Below, piece by piece: positions 1 to 64,000 of a stretch of 64,000 nucleotides of DNA. Source of the stretch: Trichaptum fuscoviolaceum. Its lineage: Eukaryota; Basidiomycota; Agaricomycetes; Hymenochaetales; Trichaptaceae. Each line of letters starts with the position of its first letter. The first letter of the stretch is position 1. The DNA lies in contig CAJSYZ010000011.1 in NCBI GenBank assembly GCA_910574455.1, positions 62,001 through 126,000 on the forward strand, in the 5' to 3' direction. The notes beneath the pieces were generated by a model. The model had not been told where the DNA came from. It made no database searches and saw only the letters and a list, made by a program, of their open reading frames with translations. Made by a program: the position numbers and the translations under genes.

Positions 1-612
1 TTTGGTGAGGAAGCGGGTGCGGCTATGGGAGTTTGACTCTCCGTGCATGCATTGTCCAGGGATCACAGCAGATTTGGATTACAGTGCCCCGGTACTGGGG
101 TAATTTGCTGATTGGAACAGTGTCCAAACCCCCGCTGTGGTGGGTTGTCCTCATCCTCTGGCTGATGTCCCTGCTCAGCTTCGCGGTGTCTCCTCCTTTA
201 CGGTCTTCCCCAGTATTATCGCCAGGTCCCACCCAAGGTGCCCAATTTCCTGAGAACTCTCTTCAGAAGGACGTTGGTCCTATGGTTCCTTGCTTCTGAA
301 ATCTTCGCGATTACTGGCTTAGTGGACCGTATGGACGTAACTGGGCCTTCTATGGAGTAGCTCGATCCCGAAGTGGACCATGCTATCGCTCGTCATCACT
401 TTCTTCATTGGCGTCTGGGGGCTTATGATGTACATCCTAACACACTTTAGCAAAACGCACACCTGTTTCTTACCTGTCTTCGCAGTCGGTTTGGGGGCTC
501 CTCGTTGGTGTCAGATGCTTTGAGGAACATCGTCTCTAGCCCTATACATTCCTAGGGCAGGTTCAGCCGGTCCGTATCTTGGGACATCGCTATGGTTATG
601 GTTGGGTGTACT
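1..612 (+). pseudogene. ags1: alpha-1,3-glucan synthase (Ags1/Mok1), C-terminal membrane part, broken
   Basis: This is the tail of the multi-domain cell-wall alpha-1,3-glucan synthase, whose C-terminus is a multi-pass membrane region. Reading frames change several times: FGEEAGAA at 1-27, then TLRACIVQGSQQIWIT from 36, then VLWFLAS-like, RDYWLSGPYGRNW (about 310-350), FFIGVWGLMMYILTHFSKTH (about 400-460) and finally LWLWLGVLDA ending near 612. All match the end of fungal Ags1 as I remember the family. Stops and frame changes (for example the TGA at 33-35) make it non-functional. The start lies upstream of the window. At 612 the frame runs directly into TFIIF alpha sequence, which is not a natural arrangement. 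Identification is from recognition of conserved segments, not a search. Confidence 0.8.
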
Positions 613-1364
613 CGATGCTCTGTACCGTCCCATCCTGGCGCAGGTCTCAAAGCCACCCCCACCACCGCCGCGACCAAAGCCGAAAGTGAAGACAGAGCCC
701 GATTCGGGGAAGCCGCTCGTGAAGCAAGAGGCAAAGTCGGATATCAAGATCGAGAGTTCCACGTCGTCTTTGCCCTCGACATCAACGGCTGTCAGCGGAG
801 AGGACGCGCCGTACCAGGAGTTCAAGATGATGAGTTGCGATAGACATGAGTGGCAATAAGACAACATGAAATTTGACTCGCGAAAACTGGTCGACATTAG
901 TACGAGGTCGCGGCCTGTGAAACCCAACCGCAAGGACTTGCGCCGTGATGGAGGCTGGGAAGAATGAGACGCACACGCTGGTCATGCCCGCAGCGGACCA
1001 GGTGTTCAAGTTCGTGCTTGCGCACCGGCGGTACAAGTTCCAGAAGCGCAGGGAGACATAGCAGATCGCGCTGAGCCTCGAGGATGCGGAGATGCTTATG
1101 GCGAAGATGGAGAAGAATCACGAGATGGAGCACTAGTCGATGCACTTGCGCAGTGACACAGCGAGTGGTATCTCTGCGCCGATTGCGGGCGGTGCGCCGA
1201 CTGGTGCAAGTCTCGTGTATGATATTGGTGGCAGGTGGCTGGGCCCCGGGGGAAGGAGATTGAAGACTGTGGACTCAGGGATGCGTGGGCTATTCCAGGG
1301 CAATGATGAAGAGGGTGTTGAGCTGGCCACGGTCGCCGGCCATGTTTTGCTAGGGCATCCCTAA
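602..1364 (+). pseudogene. tfg1: TFIIF alpha subunit (RAP74/Tfg1) fragment, copy 1
   Basis: TFIIF alpha is the large subunit of the RNA polymerase II initiation factor TFIIF. Visible pieces, in order: LYRPIL, a proline-rich run and KPKVKTEPD (about 612-700), EDAPYQEFKMMSCDRHEW (about 800-856, then TAA), TLVMPAADQVFKF (about 975-1015), RRYKFQKRRE (about 1025-1055), APIAGGAPTGASLVYDIGG (about 1175-1235) and RRLKTVDSGMRGLF (about 1254-1295). They lie in different frames with stops between them. The 5' end is joined in frame to the Ags1 tail. Two more broken copies occur at 10870-12490 and 60540-61005. Copies 1 and 3 share the upstream partner Ags1, which suggests one chimeric ancestor. Confidence 0.8.
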
Positions 1365-1435
1365 CGTTCGGTCAAACTATAGGGTATGGATGAAGAGGCT
1401 TCGTAACTATGTCTTAGGTATAGAGACATCAATAA

Positions 1436-2036
1436 TTGAGGATGACGGGGCTCAGAACACAACACGTTTTGGCAACCGAAGCCCGAGTATCTACTGAACA
1501 CATAACACTCTTCATGTCCTTCAGTGAGCTGAAAGTCGACTTTCTCAGGGCATTGAACTCAAGGTTAATGAGGGATTTGCTAAGTGTGGCACGGGCATCA
1601 GTTAATATCCTAGATGAAACTGGCTATCGAGAGGACGCAAGTGCTTTCTCGGAGCATCTACTTGCAATGGAGCAACAAGAGACTCAACTTGAAGGAGTTT
1701 CATTCGGATGGGTGGACGGGCCGCTCGTTGAAGCCATGAAACACGGATGCTAGCTATTGTCAGATAACGCAAACCTTTGCAGTCTGTCGGTCTTGGACAG
1801 GTTAGATTCTTGATATGGGTTGCATGGATCACTCATGCTCACTGAGAAAGGATTAGACCAACGGCCGCTCATCCTTCATCCAAATTTTTGTCTTATTATG
1901 ACCGTTAACCCGCATGAGGGCAAGATCTCTCGAGCAATGAGAAACCGAGGTATCAAGATCTTTTTGCGTACATTCCCCATGCTATGCAAAGTCATTCGTG
2001 GCGGGGACAAGCTGGCTCTGACAGCGCTATATAATT
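1436..2036 (+). pseudogene. rea1: midasin (Rea1/MDN1) AAA-ATPase fragment
   Basis: Midasin is the giant dynein-like AAA ATPase that removes assembly factors from pre-60S ribosomes. The piece reads through RDLLSVARASVNILDETGY and FGWVDGPLVEAMKHG (to about 1752), then after frame breaks SDNANLC, SVLDRL, LTEKGLDQRPLILHPNFCLI, MTVNPHEGKISRAMRNRGI (about 1900-1955). WVDGPLV, NANLC...VLDRLNS and MTVNP...SRAMRNRG are hallmark midasin AAA-domain segments. Stops at 1753 and near 1812 break it. The last 45 bases (1992-2036) recur almost unchanged at 61351-61395, downstream of another TFIIF alpha fragment, so this piece belongs to a duplicated chain of gene fragments. Confidence 0.75.
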
Positions 2037-2269
2037 CAATGCCGAATAATACATTGACGTAGATGAATCCTGAAAGTGTCTGAGTTGTGAGCGTCTGCAA
2101 ACATGAGGATTGCCAAAAGAGGACTCCGGTCAAATATTACCCGTGGGAACGAATGCCTCGGTTTGTCCGAGTCTTGGCTGGACATTCAGGTATGTTTCAG
2201 ACTCTCGTGTCAAGCCTCATCTACTACTTTATTATGCTGCTTCCTGACTGCCTCACCGCTGCCTTGTGT

Positions 2270-2372
2270 TCGTTCAACGTACTCGTTAATGCTCAACGAT
2301 GCTCGTTCCCTTCCACAATTCTCTCTCTTCCACTCCCAAGACCACAAAGACGACATTCGCACCACCTCAACG
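2270..2372 (+). promoter_or_regulatory. pyrimidine-rich leader upstream of the membrane-protein gene
   Basis: The stretch before the chosen ATG at 2373 is rich in C and T (ctctctcttccactcccaag and similar), a common property of basidiomycete promoters and 5' leaders. No TATA element is convincing. The segment 2040-2270 holds only short frames without recognised similarity. Confidence 0.3.
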
Positions 2373-5300
2373 ATGTCTGGTATGTCCTATTCTTGCTGCG
2401 CGTCATTTCATTGTTTAACGAGCGCAAAATCCTAGACCCATCTACAGGTATGGACCAATAACAAATGGCCGGTCTATTAACAACGTACTTGTAAAGGAGA
2501 TGTAGTGCTGCTGACGCCCGCGGCTATTCAGCATCTTCGAGCAGCCGTGCAGAACCTTCAAGATACCTTGGCGTCAGTGGGTCAAGATATCAGAAATCGT
2601 GAGATATACGCTCACTAGTATATGATTTATAACTAACTTCACGAAAGCTCCAGCTCAAGGAGATGATGCAGCTACACGCGAACCAGCACAATCGCCTGCC
2701 AGTGAGATATATCCTCACTTATGACTGATTTGATGACTAATTTCATCAAAAGCTCATGTTCCGGAAAAAAATGAAGCTGCAGACCAACTAGCACAATTGT
2801 CTCCTCAAGCAGGTGCTTCGATTGAGCAGGGATCCATCTCTGACGCTGGAAACACTTCGGACGATTCTGACGGTGCGCAATAATTCAATTCCCTCCCACG
2901 ACAGCCCTAATGAATCTAAACTACTGGTCATTACTGGTTGAAAGAAGAAAGTATACAGTACGACAGAGACAGATGTGCGATACACAGAGTGTACGTGTCT
3001 GATCGCACCAAACTGAATTTTTGAGCATAACTCATGAATCATGTTCTAGCGAATGCGAGAAAATGAAGGGAACGGTGTGTGTACATGCTACTTTCTATTT
3101 TTAATGGTCCTCATGATTTCAAACCAGCTGATTCGTCTGATTGTGCATCATCGCACCATCGGATGTGACGACTCTAGTATCCATCTGATAAACGGACTAC
3201 AAGAAGGAATGTTAGGATTCGCGACTTGCGCGGAGAATTTTCTCACCAATAGTCCATATAGTGCGTAACCCTTCTTAACTGAAGTCATAAGAAAGATCCA
3301 ACATTTGTTTGCTGGAAGGACTGGAATATTTGAAGAGGGCGGAAACTGTGATTAATAAGCTCAAATCCGATCTTCTCGAACTTAATAAGACCGGATGGGG
3401 ATTGGGCGCAGATGCGCCTGCTCGTGAAACTACAGAGCAATGGCTTTATGCTATTGATGTGAGTAACAGATTTGTGATATGGACGAGGCTAATGCATTTG
3501 CATGAAGTACATTTGTAACAAGACTGGAGGTAAACATTCAATGTACTTATTATAGTAGTGTACTAAAATGCTTTAAAGGGTGCATCTTCCTGAAATCTGA
3601 GATACAATTCCTGAAACTTGACTATCGAGACGTCTTTAAACGTTTAGAAATTGGAATGAACTGTGTGTCTGAAGAGTTAATAAAAAGTTTGAAAAAATGT
3701 AAGCATCAGTCACTTTTGAAATGCCCAAAGTTCTGAAAATCTTGAAGCCTCGGTGAACTGGATAACAAATCAGGACCCACAGAAGTTTGAAGAATTGTCT
3801 GCGGAACGTATTTCCTGTATTTTCTCCTATTCAGTTTGGAACGATCACGCCTGGCTTAAACCAGAACGTATATCACAATTGTCAGAACAGTGTAATAGGC
3901 ACAAAAGGTACGTTTATCAATTCCGGCCTTTAATTGAAACTAAACACGATGGAATTCATAGGAAATGTAACGAATTAAAGGACGAGGTACGCAAATGGTC
4001 TTGACGCTTTATAGGTGCACGTAATTATTCAAATAGCTACGGCACCTTATTAACCACCTGGAAATCATCGGAGGGGACGCAGAAGTCATTAAATCTGCGA
4101 AATCCCTACAAGCAGAATTAGCTAAGCAGGTTGATTCCTTACTGAAGGTCCTGGATATTACAACACGTAGTACGTGCTGCTTTACCGCTAAACTCTGTAT
4201 CTAATAGGTACTTGCATCTCAGGCAGGGGCGACGCGATGGGAGAGGCAGTCAACTCCTTTCGGAGTCTGTACTTAGCTGTTGATTCCTTTCGCACCGCAT
4301 TGTACAACCAGAAACATGCATTTTACTTTCGTAAAGTGAAGACGTGGGAGACATGTATTTGGGTGAGAAATCGACCCGACGGTCATGCAGATTGCTAACC
4401 TCATGGCGCGAAGAATGGGTGGTGGGAAATACTAGGCGAAAGTAAATCTCAAATATATTGTGAGAATGCGATCTCTGACAACTCCGTTATCAAGATATAT
4501 TGCGTGGGACTGAATGTCTGGAAATTGTCGCGAAGGTCCTTACCGAATTGGATGGGATAGTGCAAGATATCCCCGAAGAATTGAAGACATTTGAAGAGAG
4601 AGGTAAGGATTTATCTTTTTCATAGCGCTGTTTTACTCACATTAAGTCAAAAAAGTATTACCCACTTTCCTTTCGGATGAAAAGGAGAGGGCTACAAATC
4701 GATACGCTAACATTACGACGATCGCTACCTTCTTTTCCAGTGTAACGGCAACCACGCTTCAGTTCACATATAACCAGGGTAACACAACGTTAGGAGGGTT
4801 GACAAACCTCTTCTGGTTCCTATCGCTCGTCTTTAGTGTGTCATCGGGCGTGAGCAGCTTGCTAGGCATGACCTGGAGAAAATCTTCTGTGTACGTGTTT
4901 TATTATGTTCGGGCGTACTAAATGCTAATCAAACAGTCATAGCTATAACTCGTCACGTACACCCAAGACTATTCATATTTGGCTCGACAAAGCTCCTATG
5001 GTCTTTCTGATTGTAGCATCAGTTTCATTCGTTATCGGTCTCAATCTGTTTGCATATCTATCCCTTCAGGCATGTCAACGACTCTATTATTATCAAGACA
5101 GACACTAAATTTATGCAGTTCAAGTATGTTTCTCTGACGACAAATATTCTTACTGGAGCACATGCAACATGCTTACTCGCAGTCACGGCTTGGTTCATAT
5201 TTGAGCTCAAGCATGAGTCGTTCTGGGCGAAATGGATCTCCAGTTTCATCGACTGGGCGAGGCACACAATCATGAATCCGACTATGGCGATGGTCATTAA

Positions 5301-6519
5301 ATGGGCTGCGACATCCAAAATTTGGGCCTCCAAAGCACTTACGTCAACCAAACGCTGGACGAAAGATAGACTTGTGCCGTTTCTTGCACATCTGTTACGA
5401 ATTGTTTTCTGGTGTCTATTTCTTCTTCAGTTGTTCAAATACTGGGTTCAAGCTAATGGTGCATGCTTAGGTCGCTTTGCCTTGACAAGCGGGTAGGCCG
5501 TATAAACTATTATTTATGCCGCCGAGGTCGTTGGTCGAACCCTGGAACAATCTCAGTTTTTATTCGGTAGGTCATAAATGTATACAATTATTTTATTTGG
5601 AAGATGCTGATTTATAATCTTCCAGACACGTTGTCGAGAGTCTCGCTTATCTAAGGCCAGTGTCAGGAGAAGAGTCAACAGATCCTTCCGAACCTCGGGC
5701 AGTAAAAAAGCTTAATCTAGACGATGTAGCAAGAATGTACGACAATATCATTCGTAGCAAATTCGGAAGAGGAAAACTCACAGACCAAATAATGCACGAG
5801 ATACTACTATGGACATTCAGCGTGTAAGTATCTTTATCTCGCTTCCGTTCTGATTTTCCTAATCTGCATCAGCAACGATGATGATATTGAAGAACGTCTT
5901 GAAGTTTTGCTGTGGGGATACCCGGAGCTCAAGTTGTTGTTTGCTGTAAAGGCGAGGGATGTGTTGTACAGGTATCGGCAGAGTTTTGGGGTACGTACAA
6001 GGGACTGGGAGGATCGAATAGCAGCTGTCATCAGAGCATGGAAAACTCTGAAGGTTTGCAGCTGATGCTTCTGGTCCACTTCACATAAATTAACTCGACC
6101 CCAGAGCACGAGAACAACTCCAAATCTATCTGATTCAGTTGAATACGAGATGAGTTCAATGCAAGAGCACAACAATGCTGGGCCATCGGGAACGCGTCAT
6201 TCCTCAGACCATGGCTCTGAGACAGCTGTAAGTGTTTGCTCGGTTTGTACATATAAAGTGAAAATAAATTTAAAACTCGCTCCAGGATCACAACGGAACT
6301 GGGCCACCAGGAACGAATCATTCCACGGATACTATACCAGCTCGGATTCGCAACTTCTTGTGTAGTCTATATGAACCACTACATACTCGTCTTAGGGCCG
6401 CGTTCCGAGTCCGGATTGCTCACCCAACGCCGACTATCCTTCCTATGACAAGCGCGAGCTGTACCACTCCTCAAGCTCCTTCTACTCTCCCGTCCGTCGC
6501 AGCAGGAGATCCGAGCTGA
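2373..6519 (+). CDS. multi-exon agaricomycete membrane protein of unknown function
   Basis: I do not know its function. The start at 2373 gives ATGTCTG followed by a GTATGT intron. The next exons splice in frame (DVVLLTPAAIQHLRAAVQNL about 2499-2597, then about 2649-2701 and 2752-2870), each ending in GTGAG or GTGCG and starting after AAAG. Exon structure between 2871 and 4600 is uncertain; it encodes helical segments such as LEYLKRAETVINKLKSDLLE and NWITNQDPQKFEELSAERIS. From about 4650 come likely membrane segments: IATFFSSVTATTLQF, LTNLFWFLSLVFSVSSGVSS (about 4800-4860), PMVFLIVASVSFVIGLNLFA (about 4995-5058), LTGAHATCLLAVTAWFIFEL (about 5150-5210) and LLRIVFWCLFLLQLF (about 5393-5437). 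Exons continue at about 5627-5824, 5875-6055, 6105-6228 and 6286-6519, ending in TGA. This arrangement (helical N-terminus, four or five membrane helices, soluble tail) is familiar from uncharacterised mushroom proteins. Confidence 0.6.
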
Positions 6520-6897
6520 GGACTGTGAAATGGACGGTGCTGATGGAATGACACTGCGTACGGCAGGCCTGTATGTTGATGGCTGTCTGTAATTTCATTT
6601 TCCTTCCTTCTTTTGACGACCATCCTTGTTTTGTATTCTTTTCTTCTCCTCTTCGGTTCCCCATCAGTTTTATACCTTCACCACATCGATGTATTTGGTT
6701 TTCCGTTATCCTCATGCCGGTCTCCACTTTGTATAATTTGTATCTTCTCTCCTTTTGAAATCCATCTCTGTATTAGATCTCGGCTGAGTCTATCATGGAG
6801 CCTTACCTTCTACCACGAAGGTTGCGTGCGATATGATGCGAAGGACTTCACTCGCTAGGACCACTCTTACGGTATCCAATGTTCACAAAACAGAACT
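6520..6897. other. gene-free stretch
   Basis: Region between the membrane-protein gene and transposon copy A. It is pyrimidine-rich around 6590-6770 and probably holds the 3' end of the upstream gene. I see no gene, repeat or site in it. Confidence 0.4.
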
Positions 6898-6905
6898 GAA
6901 ATTGC
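6898..6905. repeat. target-site duplication of copy A, left
   Basis: GAAATTGC, repeated exactly at 9161-9168. Confidence 0.85.
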
Positions 6906-9160
6906 CGATCTCCACAGCTCATAAGATGCATCGCATTCTGTCATGACAGTGTATCCGATTCATTTCCTTATTTGGACTTGTATCCGATTCAATACCATAT
7001 TTGGAAGAATGTTCTCATAGTCATTCAGGTGTCAATAGATATGTACATAAATATATATGTTTGAGGAAGATATCAACAGACTGTCGGAATATACTAGGTC
7101 ATAAACATGCGTAGAATCATAAGGCGACCTGTGACGCAGCGCTGAGGCAATCGAGAGCTCAGCTTTGCTTGACATCTCGCAGTCGCCCTGGGTCGCCAAC
7201 GTACTTGAGGTCGGGTTTGGTGGCCGTCGCGCTCGTGCATCTCAACAATCTACATACCGACGGCGAGGCACTCCATACGCATGTCTATCGAGTCGGCGGG
7301 CGCGGGCCTGAGTGGCGGCTGTTCGATCTTTGACTCCTTCTCGTTGTCGAATCGATCTGCTGACACGAGAGCGTAGTCAGCTAGGATGGGGTGCCAGCGC
7401 CGAAGCTGATATGGATCGTCAACAAGAACGCGCTTGCTGTCGTAGGCTTCGGTCTTGATCTTTGGGGCCTGTGGCTCCCATCCTGCAGGGACAGGCTGTA
7501 CCTTGTTCGCATCCTGAGTCCAGTTCCTGCAGTGACGTTCAGTTACAAGCATGTTTCAAAGGACAAACTACTTACACATCCCTCCTGTAGGTGGTTCCTA
7601 CCGGCGGAATGGATGCTGGAGGGTCAATCAGTGAGTGATGAAGACCATGAGGAAATGAATACGACTCACCCTTCCGAAGCCAGGTTCATGGAAGATAACA
7701 CCATCGGATAAGTTGTCGACCTTGTGCGAGTAGACTTTGTCGCAAAGCATCTCTGGTGCCATATATCCAGGAGTCCCGCACTCACCTGATATACGACGCC
7801 AGAAGTCGTTGGTTTCCATCGCCTCAAAACAGTTGCCCATGATGTGTCGGAATACATGCCCTAGTCTAAAATCACCAAGGACTAATTCCCCGTGTTCGTC
7901 CAGAAAGATATTCTCGGGCTAGATGTCGCGGTTGACAATGTTGTGAACCCGCATGACGCTAACGGCGTGACACTGTAGAAGTCAGCCGGAAGAACAAATT
8001 TGATCAGAGAAAGGAAGGACATACGAGCTGTGCCATGAGGAACTTGACCTTGTGCATCCGGAATAAAGTCTCGGAGTGCTACATGGCGTCCCTCCGGGAG
8101 CAAGACCTTGTACGATCGTGAAGATGAGCGGATCTGCAAAAGATTCTATCAAAGGGGTAAGATAAGGTGAGTTGTTGTGTTGTCAAAAGAGAAAAGATGC
8201 TCTTCTCTGTGAACACGAGCTCTCGGTGCTCACTGGCACAGGCGGCAAACTTCAGACGACCGTGGGAGTAACACGGTCTTGTGACTGTCAAACAAGGACG
8301 CGTCAGTCATGTGCTTGTATGAGGGCAGGCTTCAAATATTCCATTTATGGTATGCCCTGACCCGCCGAAGCCTGCCCGAAATATGGTGATTTTAGTAACA
8401 TTTAAGGCCTTCTGAAGACAGTTCACGAAGTTCTTCTTCTCCCTCGTTCTCCTATGTTGTAGCATAATGGTATGTATTTTATTCTTGAATATAACATACT
8501 CTAATTATCTATGCAAGCTCAAGGGTCATGTAGACATGTCGGGCCCACTGTTTGCTTCCATCAGTGTCCAATATGGCTCCGCAACGGCGCCGAAGAGTAT
8601 TGTGCTAGTAAGTGTTTCTTTTATGCTGCTTCAACTGCATTTACTAACATCTATGAGGAATGCTAGGACTCCAGAGCTTGTTCGGGGCCATTCTTAGATG
8701 ACATTGACCTTCCTACAAATGTAAGTCTTGTCTTTGCTCTATTTTAGAGCTGTCAACTAATATTCAGTAATATTCAAACATGCGATACAGTTCATGCATC
8801 CGATACAAGTCATGCATCCGATTCCAGCTCTGAATCCAATTTCAGTTAAGTAACTGATATATATGTCTCAACTGTAATCTTAAACTAATTAAACTCTCCT
8901 TTTCTTTTCCTTACATGCTACTACAACTTTATTTCATTTCTTTATTTCCTTTTTCTTTTACGACACAATTTGATTGAAATCGACTTACTGTACTGTACTA
9001 CATACTATGTACTATTCATGTACGTATCTATTGACACCTGAAATAACTATGAGAACATTCTTCCAAATATGGTATTGAATCGGATACAAGTCCAAATAAG
9101 GAAATGAATCGGATACACTGTCATGACAGAATGCGATGCATCTTATGAGCTGAGGTGCCT
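6906..9160 (-). mobile_element. 2.25-kb TIR transposon with captured kinase fragment, copy A
   Basis: Non-autonomous DNA transposon. The 8-bp GAAATTGC occurs immediately outside both ends (6898-6905 and 9161-9168), a clear target-site duplication. Long terminal inverted repeats of about 140 bp start at CAGCTCATAAG (6914 on) and end at CTTATGAGCTG (about 9151); just outside these the two ends differ (CGATCTCCA at one end, AGGTGCCT at the other), and the same asymmetric ends appear on copy B. No transposase is present; the interior holds a protein-kinase fragment on the minus strand. An 8-bp duplication suits hAT-like or KDZ-like transposases, but the superfamily is not settled. Copy B (18335-59817, inverted and interrupted) is nearly identical. 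Confidence 0.85.
7250..8140 (-). pseudogene. protein kinase fragment captured in transposon copy A
   Basis: On the minus strand the piece reads ALRDFIPDAQGQ (about 8080-8040), then the catalytic-to-activation-loop region with an intron: an Asp-Phe motif changed to DFRLGH, then CGTPGYMAPEMLCDKVYSHK (about 7790-7720; GTPGYMAPE is the kinase P+1 loop/APE motif), and after another intron WTQDANKVQPVPAGW (about 7530-7480). The catalytic loop is lost to the stop TAG at 7920-7922, where an HRD-KPEN motif is expected. The C-terminal VQPVPAGW tail matches the separate kinase pseudogene at 13131-14510, so the transposon acquired part of a relative of that gene together with its introns. No product is expected. 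Confidence 0.7.
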
Positions 9161-9168
9161 GAAATTGC
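9161..9168. repeat. target-site duplication of copy A, right
   Basis: GAAATTGC, identical to 6898-6905. Confidence 0.85.
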
Positions 9169-9174
9169 ATTACA

Positions 9175-9320
9175 TTGTAGCCTCGCAACTAGCCTCGTGA
9201 CCAGGCCAGGCTAGCTCCGGAACAAGGTCTGCGTAGCAGACACGGCGCTAGCCGGCCTGGTATCTCTAGCAAAAATTATGGCGCTATCATATTGAGTTTG
9301 AATTTAACCCAAATGAAGCA
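9175..9320. repeat. dispersed repeat, also found inverted at 61925-62095
   Basis: The block from CCTCGCAAC through the palindromic GCTAGC...GCTAGC area to ATATTGAGTTTGAATTTAACC resembles the reverse complement of 61925-62095 (shared TCAAACTCAATATGATAGCG and GCCGTGTCTGC). It looks like one small dispersed repeat family; no coding capacity or terminal repeats are obvious. The stretch 9321-9766 has nothing I recognise. Confidence 0.5.
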
Positions 9321-9766
9321 ATCCCCGCCACGAAGCGTAGCGTAGTAGAGGGATGTGCATCAGGAAAAAAGCAAAAAAGTGCCAGCAGATTCCAGCCTAC
9401 ACAGCGTAATATAACCAGTGTTATCTTAATATAGTAATATATGGGTGGTGCAAGGGTCCTGGGAAGATTCCAGCACCCTTACAAGGTCCTGTAATCATTA
9501 CAGGACGTTACAAGTGCGTCGGCCTTCTGCCGGCCCCCATGTAACCGGTATATACTATAATGTTAGTCTGGCGACGTCATATAACGTGGCTAAATATCGT
9601 TGCACTTGTCTATATATCTGTTGGCCTCCCTATATGCTGTACACAACCGCTACATATTAAGATAAGACCCTCGGAACCCTGAGCCTGCCCTAAGACAGTT
9701 ACGCAAATTAAAAAATGACGCCCCGAGGGGCCTGCAATGCGCAGGCAAAACCCGAGACCACCTCCA

Positions 9767-9818
9767 TCAGGAAAACTACTTTCTGCTGAAAGTGACTTAA
9801 GCGTCACTTAAAGGTCCT
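9767..9818 (+). repeat. terminus of the CATCAGGG transposon family, interrupted by a solo LTR
   Basis: CATCAGGAAAACTACTTTC followed by a CTTAAG-containing stretch is close to the right end of the 39-kb element read in reverse complement from 59728. It continues after the solo LTR (10637 to about 10800) with the same AAATCAGTG/GACTTAAATCAGTGCTTCAG motifs seen inside 20490-20660. It appears to be an end fragment of a related element; no matching second end was found nearby. Confidence 0.55.
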
Positions 9819-10636
9819 TGTTACGACCGTCGGGAATTGTAGCGGGAAACAGTTTCGGGAAACTGGAATTCGCGACAAGAACCCGCGTTCGGGAATCTGG
9901 ATTCGCGACTGGGAACGAGCGTGGGAATTCAGGCGGGAAACGCGCGGGATTCTATCCAGGCGTGTCGCGGGATTCTCAAGGCCAGCTAGGACTCTTCACT
10001 GCTTTGAACGTCAAGTAAGCGGATCCCTAAGGAAGCACTCCACAAGTAAGTATTGCGCAACTAACTACACAGGAGAAAAGAGAGAGATCGCACCTAAGGA
10101 AGCACTCCACAAGAGGTCAAAAGTGGGGTGCTCCTTACGATGCCTACAGCTATTTATCTACTTCGTAAAGACTGTATAGTTAATCTACGCTAAGTGTCCT
10201 TGCGCAATGCGCACCTATCTACTACAAACGATACATGCTACGACCGCACTGCTAGGCATGTCTATCCCGTCTCTCCAGATGGCTACGGCCTGTCCGTGGA
10301 CGTCAGCGTCCGGTCCGGGGCCGCGACTAGCCAGACTAGGTATGCCAGACTGTTGCAGGTCGTCACCTTGAGGTACTAACGGATTAATGAGCGTATGTTG
10401 ATAAGTGAATGTACGTGTGCCGTGGCGGGTCGTCGTAAATGAATGTGTGTATGCGTGCATGGTTGCCGGGACGGTGGTGCGGGATAAGTCACGTGAGCAT
10501 GGGATCGTGCGATTCGGGAATGAGGTTTCGCGCGGGGAATCCAATGGCGGGATTCTCCCCGCGGGTTTGTCTGCTCATGTCGGGATCCTTGGCGGGAAAG
10601 TGCGGGAAATGAGAAAAGGAGCCCGGGATCTCGACA
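9819..10636 (-). mobile_element. solo LTR of the Ty3/gypsy chromovirus
   Basis: An 818-bp copy of the LTR at 29002-29819 and 38715-39533, in the same orientation, bounded by TG...CA and by the 5-bp duplication GTCCT (9814-9818 and 10637-10641). No internal retroviral sequence adjoins it, so it is the product of LTR-LTR recombination. It differs from the paired LTRs at only a handful of positions by eye. Confidence 0.9.
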
Positions 10637-10869
10637 GTCCTGAGAGACTGAAGTCTTAAATAAGGCAAGCTTCACTTATTTATGCATGTCCTCCCGGAGC
10701 GGCTTACTGAAATCAGTGATGTTGACTTAAATCAGTGCTTCAGTCAGTCAGTCAATCAGTTAATATAAGTAGATGATAATATTATAAGCAAAAATTAAGT
10801 ACAATAATAAGTAAGCTAAGAACTTGTCGCCCACCTACAAGCGGGCTCGTCGCCGGCTCCCACCGCCTT

Positions 10870-12490
10870 TCAGCTTAGGCATCGGCGGGCGCGGAGGGGG
10901 AGGTCGCACGCTTCGCAGCAACACTGTCCGCTGACGCTGACACTCGGCATGGGCGGCGTTGGTGCCGGTTCTGTCTTGATTTGTGTACGTGCGAGAGAAC
11001 CTGGTGCGTGAGGGCAGTCTGGAGGGTAGGCGGGACGAGAGGTTGGATCCAGGCGTTGGTGTGGGTGCTGCTGTTGGTGTCGGACCTTGAGAGCCAGACC
11101 ACTGCTGCTGTGTTGTTCGTTGTTGGGCTACACCAGTAGCCTCTTCCTCGTCTTCCTCAGCCTTACGAGTAGCACCATCAGCAGACGATCGTCAGAAAGT
11201 GCGCAGAAGCATACCGAGGAGGCATAAGGATTTTCATCATCATTGCTATCGTACGCGCCATTCTTCTCGATCTTGCGGACAAGTTTCTTCGTTTGCTTGC
11301 CTGCACCTGTTAACTGCTGTTCTGTTTCCTCGTCTTCATCCGATTCATCTATATAACCCTCTCGTGTCTTATTTGCTGTACAATATTCACGCTTTAGACG
11401 TTCCTGGATAGCAGAAAAGAGAGTTGATCAACTGAATATTGAGAGAGAGAAAAAGAACTGAGCAAACCTCAATCTCCTTGGCTCATCGTAACGAGTGACC
11501 TTAACATCCATCTTCTCTTCATCATCCGCAAACTCCCCCTTATACTCCATCTCATCCAAGCCGCCCTCGCCTCTGTCTCTTTCCGGTCTCCGGCGGTCAT
11601 CAACACCCTGTTCATTGTCTTCCTCGAACAGCCCACGCACCCCCGGGTCTACAGTCTACAGTCTCCTCCCCCGGGGCCCAGCGACCTGCCACCAATGTCA
11701 TATACGAGACTCGCGCCCGTCGTCGCACCACCCGCGATCGGCGCAGAGATGCCGTTCGCCGCATACTGCGCGAGCGCATCGACCAGCGGTCCATCTCGCG
11801 ATTCTTCTCCATCCTCGCCATCAGCTTCACTGCCTCCTCGAGGCTCGGCGCAATCTGGTACGTCTCCCGACGCTTCTGAACCTTGTACCACCGGTGCACA
11901 GGCACGAGCGTGAACACATGGTCCGCTGCGGGCATGAACAGCGCGTGCGTCTCGCTCTTCGCGGCCTCCTCCGTCCTTCCCACCCACACCTGACTGCCTG
12001 TCCTGTCCTCCGCGACCCAGGGATACTGTTCCTCTCGACGCTCTGCCGGATGTGCTCGGGCACCAGGAACAGAGACTTCTTCTGAAACTTGCGTTTCCGC
12101 TCGTCAATGTCTTTGTCTTTGACATCCTTCCCTTTCTGCGGGAGCGCCTCGTTGTGGATCGGCCGCTCCTCTGCATCGACCATGACTATACGTCCATCTG
12201 CACCAATGACGGGCTTCTCATCTACCCCTAACACCGGCTTCATGGGCACCTGCGAGATGACGCCACCCACACCCTCACCAGTAGTGTCACGGCGCAGCTC
12301 CTTGTGGTTGAGCTTCACGGGCCGCGCCTACGTACTGATGTCGACCGGTTTCCGCGAGTCGAACTTCATCACGTCGTATCGCCACCCATGCCTGTCGCAG
12401 CTCATCAGCTTGAACTCCTAGTACGGCGCGTCCTCGCCTCTGACAGCCGTGAACGTCGAGGCCAAAATCGACCCGGAGCCACCTTGATCT
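10870..12490 (-). pseudogene. tfg1: TFIIF alpha subunit (RAP74/Tfg1), copy 2, most complete
   Basis: Longest of three broken TFIIF alpha copies. On the minus strand: VKLNHKELRRD (about 12320-12285), PMKPVLGVDEKPVIGADGRI (about 12245-12188), FQKKSLFLVPEHIRQ (about 12090-12045), THALFMPAADHVFTLVPVHR (about 11950-11890), QKRRETYQIAPSLEEA (about 11880-11830), APIAGGATTGASLVYDIGGR (about 11745-11685), MRGLFEEDNEQGVDDRRRPE (from 11640), then an intron and NKTREGYIDESDE, EEETEQQLTGAGKQ and KLVRKIEKNGAYDS (about 11370-11240). Frame changes near 12000 and 11690 and stops elsewhere show decay. Directly upstream on the same strand is a beta'-COP fragment, a different partner from copies 1 and 3. Confidence 0.8.
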
Positions 12491-12504
12491 CAGACTTCGG
12501 CTCG

Positions 12505-12860
12505 AGCTTCACCAGCCTTCACGGTGTGATCAAGACAAGAGGAGGCGAAGGTGCTGGTGTCCTTGGGGTCGAAGACAAGGTCATAATGTAGTGCGTGTAT
12601 CCTTCAAATATCTTCAGAGAATATTAGACGAGGTCTGATTCTGAAGAGGCGGGTGTACGTACCCAAATACACTTCCACTGCTCATCCCAGTCCCATGCTT
12701 TGGTGGTCATATCATCGCAGCCCGTCAGCACAATGCTAAGCATAGGATGAGCAAACAGGCATCGAATGTAATCAGGATGGGCCTCGAATGCAGTCACTTT
12801 CCCGTGAGTGTTGTAATTGAAGACCCGTAGCTGGAAGTCGTCGAGTCGATGTTTTCACGG
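12505..12860 (-). pseudogene. sec27: beta'-COP (Sec27/COPB2) WD40 fragment
   Basis: Beta'-COP is a WD40-repeat subunit of the COPI vesicle coat. On the minus strand the piece reads DDFQLRVFNYNTHGKVTAFE, AHPDYIRCLFAHPMLSIVLT, GCDDMTTKAWDWDEQWKCIW (about 12843-12660), an intron-like gap, FEGYTHYIM, then after a frameshift FDPKDTSTFASSCLDHTVK (about 12570-12515). These are highly conserved blades of the N-terminal beta-propeller. It ends next to TFIIF alpha copy 2 on the same strand. Only about 110 codons are present, with frameshifts. Confidence 0.75.
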
Positions 12861-13130
12861 ACTTAGCGATTTGAGGCTTGAAAGTTGAGGCACAATGATG
12901 CTGCGGAGTTTGAATTACCAACAAGACCGTCACGCGTCGCGTTCAACGAGCTCTCCTCCCTCCCTTCTCTCTCTCTTTCCCCTTCGTCGTTGTCCATCCA
13001 TCCCCTCCTCCGTCCATCCATCCCCAGGATGGCCTTCAAATATATGCATTTCTGCTGTTGATGGTATGTTATTGTATTATACTCATATTGATCATCTTTT
13101 TTTGATGATTTACTACTGTGCCACCTGAGT

Positions 13131-14510
13131 GTGACTGTATGCTTACTACGTTACACCTGCCAGTGCCAGTGTGGCACGGTGGCAGTGTCACGCGGGAACA
13201 CGGACGCTGCAAAGCTCGCCCGCGAGGCGCTCTGCAAACGACTCGACGACTACAGGCTCGAAGCCGTCCTCGGGAAAGGCAGATTCAGCCGCGTCTACCA
13301 AGCTGTGGACATCTCCCACCGCGAATACGGCAAGAAGGTCGCGATCAAGCAGATTCCACGTGCGAATGTCGACCGAGACAGTCGGGATATGTTTACAGAG
13401 AAGATCCTTTCTGACCTGGCTTTGCTAAACTCACCCTATTCTACCCCTCTCATAGACCCACAAAACTTCATCATCATCCAGGGCTTGGGCCACCGGCGGT
13501 TCTTTGCGAGGTGCGATGAGCAACGCGAAGAAGCTGGTTCGCATGCATGAAATCAAGTTCATCATGGCGCAACTTGTACGTCTCCGCTTCCTTTCCCCCA
13601 AGTTGTGTCTCATATTCTTCGTAGTGCTATGCCGTGGGCACCTTGCACGACCAGGCCATCGTCCATCGCACCTCAAGCCGGAAAACGTCTTCATGGATGA
13701 GCAAGGTCGGCTGGGAGTTTGGCACACGTTCAAAGGTCGCGCGGTAAGCATTGACGAGGTACTAATTTACAATGACAATTGGCACAGGACTAAGGGCAAG
13801 TGAGGCGCGACGGGCAGCATGGCACCAGAGATGCTCCGCGGCAACAATTACTCGTACAAGGCCGACAGTTTCTCCGTTGGCGTCATGTTCTATGAGCTTG
13901 TCTTTGGCAGAGTGAGTTTCGTCCGTTCCAATCCATCACCCTCACTGACACCGCCTTTATTAGCTGCCCTTCCGTGGGAGGGATCGCAAGAATCTTGAGG
14001 CCAACGCACTATACGAAAGCGCGTTCATTCCTCGATGGTTCTGCAAGCGTTTCCCAGAGGCATGCAATCTGATGCGGCGTCTGCTAGCCAAGAACCCAGA
14101 CCACCGCATCCCGATGCAAGATACCTTGCAGAGCCGGTACTTCCGAGGAGTGTAAGTTGACCACCCCCATCTCCGCCATTCTCTAGCTAACCTCCGCCGC
14201 AGAAGCTGGGATCAGGTGGCAAATAAGACACAGCCTGTCCCCGCCGGGTGGAAAACTGTGCCGCATAAGGTCCAGGAAGGTGCGTATTGCAGGCCCTCCC
14301 TATCCGCCGTCCAACATCGCGATACTTTACCAATGCTTCACCCCGAGCGACTTACTCTCAGTGACAACCGCAACCAACCCACCCGTCCGGTATCCCCGTC
14401 AGGATGCGTCCATCGTCGGTGTCTCTGAAGTATTGAATCCGGACCCCGAGAGTCCGGTATATGTGCTGAGCACGACTGAGACTATGGTATTGTGAGGCTT
14501 GCACATACAG
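13131..14510 (+). pseudogene. serine/threonine protein kinase, decayed
   Basis: Protein kinase domain with visible subdomains: DDYRLEAVLGKGRFSRVYQA (Gly-rich loop, about 13246-13305), KVAIKQI (ATP-binding Lys, about 13335), LHDQAIVHR and then PENVF out of frame because one base is missing from the HRDLKPEN catalytic loop (about 13668), an in-frame TGA before SMAPEMLRG (about 13801-13840), SFSVGVMFYELVFGR (to 13913), an intron with GTGAG...TTAG, then LPFRGRDRKNLEANALYESA and RRLLAKNPDHRIPMQDTLQS. After another intron follow WDQVANKTQPVPAGW and a tail. The stop and the frameshift in essential motifs mean it is dead. Its C-terminal QPVPAGW segment is shared with the fragments in transposon copies A and B. 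Confidence 0.75.
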
Positions 14511-16165
14511 CGACGGGGAAGAATACACTTGTCCTGTACGTTTATTTGTTTACCTCTCTTGTCTGTTGCACTCATGTGGATACAGGGGTTTCAAGTCCGG
14601 ACTCCTCACCAGCTCACTCATGGATCATGGTTACAACACAACAATAGCCACTGTAGTTAACTGTATGCATGTAAATAATTTAGATTTTGCTGAATAAAAA
14701 TGGATTATTATATATCATTTTATTTGCTGAAAGATCCTGGGATGCTGAATAGGCAGCAATGTTTATGCCGCTGGCAATGGATTTTAAGAGATATATGGCC
14801 TGCAACTCATGGTATAGGCCAGAACCCGTTGTCAGGTCTGGCACTTTGGCAAGCCTTATGTCCGAATTTGGATAATATATTACACAGAATCCGTCGTAAT
14901 TGGCTGGAATCCGTTATATCGATGAGCAGGATTACAGGGGTTACGCGAGATTCCAGGCCTTCCAACCCCCAAAATTCTCACACGGGTTACAAGAGCCGTC
15001 ATGGTTACATTGCCTTACGGCGAAATCCAAGCTCTTATAAACGCTGTCTATTCCTTGCAGGGGTTCCCTGCGTTTCCCTGGTATATTCTTGATTCCAGAG
15101 GTTATTACCAGCCTGGATTTTTTTGCACTTTTCCTGATGTGTGGCCGCGAAAAAATAAACGAATTGTCAGCAAGTAAGCATTACAAATCAAAGAATTGTC
15201 CAATCCCGTCTCTCCGATCCTCGGATCAATTCACTTTTCAAACCGTTTTTGCCTCAGGGACTCACATTTCTCGTGCGTATCTCTTCTGCTTCCCTTTTTT
15301 AGCTTCTCATATGGCTTTTACGCTGTTTATTTACTTTTCCCCTCGGTCTTAGTTTATTAAGCCCCTATGTCATCTATTATCTGCTATTATCCTATTCATT
15401 TCCTTGCTCTATTTGTGCATATGCTTTTGCTTCTCCGAGTCCTTCTTTTTCTTTCTCTTTATTTCCTTACCGTGACCCTGAGCTCCGCATTACTCCGCAT
15501 CACGTTGCAAGTCGAGAACATACATCCGCTCCTCCGCCACTGGCATCCGTTCCTGTACTCAAGCTCTTCCCGTTCTCGCTCGGACACTTTCATACCACAA
15601 AACAGCACCTCATCATCTGCAGTTTCATTGCAAACTTGAAGAAGCTCGATCAGCTGGTGCTCTTGGCTCAAGAGGTAGACCTGATGCGAGCGTGCACTGG
15701 CAGGGAGGCCCAAGTGTAATGTAACGCTGACCTGGCTTCCGTTTCACTTGGTTCTCTAACTCTGGATTCTCGGATTGCATTCTCGACCGCGACTGTTCAC
15801 CTTGAAGGACAAGAACCGATCATTCTCGTCCTCGGACTGCCCTTCAACAGACTCGACTTCAGCTTCAAGACGGCTAGACGACTTCAAATATCAAGCATCA
15901 TCAATCGCACTTGACGCTTTCTCATATACATAGGACACACAGCATCACGTCAGTTTGAACTGAACGACACGGAGGCGATGTTACCAGCAACCAGGTAAGC
16001 TTCTTTTTCATTGTGTGCGCATCTGCCACTCACACCGCGCATAAAGCTATCAAGCTCAGTGGCTCATACAAGCCTTAACCCTCATGCCTGTCGACGATTA
16101 TCTGTTTGTACTCGTTCTTAGTAACTTGGCCGATTTTCTATACTGTCCAGTGGCTTCGAATGTGA
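14511..16165. other. no recognised gene
   Basis: Only short frames on both strands, AT-rich patches (14650-14900) and pyrimidine-rich stretches (15280-15480). No conserved domain, tRNA or repeat is recognised. The end may contain decayed upstream Ags1 sequence. Confidence 0.4.
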
Positions 16166-16174
16166 CACTCTCTG

Positions 16175-18334
16175 TTGATTCCTTGCCCGAAGGGCCAGCT
16201 TATTGCCGGCAAACCCGAACACACCTCCGGGCGTTATTTGTCTCAGGCTGCTCTGCTACATAATGCTGAGCTCGCCTCAGATCCATTTTTCAACATGCTG
16301 TTGCAGAAGGCTCTTACAGGCTGCTACAATGATTTGAATTCGCTTGATCACTTTCACTCGTCGTCAGAGGCGTGGTGCATGTACACGCAGTTTCAAGTCC
16401 AACTACCTCCGCTCTGTCTATGTTGCTCTTCAATATGGATTGCAACGTGGAAATAAGACGCATTTCGAGTAGCTACCTGGTTCAAATCAGACGGAAATTG
16501 AACTGAGCTCATGGACTGCCTCGCGTGCGGGGATCTGAGCGGGACAGTCGTGAAGAATCTGTTTGCACCGTTTGAGACATACACTTTGCAAGACTAGCTG
16601 TCATTGTTCTTCAACAACAGCAACGCGCCGTTTCAGGGACGCCTGAATAGTATCACGATGGATCCGTATACTTAGCTTCAAGCTGCTTGTACCTGACGTG
16701 GAGTGGGTCGCGGTCTCTCTGCAGTTGACGAGGTTCAGGCCAGGTCACGATGCTCACATACAGGCGGAGTCGGGCTATGCGAATGCGACGACGGTCGATA
16801 TCAGCTTGGAATAAAATGCCCCGATGAACTGTGACCAAGTGACGGTGAGCATCTCATTCAACGACTCCAGCTCCGGCAAGGGTGGAGGTTCCTCGATCAC
16901 CGCCGTGAATTGTGGAGCGGTTGCAAATCCCGATCCTGCGACGATTTCGGGTGCTGAGACGTGCTTGTGGGCGTGGAACGCGACGCTGACGGGCGTGCGG
17001 GACAGTATCATCGACATCACTTTAAACAACCCGCCTTTGCAGGACAGCACCTCGTCAACAAACGCACACGACCATCTGCTTCTGCGCAAGTGTTCCGTCC
17101 GCAATCCCATGGCAACGATGCGTTCGGGTTCGACTCGGGCTCTGAGAAGTGCACGTTCACGCACCAGGCGCTGGGCGGGGATATGTTCAGGTTCTCGTGG
17201 AATTACGGATAGAACTGGACGACGTGGGATAGATAACAGCTTGTTTGATAATGATGATAGTTGGTGGACAGGCGAGCATATTACTGTGCAATGTAAGTGC
17301 TTTACTCCTATATGAGCTGTATACTTACTGATTCGATTTGAGTTTGACTTATCTGGTACTGCTGCATCAGTCTATACTGGTGTGCATGCGGACAGGAATT
17401 ATGCTCACCAGCGCCGTGTCCCTTCATTTCCTCGCCCGTGGTCCGTTCAATACGTGGGGTTTCGACAGAGGAGTGAACTTCCTGATGGACAATGCTGCAG
17501 ACGGACGCTGGGAGCTCGAGATGATGAGCACATGGCCGACGTACCTCCAGCTCAACGTGTTTGGGTTCAATGACTATTTCTATGGCGAGACGGATGGCGA
17601 CGGCGTCATGGACAGACTCCCGCCCAATTCGGCTGCTTCCAACTACTTGAACATCAGCGCCCCGCCGCACCCGCACCTCGCGTGGACGCTGGTCGTGGAC
17701 GACGCGTCGCTGCGGAGGAGCCTCGAGCCGCGGGGGGAGAGCGCTGTGGGCGCTATCATGTACACACTTCTGCTGTCGATCCCGGTAGTCACTAGTACGC
17801 TGGCAGTGGCAATCTTCATGTGGAGCTTTTATGGAATCAAGTACAACCAGTGGGGTCTCAAGGAGAAGAAGCCGGGCCATTCACATTATTTCCCCATCAT
17901 TAGCTCGCTGGGCTCGAAGTCTGCGCAAGATCTGCATGCGGCGCCGATGTCGGAGAAACACTCGAGCCATGGACACACATATACAGGCGATGTTATCGGT
18001 GGCCTGAAGACAAGAATAAGCGGAGGACAGTGCTTATTGCGACTTTGGAGTACGAGATCATTGATTGGAAGTTGAATGTTAAGATCGGTGGTCTTGGTGT
18101 GATGAGTTCGTTGATGGGCAAAGCCATGTCGGACCGACCTGATCTGGGTTGTACCGAAGGTGAAGGATATTGAGCACCCCGCTGGTGAACCTGCCGAACC
18201 TATTGAAGTCATTATCTTCGGCGAGCCGTACCTCATTGAGGTCGAGACGCACGTACTCGACAGCATCACATACATTATCCTCGACTCGCTGGTTTTCCGT
18301 GCGCAAACGAAGGCGGACCCGTACCCTGCGCGCC
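16175..18334 (+). pseudogene. ags1: alpha-1,3-glucan synthase (Ags1), 5' segment of a broken copy
   Basis: Recognised in order: KPEHTSGRYLSQAALLHNAE, FFNMLLQKALTGCYNDLN, DHFHSSSEAWCMYT (about 16205-16390, end of the amylase-like domain), MNCDQVTVSISFN, AVNCGAVANPDPATISGAET, DHLLLRK (about 16824-17100), FLARGPFNTWGFDRGVNF (about 17425-17485), WELEMMSTWPTYLQLNVFGF, GDGVMDRLPPNSAASNYLN, PHPHLAWTLVVDDASLRRSL, SAVGAIMYTLLLSIPVVTST (membrane segment) and, after a frameshift near 18010, ATLEYEIIDWKL, IGGLGVMSSLMGKAMS, EPIEVIIFGEPYLIEVE, FRAQTKADPYPA (to 18330, start of the synthase domain). Multiple frame breaks. The copy is split here by transposon copy B and resumes at 59818. Confidence 0.85.
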
Positions 18335-20489
18335 AGGCACCTCAGCTCATAAGATGCATCGCATTCTGTCATGACAGTGTATCCGATTCATTTCCTTATT
18401 TGGACTTGTATCCGATTCAATACCATATTTGGAAGAATGTTCTCATAGTTATTTCAGGTGTCAATAGATACGTACATGAATAGTACATAGTATGTAGTAC
18501 AGTACAGTAAGTCGATTTCAATCAAATTGTGTCGTAAAAGAAAAAGGAAATAAAGAAATGAAATAAAGTTGTAGTAGCATGTAAGGAAAAGAAAAGGAGA
18601 GTTTAATTAGTTTAAGATTACAGTTGAGACATATATATCAGTTACTTAACTGAAATTGGATTCAGAGCTGGAATCGGATGCATGACTTGTATCGGATGCA
18701 TGAACTGTATCGCATGTTTGAATATTACTGAATATTAGTTGACAGCTCTAAAATAGAGCAAAGACAAGACTTACATTTGTAGGAAGGTCAATGTCATCTA
18801 AGAATGGCCCCGAACAAGCTCTGGAGTCCTAGCATTCCTCATAGATGTTAGTAAATGCAGTTGAAGCAGCATAAAAGAAACACTTACTAGCACAATACTC
18901 TTCGGCGCCGTTGCGGAGCCATATTGGACACTGATGGAAGCAAACAGTGGGCCCGACATGTCTACATGACCCTTGAGCTTGCATAGATAATTAGAGTATG
19001 TTATATTCAAGAATAAAATACATACCATTATGCTACAACATAGGAGAACGAGGGAGAAGAAGAACTTCGTGAACTGTCTTCAGAAGGCCTTAAATGTTAC
19101 TAAAATCACCATATTTCGGGCAGGCTTCGGCGGGTCAGGGCATACCATAAATGGAATATTTGAAGCCTGCCCTCATACAAGCACATGACTGACGCGTCCT
19201 TGTTTGACAGTCACAAGACCGTGTTACTCCCACGGTCGTCTGAAGTTTGCCGCCTGTGCCAGTGAGCACCGAGAGCTCGTGTTCACAGAGAAGAGCATCT
19301 TTTCTCTTTTGACAACACAACAACTCACCTTATCTTACCCCTTTGATAGAATCTTTTGCAGATCCGCTCATCTTCACGATCGTACAAGGTCTTGCTCCCG
19401 GAGGGACGCCATGTAGCACTCCGAGACTTTATTCCGGATGCACAAGGTCAAGTTCCTCATGGCACAGCTCGTATGTCCTTCCTTTCTCTGATCAAATTTG
19501 TTCTTCCGGCTGACTTCTACAGTGTCACGCCGTTAGCGTCATGCGGGTTCACAACATTGTCAACCGCGACATCTAGCCCGAGAATATCTTTCTGGACGAA
19601 CACGGGGAATTAGTCCTTGGTGATTTTAGACTAGGGCATGTATTCCGACACATCATGGGCAACTGTTTTGAGGCGATGGAAACCAACGACTTCTGGCGTC
19701 GTATATCAGGTGAGTGCGGGACTCCTGGATATATGGCACCAGAGATGCTTTGCGACAAAGTCTACTCGCACAAGGTCGACAACTTATCCGATGGTGTTAT
19801 CTTCCATGAACCTGGCTTCGGAAGGGTGAGTCGTATTCATTTCCTCATGGTCTTCATCACTCACTGATTGACCCTCCAGCATCCATTCCGCCGGTAGGAA
19901 CCACCTACAGGAGGGATGTGTAAGTAGTTTGTCCTTTGAAACATGCTTGTAACTGAACGTCACTGCAGGAACTGGACTCAGGATGCGAACAAGGTACAGC
20001 CTGTCCCTGCAGGATGGGAGCCACAGGCTCCAAAGATCAAGACCGAAGCCTACGACAGCAAGCGCGTTCTTGTTGACGATCCATATCAGCTTCGGCGCTG
20101 GCACCCCATCCTAGCTGACTACGCTCTCGTGTCAGCAGATCGATTCGACAACGAGAAGGAGTCAAAGACTCGAACAGCCGCCACTCAGGCCCGCGCCCGC
20201 CGACTCGATAGACATGCGTATGGAGTGCCTCGCCGTCGGTATGTAGATTGTTGAGATGCACGCGCGACGGCCACCAAACCCGACCTCAAGTACGTTGGCG
20301 ACCCAGGGCGACTGCGAGATGTCAAGCAAAGCTGAGCTCTCTCGATTGCCTCAGCGCTGCGTCACAGGTCGCCTTATGATTCTACGCATGTTTATGACCT
20401 AGTATATTCCGACTTCCTCAAACATATATATTTATGTACATATCTATTGACACCTGAATGACTATGAGAACATTCTTCCAAATATGGTA
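18335..20489 (+). mobile_element. kinase-carrying TIR transposon, copy B, left part
   Basis: Inverted, nearly identical copy of the element at 6906-9160, inserted in Ags1. Its flanks are TGCGCGCC (18327-18334) and TGCGCGCA (59818-59825), an 8-bp duplication with one mismatch; removing the element restores the Ags1 frame across [12 protein letters not shown]. The element breaks off after CCAAATATGGTA at 20489, in the middle of its right terminal repeat, where the 39-kb element begins; the missing end lies at 59729-59817. Confidence 0.85.
19350..20260 (+). pseudogene. protein kinase fragment captured in transposon copy B
   Basis: Same captured piece as at 7250-8140, here on the plus strand: FDRIFCR and LPEGRHVALRDF, then the region before the activation loop, CGTPGYMAPEMLCDKVYSHK (about 19718-19777), an intron and NWTQDANKVQPVPAGW (from about 19971). 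It differs from the copy A piece by a few changes, including a small indel near 20165 that shifts the last frame. The catalytic-loop stop is shared with copy A (TAG near 19575), so the fragment was already dead when the transposon multiplied. Confidence 0.7.
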
Positions 20490-20900
20490 CATCAGGGAAT
20501 CTTCTTTTTCACTTAAGGTTACTTAAACGGTCTGAAATTTACTGAAGCCCTGGGAAGTGAAATTCTACTGATTTACTGATTTCAGGCATGTGGTTTCATT
20601 ATTCAGGAAGGGGCCTGCTGAAATCAGTGCCGTCGACTTAAATCAGCTCTTCAGGCATTCAGTCTTCAGCATTCAAGCATATCAGAAGTTTTTTTCTGGC
20701 ATTCGAATTGCAGTGCTCAAGTGTATAAGTGTGTAAGGGGTTCAAGTAGTTCATTCCATAAGTAATTCATCATTTAATCATATAAGCAGACTTTTTTGTC
20801 TGTCGGTTTGCAGTACTCAAGCGTGTAAGTGCGTAAGAGGTTCCAGAATTACTTCATTTCCACAAGTAATTTAAGACAATAAGTAGAAATCAGTGCATCA
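20490..20900 (+). repeat. left terminal and subterminal region of the 39-kb element
   Basis: Terminal repeat CATCAGGGAA, then many copies of CTGAAATC/GATTTCAG-like words (for example near 20531, 20577, 20618), comparable with the right end. A tandem duplication of about 100 bp follows (around 20705-20775 and 20805-20880, each with CTCAAG(T/C)GTGTAAGTG-like words and a 3' TAAGTAATT). Such subterminal motif arrays are typical of CACTA-group transposons. Confidence 0.6.
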
Positions 20901-21086
20901 GTGTCCCTCAGTAGCTACACCACGGCATCCTGAACCAGATTATATTTTGCCACTTCTACCTCGCTGGCAGGCTGTTCCTCGGCATATTCAGAGAAGAATG
21001 CCACTGCAAGTTGGTGGTAGTAAGAGCTTGAATACAGTGGCGGGGTGATGGGTCAAAGCCGAAGCTCACCAGAGATCGACCTGCTC

Positions 21087-24000
21087 TTAAAAGTCTGCGC
21101 CGTCCGTAGCCGAATCCCATAATGAACCCTCGTCCTCGCGATCGCCTTCCCCGTCCTCTCTGCCTGTGTCATTCTCCTCGCCCTCAAAACCTCCACTGCG
21201 TCCATAACCCATGCTGAAATTCTCGTCCGCATCCTTGTTCTCATCCTGATCCTGATCCTTGTCCTCCTCCTGATCCTTGTCCTCGTCCTCGTCTCCCTCG
21301 CCAAGCACACTCTCGTCCTCCATATCGTCTTCCCTATCCTTGAAATCCTCGACTTCTTCGCCGTCATTATCCTTATCCTCCTTGCACTTACTACTTCTAG
21401 TAGCGCCCTTGCCATATGTATACTCGCCGCTCGCATCCGCGTCTCCAACGTCAAGATACAGGGAGAAATCCCTGCCAGTGACACCCGATCCAACAAGTTC
21501 GGTGTTCTTTCCCGCACTAAAATCTTCAATGGAATTGTAAGCTGCTAGGCGGGATCGGACCTTCTCCCAGTTTGATTCAGTAAAAAACGAGGAATTCGAC
21601 AATAAGTTAACATAGTCGTCCATATGAGGCTGCCACAGAGCACTGGTGAAGTACCACTCAGCGCCACCAAACTCTTCTTTGATCTTTTGCAACCGGGCCA
21701 CCTGCTTGTCGATTGCAACCTTGACCTGTTCATGAGAAGTTCAGCGAATAAAGCCACTATAAGAACTGAAGTAGATAGATACCGCGGTTGCCGCAAGAGC
21801 GAGGGCACCGATAGGCTTTCCTATTGTGTTTTTGTCCAGTACTTTATGCCGACCCAGGGCCAAGACTAGGTGTACGGACAACACTGAGATTACGAGATCA
21901 GAGCAGAACAACCCTTGCTTCTGTACTTTCAGAGTCAATGCAGGGACACGAAGGGTGACATGGGGCAAATTTTCACATACCTTATCCATACTATGCCAGC
22001 GTTCCCAGAGGAATGGTTCAGCTTTCTTCTTGTCGACCATCGTCTGCAACATCTTCACAATTTCTTCGGTCTCCACTGACTTAGAACGCTCGTTGCCGAC
22101 GAAACTCGAAATTGATTGTTCGGCTTTCTCGAACAATTTCTTGCGCCAACTATCAGAGCATCTCTGGGCTGCCTACAGGGCAGATCATACTTGATTCAAA
22201 ATGGCCGATGTAAGACAATAAGGGATGACTCAACTAAAGAACAGATGTCGGCCAATTGCGTGTCGTAACTAAGTTCGACAGAATCAAACACCTTCCCCCA
22301 CAAGGTTCCGATGGACTTATTGTCCGGGTTTTGCCATGGAGTTGTGGACTTTCCAACTGCGCGATACAGTGAAGGCAGAAGAATGTGAGTCCAGCCTGCC
22401 TGAGTTCCGGGAGGGAGACACTGATTCGTTGCCCTTTTTTTGCCGGGAACGCGGGATCCCTCCCTTCCGATACTATTTCTATCCTTGTCTTCAAGCCCTA
22501 CAGATGTCTGCATTTCTGCAAGTTAGTGGATGTATATCATAGACATGATTTGATTAACGCACAGAGCTAGTAGTCCGAGAGACTTTGCGATGACCATCAT
22601 GAGCCTTGGTTGCGAGCACTTCGGGTTCAGGACTGATGGATACTGTCGTCATCGCAGGTGATTGTGCTCGTGGTGTTAGCGACACCTCACAACCACTTGC
22701 CTGTTTAAAGGAGCCATGAATTAGTACACGAATCAATTGCAGCAATTAGCTCACACTTGCAATATGTTGCGCATGAGCCGCCAGAGACCTCTTCAAATTG
22801 CGAATAGAAGTAGAAGATTTTATCTGTAGCAATTAGAGGAATTGTTACCAAGAAAAGCTCGAAGAGAATTGAATACCAGTATATCAGCCTGAGAATGACT
22901 GTCTTGCAGTTTACTCTTGTTACTAGTAGTGAGGTTCAAATCCTTGTTGCTTAATCAGAAATGATATGAAATGGAGATTAGAAGGATTAACACTAACTGT
23001 CGAGGCAGCCTGTGATGACGGCTTCTTCATATACACGTTCATGCTAGTCTGTTTTAGATAGTAAGGAAGTGATTTGAATATTGGGTGGAAATGCAAGAAT
23101 TACCACGGCATGCGAGTTAGAGTCCGGCGGTGACTTCCTCTTCTTATTATTCGCGATCATGCTGTCCTACAATAAGCAAAGCTTAGTAGACGACCAGATC
23201 CTTGCCAAAGAAAGGGGTGCAGAAAGTTATCCTATTGAGTGTCGATGCCTACACATACCTGCATCTGCAGATACAACGCCGGCGATTGCTCTCTATGTCC
23301 ATCGACAGTAATACCCTCCTGACGAGATGACAGGTGAGTAGTGAGGGGATAAAAGCAGAATAAACTTACCGTTACATCAAGCTGGGAGTTGGCGATTCTC
23401 TGCATTTTCGCGCCCTATTCAGAGTACGGTTTGGTAAGTAATGAAGTAAAGATATGTCGACGCCGAAGGCCACAAGAAAGTCCGGCACCAGATCCATGCT
23501 TTGATGTGAAACACTCACCTGAACGGCCGATTGTCTCCTGATATTCTTCTTCTCCAGAGCACAAAGAAGGAAGGATAAGTAGCGCGAACGAAGCAAGACA
23601 TTATGATGCCACTTACCAACGTTGTAGGAGCCTGCAACTCGGAGAGAGTGTCGCGGGATAGCTTCCTTTTCTTCGATTTATTGCTGGCTCCATCCTGATA
23701 CGATACAGAAACATTGTTAATTAGCCATCGTTGTGCATGCGACTCCACCGATGCATAGTCCCTTGAACTTTAAGCGGCACTCACATTGGCTTGGGGCGGT
23801 ATTGTAAGTCTCCTCGCGTCCTAATTAAACGCACAATCAAAATATTAAGATTTCATCTGCCAGTCTAATAAATGCTTTAACCAACTCACATTATCAGTGT
23901 CGGAGTCAACAAGATGTGCCGTCTGTCGCTCGCTCGCAAAGCTATTCTTTACACCTTGAAAACTCGTGAGGGTTACTGTCTCTCCTTCATCCTCCCAAGG

Positions 24001-25417
24001 ACTAAAGTTTGCATCCTTCTGCACTGAGGCGGGGAGCCTAAATTTTCCTTGCGTCAGCCAGGCTCACAACTTGAAACAAAGATAAGGATGTGAGCATTAT
24101 AAGAAGCTGCAACGTTCGGGTTCATGATGATCTTGAAGAAGTGTGGCACGGCGGTGACCCGGGCCGCCACGGTCGCTGCCACTGGCAGTGTCACTGGCGC
24201 ACGCGTGGCACGCTCAAACTGCCAGTGGCGGGCGCATTCAAGCTATCAGTACTAGTACTAGTAGTAGTAGTAAGTCGTACTACGATGATAAGCTTCAAGT
24301 AGCTGAGTTTAAATCATGCTTCACACTCACTAGCAACTTGAATTTGTTTGAATTTGAAACTGATCTTTCGTACTACGATGCCAACGGTTGAGTAGTACGA
24401 CTTCAAACTCACAAGTCAATATCTTCTACTATCTTCCCTGCGATCTCAGGATTTCTGCCCTCTCCGCCGAAGAAAGTGGATCCATCTGTGTTGCGAAGTG
24501 CCCTGACAGGTCGCTTTGTCTTATCGTTCCGTTTCGACGTATTGGGCGAGTCTATCATGTCTGTATCCTCACCAGAAAGACTGCTGTCCTGTCCTGCAAG
24601 CGTACTATGACAGCCAGTGCCTCCTATGATACGACTTGAAGCCTTTGCGCCCTGCACGCGAGTACGGAAAGGAAGTGCACCTATGGTGTCCTTTTTCCTC
24701 GCCTTTTTTGCGCGCTCTCTATCTGGTCCATTGGAATTGGCTGCATCATAACGTGAGTCAATATGTTCATCTTTCAAAATCTAAAGTCGTAAAGGTAATG
24801 CAACTTACGAACATTCAACTTTGCGTTGCCTTCAGCTTCACAAAAGCTGTCTTTTTCCTCCGAGTCGTTCGTTGATCCTGCAATGCCAATATCTCGTAAC
24901 TCGACTGTCGCTGTCTTGAAGATAAGGACTCACTAGCTTCAGGAGTGTCTTTCGGTTTTTTTAGCCCTCGTTTGTCAGTGCCAGCCAGCTTAGGTGCAGT
25001 TGAGCCCATCTGGGTGCGAATGTCAAGAGCCTTCGACAAATTCTTCTCAAGCTCCATCGTCTCCAGTATCGCTGTTTCCTGTTGCTCTGCTGCAGCTCTC
25101 TTTTTGCGTACCTTCTCAGATGCCTCTTGTTCTTTTGCTGCCCGTTTCTGTTCCGCATCAAGTTTTCTCTTCTCTCTCGCATCCGCGGCTTGTTGAGCCG
25201 CAGCTTCGCGCAGAGCTGCCCGTTCTTCCTTCTGTTTTTCCTTCTCCTTTTCCCTCAATGCCTCACCACGCTTTGAGGCCTGCTCTTCTCTCCTTCTCTC
25301 CTTCTCTTCTTTCTCCCTCAATACCTCCTCTTTCGTTCGACGTGTTCTGAGTTTATTGACTATGGCTCCCGGGTGCTGATCGCTATTCTTAGCCCGCGTT
25401 TGTCTTCGAGTTGACAT
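21087..25417 (-). CDS. Plavaka-linked gene: charged coiled-coil N-terminus, acidic C-terminus
   Basis: Function unknown. The likely start at 25417 encodes MSTRRQTRAK, then a long Lys/Glu/Ala-rich coiled coil (KEEVLREKEEKERRREEQ and so on, to about 25000) and a basic stretch KKPKDTPEASESLSSRQRQS. Further coding segments at 24777-24409 (SLSGEDTDMIDSPNTSKRND) and in small exons between 23950 and 22140 are plausible but not modelled; the frame leaving the first exon meets a stop at 24815, so a splice I cannot place or a defect exists. The last exons read FEKAEQSISSFVGNE...MDK (22136 to about 21980), VLALGRHKVLDKNTIGKPIG (to about 21782) and VAIDKQVARLQKIKEEFGGA (from 21725), ending in an Asp/Glu-rich tail and TAA at 21087. 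It is divergent from the transposase across 25418-26052. Genes of this style beside Plavaka transposases are common in mushrooms, as I recall. Confidence 0.5.
24115..24410. repeat. CACTGGCAG-rich, tri-nucleotide-repeat segment
   Basis: Contains GCCACTGGCAGTG and GCCAGTGGCGG words, an (AGT)n run near 24248-24271 and inverted GTCGTACTAC/GTAGTACGAC arms at about 24274 and 24396. It falls inside the minus-strand gene, so it is either an intron or a small insertion. Confidence 0.4.
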
Positions 25418-25439
25418 TCTTGTGCAGTGTTTCAAGTCG

Positions 25440-26052
25440 AGGCACGCTGACAGGTGCTATGAGTTTCGATGGTGAATCAAGTTGGCAAAGGTGCAAGTTG
25501 AAGTTGAAGTTGGAGATGAGGGCGCCTATTCAAGGAAAATTTACGCCCACTTGCACTTCAAGTTGCACTGCCAGTGCCTGATCCTGCTGGCACTGGCAGC
25601 CTGCCACTGGCAGTGAGTGAGCCTGAGTGACTCCGAGTCTGAGTCATGCCACTGGCACTGGCAGTGATTGGCAGCCTTCAAGTTAGGCTGACTCGGAATG
25701 AGCCTGACTCAGACTCGGACTTGGACACTCGGATACTCAGGCTAGCTCTATTACTAGTACTATCACAGTGCTACTAGTACTAGTACTACTCACTGGCACT
25801 TCAAGTTGCAGGCTCACTGGCAGGCTGGCGGCGGTGCCACTGAGTCACTGACAGCCTGAGGCTGTGGCTACTCAGGCTACCGGTACTACTACTACTAACT
25901 TCAAGTTGTTACGCGGGCGTCACCGCTGAGCGTGCCATTCAACTTTAAATTTCAAGTTAGCATTTGCGCTCGCTCCTACTTCAAGCTCAACTTGTTGTCA
26001 GTACTGCCGGCCGCCTGACGTACAATAGGCTGTGTTCAAGTTACTGGAACTA
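25440..26052. promoter_or_regulatory. divergent intergenic region with TTCAAGTT and CACTGGCAG arrays
   Basis: Between the minus-strand coiled-coil gene and the plus-strand transposase. TTCAAGTT (or AAGTTGAA) occurs many times (for example near 25497, 25557, 25676, 25801, 25898, 25950, 26034), interspersed with CACTGGCAG/TGCCAGTG words and CTGAGTC/GACTCGG words. Clustered short words of this sort are typical transposase-binding subterminal repeats of CACTA-group elements. Here they also sit where a bidirectional promoter would be expected. Similar words recur at 50040-51000 and 56030-56085. Confidence 0.45.
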
Positions 26053-29000
26053 ATGCCGGTAACTCGGCGAAGGCCCAAACCCGTTCATCTTACAGATATC
26101 TTCCCCCCGACTATTCAATGCACCTTCTCCTTCTGCAGCAGGAGGTTCAAGAATCAATCCGCAAGAACAAGACATGAATATTCAGCTCACCCGTCATCAT
26201 TTGCAACAAGACCTGCTGCTTGTGGTTACGACTCGGATTCCTCACCCAAGCAACCCGCACGACCTTCGACACCTCAAGCTCTTCCCGGCTCTCCTGAACT
26301 TCCAACAGACTTGGAGGGCCATCATGAAGATGAAAGCGGCTGCAACTCTTCAAGTTACGACTACGACATTTCTATACTCACACAGGATATCTCGATGCTT
26401 AGCATAGGCCGAGACGAGCTGCTTCAAGATTTAGACGGTCCTGATTGCCTGCCCCATGCTGACACTGGAGATGACGAACTTGAAGACCAAGACCTATCTT
26501 CTGCTGATCCGGACTCCGACATTGGAGATTATGAAGAGAACAATGATAACTTAAAGGTGTATCACAGATATTTAAATGGTGCGCGCTAAGTATGATGTCC
26601 CCGGTTTACTGTAGCATTCTGACACCAAATATCGTGCAGCCACTCCATGCGATGAAGAAGGGAACTTGTTAGAAAAGGAAGAACCGCCCGTTTTACGGAA
26701 CGAACCTGCGTCAAATGACTGGTTTCCCTATTCGTGCCGAGCAGATTTCGAGCTCGCAGATTTTCTCTATCGCGAAGAGCAAATGTCTGCTGGCAACATA
26801 ACAAAGCTTCTCGGAATTATGAAGGCTTATCAACTAATTCAGTCCACGGAGAACGCACAATCTGTTGAATTGGGCGCGACAGATCCCAACTTCGATGACT
26901 CAGATCTGGATACAGCTGGTACACTGCTTGATGGAGATGCACAAAATTTGTACAAGATCATTGACACTACAAAAGTCGGTGATGTATCTTGGAAATCCTT
27001 CAGTAACTTCTACACTACCGACAAGGGCCAAAAAGCGTCAAATGAGAACATCGAGTCATGGAAGAGGAAAGAATATGATGTATGGTATCGGGATCCTTTG
27101 GAAGTGATCCGAAATTTGGTGGATAATCCGGCTTTAGAAGGCGAATTTGACTTTGTCCCGTTTCGTGAATTTCAGACAAAGGAGGACACCGATAATATCA
27201 ATGACAAAGAACGAGTTTTCAGAAATTACATGTCCGGGAATTTTGCTTGGGAACAGGCTGTAAGTCATGACTCATTAACTCGCACAGATACTTATTATCC
27301 TTGACTTAGAACAAGATCTATGCAGAAGATAAAGCAGTCCATGGATCTATGTTCGTCCCGGTCATCTTAGGGAGCAATAAGACAACGGTTTCTGTTGGAA
27401 CTGGCAATAATGAATACTATCCTTTGTATCTCTCGATTGGGAATGTATCAAACAAGGCCCGGCGGTCCCAGAAACTGAATACAGTCCAGCTCATAGCATT
27501 TCTGGCAATACCAAAGAGTATGTGTTAATAGTGATCTATTTGATTGAGTTCTGATGCTTTGCAGCTGAGCGGCAATACGAAAAGTCAGATGACTTCCGGC
27601 GTTTTCGACATCAGATTTTTCATTCGTCTATATCGAGGATCTTAAACTCGCTGAAAACCGCAATGATCATGAACACTCAGAAAACTATTCTCCGGTGCCC
27701 TGATGGTCACTTGCGTAGGTCAGTTTTCGGACTTGGCTCATATATAGCCGATTATCCGGAACAGGTCAGCCTTTGCGCCATATGCACTGGATGGTGCTGC
27801 AAGTAAGTCCTAGCTTTCCTGAAATCAAGCTCTGTTGCGATAACTTACTTTCAACATTATAGATGCACAGCGCCTCACAAGGACCTCGATAATCCGGAAT
27901 TTGTATCAATTCCTCGAACAAAAGAGCTGCACGAACGATTGATAGAACAGGTAGACGTCAACAACATGAATAAAGCAACAATTCGGAAAGAGTACGGATT
28001 CCACCAGGACATTGTGGTACGTGCTTCAAATTATTCATTGGATGCGTATATTGCAGCTGATACGTTGCTCCGTAGCCTTTCACCAATGACATTCCGCGCG
28101 CAGATATATGCGATCTCATATCTCCGGACCTGCTGCACCAAATCATCAAAGGCGTGTTCAAGGATCATCTTGTCGAGTGGATATGTCAGAGCTTGACCAC
28201 GTCAGAGCTGGACATTGTGGATAAAAGGTGCTGTTTTTTTACAAGTTGTTTAATGTGAATACCGTTGCTAATCTCCGCGTAGAATCAGAGTCGCTGCTCC
28301 TTTTCCTGGACTTCGCAGATTCCCCGAAGGCCGAGGCTTCAAGCAATGGACAGGCAATGATTCTAAGGCACTTATGAAAGTATGTGACCTTTTTATCTTG
28401 TTCGAGGCAGTGGTTTGCTGATATTTGATGCAATTTGCTTAGGTATATCTTCCGGCTATCGTGGGCATTGCACACGATGATATGATTCGCACATTAAGTG
28501 CATTTCTAGACTTCTGTTACCTTGTGCGTCGGTACACGATTACAGCCTCAACTCTTGATCAAATCAAAGCCTCTTTGGATCACTTTCACCGTTATCGGCA
28601 AATATTCATAGCTAAGGGCATCCGGGATAACTTTTCACTACCACGACAGCATGCTATGGTCCATTATCCAACATTGATCCCTCTGTTCGCTGCACCGAGT
28701 GGACTGTGCTCATCGATTACAGAGAATAAGCATATTTATGCGGTCAAAGAAACATGGCGACGCTCGAACGGAAATGATCCCTTGGGCCAGATGATCACAG
28801 CAAATCAACGACTTAGTAAACTTATTGCATCGAGGTCAGACTTCGAACGGCGTGGAATGCTAGACGATACGCTATCTGAGGCTACGTGGAAAGTTTTGCG
28901 AGATGTTCTGCGGAAGAATATGTCAGAGCCGGAGGAGGAGGATGCTGAGAGGATCCCGAACCAGAGGGAGCAGATGCAGTGTATTGGTATGCCAGTGGCA

Positions 29001-32000
29001 GTGTTACGACCGTCGGGAATTGTAGCGGGAAACAGTTTCGGGAAACTGGAATTCGCGACGAGAACCCGCGTTCGGGAATCTGGATTCGCGACTGGGAACG
29101 AGCGTGGGAATTCAGGCGGGAAACGCGCGGGATTCTATCCAGGCGCGTCGCGGGATTCTCAAGGCCAGCTAGGACTCTTCACTGCTTTGAACGTCAAGTA
29201 AGCGGATCCCTAAGGAAGCACTCCACAAGTAAGTATTGCGCAACTAACTACACAGGAGAAAAGAGAGAGATCGCACCTAAGGAAGCACTCCACAAGAGGT
29301 CAAAAGTGGGGTGCTCCTTACGATGCCTACAGCTATTTATCTACTTCGTAAAGACTGTATAGTTAATCTACGCTAAGTGTCCTTGCGCAATGCGCACCTA
29401 TCTACTACAAACGATACATGCTACGACCGCCCTGCTAGGCATGTCTATCCCGTCTCTCCAGATGGCTACGGCCTGTCCGTGGACGTCAGCGTCCGGTCCG
29501 GGGCCGCGACTAGCCAGACTAGGTATGCCAGACTGTTGCAGGTCGTCACCTTGAGGTACTAACGGATTAATGAGCGTATGTTGATAAGTGAATGTACGTG
29601 TGCCGTGGCGGGTCGTCGTAAATGAGTGTGCGTATGCGTGCATGGTTGCCGGGACGGTGGTGCGGGATAAGTCACGTGAGCATGGGATCGTGCGATTCGG
29701 GAATGAGGTTTCGCGCGGGGAATCCAATGGCGGGATTCTCCCCGCGGGTTTGTCTGCTCATGTCGGGATCCTTGGCGGGAAAGTGCGGGAAATGAGAAAA
29801 GGAGCCCGGGATCTCGACATTACCCCCCTCCAAAGGCGCAACTCCGGGGCGCCAAGCTTGAATCTTGCTCAGGTCACAGAGCTCGATAGCGTTGACTTCT
29901 CGAGGGGCGTCCGGGTGTTTTCGATAGAAACTGCGAATTTTAGCCTTTGCATTACCCATATCCTTCGCGGGAATCCATGTATCTTCCGCGCTCGAATATC
30001 CCTTCCATCGTACCAAATATTCAAACCTCCGTCTAAACCGTCTAGCGTCCAGTACCTCTTCCACCTCGTATTCCAGATCTCCTTCTACTTCGACTGGGGG
30101 CGGCGGGGGTTGCGTTCGACCGGGAATATCGTCTTCGTGGTATGGCGAGAGCAGCGATACGTGAAATACGGGATGAATCTTCAGCGACGCGGGGAGTTCG
30201 AGTTCGTAGGTGAGGTCACTTAGCTTTGCCTTCACTTTATACGGCCCTAGTCGTTTCGGTAATAATTTGCGCGCTCCCGGTCGCCGAACGTTCGTCGCCT
30301 CAAGCCATACTTTATCCCCGACTGCGTACTGCGGGGCCTCGTTCCTGGCCTGATCGTAGTGCTGCTTCATGCGTTCTGCCGCAACCTCCAAAGCCGCTCT
30401 TGCCTCTTCCTGTGCCTGCTGAAGCTCCTGTAGTCGTGCGTCCGCGGCGGGGACCGTGGACAGGCCGTCGCTCGGGGCAATCGTGAATTCGGGATTGTAG
30501 CCGTAGACCAGCGCGAACGGGGATTGTCGTGTTGCCGCGTGCGCTTTCGTGTTGTGCGCGAATTCTGCCATTGGGAGTAATCCGGCCCAGTTTTCTTGTC
30601 GTATATCTATGAAAGCCCGTAAATATTGTTCCAGCTCTTGGTTTACCCTTTCGGTTTGCCCATCCGTCTGCGGGTGATACGCAGTCGACGTGGTACCCTT
30701 GATACCGAGTCGGGAAAAAAGGGCTTTCATGAACTGCGCGACAAACTGTGGTCCTCGGTCGGATATGATCTGGCGGGGGGTTCCGTGCAGCTTCCAGACG
30801 TGCTGCAGGAATAGTTCCGCAGTTTCCGGTGCATCAATGTCAGACGTGGTCGGGATAAAATGCGCTTGCTTGGTGAGACGGTCGACCACCACGAAAATTG
30901 CGTCGTAATCCTCAGATCGGGGGAGCTGGGTGATGAAATCGCACGAAATCGCCTGCCAGGGGCCCTGCGGGATTTCGTTCGGTTGCAGGAGTCCTACCGG
31001 GCGTTGGGATCGGTTTTTCGTGCGTGCACAGGTATCGCATCCCGAAACGTATCGTTCTACGAAGTTAGACATCCCGGGCCACCAGTAGTTGCGGCTTACC
31101 ATCTCAAACGTTTTCCAACGTCCAGGATGTCCGGCGGGGAGACTGTCGTGGTAAGTCTTCACCACATCCCGGCGAATGGTCTCGTCTTTCGGGACGTAAA
31201 CCTTACCCTGGTACAGGATGAGGCCTTCTTCGGTGCTCCAGTCCTCAAGTTCCTTGGTCAGGACTCGAGGCGCCTTGGACTTGACCAGCTCGATTGCGTC
31301 CACCAGTTCGTCTTCATACTGATCTGACTTACGAATGCGTCGTAGGAGGGCCTGATCCCCGTGTACCTGCGTCATTCCCCGACGAATTGCCTTTAGTCGA
31401 AACATTTCGGGGGTCAAGAGGGTCCGTCCCGTGTTGTCTTCGCCTTCTGGTTGAAGATCGACGCGTCGTGACATGGCGTCGGGTTTGCCCCCGAGTCGTC
31501 CTGGGCGATGGCGAATCGTAAAGTCGAAGCGGGTGAGGAACAGACTCCACCGGGCTTGGCGTCGCGTCAGCGTTCGGGATTCAGAGAAATATAGCAGATT
31601 CTTGTGGTCAGACACGATATCGAGTTTATGACTCGCACCTTCGAGATAATGTCGCCACTCGTCAAGAGCTCTAATAATCGCGAGTAGCTCCTTGTCGTAA
31701 ATCTCGTAGTTGCGTTCCGCATCGTTGAGGGATTTCGAGAAAAAGGTGACCGGATGTATCAGCCCGTCGTCGCCTTCCTGGGACAAGACCGCGCCGGTCG
31801 CGAAATCAGAGGCGTCGCATTCCACGATGAATTGTCGCGACATGTCTGGCATCATCAGGACGGGGGCGGTCGTGAACATGCGCTTGAGATAGTCGAAAGC
31901 GAACTGCTGGTTTTCTGTCCAGGCCCAGCGAACGTCCTTCTTCAGCAGCGTCGTGAGCGGTTTGACGATGTGCGAGAAATCCCGAATGAAGCGTCGATAG

Positions 32001-35000
32001 AAATTCGCGAACCCGAGGAAGGCTTGAATGTCTTTCACCTTTTTCGGGGTAGGCCAGTCGAGGACCGCCTGTACCTTGGCGGGATCCATCGCCACCTTTC
32101 CCTGCGAAATAATCATCCCGAGATACTCGACGGAAGTCTGTTTGAATTTGCACTTTTCGGGTTTACAGAACAAGTCGTTTTCGCGCAGCCGCTTAAGGAC
32201 TTCCCGTACGTGTTCCTCGTGCTGCGATTCATCTTCGGAAAAGATTAGCAAGTCGTCAAGATAGATGATCACGTATACTCCAATGAGATCTTTGAAGATA
32301 TCGTTCATCATATGCTGGAAGGTCGCCGGGGCATTCGTGAGCCCGAATGTCATCACCGTTGGTTCGAAATGTCCTGCCTGAGTCCGAAATGCGGCCTTCC
32401 ACTCGTCGCCTTGCTTCAGTCGCACGTTGTGGTAGCCCCATCGCAAATCTAACGTCGTGAAAACCTTCGCCTTTTGCAGTGCGTCTACGAGTTCCATCGT
32501 GAGGGGAAGCGGGTATCGATTCTTGACCGTGATGTCGTTCAGTCGTCGGTAATCGACTACCATGCGCAAGGTTCCGTCCTTTTTCTTGATAAAGAAGACG
32601 GGAGCCGCTGCAGGGGATTTCGAAGGTCGTATGTACCCTTTGCGCAGGTTTTCGTCAACGAATTCGCGAAGGGCGTCGCGTTCGGCCGGGGCCAACGGAT
32701 AGATTTTGCTGTACGGGGGAACCTTCCCGGGTTCTAAATCTATGGCGTGATCATACGGCTTGCGCAGTGGAAGCCTTTCGGATTCAACTTTCGAGAAAAT
32801 GTCGGCAAACTCACGAAATTCGGGGGGAACTAGTTCCTCGAAGGTTTTCTCGCCTTCCTTCACTGCTGACTTCTCAGCGATGGCCTGGGAGTGGGTGTAC
32901 GAGGCGGCAATTTTGTACGCGAAATGATCGTCCGTCGTGACGAAGTAGGATTCAGCGTCGTGGTACTGGTCCCAATATTTTTCTGAGTACCGAAATCCTG
33001 GTGGGACAGCTTCCCATTCGGCCTGGGTCCTGTCGGGCCCCCAGGGGGTCTCGACTTCTTCTGCTATGGCGAGGCGGGGAAGCGGGACCAGGCGTTGCTG
33101 GTTGTCGCACTGAGGCGGGCAGCGGTTGAGATCGACCACATCGTTGGTCCAGTCAATGGTTGGGTTATGGTGCCGCAACCAGTCGATCCCCATGATAATA
33201 TCGTCGTCGCCAATATCCGCGACGGCCATGGTCAACTGTTCTAAGTGTCCCTTCATCTCGACGTGGAGGACTACTTCCTTGGTGATGCGTCCAATCGCGT
33301 TCGGGGAATTGTCCGCGTTGCGCAAAAGTATCGGGATTACCAAGTCCCGGGTCTGGAGTCCGTGTCGCGAAACGTAGCGGGAATTTATGAAAGTTCCCGA
33401 CGCACCGCTGTCTAACATTACTGTGGCTAAGGCATCCGTTTTTCCGTCGCTAACCTGTACCGGGAACTTCAAATGTCGTCTAAGACGACGGTCTATTGTA
33501 GAGATGGTTAAATACAAGGGACCATTATTAAGAGAGTTCTTCGGCCACAAGGGCGGTTGGGTCGTATAGGGCGCGACTGAGCAATACGACCCTACTGAAA
33601 ATCCGCTGGGGGCGGGGCCACCAGTACCAACTAATAATCTTATAGAAACACGGTAATTATCGCAACCCGTTTCTGAAGTTACCGCGATAACTTCGGCAGG
33701 CATTCGGCAGCTTGTTCTGCCTTTCAGCTTTGCCTGGGCCGCGCGTGCCGATGCAGCCTTGTCAGGGCTTCGCCGGCAGCGCAGCAGGGCCCCGTACTCA
33801 TTTGAAATAAATATGATATTAATTTAAGAGTGCCTGGACTGCAGTCCAGGCCTATCTACAATTAGAAATGAATACTTTAAATATAAAATAGCACGCGCTA
33901 GGGCGGTGCGTGTAGCGGCCCTGCGTGCGCGTGCGCACGCGGCGGGGAATATCGCACACCCCCGGTTGGCAACCCGTGCGTGGCGCGTCGGGCCCGCTGA
34001 CCACTGGTCGGGCCCCAGGAGAAAAAAAAAAGAGGCATACGAGGGCACCACAGGTCACGGGCGCCGCCAGCCACAACGTTTGTCTTGAGCGCGCGGGTGT
34101 GCGGGCGCGGGCGTGGCGCTACCCGTGCGTGGCGCATCGGGGTCGGCCGCATCTTCGACAGCGGTGGTCTTCGTCGCCATCGCGCGGTACAAAAATGAGT
34201 GTATTAGCGCACTTGAATTGCGCGGAAGGAAGGCGGAGGGGTGAGTGTGTAATGGATGAACTCGTAAAGGAGGTGAGAGCTCGCAAGCGTCGATTACGCA
34301 CGGCTCGATGGATTATGGCTCATCTGTGTACAAAAGCGTGCCACTGTCAGTCAAATCTGAAGACAGTTACAGACCAAAGGTGGTGAGGACGTACTTGGGT
34401 TGCTGCCAACAGCAAGCGTCACCGCCCGCACCGGAGTAGAGCTTCTGCATGATGGGATTAATAACTCTCCCAAGCTCCTTCAGCTTCTCCTCACAATCCT
34501 GCTTCGATGCTTCCTGCGAGGCGTCACACCATAGATCATCATTCTGAAAGAGATCTCTGCCGTCTTGTCCTCGAGATTGAACTTGTCCTTGAGCTTCTCG
34601 TCGTTCACAGAGTTACGGAGGCGGTAGGAGTAAGACTCGAAATCTTGAAAGCTGCGCTGACGCTCGCTTGTCCTTGAGCTTCTCGTCGTTCAGAGAGGTA
34701 CGGAGGTGTAGGTGTAGGACTCGAGGTCTTGAGAGGTGCGCTTGCGCTCGCTTGTCCTTGAGCTTCTCGTTGTCCAGAGAGTTACGAAGGTTGTAGGAGT
34801 AGGACTCGTCGGCGGTCGCCCGAGAAAGCTGCGCTTGCGAGCATACAGCTCGCGCCCGAGAGGCGAGAGGCTGCGGAAGCAGAAGCAAGACGGCGTTTGC
34901 GCGCAGCAAATGCCGTCTTGCCCGTCGTCCATAGCTTAAGAGCTTGAAGAAGAGAGAAGAAAGACAGAAAGACGACGTTCGTGATGCGTGCAGATAGCGC

Positions 35001-38000
35001 GCCACGACCCTGAGAATCGCGTGAAATTACTATATATGGTATGTCTCAAGATTTTTTTATGCTTCAAACATATCAATAACATACTCTTCAAATTTAATGT
35101 AGACAACGAAACCTCAGGCACAGGGCTCAATTCAATCTTGTATATGACAACGTATGTACACGAAAAATTCGGAGGCAAAAGCACTTGTTACAAGGGGTAA
35201 AAGATCAAGACTACAATAGAAATGCATGATTCATGCACATATGCTCACATTCTCTGATTTCTCTGGTATCTTACATCCCCTTGATCGCTTTGCATATTTA
35301 CAATAAAACTCTATGCTCATTATAAAAGCTCTAGAAAAAGTATGGGAGCCTATGTATCTTTACAAAAGGCTACAAAAATGAAACAATCTCTAAAATTGGC
35401 CATTTTGAGCACTTTTGAGTCAAAATTCAACATTTACAGCTAGTTTCACTATATTAATGATGATTAAAAAATACAGATATGCTACATAGCAATAAGCGAA
35501 GCTATAATGAAGTAAAATCAGGTGTTAGATTAGAAGGCATGAAGAGAACAGTTGTGAGGTACACAAATCAGTCCGAGAGTTGAACACATGTGTGCAAGTT
35601 TCACTCGAAGTGATGCATTCGAAGCACCACTTTCGAGTTCAACCCCTTCCACTTTATCTAATAACAAAATTCTTTTTTAGACTTCTATATAGTGTAGACC
35701 AGATCTTTTTTACGAAATATGGAAGTCTCATATCCACTCAAAGATATAGAAATGAATAAATACTGTTAGAACAGCACTTTTTAGCATTGTTGTGCTGATT
35801 ACACAACAACAAAGTACATGAATGCTACTAAACTAAATATGATAATTTACTGTCAAATCATCTCTTTTGCGTAGCATAATGTGCCTGGAGCGTGTACGAA
35901 AGAGTGTTTTAATTTTGAGAGAAAAGTGTGTCCGGCGATGCCTTGGATGAATGCTCCGGGAATTGCCGGACGCAACTTTGAGGACACGGACGTGTCAAAG
36001 GGCACCTTCGACAACGTCTAAAAAGCACATCATTCACTCCTTGCACGCAGTTTTTTTATGGTTCAAATGTATATATATTATAGATCAAAATAAGGTAATA
36101 TTATACAAGATTTAAGTACAAAAAAGAGAGCACAAACATACTAAGATTGTCCTTCGCAAAGCCGCTGCCACGAAGATCGCGCGAAGTCGCGAAGGTTGTT
36201 CCCTCGACCCAAGGTGCATTTGGTAGAACGGATTCGAGGGAATGTACATACCTTTTGTCTGCGCTTGCGTCGCTCAAAGAAAACGGCGCCTCCCGCATCA
36301 GCAATCCCTCCATAGCTCGTCGTAAGCTATCTGCACGCTCAGTATCGGCAGCCAGATCGACGGTCATCGTCCAGCGCCCACTACCGCGAGAAACTGGATC
36401 GAGCCAGGGGCTCGTACGGTAGCCTGTATTGGACGCGCAAAGGCGAGAGGATGCGCGTGCTGTTGCTGAAAAGCAGATGCCGAGGAGAAGCTAAGAGAAT
36501 GTATGAGCTGTAGATGGGGATTGGGCCGTGGAGCACACTGTTCGGGTTCAACTCTTGCTTGTGATTGCGATTCTCCTAGTACGACTGTTGACTAGGCTTG
36601 TTGAATGAAGATTCAGGAGACGGCGGTGCCGCGGCGATTGTCGCTCCCGGCGCTGCGACTGTTGTGTTTGCAGCGACGTCTGCCATGAGGAAGTCGTACT
36701 TGCTTGGATTTGCTGCTGTTGTTGTGAGAGCGGAGGAACGATGGGCATGGACTACGTCCAGTGGTATCGTTGATGTTCTTGCTTGAAGATGAGGGTGAAG
36801 GTTCTAGCTGCGCGCTCGCACTGTACCTGTGCAAGTTGTAGAAGTTAGTAATGGCAAGAATAGCAGGAATGGTCCGACGCACCTGTCACATTTACGGCCT
36901 TCCTACTGGCTCCGTGGCCAACAGCATTCATTTGAAAACCTTCCGACGCAAGTTGTAGAGCGACACAAGAGAAAGAGGCGAGAAGAAAAGAGATGAACGA
37001 CGTAGTCGTCGTGAAAGTGGGAGAAAAGGTCAAGGACGGAGGACGCGCCGTGCGCACGACACCGTAGTAGGCGCCGGCGCTTACTTTCGCGCAGTGTCGC
37101 AACATTTATTGTAAATTAACGGCTACGTCATATTGCAAATAAAAAAGATCTACCTATAGTACTAGATAGAAGCTATTTTATTTCAAATTATAAGGGGCTG
37201 GGCCCCGGAAGCTAAATTATCGCAGCTGAATCGCGCCAGAGATTGAAACCAGGCTATATTACCGGATTTAGCCTGGTTCCTGACGCGAGACGCATGCCGT
37301 GAGGTGCCGTGAGGCGGCACCCCGGCATTGAGCTGCCGTGCAGGCCCAAAAAGCTATGGTTCCGTTATCGCGATAACTTTAGAAACGGGTTGCGATAATT
37401 ATCGCGGATCTATAAGATTATTAGTTGGTACGGCTCGCGGGGCTTCGGGATTGTGAACGTTCTTGGCGGCGGGCGTCATGGCGGCGAATGCGTTCTGTAG
37501 CACGGACTGCTGCACATTCTGGACGTACTGTTCCGCCATACGTTTGAGCGTTTCTTCGAACGACTGGAGCGCGGGGGGCGAGGGGCTCGACGGGGACGTG
37601 GATTTCGTAGCCTTTAGGTTTCGGGTTGGCGGTCGCGTTGGGCAATCGCTCACTAAATGGTCTTTCTCTCCGCAGTAGTAGCATAGTCCCTTACTCCTGC
37701 GCTCCCGGCGCACCCTGTCAATCTCCATCGCGTTGGGATCCTTCGTCGAGCTTGCGCCCGCAGTCGGGATCGTACGTGGAGCTGAACTAGTGGTGCCGGG
37801 ATTGCTTCGGGGCGTAGCCGCTGGCTTCGATACTGGTCCATAGGCGTGTGCGAGCCTTAGCTTCTCATCCGTCTCGGAAACCCAGTTGACGTAGGCGTCG
37901 AATTTCATATCCTTCGCCTCTGTGCTGGCGATGTGCTGGCGAACCTGGTCTTTGAGTCCCTTCCGGAACATGTCGAGGTAGATGACATCCGTCGTCGCGT

Positions 38001-40636
38001 CCTTGGGCCACCCGGTGAGGGCTTGGAGGGCACGGAATTGCGACGCAAACTCGGCGACCGTTCCTGTCTGGCGTAGGCGCATCAGCTTGTCGGCTGCGGC
38101 TTTGTCTGCATCGATTTCTCCGTAAGAGGCGCGAAGGGCGGCGAACAGGGCCTCTAGGCTGGCGGCTTCTGGCGGTGTCGGGATGTCCTGGAGTCGATCT
38201 AGAATGGGTCGTGCCCAGTCTTGCGCCGGTCCCCGCAGTAGCATCAGGGCGAATGCGACCTTGCGGGTTTCGTCTAGTCCCGGATGTTGTCCGAACAGGT
38301 AGAGCTTAATCTGGTGAATCCAGTTCTCCAGCTTGGCTCGTTCGCCTTCGAAGGTGTCGGGAAGCTTCATCTTGAGCCCTGCTCCGCCCCCAGACGGGGA
38401 GGCGGGCTGACTCGCGATTTGGGCTTCTAACGCCCGGTTGGCGTGCTTGAGCTGGGCGACTGTGTTCTGAACCTGATTGTGTTCGTTGACTAACTTGGAG
38501 TAGCGTTTTTCGAGGGTGTCGAGGCGATCAAGGATGGGCTGGAGTTTGTCTTCCTCCATCGAGGAGCTCGGGGACGGGAAAGCGAAGGTATCTGCAAGTC
38601 CTCCCCATTCCTGGTGGGATGACATCGCTGGTCGGCGGTACGGGTGCGGGGGTAGAAGTAAAGAGCGTGAGGGTGTCGAGTCCGAGCGGCGGTGAGCCAG
38701 GACTTTTGACCTAATGTTACGACCGTCGGGAATTGTAGTGGGAAACAGTTTCGGGAAACTGGAATTCGCGACGAGAACCCGCGTTCGGGAATCTGGATTC
38801 GCGACTGGGAACGAGCGTGGGAATTCAGGCGGGAAACGCGCGGGATTCTATCCAGGCGCGTCGCGGGATTCTCAAGGCCAGCTAGGACTCTTCACTGCTT
38901 TGAACGTCAAGTAAGCGGATCCCTAAGGAAGCACTCCACAAGTAAGTATTGCGCAACTAAACTACACAGGAGAAAAGAGAGAGATCGCACCTAAGGAAGC
39001 ACTCCACAAGAGGTCAAAAGTGGGGTGCTCCTTACGATGCCTACAGCTATTTATCTACTTCGTAAAGACTGTATAGTTAATCTACGCTAAGTGTCCTTGC
39101 GCAATGCGCACCTATCTACTACAAACGATACATGCTACGACCGCCCTGCTAGGCATGTCTATCCCGTCTCTCCAGATGGCTACGGCCTGTCCGTGGACGT
39201 CAGCGTCCGGTCCGGGGCCGCGACTAGCCAGACTAGGTATGCCAGACTGTTGCAGGTCGTCACCTTGAGGTACTAACGGATTAATGAGCGTATGTTGATA
39301 AGTGAATGTACGTGTGCCGTGGCGGGTCGTCGTAAATGAGTGTGCGTATGCGTGCATGGTTGCCGGGACGGTGGTGCGGGATAAGTCACGTGAGCATGGG
39401 ATCGTGCGATTCGGGAATGAGGTTTCGCGCGGGGAATCCAATGGCGGGATTCTCCCCGTGGGTTTGTCTGCTCATGTCGGGATCCTTGGCGGGAAAGTGC
39501 GGGAAATGAGAAAAGGAGCCCGGGATCTCGACAGGCAGGACTCGGAGCAGCCAATGATACAGATAGTTTCTTCGATGGCATTATGGGTAATCAAGAGCAC
39601 AACGAAATTGCTGACCTGGATGATTTCGGCAGTTCATCAGTGGGAGGACTGCAGAGTAGTGTGGTTCTTCATGATGTGGAAAATACAGAACATCGGTTCC
39701 GCTTGGGTGGTAGAAGCGACCCTTCAAGCTTAATATTAATGGCTTCAAAACAACGTTAGTAACACGAGCTTAAAGTTGTGGCGCTGGACATCTGACTTCT
39801 TCGTTGTTATCCTTACAGAGTCCAGTAAGCTGTACCCCAAACAGCTCAATGCTCTTGTGACAATGAAAGGCCATCCGGAACTCCGGCGGCTCCGACAACT
39901 CATCAAAATATACTTATTCTGCAAGTACGAACGGTGCAACTTGAACGAATTAGGATACTACGACCTCGGAAGTGCTTCTGACAGCCTGATAGAAGCCGAA
40001 CAACACTTTGCACTGGACATGGGCAATGACATTGCCATCTTCCATTCAGCTACCGCGTATTTCGCCTACCGCGGCGAATCGATTCCTATAGAGCAAGCAA
40101 TGAGGGAGGTGATCAGGTCCAATTCCTCTTGGCGCGGAAAACCACAACGTGATGTCGTTCTTGTCCAAGTTGATTCTCGCAAAAAGGGGTTTGCGGGCAT
40201 GCAAATTGCTCGGGTTATGCTTCTTTTCTCCTTCACTGCCAACGGAGAACGGCAGGAATGCGCCCTCGTCCAGTTTTTCAAGAACATTGGAGACTCACCT
40301 GACAGAAAAACAAGAATGTGGATAGTCGAGCCAGAGTATGAGTCAGAGACCTCTACCGCGTGCCAGCGTATTGGAAGTTGCCGTCAACTGAGTGACAATG
40401 ACACCTCAGGCTCAGGCTACCACCGTCACGGTGACTCCAAAACTCCAAAGTTATCCGTGATAGCTCTAGGGAGTATCTTCCGTTTAGCTCACCTCCTTGG
40501 GGTTCCAAAGGGTGATGAATGTCCTCCGAAGTCATTGACACCTGAGGAGTCCCTGGACTTTTACGATAGATTCTATGTTAACCGATTTGCTGACATGCAC
40601 ATGCATGAAACATTGTACGAAAGTAGACAACAATAA
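26053..40636 (+). CDS. Plavaka-family (CACTA group) transposase, interrupted by a retrotransposon
   Basis: DNA transposase expected to act in the nucleus on TIR ends. My exon model: 26053-26578, 26640-27259, 27310-27517, 27565-27802, 27863-28016, 28076-28227, 28283-28379, 28443-29001 joined to 39539-39754, and 39819-40636; all introns are GT-AG, 47-64 bp. The total is 3,588 bases, exactly 1,196 codons with the stop and no internal stop seen. Recognised family landmarks: an N-terminal zinc-finger-like CTFSFCSRRF...TRHEYSAH; DFELADFLYREEQMSAGNI; YDVWYRDPLEVIRNLVDNP; FVPVILGSNKTTVSVGTGNN then YYPLYLSIGNV; FLAIPKTERQY; CPDGHLRRSVFGLGSYIADY; CTAPHKDLDN; DIVPFTNDIPRADIC; SPDLLHQIIKGVFKDHLVEW; GRGFKQWTGNDSKALMKVYL; LPRQHAMVHYPTL. 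The only lesion is the gypsy element at 29002-39533, with its duplication GGCAG. As it stands the gene is disrupted; before that insertion it was probably functional. Confidence 0.85.
28997..29001. repeat. target-site duplication of the gypsy element, left
   Basis: GGCAG immediately before the LTR start TGTTACG; identical to 39534-39538. Confidence 0.9.
29002..29819 (-). repeat. 3' LTR of the gypsy element
   Basis: 818 bp, starting TGTTACGACC and ending CTCGACA on the plus strand; matches the solo LTR (9819-10636) and the 5' LTR. Confidence 0.93.
29672..33626 (-). CDS. pol: gypsy Pol polyprotein: protease, RT, RNase H, integrase, chromodomain
   Basis: An uninterrupted frame of over 1,300 codons. 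Numbering from an in-frame ATG at 33703 that lies in the inserted TIR: aspartic protease DSG at 98-100; reverse transcriptase from about 340 to 545 with YLDD at 481-484; RNase H beginning FIVECDAS near 625; integrase zinc finger H852, H859, C889, C892; integrase catalytic D922, D982 and E1018; chromodomain about 1211-1262 (YEVEEVLDARR...EYLVRWKGY). The stop lies inside the 3' LTR at 29672. The chromodomain after the integrase places it in the chromovirus branch. With the TIR element removed, Pol overlaps the end of Gag in the -1 frame, so expression by frameshift is likely. All key residues are present, so it was functional until the insertion separated it from gag. Confidence 0.93.
29820..29834 (-). 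other. polypurine tract
   Basis: On the minus strand GGAGGGGGGTAA lies directly before the 3' LTR, the expected plus-strand primer site for retrotransposon DNA synthesis. Confidence 0.75.
33627..37428 (-). mobile_element. 3.8-kb TIR element carrying an HSP70 fragment, copy 1
   Basis: Terminal inverted repeats of about 65-70 bp begin CCAACTAATAATC at both ends, followed by GGTAATTATCGCAACCC and TTATCGCGGTAAC-like words. The sequence GTAC sits at both borders (33624-33627 and 37428-37431), so the duplication is TA or GTAC. It lies between gag and pol of the gypsy element; its removal restores a normal gag-pol overlap. No transposase frame: the longest reading frames are short and proline/glutamine- or arginine-rich. 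The interior holds a degenerate HSP70 piece and a segment resembling 43200-43900 of copy 2. The superfamily is unknown to me. Confidence 0.85.
34420..34830 (-). pseudogene. HSP70 C-terminal fragment with internal tandem repeats (copy 1)
   Basis: On the minus strand it reads ESYSYNLRNSLDNEKLKDK, then two further partial copies (LRTSLNDEKLKDK, LRNSVNDEKLKDKFNLEDK), and in shifted frame DASQEASKQDCEEKLKELG and INPIMQKLYSGAGG. This is the helical-lid end of a cytosolic HSP70 chaperone (SSA/SSB type). The segment of about 90 bp around NSLNDEKLKDK is tandemly repeated about three times, which is not part of HSP70. No start and shifted frames: captured and non-functional. Confidence 0.7.
37429..38625 (-). 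CDS. gag: gypsy Gag capsid/nucleocapsid protein
   Basis: About 400 codons starting MSSHQEWGGL at 38625. It has a coiled coil at about 25-75, a capsid-like retrotransposon gag region with LPDTFEGERAKLENWIHQIK (about 88-107) and FALMLLRGPAQDWARP (about 125-140), and one CCHC zinc knuckle at 315-328 (CYYCGEKDHLVSDC) for RNA binding. The last ten codons before the present stop (37399) come from the inserted TIR element; the natural Gag would run about a dozen codons further, overlapping Pol. It lies directly downstream of the 5' LTR. Confidence 0.9.
38715..39533 (-). repeat. 5' LTR of the gypsy element
   Basis: 819 bp, almost identical to 29002-29819. On the minus strand the sequence following the LTR is TTAGGTCAAAAGTCC; this does not start with the usual TGG of a tRNA primer site, so the primer is unclear. 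Confidence 0.92.
39534..39538. repeat. target-site duplication of the gypsy element, right
   Basis: GGCAG, identical to 28997-29001. Confidence 0.9.
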
Positions 40637-40786
40637 AGATAAACCCTCATTTAGCACACAAAGTACCTTTAAGTTGAAACTTATGAAGTAAGGATATGAC
40701 ATTTAAATGTTCAACATTGTACAAAGCTAGACAATAATTACTAAGTTAAGCTGTACTAGTATCATAGTATTGAGACTTACGTAGTA

Positions 40787-41271
40787 GGTGCGCTCGGTTC
40801 CAGTGCTTGCGAAGCAACGATAGCCTTATTTAGTCATCGATTCTTGAGATGCTCCGTGGGAATAGCTTAACAATTAAAAAAGGGTCTGTGAAACTGGGCT
40901 AGGACAGTCAATACTTTGCTGTGACCACTTCGGAGTCGGACATTCCATTTCCGGTATTTTCTGCTGCATATATGCAAACCTCTTGTCCATGGTTCCCCTT
41001 TGTTTTGCACGGAAATAAATACTATGTTAGCTCCTTAATGAGGCTGATTGTAAGAATAACAGCTTTAAACTGGCTGTTGCACGAATATTAGGAAGAGACT
41101 GATGTTCAAGCAAATCAAAGTAATGTAACATGTGTGACTATTATCTTGTAATCAGTAACCAAGCAGCTAGTACTAGTCGCTATTAGTACGAGAATGTCCG
41201 GACCACTTCCGGTTTTGTCCGGCGGTGCTTGAACACGTCGTTGCGTCGCAAGCACTGGAACCGAGCGCACC
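40787..41271. mobile_element. MITE-like element of about 485 bp
   Basis: Inverted ends GGTGCGCTCGGTTCCAGTGC at both borders, extending further inward with TTGCGA(A/C)GCAACGA. No coding capacity. It is placed between the convergent transposase gene and the next minus-strand gene. The target duplication is not clear. Confidence 0.6.
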
Positions 41272-41897
41272 CTAAGTGTTTTTTTGGCTCGCATTCAAGT
41301 TGTACTACAGTTTACATTGCCAGAGCCAGTGGCAACCACATCATAGTATTCAATGTTCAAGGTAATATTATTATCAACAAATCTCAAAGCGACATAAGAA
41401 AAAACTGAAAATGCAAGCATAGCGCAGAGACTCGGATTACAAGGGTACTCAAAGTCATAGGTTCACCTCGAAGTCCTCAGCGTTTCCCATGATATAAGTG
41501 CCTGGGAGTGGTTGGCTGACAACTTCACTCTGAAACCGCTTGACGGGGAGAACAGCTACTAGTAAATGCAGTGAGTGTATAATATGGAAATGAGGAGACT
41601 TTGTCACTTACAATTATTACTGATTGCTGTGTCCATTGTCAACCCGCCACCTTCGAAAAACTACTTCGGCTCGTCGCGGTGACCTTCAGGACTTGAAGGC
41701 TTGGAGTCATCCTTTGACTCTATCGCCAATTTCACATAATTGCGATACCCTAAGACTTCACGAATATCAACGGGATTTTTGACGCCTTCCGGGACTTTTG
41801 CCTCGAATGCCGAGCACACCAACTCCGTCAGATAGCGTTGGTATCTCTGCATGTCATTGTCCTTCAAGTGGCGGAGCTTTGTATCCGATTTCTGTTC

Positions 41898-41958
41898 AAC
41901 CTTGCCCTTGCCCTTGCCCTTGCCCTTGCCCTTGCCCTTGCCCTCGCGCTCGCGCTCG
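41898..41958 (+). repeat. hexanucleotide repeat coding Gly-Lys
   Basis: Roughly eight tandem copies of (CCCTTG)n followed by (CTCGCG)-like units; on the minus strand they encode a (Gly-Lys)n tract preceded by EREREG in the broken gene. Confidence 0.85.
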
Positions 41959-42655
41959 GGCTCGGCCTTATATGCCGCCATGCTCGCCATCTCCAACTTG
42001 TTATATTCTTCTAACTTATCAATAGATTCAAGGACAGAATCAGTCATCTCCTCCCCTTGATGTACGATCTTGTTTAAGAGGTCGTTTATGATGACGCCTT
42101 TCAACCTCTGCATGACTAGATCGAAAAGACCCCTTCTGGAGACAACCTGCAACCATCTCCTGACGATCCTAAGCCCATCTATCAATCTCGTCTGAAGAAC
42201 GCACAAATCGTCGATGCATTTATTAACCTCATCCTCAAAATTTGGTGCAACTTCTAGTGGTATGTTTCGATGTAGGTCCGATAGTAGGTTTTCCATCGTG
42301 TCGCAAACTTTGGGCGCCCTCGTCGAGACAACTTCATAGTCGGACGAAGTAACTTCATCCGCGTATTCCCTCCTGTCGTAGAAAGCGTCGTACCGATTGC
42401 ACAGACCAATCGCCAGTTTCCAGCTTTTAGTTTTCGCACCCTTCGCATCCTTCTCAGCTGGTAAGTGTAGTAGCATTTCATTGGCAGCGGGTGTCTGGGG
42501 TGAAATATGAAGAGTTCTGACCGCAGGCGTCGAATATTTCGCTTGCAAATTCCCTGATTTTGATACCTGTGTGTAGAGTGCTTCCCATGAGAAGCGGATT
42601 TCGCTTCTGATCATAAGTCCATTAGCCGAAACTGAGATGGATTGGAGGAGCCGTA

Positions 42656-45600
42656 CCAACTAATAATCTAATAGATTTGCGGTAATTATCGCAACCCGAT
42701 TGTATAGTTATCGCGGTAACGGGACCATAACTTTTTTGTGCTTCGCGGCGGCTTAATGCCGGGGTGCCGCCTCACGGCATCTCGCGGCATGCATCCCGCG
42801 TCAGGGACCAGGCTGAATTTAGTAATTCAGCCTGATCTTGATCACTGGCGCGTTTGCAATGCAATAATTTTGCTACCGGGGCCTAGCCCCTCATAATTTG
42901 ATATAAAATAGCTTCTAGCTAGTACTGTAGGTTAATCTTTTTTATTTGCAATATGACGTCGCCGTTAATTTACAATTAATGTTGCGACACTGCGCGAAAG
43001 TAAGCGCCGGCGCTTACAACGGTGTCGTGCCGGCGCGTCATTCGTCCTGTCCTTTTCTCCCACTTTCACAATGACTACGTCGTTCGTCTCTCTTCTTCTT
43101 GCCTCATTCTCTTGTGTCGTTCTACAACCTGCGTCGAAGGTTGTCAACTCAACGCTGTTGCTGCTGGTCACGGAGAAGTAGGAAGGCCGTAAATGTGACA
43201 GGTGCGTCGGACCATTCCTGCTCTTCTTGCCGTTACTAACTTTTACAATTTCCATAGGTACAGTGCAAGCGTACGGTGCGAACCTTCACTCTCATCTTCA
43301 ATGTTACGATGCAAGCGATATCACAGGACGCAGTCCATGCCCATCGTTCCACCGCCCTCCCAACAACAGCAGCAAGTCCAAGCAAGTCCAATTTCCTCAT
43401 GGCAGATATTGCCGCAAATTCAACAATCGCAACAATCGCAACGCCGGCAGCGACAATGGCCTCCGTCTCCAGAATCTTTGTTCAATAAACCTGGTCAACA
43501 ATCATACCAGGACGATTGCGATCACGAGCAAGAGTTAGAACGGCTTGGATTCCGAACAGGGTGCTCCCCGGCCTAATCCTCATCCCCACCTCGCATTCTC
43601 AAAGCTTCTCCTCGGTATCTGCTCTTCAGCGACAGCAACAGCACGCGCAAGCACTCGGCTCTGTGCGTCCGATACCGGTTGCCATATGAGTTGCTGGTTT
43701 GAGCTAGTTTCTTTGTGGCAGTGGGCGCTGAACGATGACGACGATCTGGCTGCCGATATTGAGCTTGCTGATTTGTGTGCGCCGTTTCCTTAAAACGACG
43801 CAAGCGCAGCAAAGGAAATAGAAGGTTTGTGAATTCCCTCGAACCCGTTCTACCAAATGCACTCCAACTTTGGGGAATAGCCTTTGCGACTGCGCGTGAT
43901 CTTCGTGATCAGCGGCTTCGCGAAGGTTTATCTTAGTATGTTTGTTCTCTTTTTTTTGTATTTAAATCATGTATAATATAAGTTAAATTTGATCTACAAT
44001 ACACAAACGTTTGAACAACAAAAATCTGCGAGCAAGGAGTGAATCATTAATTTTTTAGACGTTGTCGAAGGTGTCCTTCGATGCGTCTTCGTCCTCGAAG
44101 TTGTGTCCGGCGATTCCCGGAGCATTCATCCGAGGTATCGCCAGACGCACTTTTCTCTCAAAATTAAAACACTCTTTTGTAAAATCCCCAGGCACATTAT
44201 GCTACACAAACGAGCTAATGTTACAATTAATTATCATATTTTTTATAATAGCATTCATATACTTTGCTGTTGTGTAATTAGCACAACAATGCTTAAAAGT
44301 GCTGTTCTAACAGTATTTATTCATTTTTATTTTTTTGCATACATATGAGACTTCCATATCTTGTACAGAAGATCTAGTATACGTTATATAGACGTCTAAA
44401 AAAGAATCTCGCTAATAGATAGAGTGGAAGTTGTTGAACTCAAAAGTGGTGCTTGGAATGCATCACTTCGAGTGAAACTTGTACACATGTGTACAACTCC
44501 CCAATGGTTTTGTTTACTTCACAACTGTTTTCCTCATATCATCCAATATAACACCTGATTATGTTTCATTACAGTAGCCAGCATTGCTATGTAGCATATA
44601 TGTATTTTTAATCGTCATTAATATAGAGTAATTAGCTGCAAATGATGAGAATTGACCAGAAAGTGCACAAAATGGCTACTTTTTGAGATTGTTTCATTTT
44701 TACATCTTCATATAGAACCCAGTTACAGCCCATAAATTAGTCCGAGCTACGTTGTTACGCATACAATACGGCTGTAATTCTCTAAAGCAATCGGAGGAAT
44801 GTAAGGTACAAGAGAAATCAAAGAATCCGAACAAATATGCATGAATCATGCATTTCTATTGTAGTCCTACTGTGTACCCTTTACAGCGCATTCTGAAACC
44901 TCCGTTTTTTTTGCATACATACATAAGCATATTATACACTTCATAACGTATTGTGCCTTAGTTCATTGTATCTACATTAAATTCAAACTGTATGTTATTG
45001 ATATGTTTGAAGCAGAAAAAAATCAGAGACATACCATATATAGTAATTTCTCGCGATTCTCAGGGTCGTGGCGCGCTATCTGCTCGTATCACGAACGTCG
45101 TCTTTCTCCGTTTCTTCTCTCTTCTTCAAGCTCTTAGAGCTATGGACGACGGGCAAGAAGGCATTTGCTTCGCGCAAACGCCGTCTTGCTTCTGCTTCCG
45201 CAGCCTCTCGCCTCTCGGGCGCGAGCTGTTTGCTCGCAAGAGCAGCTTTCGAGACCTCGAGTCTTACTCCTAGTCTCCTACACCTCCGCACCTCTCTGAA
45301 CGACGAGAAGCTCAAGGACACGCGAGCGCAAGCGCACCTCTCGAGACCTCGAGTCTTACTCCGACACCTCCGTACCTCACTGGACGACGAGAAGCTCACG
45401 GACAAGCGAGCGCAAGCGCGGCTTTCGAGACTTCAAGTCTTACTCCTACAACCTCCTAAACTCTCTGAACGACTAGAAGCTCAAGGACAAGCGCAAGCGC
45501 GAGTACAAGGCAAAGCTAGTGACTGCCATCAACGAGACGATCTCATGGCTCGACGCCTCGCAGAAAGCATCAAAGCAGGAGTACAAGGAGGAACAGGAGG

Positions 45601-46279
45601 ATGGCTGAGCTGCATTCGAGTGAACCAGGAGCGGCACTAGCATGCTCGCTGGCGGCAGCAATCCAGGTATGTCTTCATTTCATTTGTGTTGCATTTAAAA
45701 AAATTGACTGACAATGGCCCGCTTTCTTCGCAGCTGCGCCATAACCCATTGAGCCGTGCGTGGCAGACGCTTTCGAGCTCTCACCTCCCTTTTTGTGCTC
45801 CTGTACTCCATCCAAACTCGCTCACGCCGCATCGGTCGCCCGCCTCGCCGCACCACGCACGAACGGCTTTTGGCCCTCTCAGTGCAGTGCGCCGCGAGGC
45901 CGTAGTCGCACCCGCGGACCTGGTCTAGCGACGCGGATGGAGCGCGCTGCCGCCGTGCGCGCGCGCGCAGCACCCGCTGCCCGCGTACCGGCCCAGCGCG
46001 CGTGTGCGCTATTTTAATTTAGATATTTTAGTTTCTATTCCAAATTTTAATTAGGCCTGGACCGTAGTCTAGGCTTTACAGATTAATATAATTATTATTT
46101 CAAATGAAAATAAAGTGCTGCCGTGCTGCCGGGCAAAGCCCTGAGAAGGCAGCATCGGCACGCGCGGCCCAGGCAGAGCTGAAAGGCAGAACAAGCTGCC
46201 GAAAGCCTGCCGAAGTTACCGCGATAACTATACAATTGGGTTGCGATAATTACCACAATTCTATAAGATTATTAGCTGG
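42656..46279 (+). mobile_element. 3.6-kb TIR element carrying an HSP70 fragment, copy 2
   Basis: Same family as 33627-37428, in the opposite orientation. Ends: CCAACTAATAATC on the left and the reverse of CCAGCTAATAATC on the right, with TIRs of about 65-70 bp and GTAC at both borders (42653-42656, 46279-46282). Interior blocks correspond in order to copy 1: the GCCGCCTCACGGCA-type region near 42770, MLRHCAKVSAGAYNGVV-like sequence at 42979, the Gln/Ser-rich block at 43200-43560 and the HSP70 block at 45255-45640. The flanking 13 bases of the reconstructed empty target, AGCCGTACTGGTG, are the same as for copy 1. Confidence 0.85.
45255..45640 (+). pseudogene. HSP70 C-terminal fragment with internal tandem repeats (copy 2)
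   Basis: The plus strand shows the repeated unit LRTSLNDEKLKD / LRTSLDDEKLTDK / LNSLND(stop)KLKDK, followed by TAINETISWLDASQKASKQE, YKEEQEDG and TGA. INETISWLDASQ.ASKQEY is a clear HSP70 helical-lid motif. It has the same tandem unit of about 90 bp as copy 1, so the expansion predates the spread of the element. Confidence 0.75.
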
Positions 46280-46995
46280 TACTGGTGATTGGAGATGGTC
46301 TTCGATGGTTGCGATGAGATCGTAAAGGGCGTCGAAATGGGCCTGGAAGTACGGTAGGAAGATTCGGAAATCATGAAACCAGGGGTCCGACTTGGATGCC
46401 TGCAATACCTCAACACAGTCTTGCTTGAAATCTTCCGCAATACACATTACACCCGATTTGCGATAATTTAGATGCATGCTGTAGTCTTTCGGAGGGGAGT
46501 GATTTCGTATGACCTCCCAGAGTTTCTTTGGCTCTATCTCGTGGAACCTGTAATTATAGGGTAGACTATTTGGGGCCGCGGGGGTGTCGAACACTTCATC
46601 TCTAGTGAACCAGATGACAATTGCGGAGGACTCCATGAAGAAGAACCTTAGACTGTCCAAGAGCTTCCTTACTCTAATAGCGTCGCCCGCTGGCCGTGAC
46701 TAACAAGCGTAGGTTATTAGACGTTCTTTTTAGAAACATGATCTTATTACTTACCCCCGTAACATTTGCAGACAAGAGCTCGACCACTTCAGACATCTTT
46801 CCCAAAGCTGTGTTCAACGTTTGAATCTGCGCCTCAAAAGCAGTGCTCATCTGTGCAACCTGTTTCTCCAACTTCATAATCCTATCATCCCCTGAATGAG
46901 CTGGATGGTTTGAAGTCGAGCGAACCGACTGCATGTCATCTGTACCAGTGAGCAATGGGGAAGTAGCAGTGCTCGTCCTTGCAACATTTTCACTG

Positions 46996-49816
46996 CTGCC
47001 AGGTAGCTGATTGAATGAAGTACAGCGTTGCTGTAAACCATCCACTGCATCAACACTCAGCAAATGCTGGCTGAAGCAGTATAGGGTGAATCAGCCTTGC
47101 TGTACATTGATTCAGGGGATGCATACCTAGGGAATACTGGCATGCAATACCAATTGGGATTATAGCACTGGATAATAGAATAATGCATTGCATACCCACC
47201 GCTTTTTTAGGTTAATTATAGCATTCAGGCACTGTTGATTGATAGCATGCTGTAATAAATCAGAATTTCATAATTTCCATCTATTTTGAGATATGAGGCA
47301 CACCAGGGTCCAGGACCCTGAGGTCTGGCAGGTTCCAGGTCACTTGGTGCCGCTTTAGAGGAGGCCGTGGGAATAAACTCAAATTAACCTTTGAGGCTCT
47401 ACAGGCCTTCTAAAATAGCACAAAAATAACCAAAAAATCAGGAAATATTCCTGGGCACTGCCGCTTTGCTGTAGCGTGGGAACTACACTTCTGAGCAACC
47501 ATATTAGGGTACCAGTGTGTTCTGGGCCCCTCTGGGCCCTTCCTAAAGCGGTAAAAATGATCATCAAAAATAGATAATTATATTCATTTGCCCCTGCATA
47601 TATGCAGGCTTCCCCTGGGCCTACCAGCAGCAAATAAAATGCAATAAAATCGGATTATATTAGTAGAAGTATATCAAACATGATCTAGATAGCTAAATAT
47701 GGTAATACTAGCTGGGAACATGTGTATAACATCAGATCATATTCTATTTTTAATACATAACATATGGGGCCCATTGCACCACATTGGGATACCTCCGGGA
47801 TGCAAATTTTGATGGAATTCCAATGGGACGTACTAGAAGAGCTGAAACGGGCTTTCACGGCGCTAAAATATGCATTTTTCATATTGTTACAGATTATTCT
47901 TTTATTTAAATGTTATTTTTGTTTCAGCACTTCTACTGCACGTAAAGGCATGTATAAATAGTTAAAATGGTACAGAACGACGAGGTGAACAATAATATGA
48001 GCTTAGAATAGCTACACGGGAGCTATATATAGCTCTAACACACTAACTATTTTCGGAGTGCATGCAATTATTGTTAGTCATTCCTATGCATGTATGTACA
48101 CTGTGTCTATGTTCTGAAAGCTTTAAATAGCTCTCTATAATATACTTCTCATGCTGTACGAGGTTTCGCAGCAATCGGAGCTCATTTGAAATTGATATAA
48201 GGCATACAAATTTCGGAAAGATGGGTCAATTTTAATTTATTGGGAGGGTTATGGGTCAGGCACATAGTGCCAAACATTCACTATAGGTATTCTAAACATA
48301 ATCCAAATGCATGTTTGAGATGGCATTGGATTGTAGAAGTCATATCTAACATTGTAGGATGAGATGCTATGTGTAATATCAGAATGTACATGTTATGTCA
48401 GAATCATATATAACTTACAGATTCCATCTGTACACCAAACATGCATTTGGATTATGTTTAGAATACCTATAGTGAATGTTTGGCACTATGTGCCTGACCC
48501 ATAACCCTCCCAATAAATTAAAATTGACCCATCTTTCCGAAATTTGTATGCCTTATATCAATTTCAAATGAGCTCCGATTGCTGCGAAACCTCGTACAGC
48601 ATGAGAAGTATATATAGAGAGCTATTTAAAGCTTTCAGAACATAGACACAGTGTACATACATGCATAGGAATGACTAACAATAATTGCATGCACTCCGAA
48701 AATAGTTAGTGTGTTAGAGCTATATATAGCTCCCGTGTAGCTATTCTAAGCTCATATTATTGTTCACCTCGTCGTTCTGTACCATTTTAACTATTTATAC
48801 ATGCCTTTACGTGCAGTAGAAGTGCTGAAACAAAAATAACATTTAAATAAAAGAATAATCTGTAACAATATGAAAAATGCATATTTTAGCGCCGTGAAAG
48901 CCCGTTTCAGCTCTTCTAGTACGTCCCATTGGAATTCCATCAAAATTTGCATCCCGGAGGTATCCCAATGTGGTGCAATGGGCCCCATATGTTATGTATT
49001 AAAAATAGAATATGATCTGATGTTATACACATGTTCCCAGCTAGTATTACCATATTTAGCTATCTAGATCATGTTTGATATACTTCTACTAATATAATCC
49101 GATTTTATTGCATTTTATTTGCTGCTGGTAGGCCCAGGGGAAGCCTGCATATATGCAGGGGCAAATGAATATAATTATCTATTTTATGATCATTTTTACC
49201 GCTTTAGGAAGGGCCCAGAGGGGCCCAGAACACACTGGTACCCTAATATGGTTGCTCAGAAGTGTAGTTCCCACGCTACAGCAAAGCGGCAGTGCCCAGG
49301 AATATTTCCTGATTTTTTGGTTATTTTTGTGCTATTTTAGAAGGCCTGTAGAGCCTGCAAAGGTTAATTTGAGTTTATTCCCACGGCCTCCTCTAAAGCG
49401 GCACCAAGTGACCTGGAACCTGCCAGACCTCAGGGTCCTGGACCCTGGTGTGCCTCATATCTCAAAATAGATGGAAATTATGAAATTCTGATTTATTTAC
49501 AGCATGCTATCAATCAACAGTGCCTGAATGCTATAATTAACCTAAAAAAGCGGTGGGTATGCAATGCATTATTCTATTATCCAGTGCTATAATCCCAATT
49601 GATATTATATGCCTAGTATTCCCTAGGTATGCTGATTTACCCTATACTGCTTCAGCCAGCATTTGCTGTAGATGATGCAGTGGATGGTTTACAGCAAGGC
49701 TGTACTTCATTCAATCAGATGCTCTATATCATGCAGTGATTGCTGTAATCTCATTCAATGAGTATCTCCAGTACATTCAGCAAACACTGTATTTCATTCA
49801 ATGAACTAACTGGCAG
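46996..49816. mobile_element. 2.8-kb near-perfect palindrome (foldback element)
   Basis: Two arms of about 1.3 kb (47003-48317 and 48436 to about 49722) are almost exact reverse complements around a spacer of about 118 bp (48318-48435). The outermost words are CTGCCAGGTAG and CTAACTGGCAG, and the right side carries extra CATTCAATGA repeats (49740-49805). The same short ORF (MGPIAPHWDTSGMQ) therefore occurs on both strands (47764-47961 and 48791-48988) and is not a gene I recognise. It interrupts the minus-strand gene; target duplication uncertain (ACTG possible). Confidence 0.85.
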
Positions 49817-50399
49817 GACTGACATTTTCCTCCAAATTCGTAATCATATCAACCCCTGAATGAGCTGGATGGTTTGAAGTCGAGCGAACCGACTGGTTGT
49901 AATCTGTACCAGTGTGAACTGGAATTTCTATAGCTTCTGAAATACTTTTTGCAGTAACGACCAGGGAATCCAAAGTAGCCGGAGATTGGCTAATGCTCCT
50001 TTTTATTGTATGCCCAGGTCCTGCTCTCGTCCCATGCGTTGACTCTGACAGTGATCGCGGAAGTTCAAGTTGCACTGGTGAATCGCTGACAGTGTGCGAA
50101 TGACTTCTTCCTTTACTTGTCACGTCAGTTGTCTTTGCCCTTTTCGCTTCATTGCCTTCAAGATAATCATTGTCCGGCTCATTCAAGTTATGACACTTAG
50201 TGCTCGGCTCCCCTGAATCCGAGTCCTCTGCTGAAGGCGGCTGTTAATTGGCTTTGTTTCCAGTCCGAGGTAAAACGAGCTCACTTTGGTTACTACTATT
50301 GTTGTAAGTACGTTTCCGCCGATTTATAGGTACTATTCCCCGTTCTCGACTCCGAGTTGGATTCGATGCACTGGCATTTGGTGACGTATACATTGTCTA

Positions 50400-51085
50400 A
50401 GTCTTCTCAGGCTGCTGATTGGGATTATCTACAATTTAGTTATTGTCAGAACCAACAAGGGGGCCCAACTTAAACGCAGGCTCACTGGATATTTCGAACA
50501 AAACTGTGACTTGAAGCCTGAGAGGAGGTTGTATTGCTTTCTCCAACAGCTTCAAGATGTAGTTAAAACTGGTCCTCAGGCTACTACTACCGGCGCGGCA
50601 CCACCGACTCGGAGTCGGAACCGAATAGTATCAAGTTGAAGTTCGGTTCGAGTTTCAGAACCCTTTCAAGTTTAGAGATCAAATTGCCAGTAGTATAGTA
50701 GTAGTACAGTACTACTCGGGCTACAAGTCTGAAGATCTCAGTCAGTGGATGAAGTTAAACTAGGAGACTGAAAGTTGACTCACCGCCAGCCTGAGTACTG
50801 CCAGTGGCAGCCCCTGAGCTACTAGTAGAATTTAGGTGGCAGGGACTTCAACTACAAGGTGATCGGGCTTCAAGCTGCTGAAAAGAACAAGCTTGAGAGC
50901 TACTAGAGTGTAGACAATGACACGACACGTCGCTGGTCGCTGGCTTTCAAGTTGGCAACTCCTCGTCATTCAAGTTGATGGGCATGGGGTAGTCAGGCTA
51001 CTAAATGCGGAACTTGAATCTGAAGCCAAACTTCTCACGCCACTGCTGGTGCCAGCCTGAGGCTAGTACTCTCCGGCACATGTTC
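50400..51085. repeat. motif-rich intergenic stretch (TTCAAGTT, GCCAGTGGCAG)
   Basis: Upstream of the broken minus-strand gene. It contains AAGTTGAAGTT, TTTCAAGTTGG, CTGCCAGTGGCAGC and (AGT)n words like those at 24115-24410 and 25440-26052. No gene seen. Confidence 0.4.
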
Positions 51086-54000
51086 TAACCCATGCTGTTC
51101 CAACCTCGCGACGAGACATTCCTCAACAAACTCGGATATCTCGGACGGGCATGCTCTACAATCATCTTCATCTCAAGCAAGCATTGGAGGGTATGTGCTG
51201 ATACGCATAGTTCAAGGTGGCCTTGCGGTAGAGCTCATCTTTCTTTCAACAAGCATATCCTCAATGTGGTTTGTCCTTCCGACCACAGTGATACCAATAC
51301 CAACACTTGTTTCTTAGGAGGATCAACTTCTTCTCGTTTTTATCTCAGTCGACTCGCTGCTTCGAATAATCCTGCCTGTCTATGAAGATGGACTGCTATG
51401 GCACGAACCACCACAGAGGATTGCTGTAGGGAATGGACTGTGAGGACGCTTGGAGGAATTGAACCAAAGATAGCTTACGTGCAGGATGCTATCACCATAG
51501 CTATGGGATTGAGCACGGGAGGTTACGTGAGAATAGAATCGGAGTTCATGATGATGGAATTTATGCAGGTCAGTGACCTACCAAATAGATGTAGAGATCA
51601 GAACTCTAATTTTTGTATCGTTTCGCAGAGCAATGGAGCAAAACAGAATACAGGATGAACGACTGGTGTCCAGCACTTCTTCATATTCTCTCATCCATCG
51701 TAGAACATCCGAACGAGATTCTCTCATTCCATTCGCGTCTATCCCTCAACCGAGCGACATTAACAACCTCTTCTCATTATCTCGAGATTGTATCCTGCGA
51801 TGTTGGTCTCCGAATAAAAGATGCCGGTCAGAGGTATCTTTTCCCCTTTAAATGGCAATAGAGAAGGGCCTTCGCTGTTACAGGGGCGTCCGCAAAAACT
51901 TTTGCTGGCTCACGAGTAATCGGGCCAAACCGAAGACAACTACTCCGTCTTTGTCTTCGTCCCTTCAAGTTCCCTTACTTTAGGTACTTTAGGTGGCACT
52001 TCTCATATTTATGAGTTCGCATCTGATCAATCATACTGGAATCACATCAACCTCTACCCCCCTAAAAGTGCGCATTGTAGATTACAAGAATTTCTTACGG
52101 ACGGGAGGCTATACGTTCTCTGTGAGAGGAAAGGAGAATCTGTGTGCGAAGTCGCTTATTTCGGTCCTGGTGTGGAAAGGCGTACTTGGACTCCCGCGGT
52201 CTGCGGTCTAACGGACAAACTGCATAGGAAACTTTTGGTGGGTTGCTGTTACAACCAGGCTCGTTAACAGAGAACTTCCTCAGGTTGTCTTACGTCCTGG
52301 TGTATTTTCTGTTTAACACTATGTTCTGCTCTCCAGGATTACATCTTGGCCCGCACCCTCCACTATTGATCGCATCCTATGCAATTATCGGAGAAAGGAA
52401 CAGCCGCTGCCGTAGGATGTACAGTTGAGTTGACACGGGATCATCTTACACACTGGCACTGGCAGCCTAGGGCAGGAACCACCTTACAGACACACTTTAT
52501 CCAATCATCCAAGATGAGTAAGCTCTATAATATTGTTGATGGCCTCAAGTGACTTTTCAGTAGTGAACTGACGTAGTCATGGCCTCCTCCTCAACTACCA
52601 CTGTATCCCAACGCCCAAGTCACCGCAGATTCTCTTCTTCACTTTTCTACCAATTTTCAACATCGAATTCCTCCTGCACGTCCCGATTCTCTCTCAACAC
52701 CATGCGGGACCTTGTACAACTCTGATAGACCTCTTTCTTCCGCCGCGCATCTGCCGACTCGCGCTTTGCCTGTCTCGGCACGCTCAAATTGTTCTATCGG
52801 TTTCAACGCCTCGCGCAGCTCGCGTAAAACGTCTCTAGGCTCGTATGGAAACCAAGGGGGTAGGAGTTCGACCGCTTTTGCAGAGGAACGAAACCACTGC
52901 CGTCTACGCAATTTACTGCGCCCACAGCTGGCGCCCCAATTCTTGACCCAGGATTCTCTCGCAGATTTATGCCGACGCGTATTCCCCCACCGACTAAAGC
53001 AATGGCGAGCACACATGCGCACGCGTCCACCTCCACAGTTGACAACACAAACTTCTTCAGCGATTTGTGATGGTAGAGTGGTTACATCCGTCACCATATA
53101 TCATGAGTGAACCTTCTCCGAGGGACAGGGCTATGCCAGAGAGCTCATCGTCAGTGGTGGCTGATGACCAGCTCAGAGAGCAGGACGTTAAAACTGGTTG
53201 CTGCACTTGCATCCGAGGTCCGCTCCTCCCAGGTTTTGAATCGCGAGACGCATCACCGACGTTTCGGATGTGCAAAGAGGCAAGTTACTGAACCGGCCCT
53301 CACAGGCACGAGGAGAGGATGTATGCGTGCAGTAATCAGTGAGCGAAAGCTACTACTGTACTTCTCGAGTAAGCTGTTCTTTTAATTTTTGAATCATAAT
53401 ACTCACAGGCTTCTTCAGCTTTGGAGCATCGGCACGGGGAATGTCTATACGTTCTCCGAGAACATCTGCATAAGATTTACGCCGAAAATTATAGTCTTCT
53501 TTTCTTGGGGTGGGGGTAGGGGGATTGGACACATCCGTTCGCGTATGGAATCTGCAAATGGGTATGATTTTCTTCACATTCCTGTATCCCCGACTCATCA
53601 GTGACAACTTTCCAGTACGACTCCAACTTTCTTGTCACCGGAAGGAACGATGGCCGTGTCAGCTTCTTCTCGTTCCATCATTCCTCTTTTCCTCGACCAT
53701 CTCAAGCTCAACAATAAGCGGCCACAGGACTCGCGCTGAGCAGTCAGTCGGGATGAGTCTCTATCCCTACCGTCTACTCTCACTTCAGGAATCCCTGCTC
53801 AATCGACATCTAAGCCTAAGTTCGCCTGGCCTGAGCGGCGTAAAGAGCCCAAAAACATGGGAAGGATGCTGGACAGCGACACTCTCTCACCACATACCAC
53901 AGTGAGGAGAGGGAAGGTTGCGAAGTTGCGCGGTCGGATTCGTATATACGGGGCTATGTATCACCGGGCAGTTTGATGCATCCCAATATTCCGCTTGCAT

Positions 54001-54709
54001 GCACAAAGGTCGACAAAGCAACTCACAACTCAATTTGCAAATGCTGCGAAGGGAAAAATATAACTGCATTTTCGACATCATCCAAGTTGTTGTCAACTTG
54101 TCGTGTCCCCATTCCTTGCCAAACACCTCTGCCCCGCCACCATTGCCGCCTAAACGGAGAACACTCGGTTTCAATGTGCAGTATGAGTCCATCATCGGCC
54201 GACAGCGCAATTCCCTCAGCTCCGAGGACGAGAAACGCGCCTTCATGCAAATTACTCCTTCCGAAGCGGGTTGGGATGCATTCAAGTTGGCCCATTTCCC
54301 ATTTTGGCACGGTTCTAGTTCAAGTTTCGGGTTGTGTACAGGGATGACTGTTGTATGGTGAGTTACTCGTGGCTTTCTTCGAAATCCTTCTAGAGCTGAT
54401 GGAGCAGCTTCTTGTGCAGTGGGTTGTATCCTCCCGACTTCTTCGGAGTTAACATGACTCATTTTCTTGTTCGTTTGTGCTTAAAATGAAAAGAAGCCTT
54501 ATAATCAAGTCATCCGGAAGAAATCATTTGTTATCTCCTATCAGTTCAACTTGCGGTTTATCCGAGTCATAGTACAAAGCACTAATAGCTCCCTCTCTCT
54601 TTCTAGAAGAATGGGAAATCAGAAAACTGACTTCAACTACTTTGTATAAGTGTGAAGTGGGAGCGGGTATTGTCCCCAAGATCATCATCAAGCCATTCCA
54701 CCGTGAATC
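51086..54709. other. no recognised gene; several short frames
   Basis: Open frames on both strands (for example 51398-51658, 52657-53097, 53353-53607, 53887-54462) overlap each other and show no domain I recognise. The minus-strand piece at 53353-53607 (RRKSYADVLGERIDIPRADA) and the plus-strand piece around 54150-54310 (PKRRTLGFNVQYESIIGRQR) have ordinary amino-acid composition and could be exons of decayed genes. A CACTGGCACTGGCAGCC word sits near 52454. Nothing further can be supported. Confidence 0.35.
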
Positions 54710-55751
54710 ATGTTCTCAAATCTTCGTACTATCCTTCTCATCCTCCTCTCCCTTGATTACGCACGCCTGCACCTCCGCACCGTCCTCCGCTTTCAGCTCG
54801 TTCAACGGTGGACAGCAAGGGCTCAAACGAAGGTACTTGTTTCATTCATATCAAGATCTGTACACTGACTTGTTGCTAGATACACAAGAAACTGCAAACG
54901 TTTCTTGATCTTCTCGGGGTACCACCAACACCTCTCTCCGAATTACATCAATATAGGCTCCATAATATAGTTCCGATACAGTGTCGCACGGGCTTGGATG
55001 TGGACAATGCAGTGACTGCAATATATGCTTCATTGCCACAGGTACCAGCTAGGAGATTTGTCTCGATCGACATCGAGTGGGCAAGTGGCGGAGAAGGGCC
55101 CAATCATCGCGTGGACCTCATCCAACTCGCAGTTCAACACCACATTTATCTAGTCAGGACGCATACTCTTACTGACCTTCCCCCTACGTTGGCGCAACTC
55201 CTTGGAGATGGTACAGTCATGAAAATTTCCGCAGGAATCAACGGTATGAATAACTTATCTTTTCTCCTGCGAGGTGGCCTAACAGAAGAAATGGCAGGTG
55301 ACGCAGTGCGTATAAAGCGCAAGTTTCGCACCTCTGTGCGCTCCTGTGTCGATCTGACAGATTGGGCGCGCGTTGTCTACCCGGAAGTCTGGCCCAAAAA
55401 CCCGACCTGGTCCCAACTGCTCTTAAACCCTCGTCTCTGGTTCCAGCATCCGACTCCGACTGTCAAGCTCGAAAAAATAGTGGGAGAAGTATTGAGGCTG
55501 AACGTCAAGAAGAGTAGTGAGGTCACAATGAGTGACTGGGCAGCTGACGAGCTATCAGCGGCACAAAAAGAGTGTAAGTTATCATTCTGTTGTTCAAGAT
55601 CAACCATCTTCAAGTTCTCACTTGCATGATCTGCTGTACTGGAATACTAGATGCAGCTATTGACGTTCACAGCACGTTTGCTGTAGCTTTGGCCCTGAGC
55701 CAAAGCCACTCACCCTTACCGGATAAGTACATCAAGAACTTCGAGGCTTGA
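54710..55751 (+). CDS. DEDD-type 3'-5' exonuclease domain protein
   Basis: Three-exon model: 54710-54832, 54880-55573, 55651-55751, with GT-AG introns of 47 and 77 bp; 918 bases, 305 residues. The family (RNase D/WRN-exonuclease fold) removes nucleotides from 3' ends of DNA or RNA using two metal ions. The N-terminus MFSNLRTILLILLSL is hydrophobic. Exo I is FVSIDIEWASG (Asp and Glu present). Exo II would be ISAGINGMNNLSFLLR, where the usual Asp appears to be Asn. Exo III is EYAAIDVHSTFAVALALS, with Tyr formed across the second intron and Asp present, the DEDDy pattern. No stops or shifts, which is striking beside so many pseudogenes. It lies inside the 39-kb element, so it is a cargo candidate. 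Activity is doubtful if the Exo II change is real. Confidence 0.75.
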
Positions 55752-57185
55752 TCTAGTAGGCTGAGGCCCACCAGTAGCAGGTTTGACCAAATGTGCTTGA
55801 GTTATCGAGTAAATTGTTGTGCGCATGCTCTTGTCTTTCAAAGTTGCCAGGAGATTCATGATTAAAATTTATTATTGAATTGCCTTTTTTTCCCGAATGA
55901 TCACCGTAGTCTGAGGTATCAAAGTGGTTTGGAAGATGTCGCCAATGGTGTCTGTCTGCTGTTCGGATTGCTTGCCATGATGATGCTTCCAGTGGTGAAC
56001 GAGCTTTAAATCTAAAATTGGAACTTGAAGAGTTCAAGTTGCCACCGTGACTCGCACTTGAACTTGAACTTGAACTTGAACTTTTTACCACTGCGTCCCC
56101 TCAACGACACAGTGTACGTTCTCCAGTCTTGTTATGAGCACTTCTCCGCCATCCCCCACCCATTCCATAAGACCACTTATTGGCCTGAACAAGTTATGTT
56201 TTATCCTACCCTCAAGCTTGTATTGAACTCGCCTAGACTTCAACATTTCCGAATGAACCAAAAAACGATAGTGTACGTCTGAGAACGTGCTTCTTGCTTG
56301 ATCTTATCACTCACATTTGTCTTTAGTACCTGGAGAGGAGAAGGTGGGCGGCCTTGTTATAGTGAGAGGAGCTCCGACGTGCACGCTGAAGCGAGCATCT
56401 TCTACCTTTCGAACGACACCCGCTGAGGATAGGCCGATACATGTTGCATCACCAATTGTTGTAATCTTCATCAAAAATAAGTAACAATCCTTCGTCTTCA
56501 ACTAGAGTCGACACCGCCTTATAGGAAAGGAAGGGCAAGGGCCGTCCGCTGACGATTGAAGAGGTGGCAGAGGACGCTATTGATGAGGGGGCAGATGAAC
56601 TACACGACCGATCCCGCGCCAGCCTTGCGCATGTGTCCTTGGATGCCCCTCGCTTCACATATCAGTTTCCTGCGCCGAAACCGCCATTGCAACATAGTAA
56701 ATCTCGCGTCCGTCAATTGCAGGCTGACGGCCCCGGCCCCGGCCTCGGAACACCACCTCATACCGTCTTGCGAGACACCTTCATACCTCTAGTTGAATGT
56801 GATACACCTCCGATAGTGAAAAACGCGATGAAGCGAGGCGAACATCCTTCCATGAAACAGCTGCCAGCATCTCCCGGCCAATCTCTAGCAAGTCTCCGGA
56901 AGGTAGCGTGAACCTAGGCGCTACATCTAGTTCACAAGCATCGGACTACGGTGGCGAACATCTATGAGGGCATGCGAGGGAAGAGAATAAGCGCAACCTT
57001 TGAAGCCTCTGGAACTATAAGTACGGACTTCTCTTCTTGCTATTATATTACTAGGCTTATACTGGTTTATTCATCAGCGAAACCACATGCGTCTATTTCG
57101 GATACTTTGCTCTTCAAACATATCATATCAACACAGATCTAACCGAAGCTAAATGTGTTAGACAATTATTGATCTGGACAACTTC
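55752..57185. other. no recognised gene; TTCAAGTT/CTTGAA repeats
   Basis: A run of (CTTGAA)n lies near 56055-56085. Short frames at 56025-56282 (HRDSHLNLN...) and 56564-56911 (RFTYQFPAPKPPLQHSKSRV) might be exons but show no known domain. Confidence 0.35.
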
Positions 57186-57189
57186 GCGG

Positions 57190-58990
57190 GGCGATGGAGC
57201 TCGAGACTGTGACTACTAGTACAGCAAATGGGCGGTCAACCTATGCTGCGCTTTTGTCTTGGAGAGAATTGTCTCACTTTTTCTTTGACACAGTTGAACT
57301 TTCAAGTGCGTACCATTGTTGTCGCGACTACGACCGTCGCTCGTGGCGACTTGACGCAGGAGATCGTGGGCGTGTCTGTTCAGGGTGATATTCTGGACTT
57401 GGCCATCAATGGAATGGTTGACCAGCTGGCTCTCTTCACTGCGGGGGTGACCAAAGTCGCTCGGGAAGTCAGAACGAAAAAACTCGGTGTTCAAGCTGAA
57501 ATCGAGAATGTTCATGTCACAGCAAAAAATCACGTATGTTTATTTCACTAGCATTCCGCTGAGTTGTGTAGTGTGGTTTTTACTGAACGCACTCCGAATA
57601 GAATGGCTGTTGACACCATGGCCGGAAACTTGATGACCGAAGTGCGTGGTTTCGCGCAGATCAGTACTGCAGCTATAAACGGCGACTTCACGTGTTTCAT
57701 CACCGTCAAAGGCTCAGGCGAGATGGAATCCTTTGAGACTCATCAAATCAATTAAATTGTGCACTACTTGCGCGAGTCGATTTAGAAGAACGCCGCCGCT
57801 CGTGAAGCTGCCGAACTTGCCAGTCGCTCCAAGTTGGAGTTCTTGGCGAACACGTCTCATGAGATTCGACCCCTATGAACGGTATCATTGGCATGAAAGA
57901 GTTTACGCTGGATAGCAATTTGAATAAGAGTCAGCGCGAGAGTCTTCTGCTGGTGCATAGTTTGGCTCGGAGTCTGCTATTGATTAATGTCGATATTTTG
58001 GATATCTCGAAGAGTAAGCTAATCCGCCGCCGATGCTTCCAAATTCAGTTGCTAATATTTCGATTAATTACTACATTCGAAGCAGGCAGGATGACGATAG
58101 AGCAAGTTTGGTATTCACTGAGACACACGGTTTTTGGTAACCTCAAGACTCTCGTTGTACGACCATCGCAAAACAACCTCGACCTCACATATGACGTTTA
58201 CCCAGACATTCCTGATCAGCTCATCGGTTACTCGCTGCATCTGCGCCAGGTCATTACGAACATTGTCGGCAACGCTATCAAGTTCACCTCGAGCAAGGTC
58301 GTGCGGAACGGACATGCTGCGCTGTCGTGCCGTCTGGTTGGCATCAAGGACTCGATGGTGAAGGTAGAGTTCTGTCTCACGGATACGGTATCGGTATTAC
58401 GAAAGGTACAGTGAACTTGATCTGTGGTACGTTCGTGCGAGGGGATGGACAACCACTCGAGTGAGCTCTTCTCGAATAGTCATTTGTTCCGGCCTGTAGT
58501 GGTCTTACTTTCTTAAATCTAGGACTATGGTGGTGCTGTCCTTGGTCAATCAGTATCGAAGTGAGTTGTGTCGCTGATGAATAAGACGATGTGAGTTGAG
58601 AGCGAGCTGGGCAAGGGAAGTTCACGACCACCTCCTAAATCAGCCAGTTGTCCACCGAGAACGTACTTTCGATGATCCAGGCATTCGCGAAGCAGAAAAT
58701 CCGGCTTGCCAATACGCTGGACGACCGAACAGGTGTTAGTGATGCGTATCACAGAGCTTATTCTGAAGCCTTACGACGTGAGCGAAGTTGCAGATAATGA
58801 GTGTTGCCTACATATCAATGGGATACTTGTTGATTCGCTGACGGCCGTAAGTCATCTTGTTAAAGTGCATTCAAGCTACAGTATAAAGCCTTACTCAAAC
58901 ACTTTTCGGATGATCCAGAAGGAACAAACCAGGAGTATGAACACTTGCGATATATACCGATCGTTCTGGCGTCAGACCAAAATTCCCTAT
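57190..58990 (+). pseudogene. nik1: group III hybrid histidine kinase (NIK1/Os-1 type), broken
   Basis: NIK1 is the HAMP-repeat osmosensor kinase above the HOG pathway. Recognised: TTTVARGDLTQEIVGVSVQG, NGMVDQLALFTAGVTKVARE and KLGVQAEIENVH (last HAMP unit, about 57315-57515); [16 protein letters not shown] (about 57620-57665); AAREAAELASRSKLEFLANT and SHEIR with the following TPMNG out of frame (H-box, about 57793-57880); GIIGM, LDSNLNKSQRESLLLVHSLA, ILDISK; an intron; GRMTIEQVWYSLRHTVFGNL, LRQVITNIVGNAIKF (N-box, about 58236-58280); a frameshifted DTGIGI box (about 58380); a degenerate second glycine box near 58525; and receiver-linker pieces VADNECCLHINGILVDSLTA and EHLRYIPIVL (to about 58970). 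Frameshifts and stops make it non-functional. It lies inside the 39-kb element near its right end. Confidence 0.8.
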
Positions 58991-59499
58991 TGAACAAACA
59001 ACTGCCAGACCGAGATCTACCCCCACTTCCCATCGGAGGCAATCTGCTTCTCAAGGATGTAGAAGCAGAGCTAGATCGATAGGTTGCGGTGACGAGAATT
59101 GACACGAGAGCGGCTACGGCGGACCATTCAAGGTGGAGGGTAATTCAAGAACATGGACCTTGAGGGAAAATGATCAGAACGTGCGCAATCGGACAAGAGA
59201 GAAATTGCTTTCGGAACAGATTGAAAATAGTATGTCCGAGTCCTCCGAAAACCCGTAGTAAGAACTCTGGAATTTATGTTTGACAATTGTTTCAGGCGTC
59301 AGGAAGAAGATGCCACTTGGGCGGAAGTCGGACAATTCTCGAATCGCTCAAGGCAAATGTGCTTGAGTCGCTCAGCCAACAACGAAAAGCATGAACATCC
59401 TTATCAGCGAAGGCGAGAGGAAAGCAGCGCGCAGCCTACAATACTGGCGTACTGAATTACTGGTGTACTGATTTGTACTTACTATGACATTTGAATTGT

Positions 59500-59728
59500 A
59501 CATGCTTGTACTTAGTCTTTACTTATGCTTGACTGACCTCCTGATGTACTGACGTACCGAGTGTGTCCTGAAAATTGGCTTATTTCAGTGTGTTCAGGCC
59601 ATCAGTTGATTTCAGACAGGCATAGCAACATATCAGTAGATTTCAGACACGCATAGCAACCCTTCAGTCCATTTAAGGCAGCGTCAGGACGCGTCAGTCG
59701 CCTTAAGCAAAAAGTAGTTTCCCTGATG
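59500..59728 (-). repeat. right terminal and subterminal region of the 39-kb element
   Basis: Reversed from the end: CATCAGGGAAACTACTTTTTG, CTTAAG, then repeated TGGACTGAAG, GTCTGAAATCTACTGATA and GTCTGAAATCAACTGATGG words. A direct pair containing CAGTTGATTTCAGACAGGCA and CAGTAGATTTCAGACACGCA is obvious at about 59603-59657. Confidence 0.65.
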
Positions 59729-59817
59729 TATTGAATCGGATACAAGTCCAAATAAGGAAATGAATCGGATACACTGTCATGACAGAATGCGATGCATCTT
59801 ATGAGCTGTGGAGATCG
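59729..59817 (+). mobile_element. kinase-carrying TIR transposon, copy B, right end
   Basis: Starts with the duplicated TA and continues TTGAATCGGATACAAGTCC exactly where the left part at 20489 stops, ending ...GAGCTGTGGAGATCG. The 8-bp TGCGCGCA follows at 59818-59825. Confidence 0.85.
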
Positions 59818-60486
59818 TGCGCGCATGGACGACCTCAGCTCAGTCATCTTCTACTCGACATGGAACCAGGCTATCGCAGCGACCGTCAGGCGCAACCCGC
59901 AGATCGATATTTACCCCATAAATGACTACCACGGCGCTTGCTGCCATCCACCTCCTCCCGAAAGACCTCCCGGTGTGCCCGTCCCTCCACAACGCAGAGT
60001 TCCAGGGCCAGCTCTGCCTCCGTACTTGTTCAGTGGTGCCGACTTCACTTTGATCCTTTCGCGTGACAAACCGATCGGTTTAGTCGCTGTCGAGTTTGCA
60101 AATGTGCCCTTGGTGTTCCCGCTCGTCTTGGTGGTCTCGGTTTTATGCCTGGATGGGTAAGCTCATATTCTCTGTCTCTAATCTACAGTCTGACTTTGGT
60201 CACAGTGGTTCGCTGTTGAATTGAGTTGAACAGCACCATGTTGCCCCAGCTTACGAAGACAATTAAAATAGCGCTTAAGTCTACGGAAGAAGAGTGTGCT
60301 GTCTTGCGTGCTCGACCGCCTGGCCAGCGTTTCCTGGCTGTTGAATGGCGTCAGCGCATAGAAGATTTCCACAGGCGCAGTATTATTACTAGCCAACAGA
60401 TCGTTGGCTCTCTAGAACCGACGCAGCCCAACTGGGACACCCGAAGCACATATGACAGCCCACACAACTCGATCCCTGGAGCTTAA
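59818..60486 (+). pseudogene. ags1: alpha-1,3-glucan synthase (Ags1), 3' segment of the split copy
   Basis: Continues the Ags1 copy of 16175-18334: [35 protein letters not shown] (synthase domain), then a jump past several hundred codons to [27 protein letters not shown] (about 60017-60105), MPGW, an intron with GTAAGC near 60161, LPQLTKTIKIALKSTEEE, AVEWRQRIEDFHRRSIITS and YDSPHNSIPGA ending in TAA at 60484-60486. The internal deletion and frame breaks make it dead. The remaining Ags1 C-terminus is missing here; TFIIF alpha sequence follows within about 60 bases. Confidence 0.85.
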
Positions 60487-60539
60487 GCCATTCAACGCGC
60501 AAAGCCACCTCTGCGGAAGATAAAGCGAGAAAAAAGAGA

Positions 60540-61005
60540 GCTCACGCTCTTCCAAAAGAATCTGTACCGACCCATCCTCGTAAAGGTTCAGAAGCCACCC
60601 CCATCGCCGCCGTCGCGACCGAAGCCGAAAGTCAAGACAGAGCCAGATGCAGGGAAGCCACTGGTGAAGCTCGAGTCGAAGTCTGAGATCAAGGTCAAGG
60701 GCTCCGGGTCGTCTTTAGCCTCAACGTTCACGGCTGTAAGAGGCGAAGACGCGCCGTATTAGGAGTCCAAGCTGATGAGCTGCGACAGGCATAGGTGGCG
60801 GTACGATGTGATAAAGTTCGACTCGCGGAAACCGGTCGACATCAGTACGTGGGCCGGCCCGTGAAGCTCAACCACAAGGAGCTGCGCCGTGACCCTACTG
60901 GTGAGGGTGTGGACGGTGTTAGCTCGCAGGTGCCCATGAAGCCGATGTTAGGGGTAGATGAGAAGCCCGTCATTGGTGCAGATGGGCGTATAGTCTTTGC
61001 CTGAA
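60540..61005 (+). pseudogene. tfg1: TFIIF alpha subunit (RAP74/Tfg1) fragment, copy 3
   Basis: Reads LFQKNLYRPILVKVQKPPPS, KPKVKTEPDAGKPLVKLESK, TAVRGEDAPY then TAG (about 60760), ESKLMSCDRHRWRYDVIKFD, SRKPVDISTWAGP, VKLNHKELRRDPTGEGVDGV and PMLGVDEKPVIGADGRIV, ending at TGA 61002-61004. It is the N-terminal third of TFIIF alpha, downstream of Ags1 on the same strand as in copy 1 but with different break points. Confidence 0.8.
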
Positions 61006-61324
61006 GATGGTGATAGCGACTTGACACTTCTGTCAGCTGTTTCAGCTCTAAGTATGCCTTTCGTAGGACCTTTATCTACAAAAGCCGATGGAGTGGACCG
61101 CTCTTTGTACCGGTTCGCTCTGTCCCTGAACTCAAGAACACGGCCGCGGCAATAAGTCCTGCATTGTTGCCTACCAATGAACAACGAAACCCTACGCCTG
61201 CTGACTGTCGATGCAGTGTCCATATGAAGAAGTGGATACGCTGAGATGCTCAAATCTTGACACAGAAGCTACTATTGGCAAGCTCATAGACTGACGGTAA
61301 GTACGAACATCTTGCTTACCACAT
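61005..61324. other. no recognised gene
   Basis: Between TFIIF alpha copy 3 and the midasin-linked repeat. I see no domain; it corresponds in position to the midasin fragment of the first chain but has lost recognisable similarity. Confidence 0.35.
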
Positions 61325-61395
61325 TCAATGCATTCCCCATGATTTGCTCAGACATTCGTGGCGGGGACAAGCTGGCTCTGACAGCGCTATATAAT
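61325..61395 (+). repeat. repeat of the 3' part of the midasin-linked segment
   Basis: ACATTCGTGGCGGGGACAAG and the following CTGGCTCTGACAGCGCTATA match 1991-2034 almost base for base, including a nearby ATTCCCCATG. It lies downstream of TFIIF alpha copy 3, as its partner does for copy 1. Confidence 0.75.
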
Positions 61396-61505
61396 GATAT
61401 CATAGGTCTTGCTCATGTAAGGCTAGCATTATTTTAGACTTTATTTGAAAACTCATATTTCTATCACGCCGACTCTGAGATTTACACCGTGCGTGGCAAA
61501 CACTT

Positions 61506-61920
61506 TTGACCCTCCCGTACATGGACGCCGCTCGAGCATTTCAGAGATGTGGTGAGTACACAATTCTGTGTCTCAGTGCACATAATCTCATTTGTGTTGG
61601 GATTCTTTTTGTCATGTCACTTGTGGGTGCTGTGGCATATGCACAGTACTATGCATACACCCACTCAAATCCCTGCATTCATCAACCCAAGCAAAATATC
61701 TATTGCACCAATGTCCAGGGGATACAGATATGGTATCCAGATGCTTCAGTGGATACACAGGAGAAGCAGCGATGCAACAATCAACAGGCGGCGAGAGTTT
61801 GTGCGGTGCAGCGGGGTTGCTCCGAGCAGACTGCTGCAATGAAGAGACAACCTCATTCAAGAAGTTGTAACCTTGCGTTTATTGATTTAAGCTTTTAATA
61901 ACGCATTACATCAGAGTACC
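61506..61920 (+). other. short frames without recognised similarity
   Basis: Frames of about 90-130 codons overlap on the plus strand (for example MDAARAFQRCGEYTILCLSA from 61521, with a hydrophobic stretch LICVGILFVMSLVGAVAYA). A GTGAGT follows CAGAGATGTG near 61551, so splicing is possible. No family assigned. Confidence 0.25.
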
Positions 61921-61924
61921 CACG

Positions 61925-62095
61925 AAGTCATAGCCTCATTTGGATTAATTTCAAACTCAATATGATAGCGCTTTAAATTTCGGCTAGAGATCCCAGACCG
62001 GCTACGCCGTGTCTGCCACAGCAGACAAATACAAAAAAGTAGCCTGGTCTGGTTACGAGACTACCTCGCAACCAGGCCAGGCCACTTCTCTTCTT
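61925..62095. repeat. dispersed repeat, inverted relative to 9175-9320
   Basis: Contains TCAAACTCAATATGATAGCG, CGGCTAGAGATCCCAGACC and GCCGTGTCTGCCACAGCAGA, matching the reverse complement of 9175-9320 with moderate divergence. CCTGGTCTGG/CCAGGCCAGG words flank it. Confidence 0.5.
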
Positions 62096-62279
62096 AACGC
62101 TTGCGGAGGTCGAAGCAATGCGACCATATAAATAGACCGGTCTGGTTCTAAACTGATTACATCGAATTATACTCTAATATCCACAAATATGCTATGAGAC
62201 CGACATGCGTAGCATATACGAGTGCTGTGTGTTAGAATAACGGCTACAAGAGTTTGCGCTGCGAGATGGGAAGCCAACG

Positions 62280-63165
62280 TCATTGTACAGTTGAGCGACT
62301 ACATAGCATAGGTAACACATGTAAGAAACAAAGGGTCAGAGTAAACAAAAAGAGGCGTATGGAACAAGTCTGGGAGCGAGTGTGGTGCAAGTGAGGCGGG
62401 CTGCTTGCCGAGTCGGCGGTGGGTTGCCAAGAGCGTACTGCGGCTGCGGTTGCGGCTGCTGCATTGTCTGAGTCTGAGTTTGGTACGTCATTGTCATTGC
62501 CAGATAAAAAGACACCGGACCAGGCGCGGGCTGGAAAAAGTGAGAGACGTTCCACTGGCTTGATGGCCCATAATCCGGCTCGCTGAAGTTGGGGTTGAGC
62601 TTGGGGTTCGGATGCACGACGCGCACGGCGTTCTCGTCCGTTAAGCGCATATCAAAATCGACAGGACATACTCCTCCGCCAGGATTAGCGTTATCCCTAT
62701 TCTCCCTCTCTCTCCCAATGAGATCGTGAAGACGAACGTGAATGTGAGGATATGCCGAACGAATAGGTCGATCTGCAGACGTCGTATTGCACATTCTGGC
62801 GCAGACGAGGGACGTCGAGGTCGCGCACGCTTACTGGAGTAGTCCATCTTGTCCTTCTCCTTCCCGGACTGGCCAGCTAAGCCCCGGGCATCGGCAATGC
62901 GGCGCGCATGGAACGTGATCTCCGTGAAAGCTCTCGCACCGTTCAGCCGATCCAAACCCCTCTCCCTCCTCCTTTCGAGCGACTGCAAGGCGAAGGTCTG
63001 GCGGGCAGTGCGCGGGGATGAGGCAAGGTCGCGCGAACGAGGGTGAGGGTGCGGGTGCGGGTGCGGGTGCGGGTGCGGGTGCGGGTGCGGGTGCGGGTGC
63101 GGGTGCGGGTGCGGATGAGCGCCATTAGGTATGGTTGTCATCGTCGTCCTCGCCCCCGTAGTCAT
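62280..63165 (-). CDS. hypothetical His-Pro-repeat protein, partial model
   Basis: Function unknown. On the minus strand a frame starting near 63165 encodes MTTGARTTMTTIPNGA, a (His-Pro)n tract, then TARQTFALQSLERRRERGLD and RLNGARAFTEITFHARRIAD, a plausible helical region, ending in charged residues. A second piece at about 62660-62370 (DFDMRLTDENAVRVVHPNPK, SSQWNVSHFFQPAPG, then Gln/Pro/Thr-rich) probably belongs to a later exon. The repeat tract and splice uncertainty prevent a confident model. It could be a fragment like the others in the window. Confidence 0.35.
63046..63113 (+). repeat. hexanucleotide microsatellite (GGGTGC)n
   Basis: About eleven tandem GGGTGC units with slightly divergent first and last units; on the minus strand they encode the (His-Pro)n or, in another frame, an Arg-Thr repeat. 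Confidence 0.9.
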
Positions 63166-64000
63166 ATGTACGCATCGAGGTCGTATCCCAACTGATCCTG
63201 ATCACCCCCTATCGCGCGCCGTCCCTCGGTCTTCCACGCCTTCTACCGTTGCGCACGACGCGCAGCGCAATTGGCCCTTCCCGTACATCCGGGCACCCAT
63301 CTCACAATCCCATCCCCATCCCATGCATCTACTTTCCTCCAAGTCTGAGCGCCTAGAGATCGTTGAGGCTCAAGGTCACGCATGTCGAGGGTGAACGTGA
63401 GGCCGGAGACTGGGTGAGCGCTGAGTGGTATGTGACGCACGAGCTGACGCGACGTAGACCAGAGTGCAAGGTCGGAGGAGACTTCAACATTAACTAGACT
63501 AAGAGAAAGGCCAGAGATACACACATGTGAAACGTTTAAAATTGTCTTGCGCTCTGGCACGTTTCTCGGTATCGGCGGTGATCACTTGTCGATGGCGTTG
63601 ATATCAGTCTGCAGTCTGCACGCCGAGCAAGGGAACTGCGTGCTCTCGCTGCCCAGAAGCGTCAGATACCGAAGACAAGAGTGTACGAAAGTAACGTACG
63701 CGGAGTAGGGTGACCACTCTCTCTTTCAATACCCTACGATCCAGCATAACGAGTTCAGCGATGAGCTCTGGAACTTATGGTAGGTCTGTTCATTTCGCGC
63801 CGAATTGTAGCAGCTCTGCGACGCAAGCCAAGTCGCTGACGTTGGAATAGTCGTAATTCGTATGTCGAAATAGAGAATCATCCAAAGTAAGATACGAAGG
63901 TCGATAACAGCCGTTCACTCCAATCTTTTTCAACATTGTGGTCATCTGACAATGATAGTGAAAAGAAGAAGTTGCGATGCCGATCGGTGCTCGCCAACAA
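63166..64000. other. no recognised gene
   Basis: Short overlapping frames only (for example 63131-63394 and 63243-63560). No domain, repeat or RNA gene recognised up to the window end. Confidence 0.35.

Follow-up and report, generated by a model that had tools for sequence, protein, structure and literature searches.

Does a 39-kb stretch of DNA bounded by inverted ends represent a single mobile unit, and which of the genes between those ends belong to it? The question is raised by the interval 20490-59728 (39,239 bp) of a 64,000-nt window from Trichaptum fuscoviolaceum (GCA_910574455.1, contig CAJSYZ010000011.1, positions 62,001-126,000 of the forward strand). From the window and from searches of the same 59-Mb assembly, the interval very probably represents a copy from a family of giant (22-25 kb) PlavakaB-type DNA transposons that amplified recently, a reading based on sequence comparison.

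The window copy and its later insertions

The first-pass annotation had described inverted ends flanked by TA and an empty site in a sister transposon, and both are evident in the window (Table 1): TA stands on either side of the interval, and a single TA is present at the corresponding site in host-transposon copy A, which is 99.1% identical to the copy B split by the insertion. TA is not the general rule, as the 2-bp duplications of other copies are many different dinucleotides. The claim of a 39-kb element held for its boundaries and not for the size of the mobile unit, since the 39,239 bp consist of a 22.2-kb core and three later insertions totalling ~17 kb, each with its own target duplication. 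The first-pass estimate of ~22 kb once nested insertions are set aside is matched by colinear copies of 22,157-22,180 bp elsewhere in the genome, ~99.5% identical and with their own 2-bp duplications.

The LTRs of the Ty3-type retrotransposon are ~819 bp long and 99.6% identical, and the retrotransposon is itself interrupted at ~33619-37436; the 3,639-bp insertion is ~79% identical, in inverted orientation, to the element nested there. The window copy inserted into the inverted repeat of a different transposon and then received its three insertions, which broke its transposase and centre genes. With both genes broken, it could now move only with the transposase of another copy.

Table 1. Features of the window, in window coordinates
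Feature	Position	Strand	Remarks
Unoccupied TA	9073..9074		single; within empty-site sequence of host-transposon copy A
Host-transposon copy B, left part	18334..20489		split by insertion; right remainder ~59729-59817
Left target duplication	20488..20489		TA
Left terminus	20490..20518	+	perfect 10-bp inverted repeat CATCAGGGAA; by eye, imperfect pairing continues inward
Core segment 1	20490..29001	+	element 1-8508
g1	21087..22507	-	acidic C-terminus; extent from home-made model
g2	24413..25456	-	basic, coiled-coil-like by eye; extent from home-made model
Plavaka transposase gene	26053..40614	+	multi-exon; extent approximate; broken by insertion 29002-39533
Ty3-type LTR retrotransposon	29002..39533	-	later insertion; 5-bp duplication GGCAG
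Core segment 2	39534..42647	+	element 8504-11616
A-type centre	40713..52250		mapped from element 9683-14707; 5.0 kb in uninterrupted copies
Centre gene g4	42002..50393	-	broken by insertions 42648-46286 and 46992-49821
Insertion, 3,639 bp	42648..46286		later insertion; 8-bp duplication GATTGGAG
Core segment 3	46287..46991	+	element 11609-12313
Insertion, 2,830 bp	46992..49821		later insertion; 8-bp duplication ACATTTTC
Core segment 4	49822..59728	+	element 12306-22180
DEDDy-type 3'-5' exonuclease gene	54710..55865	+	PF01612; 54-nt intron predicted, in frame, between residues of motif II
Segment carrying kinase remnant	55932..59683	+	~3.75 kb; no match in 17.2-kb relative
Decayed histidine kinase remnant	57792..58993	+	limits approximate
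Right terminus	59701..59728	+	ends in TTCCCTGATG
Right target duplication	59729..59730		TA

Full-length copies across the genome

Both ends are abundant in the assembly. Searches with 411 bp of the left end and 411 bp of the right end each recovered at least 40 places at 99-100% identity (scoring covered 40 of the 255 left-end and 40 of the 338 right-end candidates). The exact 29-bp left pattern is present at 80 places and the exact 28-bp right pattern at 69, and a reversed control end pattern gave zero matches in the same genome search; these counts leave out 12 left ends that deviate at one or two positions, the right end C10:2910325 (one mismatch) and all two-mismatch right ends. Genome-wide, 64 of the 80 exact left ends have a same-strand, correctly oriented right end within 80 kb, at distances of 22.2-75.6 kb (shortest pair, 22,157 bp); partners are lacking for 16 of 80 left ends and for 7 of 71 right ends. 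The long pairs are joined by proximity alone, except for those whose duplications were read.

An exact 2-bp duplication was found in all 32 copies with both flanks read, the window copy included. Besides the window copy, six complete members of its class (class A) measure 22,157-23,627 bp. With one of these, C5:6024198, as reference, the other five and the window copy can be aligned over their full length, each aligned piece being 99.1-99.9% identical, and the seven class A copies differ by 0.14-0.41%. In a sister class, B, five copies on five contigs show 0 substitutions in 4.2 kb and a sixth shows 1.

These observations bear on a quite different account, in which the ends come from elements that are short or unrelated to each other and were brought into their current layout by later rearrangement or segmental duplication. 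A two-mismatch variant of the ends does sit closer together, among the matches listed, in ~3.0-kb pairs at C1:18273-21298 and C2:120551-123580 and in an ~11.6-kb pair at C1:4479031-4490605. However, none of the 64 exact-end pairs is shorter than 22 kb, and the ends are thus not confined to short (<2 kb) elements; the copies are colinear from end to end, and every one of those checked lies in different flanks with a 2-bp duplication of its own, which disfavours segmental duplication because that process gives none. Given the duplications and the full-length copies, we read this account as refuted, and the chance that it is correct is negligible.

Whether interior sequence also runs into other flanks has a divided answer: the full copies that were read keep their interior inside the ends, but 13 of 60 marks for the B centre and 1 of 16 places for the A centre lie beyond paired ends. 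The dispersed copies, colinear, ~99.5% identical and with separate 2-bp duplications, bear out the proposal that the element moved as one, and the central claim of a Plavaka-like unit of ~22 kb is supported at the level of sequence. The Plavaka transposase would cut at the CATCA...TGATG ends, move the whole unit and leave the 2-bp duplications, and copy number may rise via repair or replication-timed transposition.

Transposase, arm genes and the kinase segment

The Plavaka transposase reported between the ends was recovered with PF18759, which matches a single window exon (E 5.1e-24) and a home-spliced model of the class B copy C5:814890 (E 1.1e-95, profile positions 4-325 of 325). For the latter, 1,087 of 1,239 residues were submitted; the model has doubtful splices, one of them adjoining a private insertion, and the match precedes that. 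In a class B copy, YIADYPEQ, CAIC, HAMVH and SSITENKH follow one another in the expected order, with the catalytic D, D and E assigned by eye.

Could the 22-25-kb units nevertheless be non-autonomous, moved in trans by another intact family, with their own transposase generally dead? The transposase of the window copy is broken by the LTR element, related Plavaka elements with similar ends are present, and private small indels are found in the transposase interval, introns included, in 6 of 7 class A copies compared and in 4 of 6 class B copies (all but L090 and C5:814890, the latter with an insertion of its own). These indels may reflect decay or assembly error. On the other side, codon-position bias and dN/dS (0.15-0.34, in pieces, against a 17.2-kb relative) show that selection has kept the transposase, the class B copy L090 is free of private indels over the stretch compared, and conservation in the 17.2-kb relative extends to transposase and arms together. 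The transposase ratios for class A against class B, 0.21-0.74, are less clean. We consider mobilisation in trans unlikely. An earlier idea that the class B transposases are dead, from the one-base insertion in C5:814890, was dropped, as the insertion is absent from all five other B copies.

The 17.2-kb relative has the gene order of the window element minus the kinase remnant. Transposase, exonuclease, g1 and g2 all recur in this diverged relative with replacement change below silent change. Against the relative, dN/dS is 0.23-0.46 for g1 (with one stop in the relative's g1) and 0.28-0.43 for g2; between classes A and B it is 0.12-0.28 for g1 and 1.44-2.12, on few changes, for g2. The centre gene g4 has ~590 aa in the reference copy without insertions; it is under weak constraint (0.68-0.84) and missing from the B centre. 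The gene finder was home-made, and its long minus-strand chains are partly spurious.

DEDDy exonucleases are recognised by D-x-E, an Asp in motif II and Y..A.D in motif III. All are found in the predicted exonuclease, as SIDIEW, GINGD (after the predicted 54-nt GT-AG intron, as in the relative P0003) and YAAID. An initial reading in which the enzyme lacked the motif II aspartate was discarded, since P0003 has the odd stretch spliced out and the DNA carries a GT-AG intron that matches. Its dN/dS against the 17.2-kb relative is 0.18, with dS near saturation and the 54 intron nucleotides included in the computation; the ORF on the opposite strand, which contains a stop, likewise scores low, at 0.21 across 69 codons. 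Structure prediction with AlphaFold gave models of no usable quality, with a mean pLDDT of 32 for the window exonuclease ORF (one sequence) and 38 for P0001 (two sequences).

The first-pass annotation had treated the exonuclease, the minus-strand genes and the kinase alike as cargo. Since exonuclease, g1, g2 and the centre gene are all also present in the 17.2-kb relative, they look like element genes, and the transposase, exonuclease, g1 and g2 look like a conserved set; the kinase segment alone looks like captured cargo. The kinase is decayed, as had been stated, with its H-box and the residues that follow in different frames.

The two centres and known giant transposons

Class B copies are 25.3 kb long and share the arms of class A, with an unrelated 8.2-kb centre in place of the A-type centre. 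The B centre, the newer, is marked at 60 places and the older A centre at ~16. DNA comparison of the two centres detected nothing in common, and a protein comparison of their minus-strand genes that sought distant homology found none. Divergence between the classes reaches 6-8% beside the centre junction, compared with ~1% in the outer arms, as expected for an exchanged tract. The central block may thus have been swapped by recombination between lineages of the element, which would have produced two classes that share their arms. Alternatively, one class would have suffered a deletion and the other an insertion of nested transposons. Nested insertions are indeed found elsewhere in both classes, the junction alone gives no direction, and with 19 of 276 candidates scored, relatives of the B centre that stand alone may have escaped detection; yet the B centre contains gene-like models of 903 and 525 aa (from the home-made gene finder), the centres share nothing by DNA or their minus-strand genes by protein, and the divergence is concentrated beside the junction. 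Deletion plus insertion is accordingly quite improbable, and we favour exchange.

The sections of Kojima 2025 (PMC12730594) used here give PlavakaB termini CATCA..TGATG and target duplications of 2 or 3 bp. The Trichaptum element is alike in its Plavaka transposase, 5'-CATCA..TGATG-3' termini and 2-bp duplications, and assignment to PlavakaB fits by transposase domain, termini and duplication length. It differs from the elements in those sections in its exonuclease, kinase remnant and exchangeable centre, and in that no TET/JBP gene was found among the element proteins scanned, which covered part of the frames. The family can be described as a variant of this known CACTA-like lineage, giant and modular and recently amplified.

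Other oversized elements are more distant. The Amoebidium 'Plavaka giant repeats', as far as the portion of PMC11244446 drawn upon describes them, form tandem clusters of intron-poor genes with many tyrosine recombinases, and neither termini nor target duplications are mentioned there, in all of which they differ from the Trichaptum element; no tyrosine recombinase was found among the element proteins Pfam-scanned (part of the frames). Starships of Pezizomycotina, in the excerpts of PMC12134995 and other papers considered, are classified by tyrosine recombinase and reach ~700 kb; they too are large fungal transposons with genes beyond the transposition enzyme, whereas the Trichaptum element has a Plavaka transposase, inverted ends, 2-bp duplications and a size of 22-25 kb. 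Enlarged CACTA/EnSpm elements in Chondrus crispus, a red alga, measure 16-20 kb and have 4-5 ORFs, as cited by a review (PMC6431247); they are likewise oversized DDE-type transposons with extra genes, in another branch and host, the likeness being drawn apart from gene content.

Tentatively, and with somewhat more doubt than conviction, we suggest that mushrooms may host a modular giant transposon class of their own, with a DDE enzyme rather than a tyrosine recombinase, conserved arms bearing transposase and exonuclease, a central cassette block-swapped between lineages, and a 25-kb version that is still active or was so until very recently. With dozens of complete, near-identical copies, a cut-and-paste element of 22-25 kb opens several questions to testing: by what means a DDE transposase mobilises DNA of this length, whether the conserved exonuclease is of help, whether success is driven by swapping of the central block (60 newer-centre against ~16 older-centre places), and to what extent such elements reshape mushroom genomes. 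In this assembly, the 64 pair spans sum to 2.14 Mb, or 3.6% of the total, nested insertions included.

Extent of the element and its copies

The element at 20490-59728 is a real, giant, recently amplified and modular variant of the PlavakaB lineage, which the available text of PMC12730594 defines by CATCA..TGATG ends and 2-3-bp duplications. Its ends, flanked on each side by TA, are seen in the window sequence, and the empty site proposed in the first-pass annotation lies as uninterrupted sequence around a single TA (9073-9074) in copy A of the host transposon, which is 99.1% identical across 2.2 kb to copy B, the one split by the element. This host transposon (~2.2 kb) has two window copies in opposite orientation (6906-9161 and 18334-20489) and, because it carries inverted repeats of ~143 bp, the unoccupied-site sequence is matched more than once in the window. 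While the boundaries of the proposed 39-kb unit stand, its size does not, being inflated by later insertions: the copy consists of a 22.2-kb element and three insertions, each with its own duplication. The Ty3-type insertion falls within a transposase exon of the predicted gene model, and the other two are both inside the minus-strand centre gene g4. Insertion 2, which lies directly in the Plavaka element, is related (~79% identity, opposite orientation) to a transposon nested in the LTR element (33619-37436).

Later insertions in the window copy and centres of the two element classes
Feature	Position	Coordinate system	Duplication	Remark
Later insertion 1	29002-39533	window	5 bp	Ty3-type LTR element, itself interrupted
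Later insertion 2	42648-46286	window	8 bp	
Later insertion 3	46992-49821	window	8 bp	
Centre of class A	9,683-14,707	element		
Centre of class B	9,604-17,831	C5:814890 (class B copy)		

The earlier estimate of ~22 kb without nested insertions agrees with copies elsewhere. By joining overlapping stretches we assembled six further complete copies of the window's class, class A (22,157, 22,180, 22,180, 22,784, 23,564 and 23,627 bp); the window copy and five of these can be aligned with the sixth from one end to the other, each piece being 99.1-99.9% identical. Across the assembly, a 29-bp left-end pattern has 80 exact matches (92 at ≤2 mismatches; reversed control, 0) and a 28-bp right-end pattern 69 (at least 124 at ≤2 mismatches; control, 0). 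For each of the 80 exact left ends we looked for the nearest of 71 right ends (the 69 exact and two of three with one mismatch) on the same strand within 80 kb; duplications confirm this pairing for copies with both flanks examined, including a 75.6-kb pair. Partners were found for 64 of the 80 left ends, leaving 16 left and 7 right ends, over spans of 22,157-75,637 bp; no pair thus has the <2 kb length of a short element. Together the spans cover 2.14 Mb, or 3.6% of the assembly, nested insertions counted in. An exact 2-bp duplication flanks 24 of 24 scorable copies in one batch of 25 (TA 5, TT 4, AA 3, CG 3, CA 3, TG 2, AT 2, CT 1, TC 1) and 32 of 32 overall (these 24, seven class A copies including the window's, and one of class B), where random flanks would match about once in 16.

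At C11:2441376-2467001, a class B copy apparently lies within the right end of another copy, with a second exact right end 287 bp beyond the first; the family therefore inserts into itself. On one contig, nine of the 80 fall within ~0.8 Mb (C7:3935781-4745172); local hopping, a heterochromatic block or a centromere may account for this cluster of exact left ends. Some shorter pairs, ~3.0 kb long (for example C1:18273-21298 and C2:120551-123580), are bounded by a related end variant that has two mismatches (its right end is CCATAAGCAGAAAG or CCGTAAGCAGAAAG) and are perhaps non-autonomous relatives.

Two classes with probably exchanged centres

A sister class, class B, has arms in common with class A; in the copy at C5:814890 (25,340 bp), class A matches at positions 1-9,604 and 17,831-25,340. 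DNA comparison of the two centres, using this copy, detected no common sequence except a 109-bp piece (75%) that matches the class A left arm. Fixed differences between the classes are ~1% in the outer arms and 1-4% across most of the transposase, peak at 6-8% near the centre (8,501-9,000) and return to 3-4% ahead of the junction. Centre marks assign 15 of the 64 pairs to class A and 46 to class B (one of them with two B marks); 3 carry neither mark. A-type centres occur at at least ~16 places, mainly at 98-100% identity and one at 93%; besides a single fragment at 87%, a related set occupies at least 16 further places, mostly at 71-77% (40 of 210 candidates scored). The B-centre search gave at least 19 near-identical loci (98-100%; 19 of 276 candidates scored, so that distant relatives could be missed), and 60 sites carry a 29-base B marker. 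Of these 60 marks, 13 lie outside paired ends, as does one of the 16 A places.

A member of the related A-centre set (C9:3143900-3170400; L084, L087 and L088 joined) holds a 17,202-bp element with similar ends and AA on either side, colinear with class A through the left-arm genes g1 and g2, the transposase, an A-type centre and the exonuclease; sequence comparison with class A found no match in it to the 3.75-kb kinase segment. Since this relative has the class A order without that segment, the sequences of two families make it probable that the A centre is ancestral, that the B centre replaced it and that the kinase segment was gained.

Substitution differences among seven class A copies are 0.14-0.41%, for the most part private to single copies. 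Over 4.2 kb, five class B copies, each from a different contig, show 0 substitutions among themselves; one substitution separates a sixth copy from them. Small indels are present among them, part of which may be assembly error because some sit in A runs.

Movement and relation to known Plavaka elements

Most probably the Plavaka transposase cuts and pastes at the short inverted ends, leaving a 2-bp target duplication on insertion, and the entire unit moves as one; copy number would have risen by repair or replication-timed transposition, and the exonuclease may take part. Class B has spread without a g4 of its own, and g4 is therefore dispensable in cis; class A copies could supply it in trans.

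According to the available text of the sources, Plavaka elements are known in mushrooms (PMC8290104; PMC7473861), Plavaka giant repeats reach 50 kb in Amoebidium (PMC11244446) and transposons >20 kb have been reviewed (PMC6431247). In the passages covered of openly accessible main texts, we found no Plavaka element described that is bounded, 22-25 kb long and has exchanged centres, nor, among titles on giant cargo elements in Basidiomycota or large mushroom CACTA elements, one describing such an element.

Genes and selection

The Plavaka transposase and decayed kinase reported between the ends are both borne out. The spliced transposase model matches PF18759 across nearly the entire profile, with dN/dS of 0.15-0.34 for pieces against the relative and, from few changes, 0.21-0.74 between classes. 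The kinase remnant, to which the first-pass annotation gave the name NIK1, matches histidine kinases (E 2.9e-14) and is decayed, because its H-box and the following residues occupy different frames.

The exonuclease matches PF01612 (E 4e-10); its nearest solved sequences are NanoRNase C and Werner exonuclease, over partial stretches (E ~1e-4 to 1e-3), and of two close public relatives one is 86% identical along 91% of the query and the other 92% along 58%. Its dN/dS is 0.18 against the relative and 0.10, from few changes, between classes. This low ratio is not proof by itself, because an ORF on the opposite strand, with a stop, also scored 0.21 over 69 codons; the case for an exonuclease gene rests also on its motifs, intron and relatives.

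For g1, dN/dS is 0.23-0.46 against the relative, which has one stop there, and 0.12-0.28 between classes; for g2 the values are 0.28-0.43 and 1.44-2.12, both between-class ranges coming from few changes. For g4 (0.68-0.84 against the relative), scoring 6,810 candidates at E 0.001 gave no homologue; three loci of the relative set have its exons open at matching positions. The 903-aa class B centre protein has two homologues (94% and 83% identity over 52%; 7,997 candidates scored). In the copy examined (L040:5863-7392), its last residues are unlike those of the relative proteins P0001 and P0002, as though frame-shifted.
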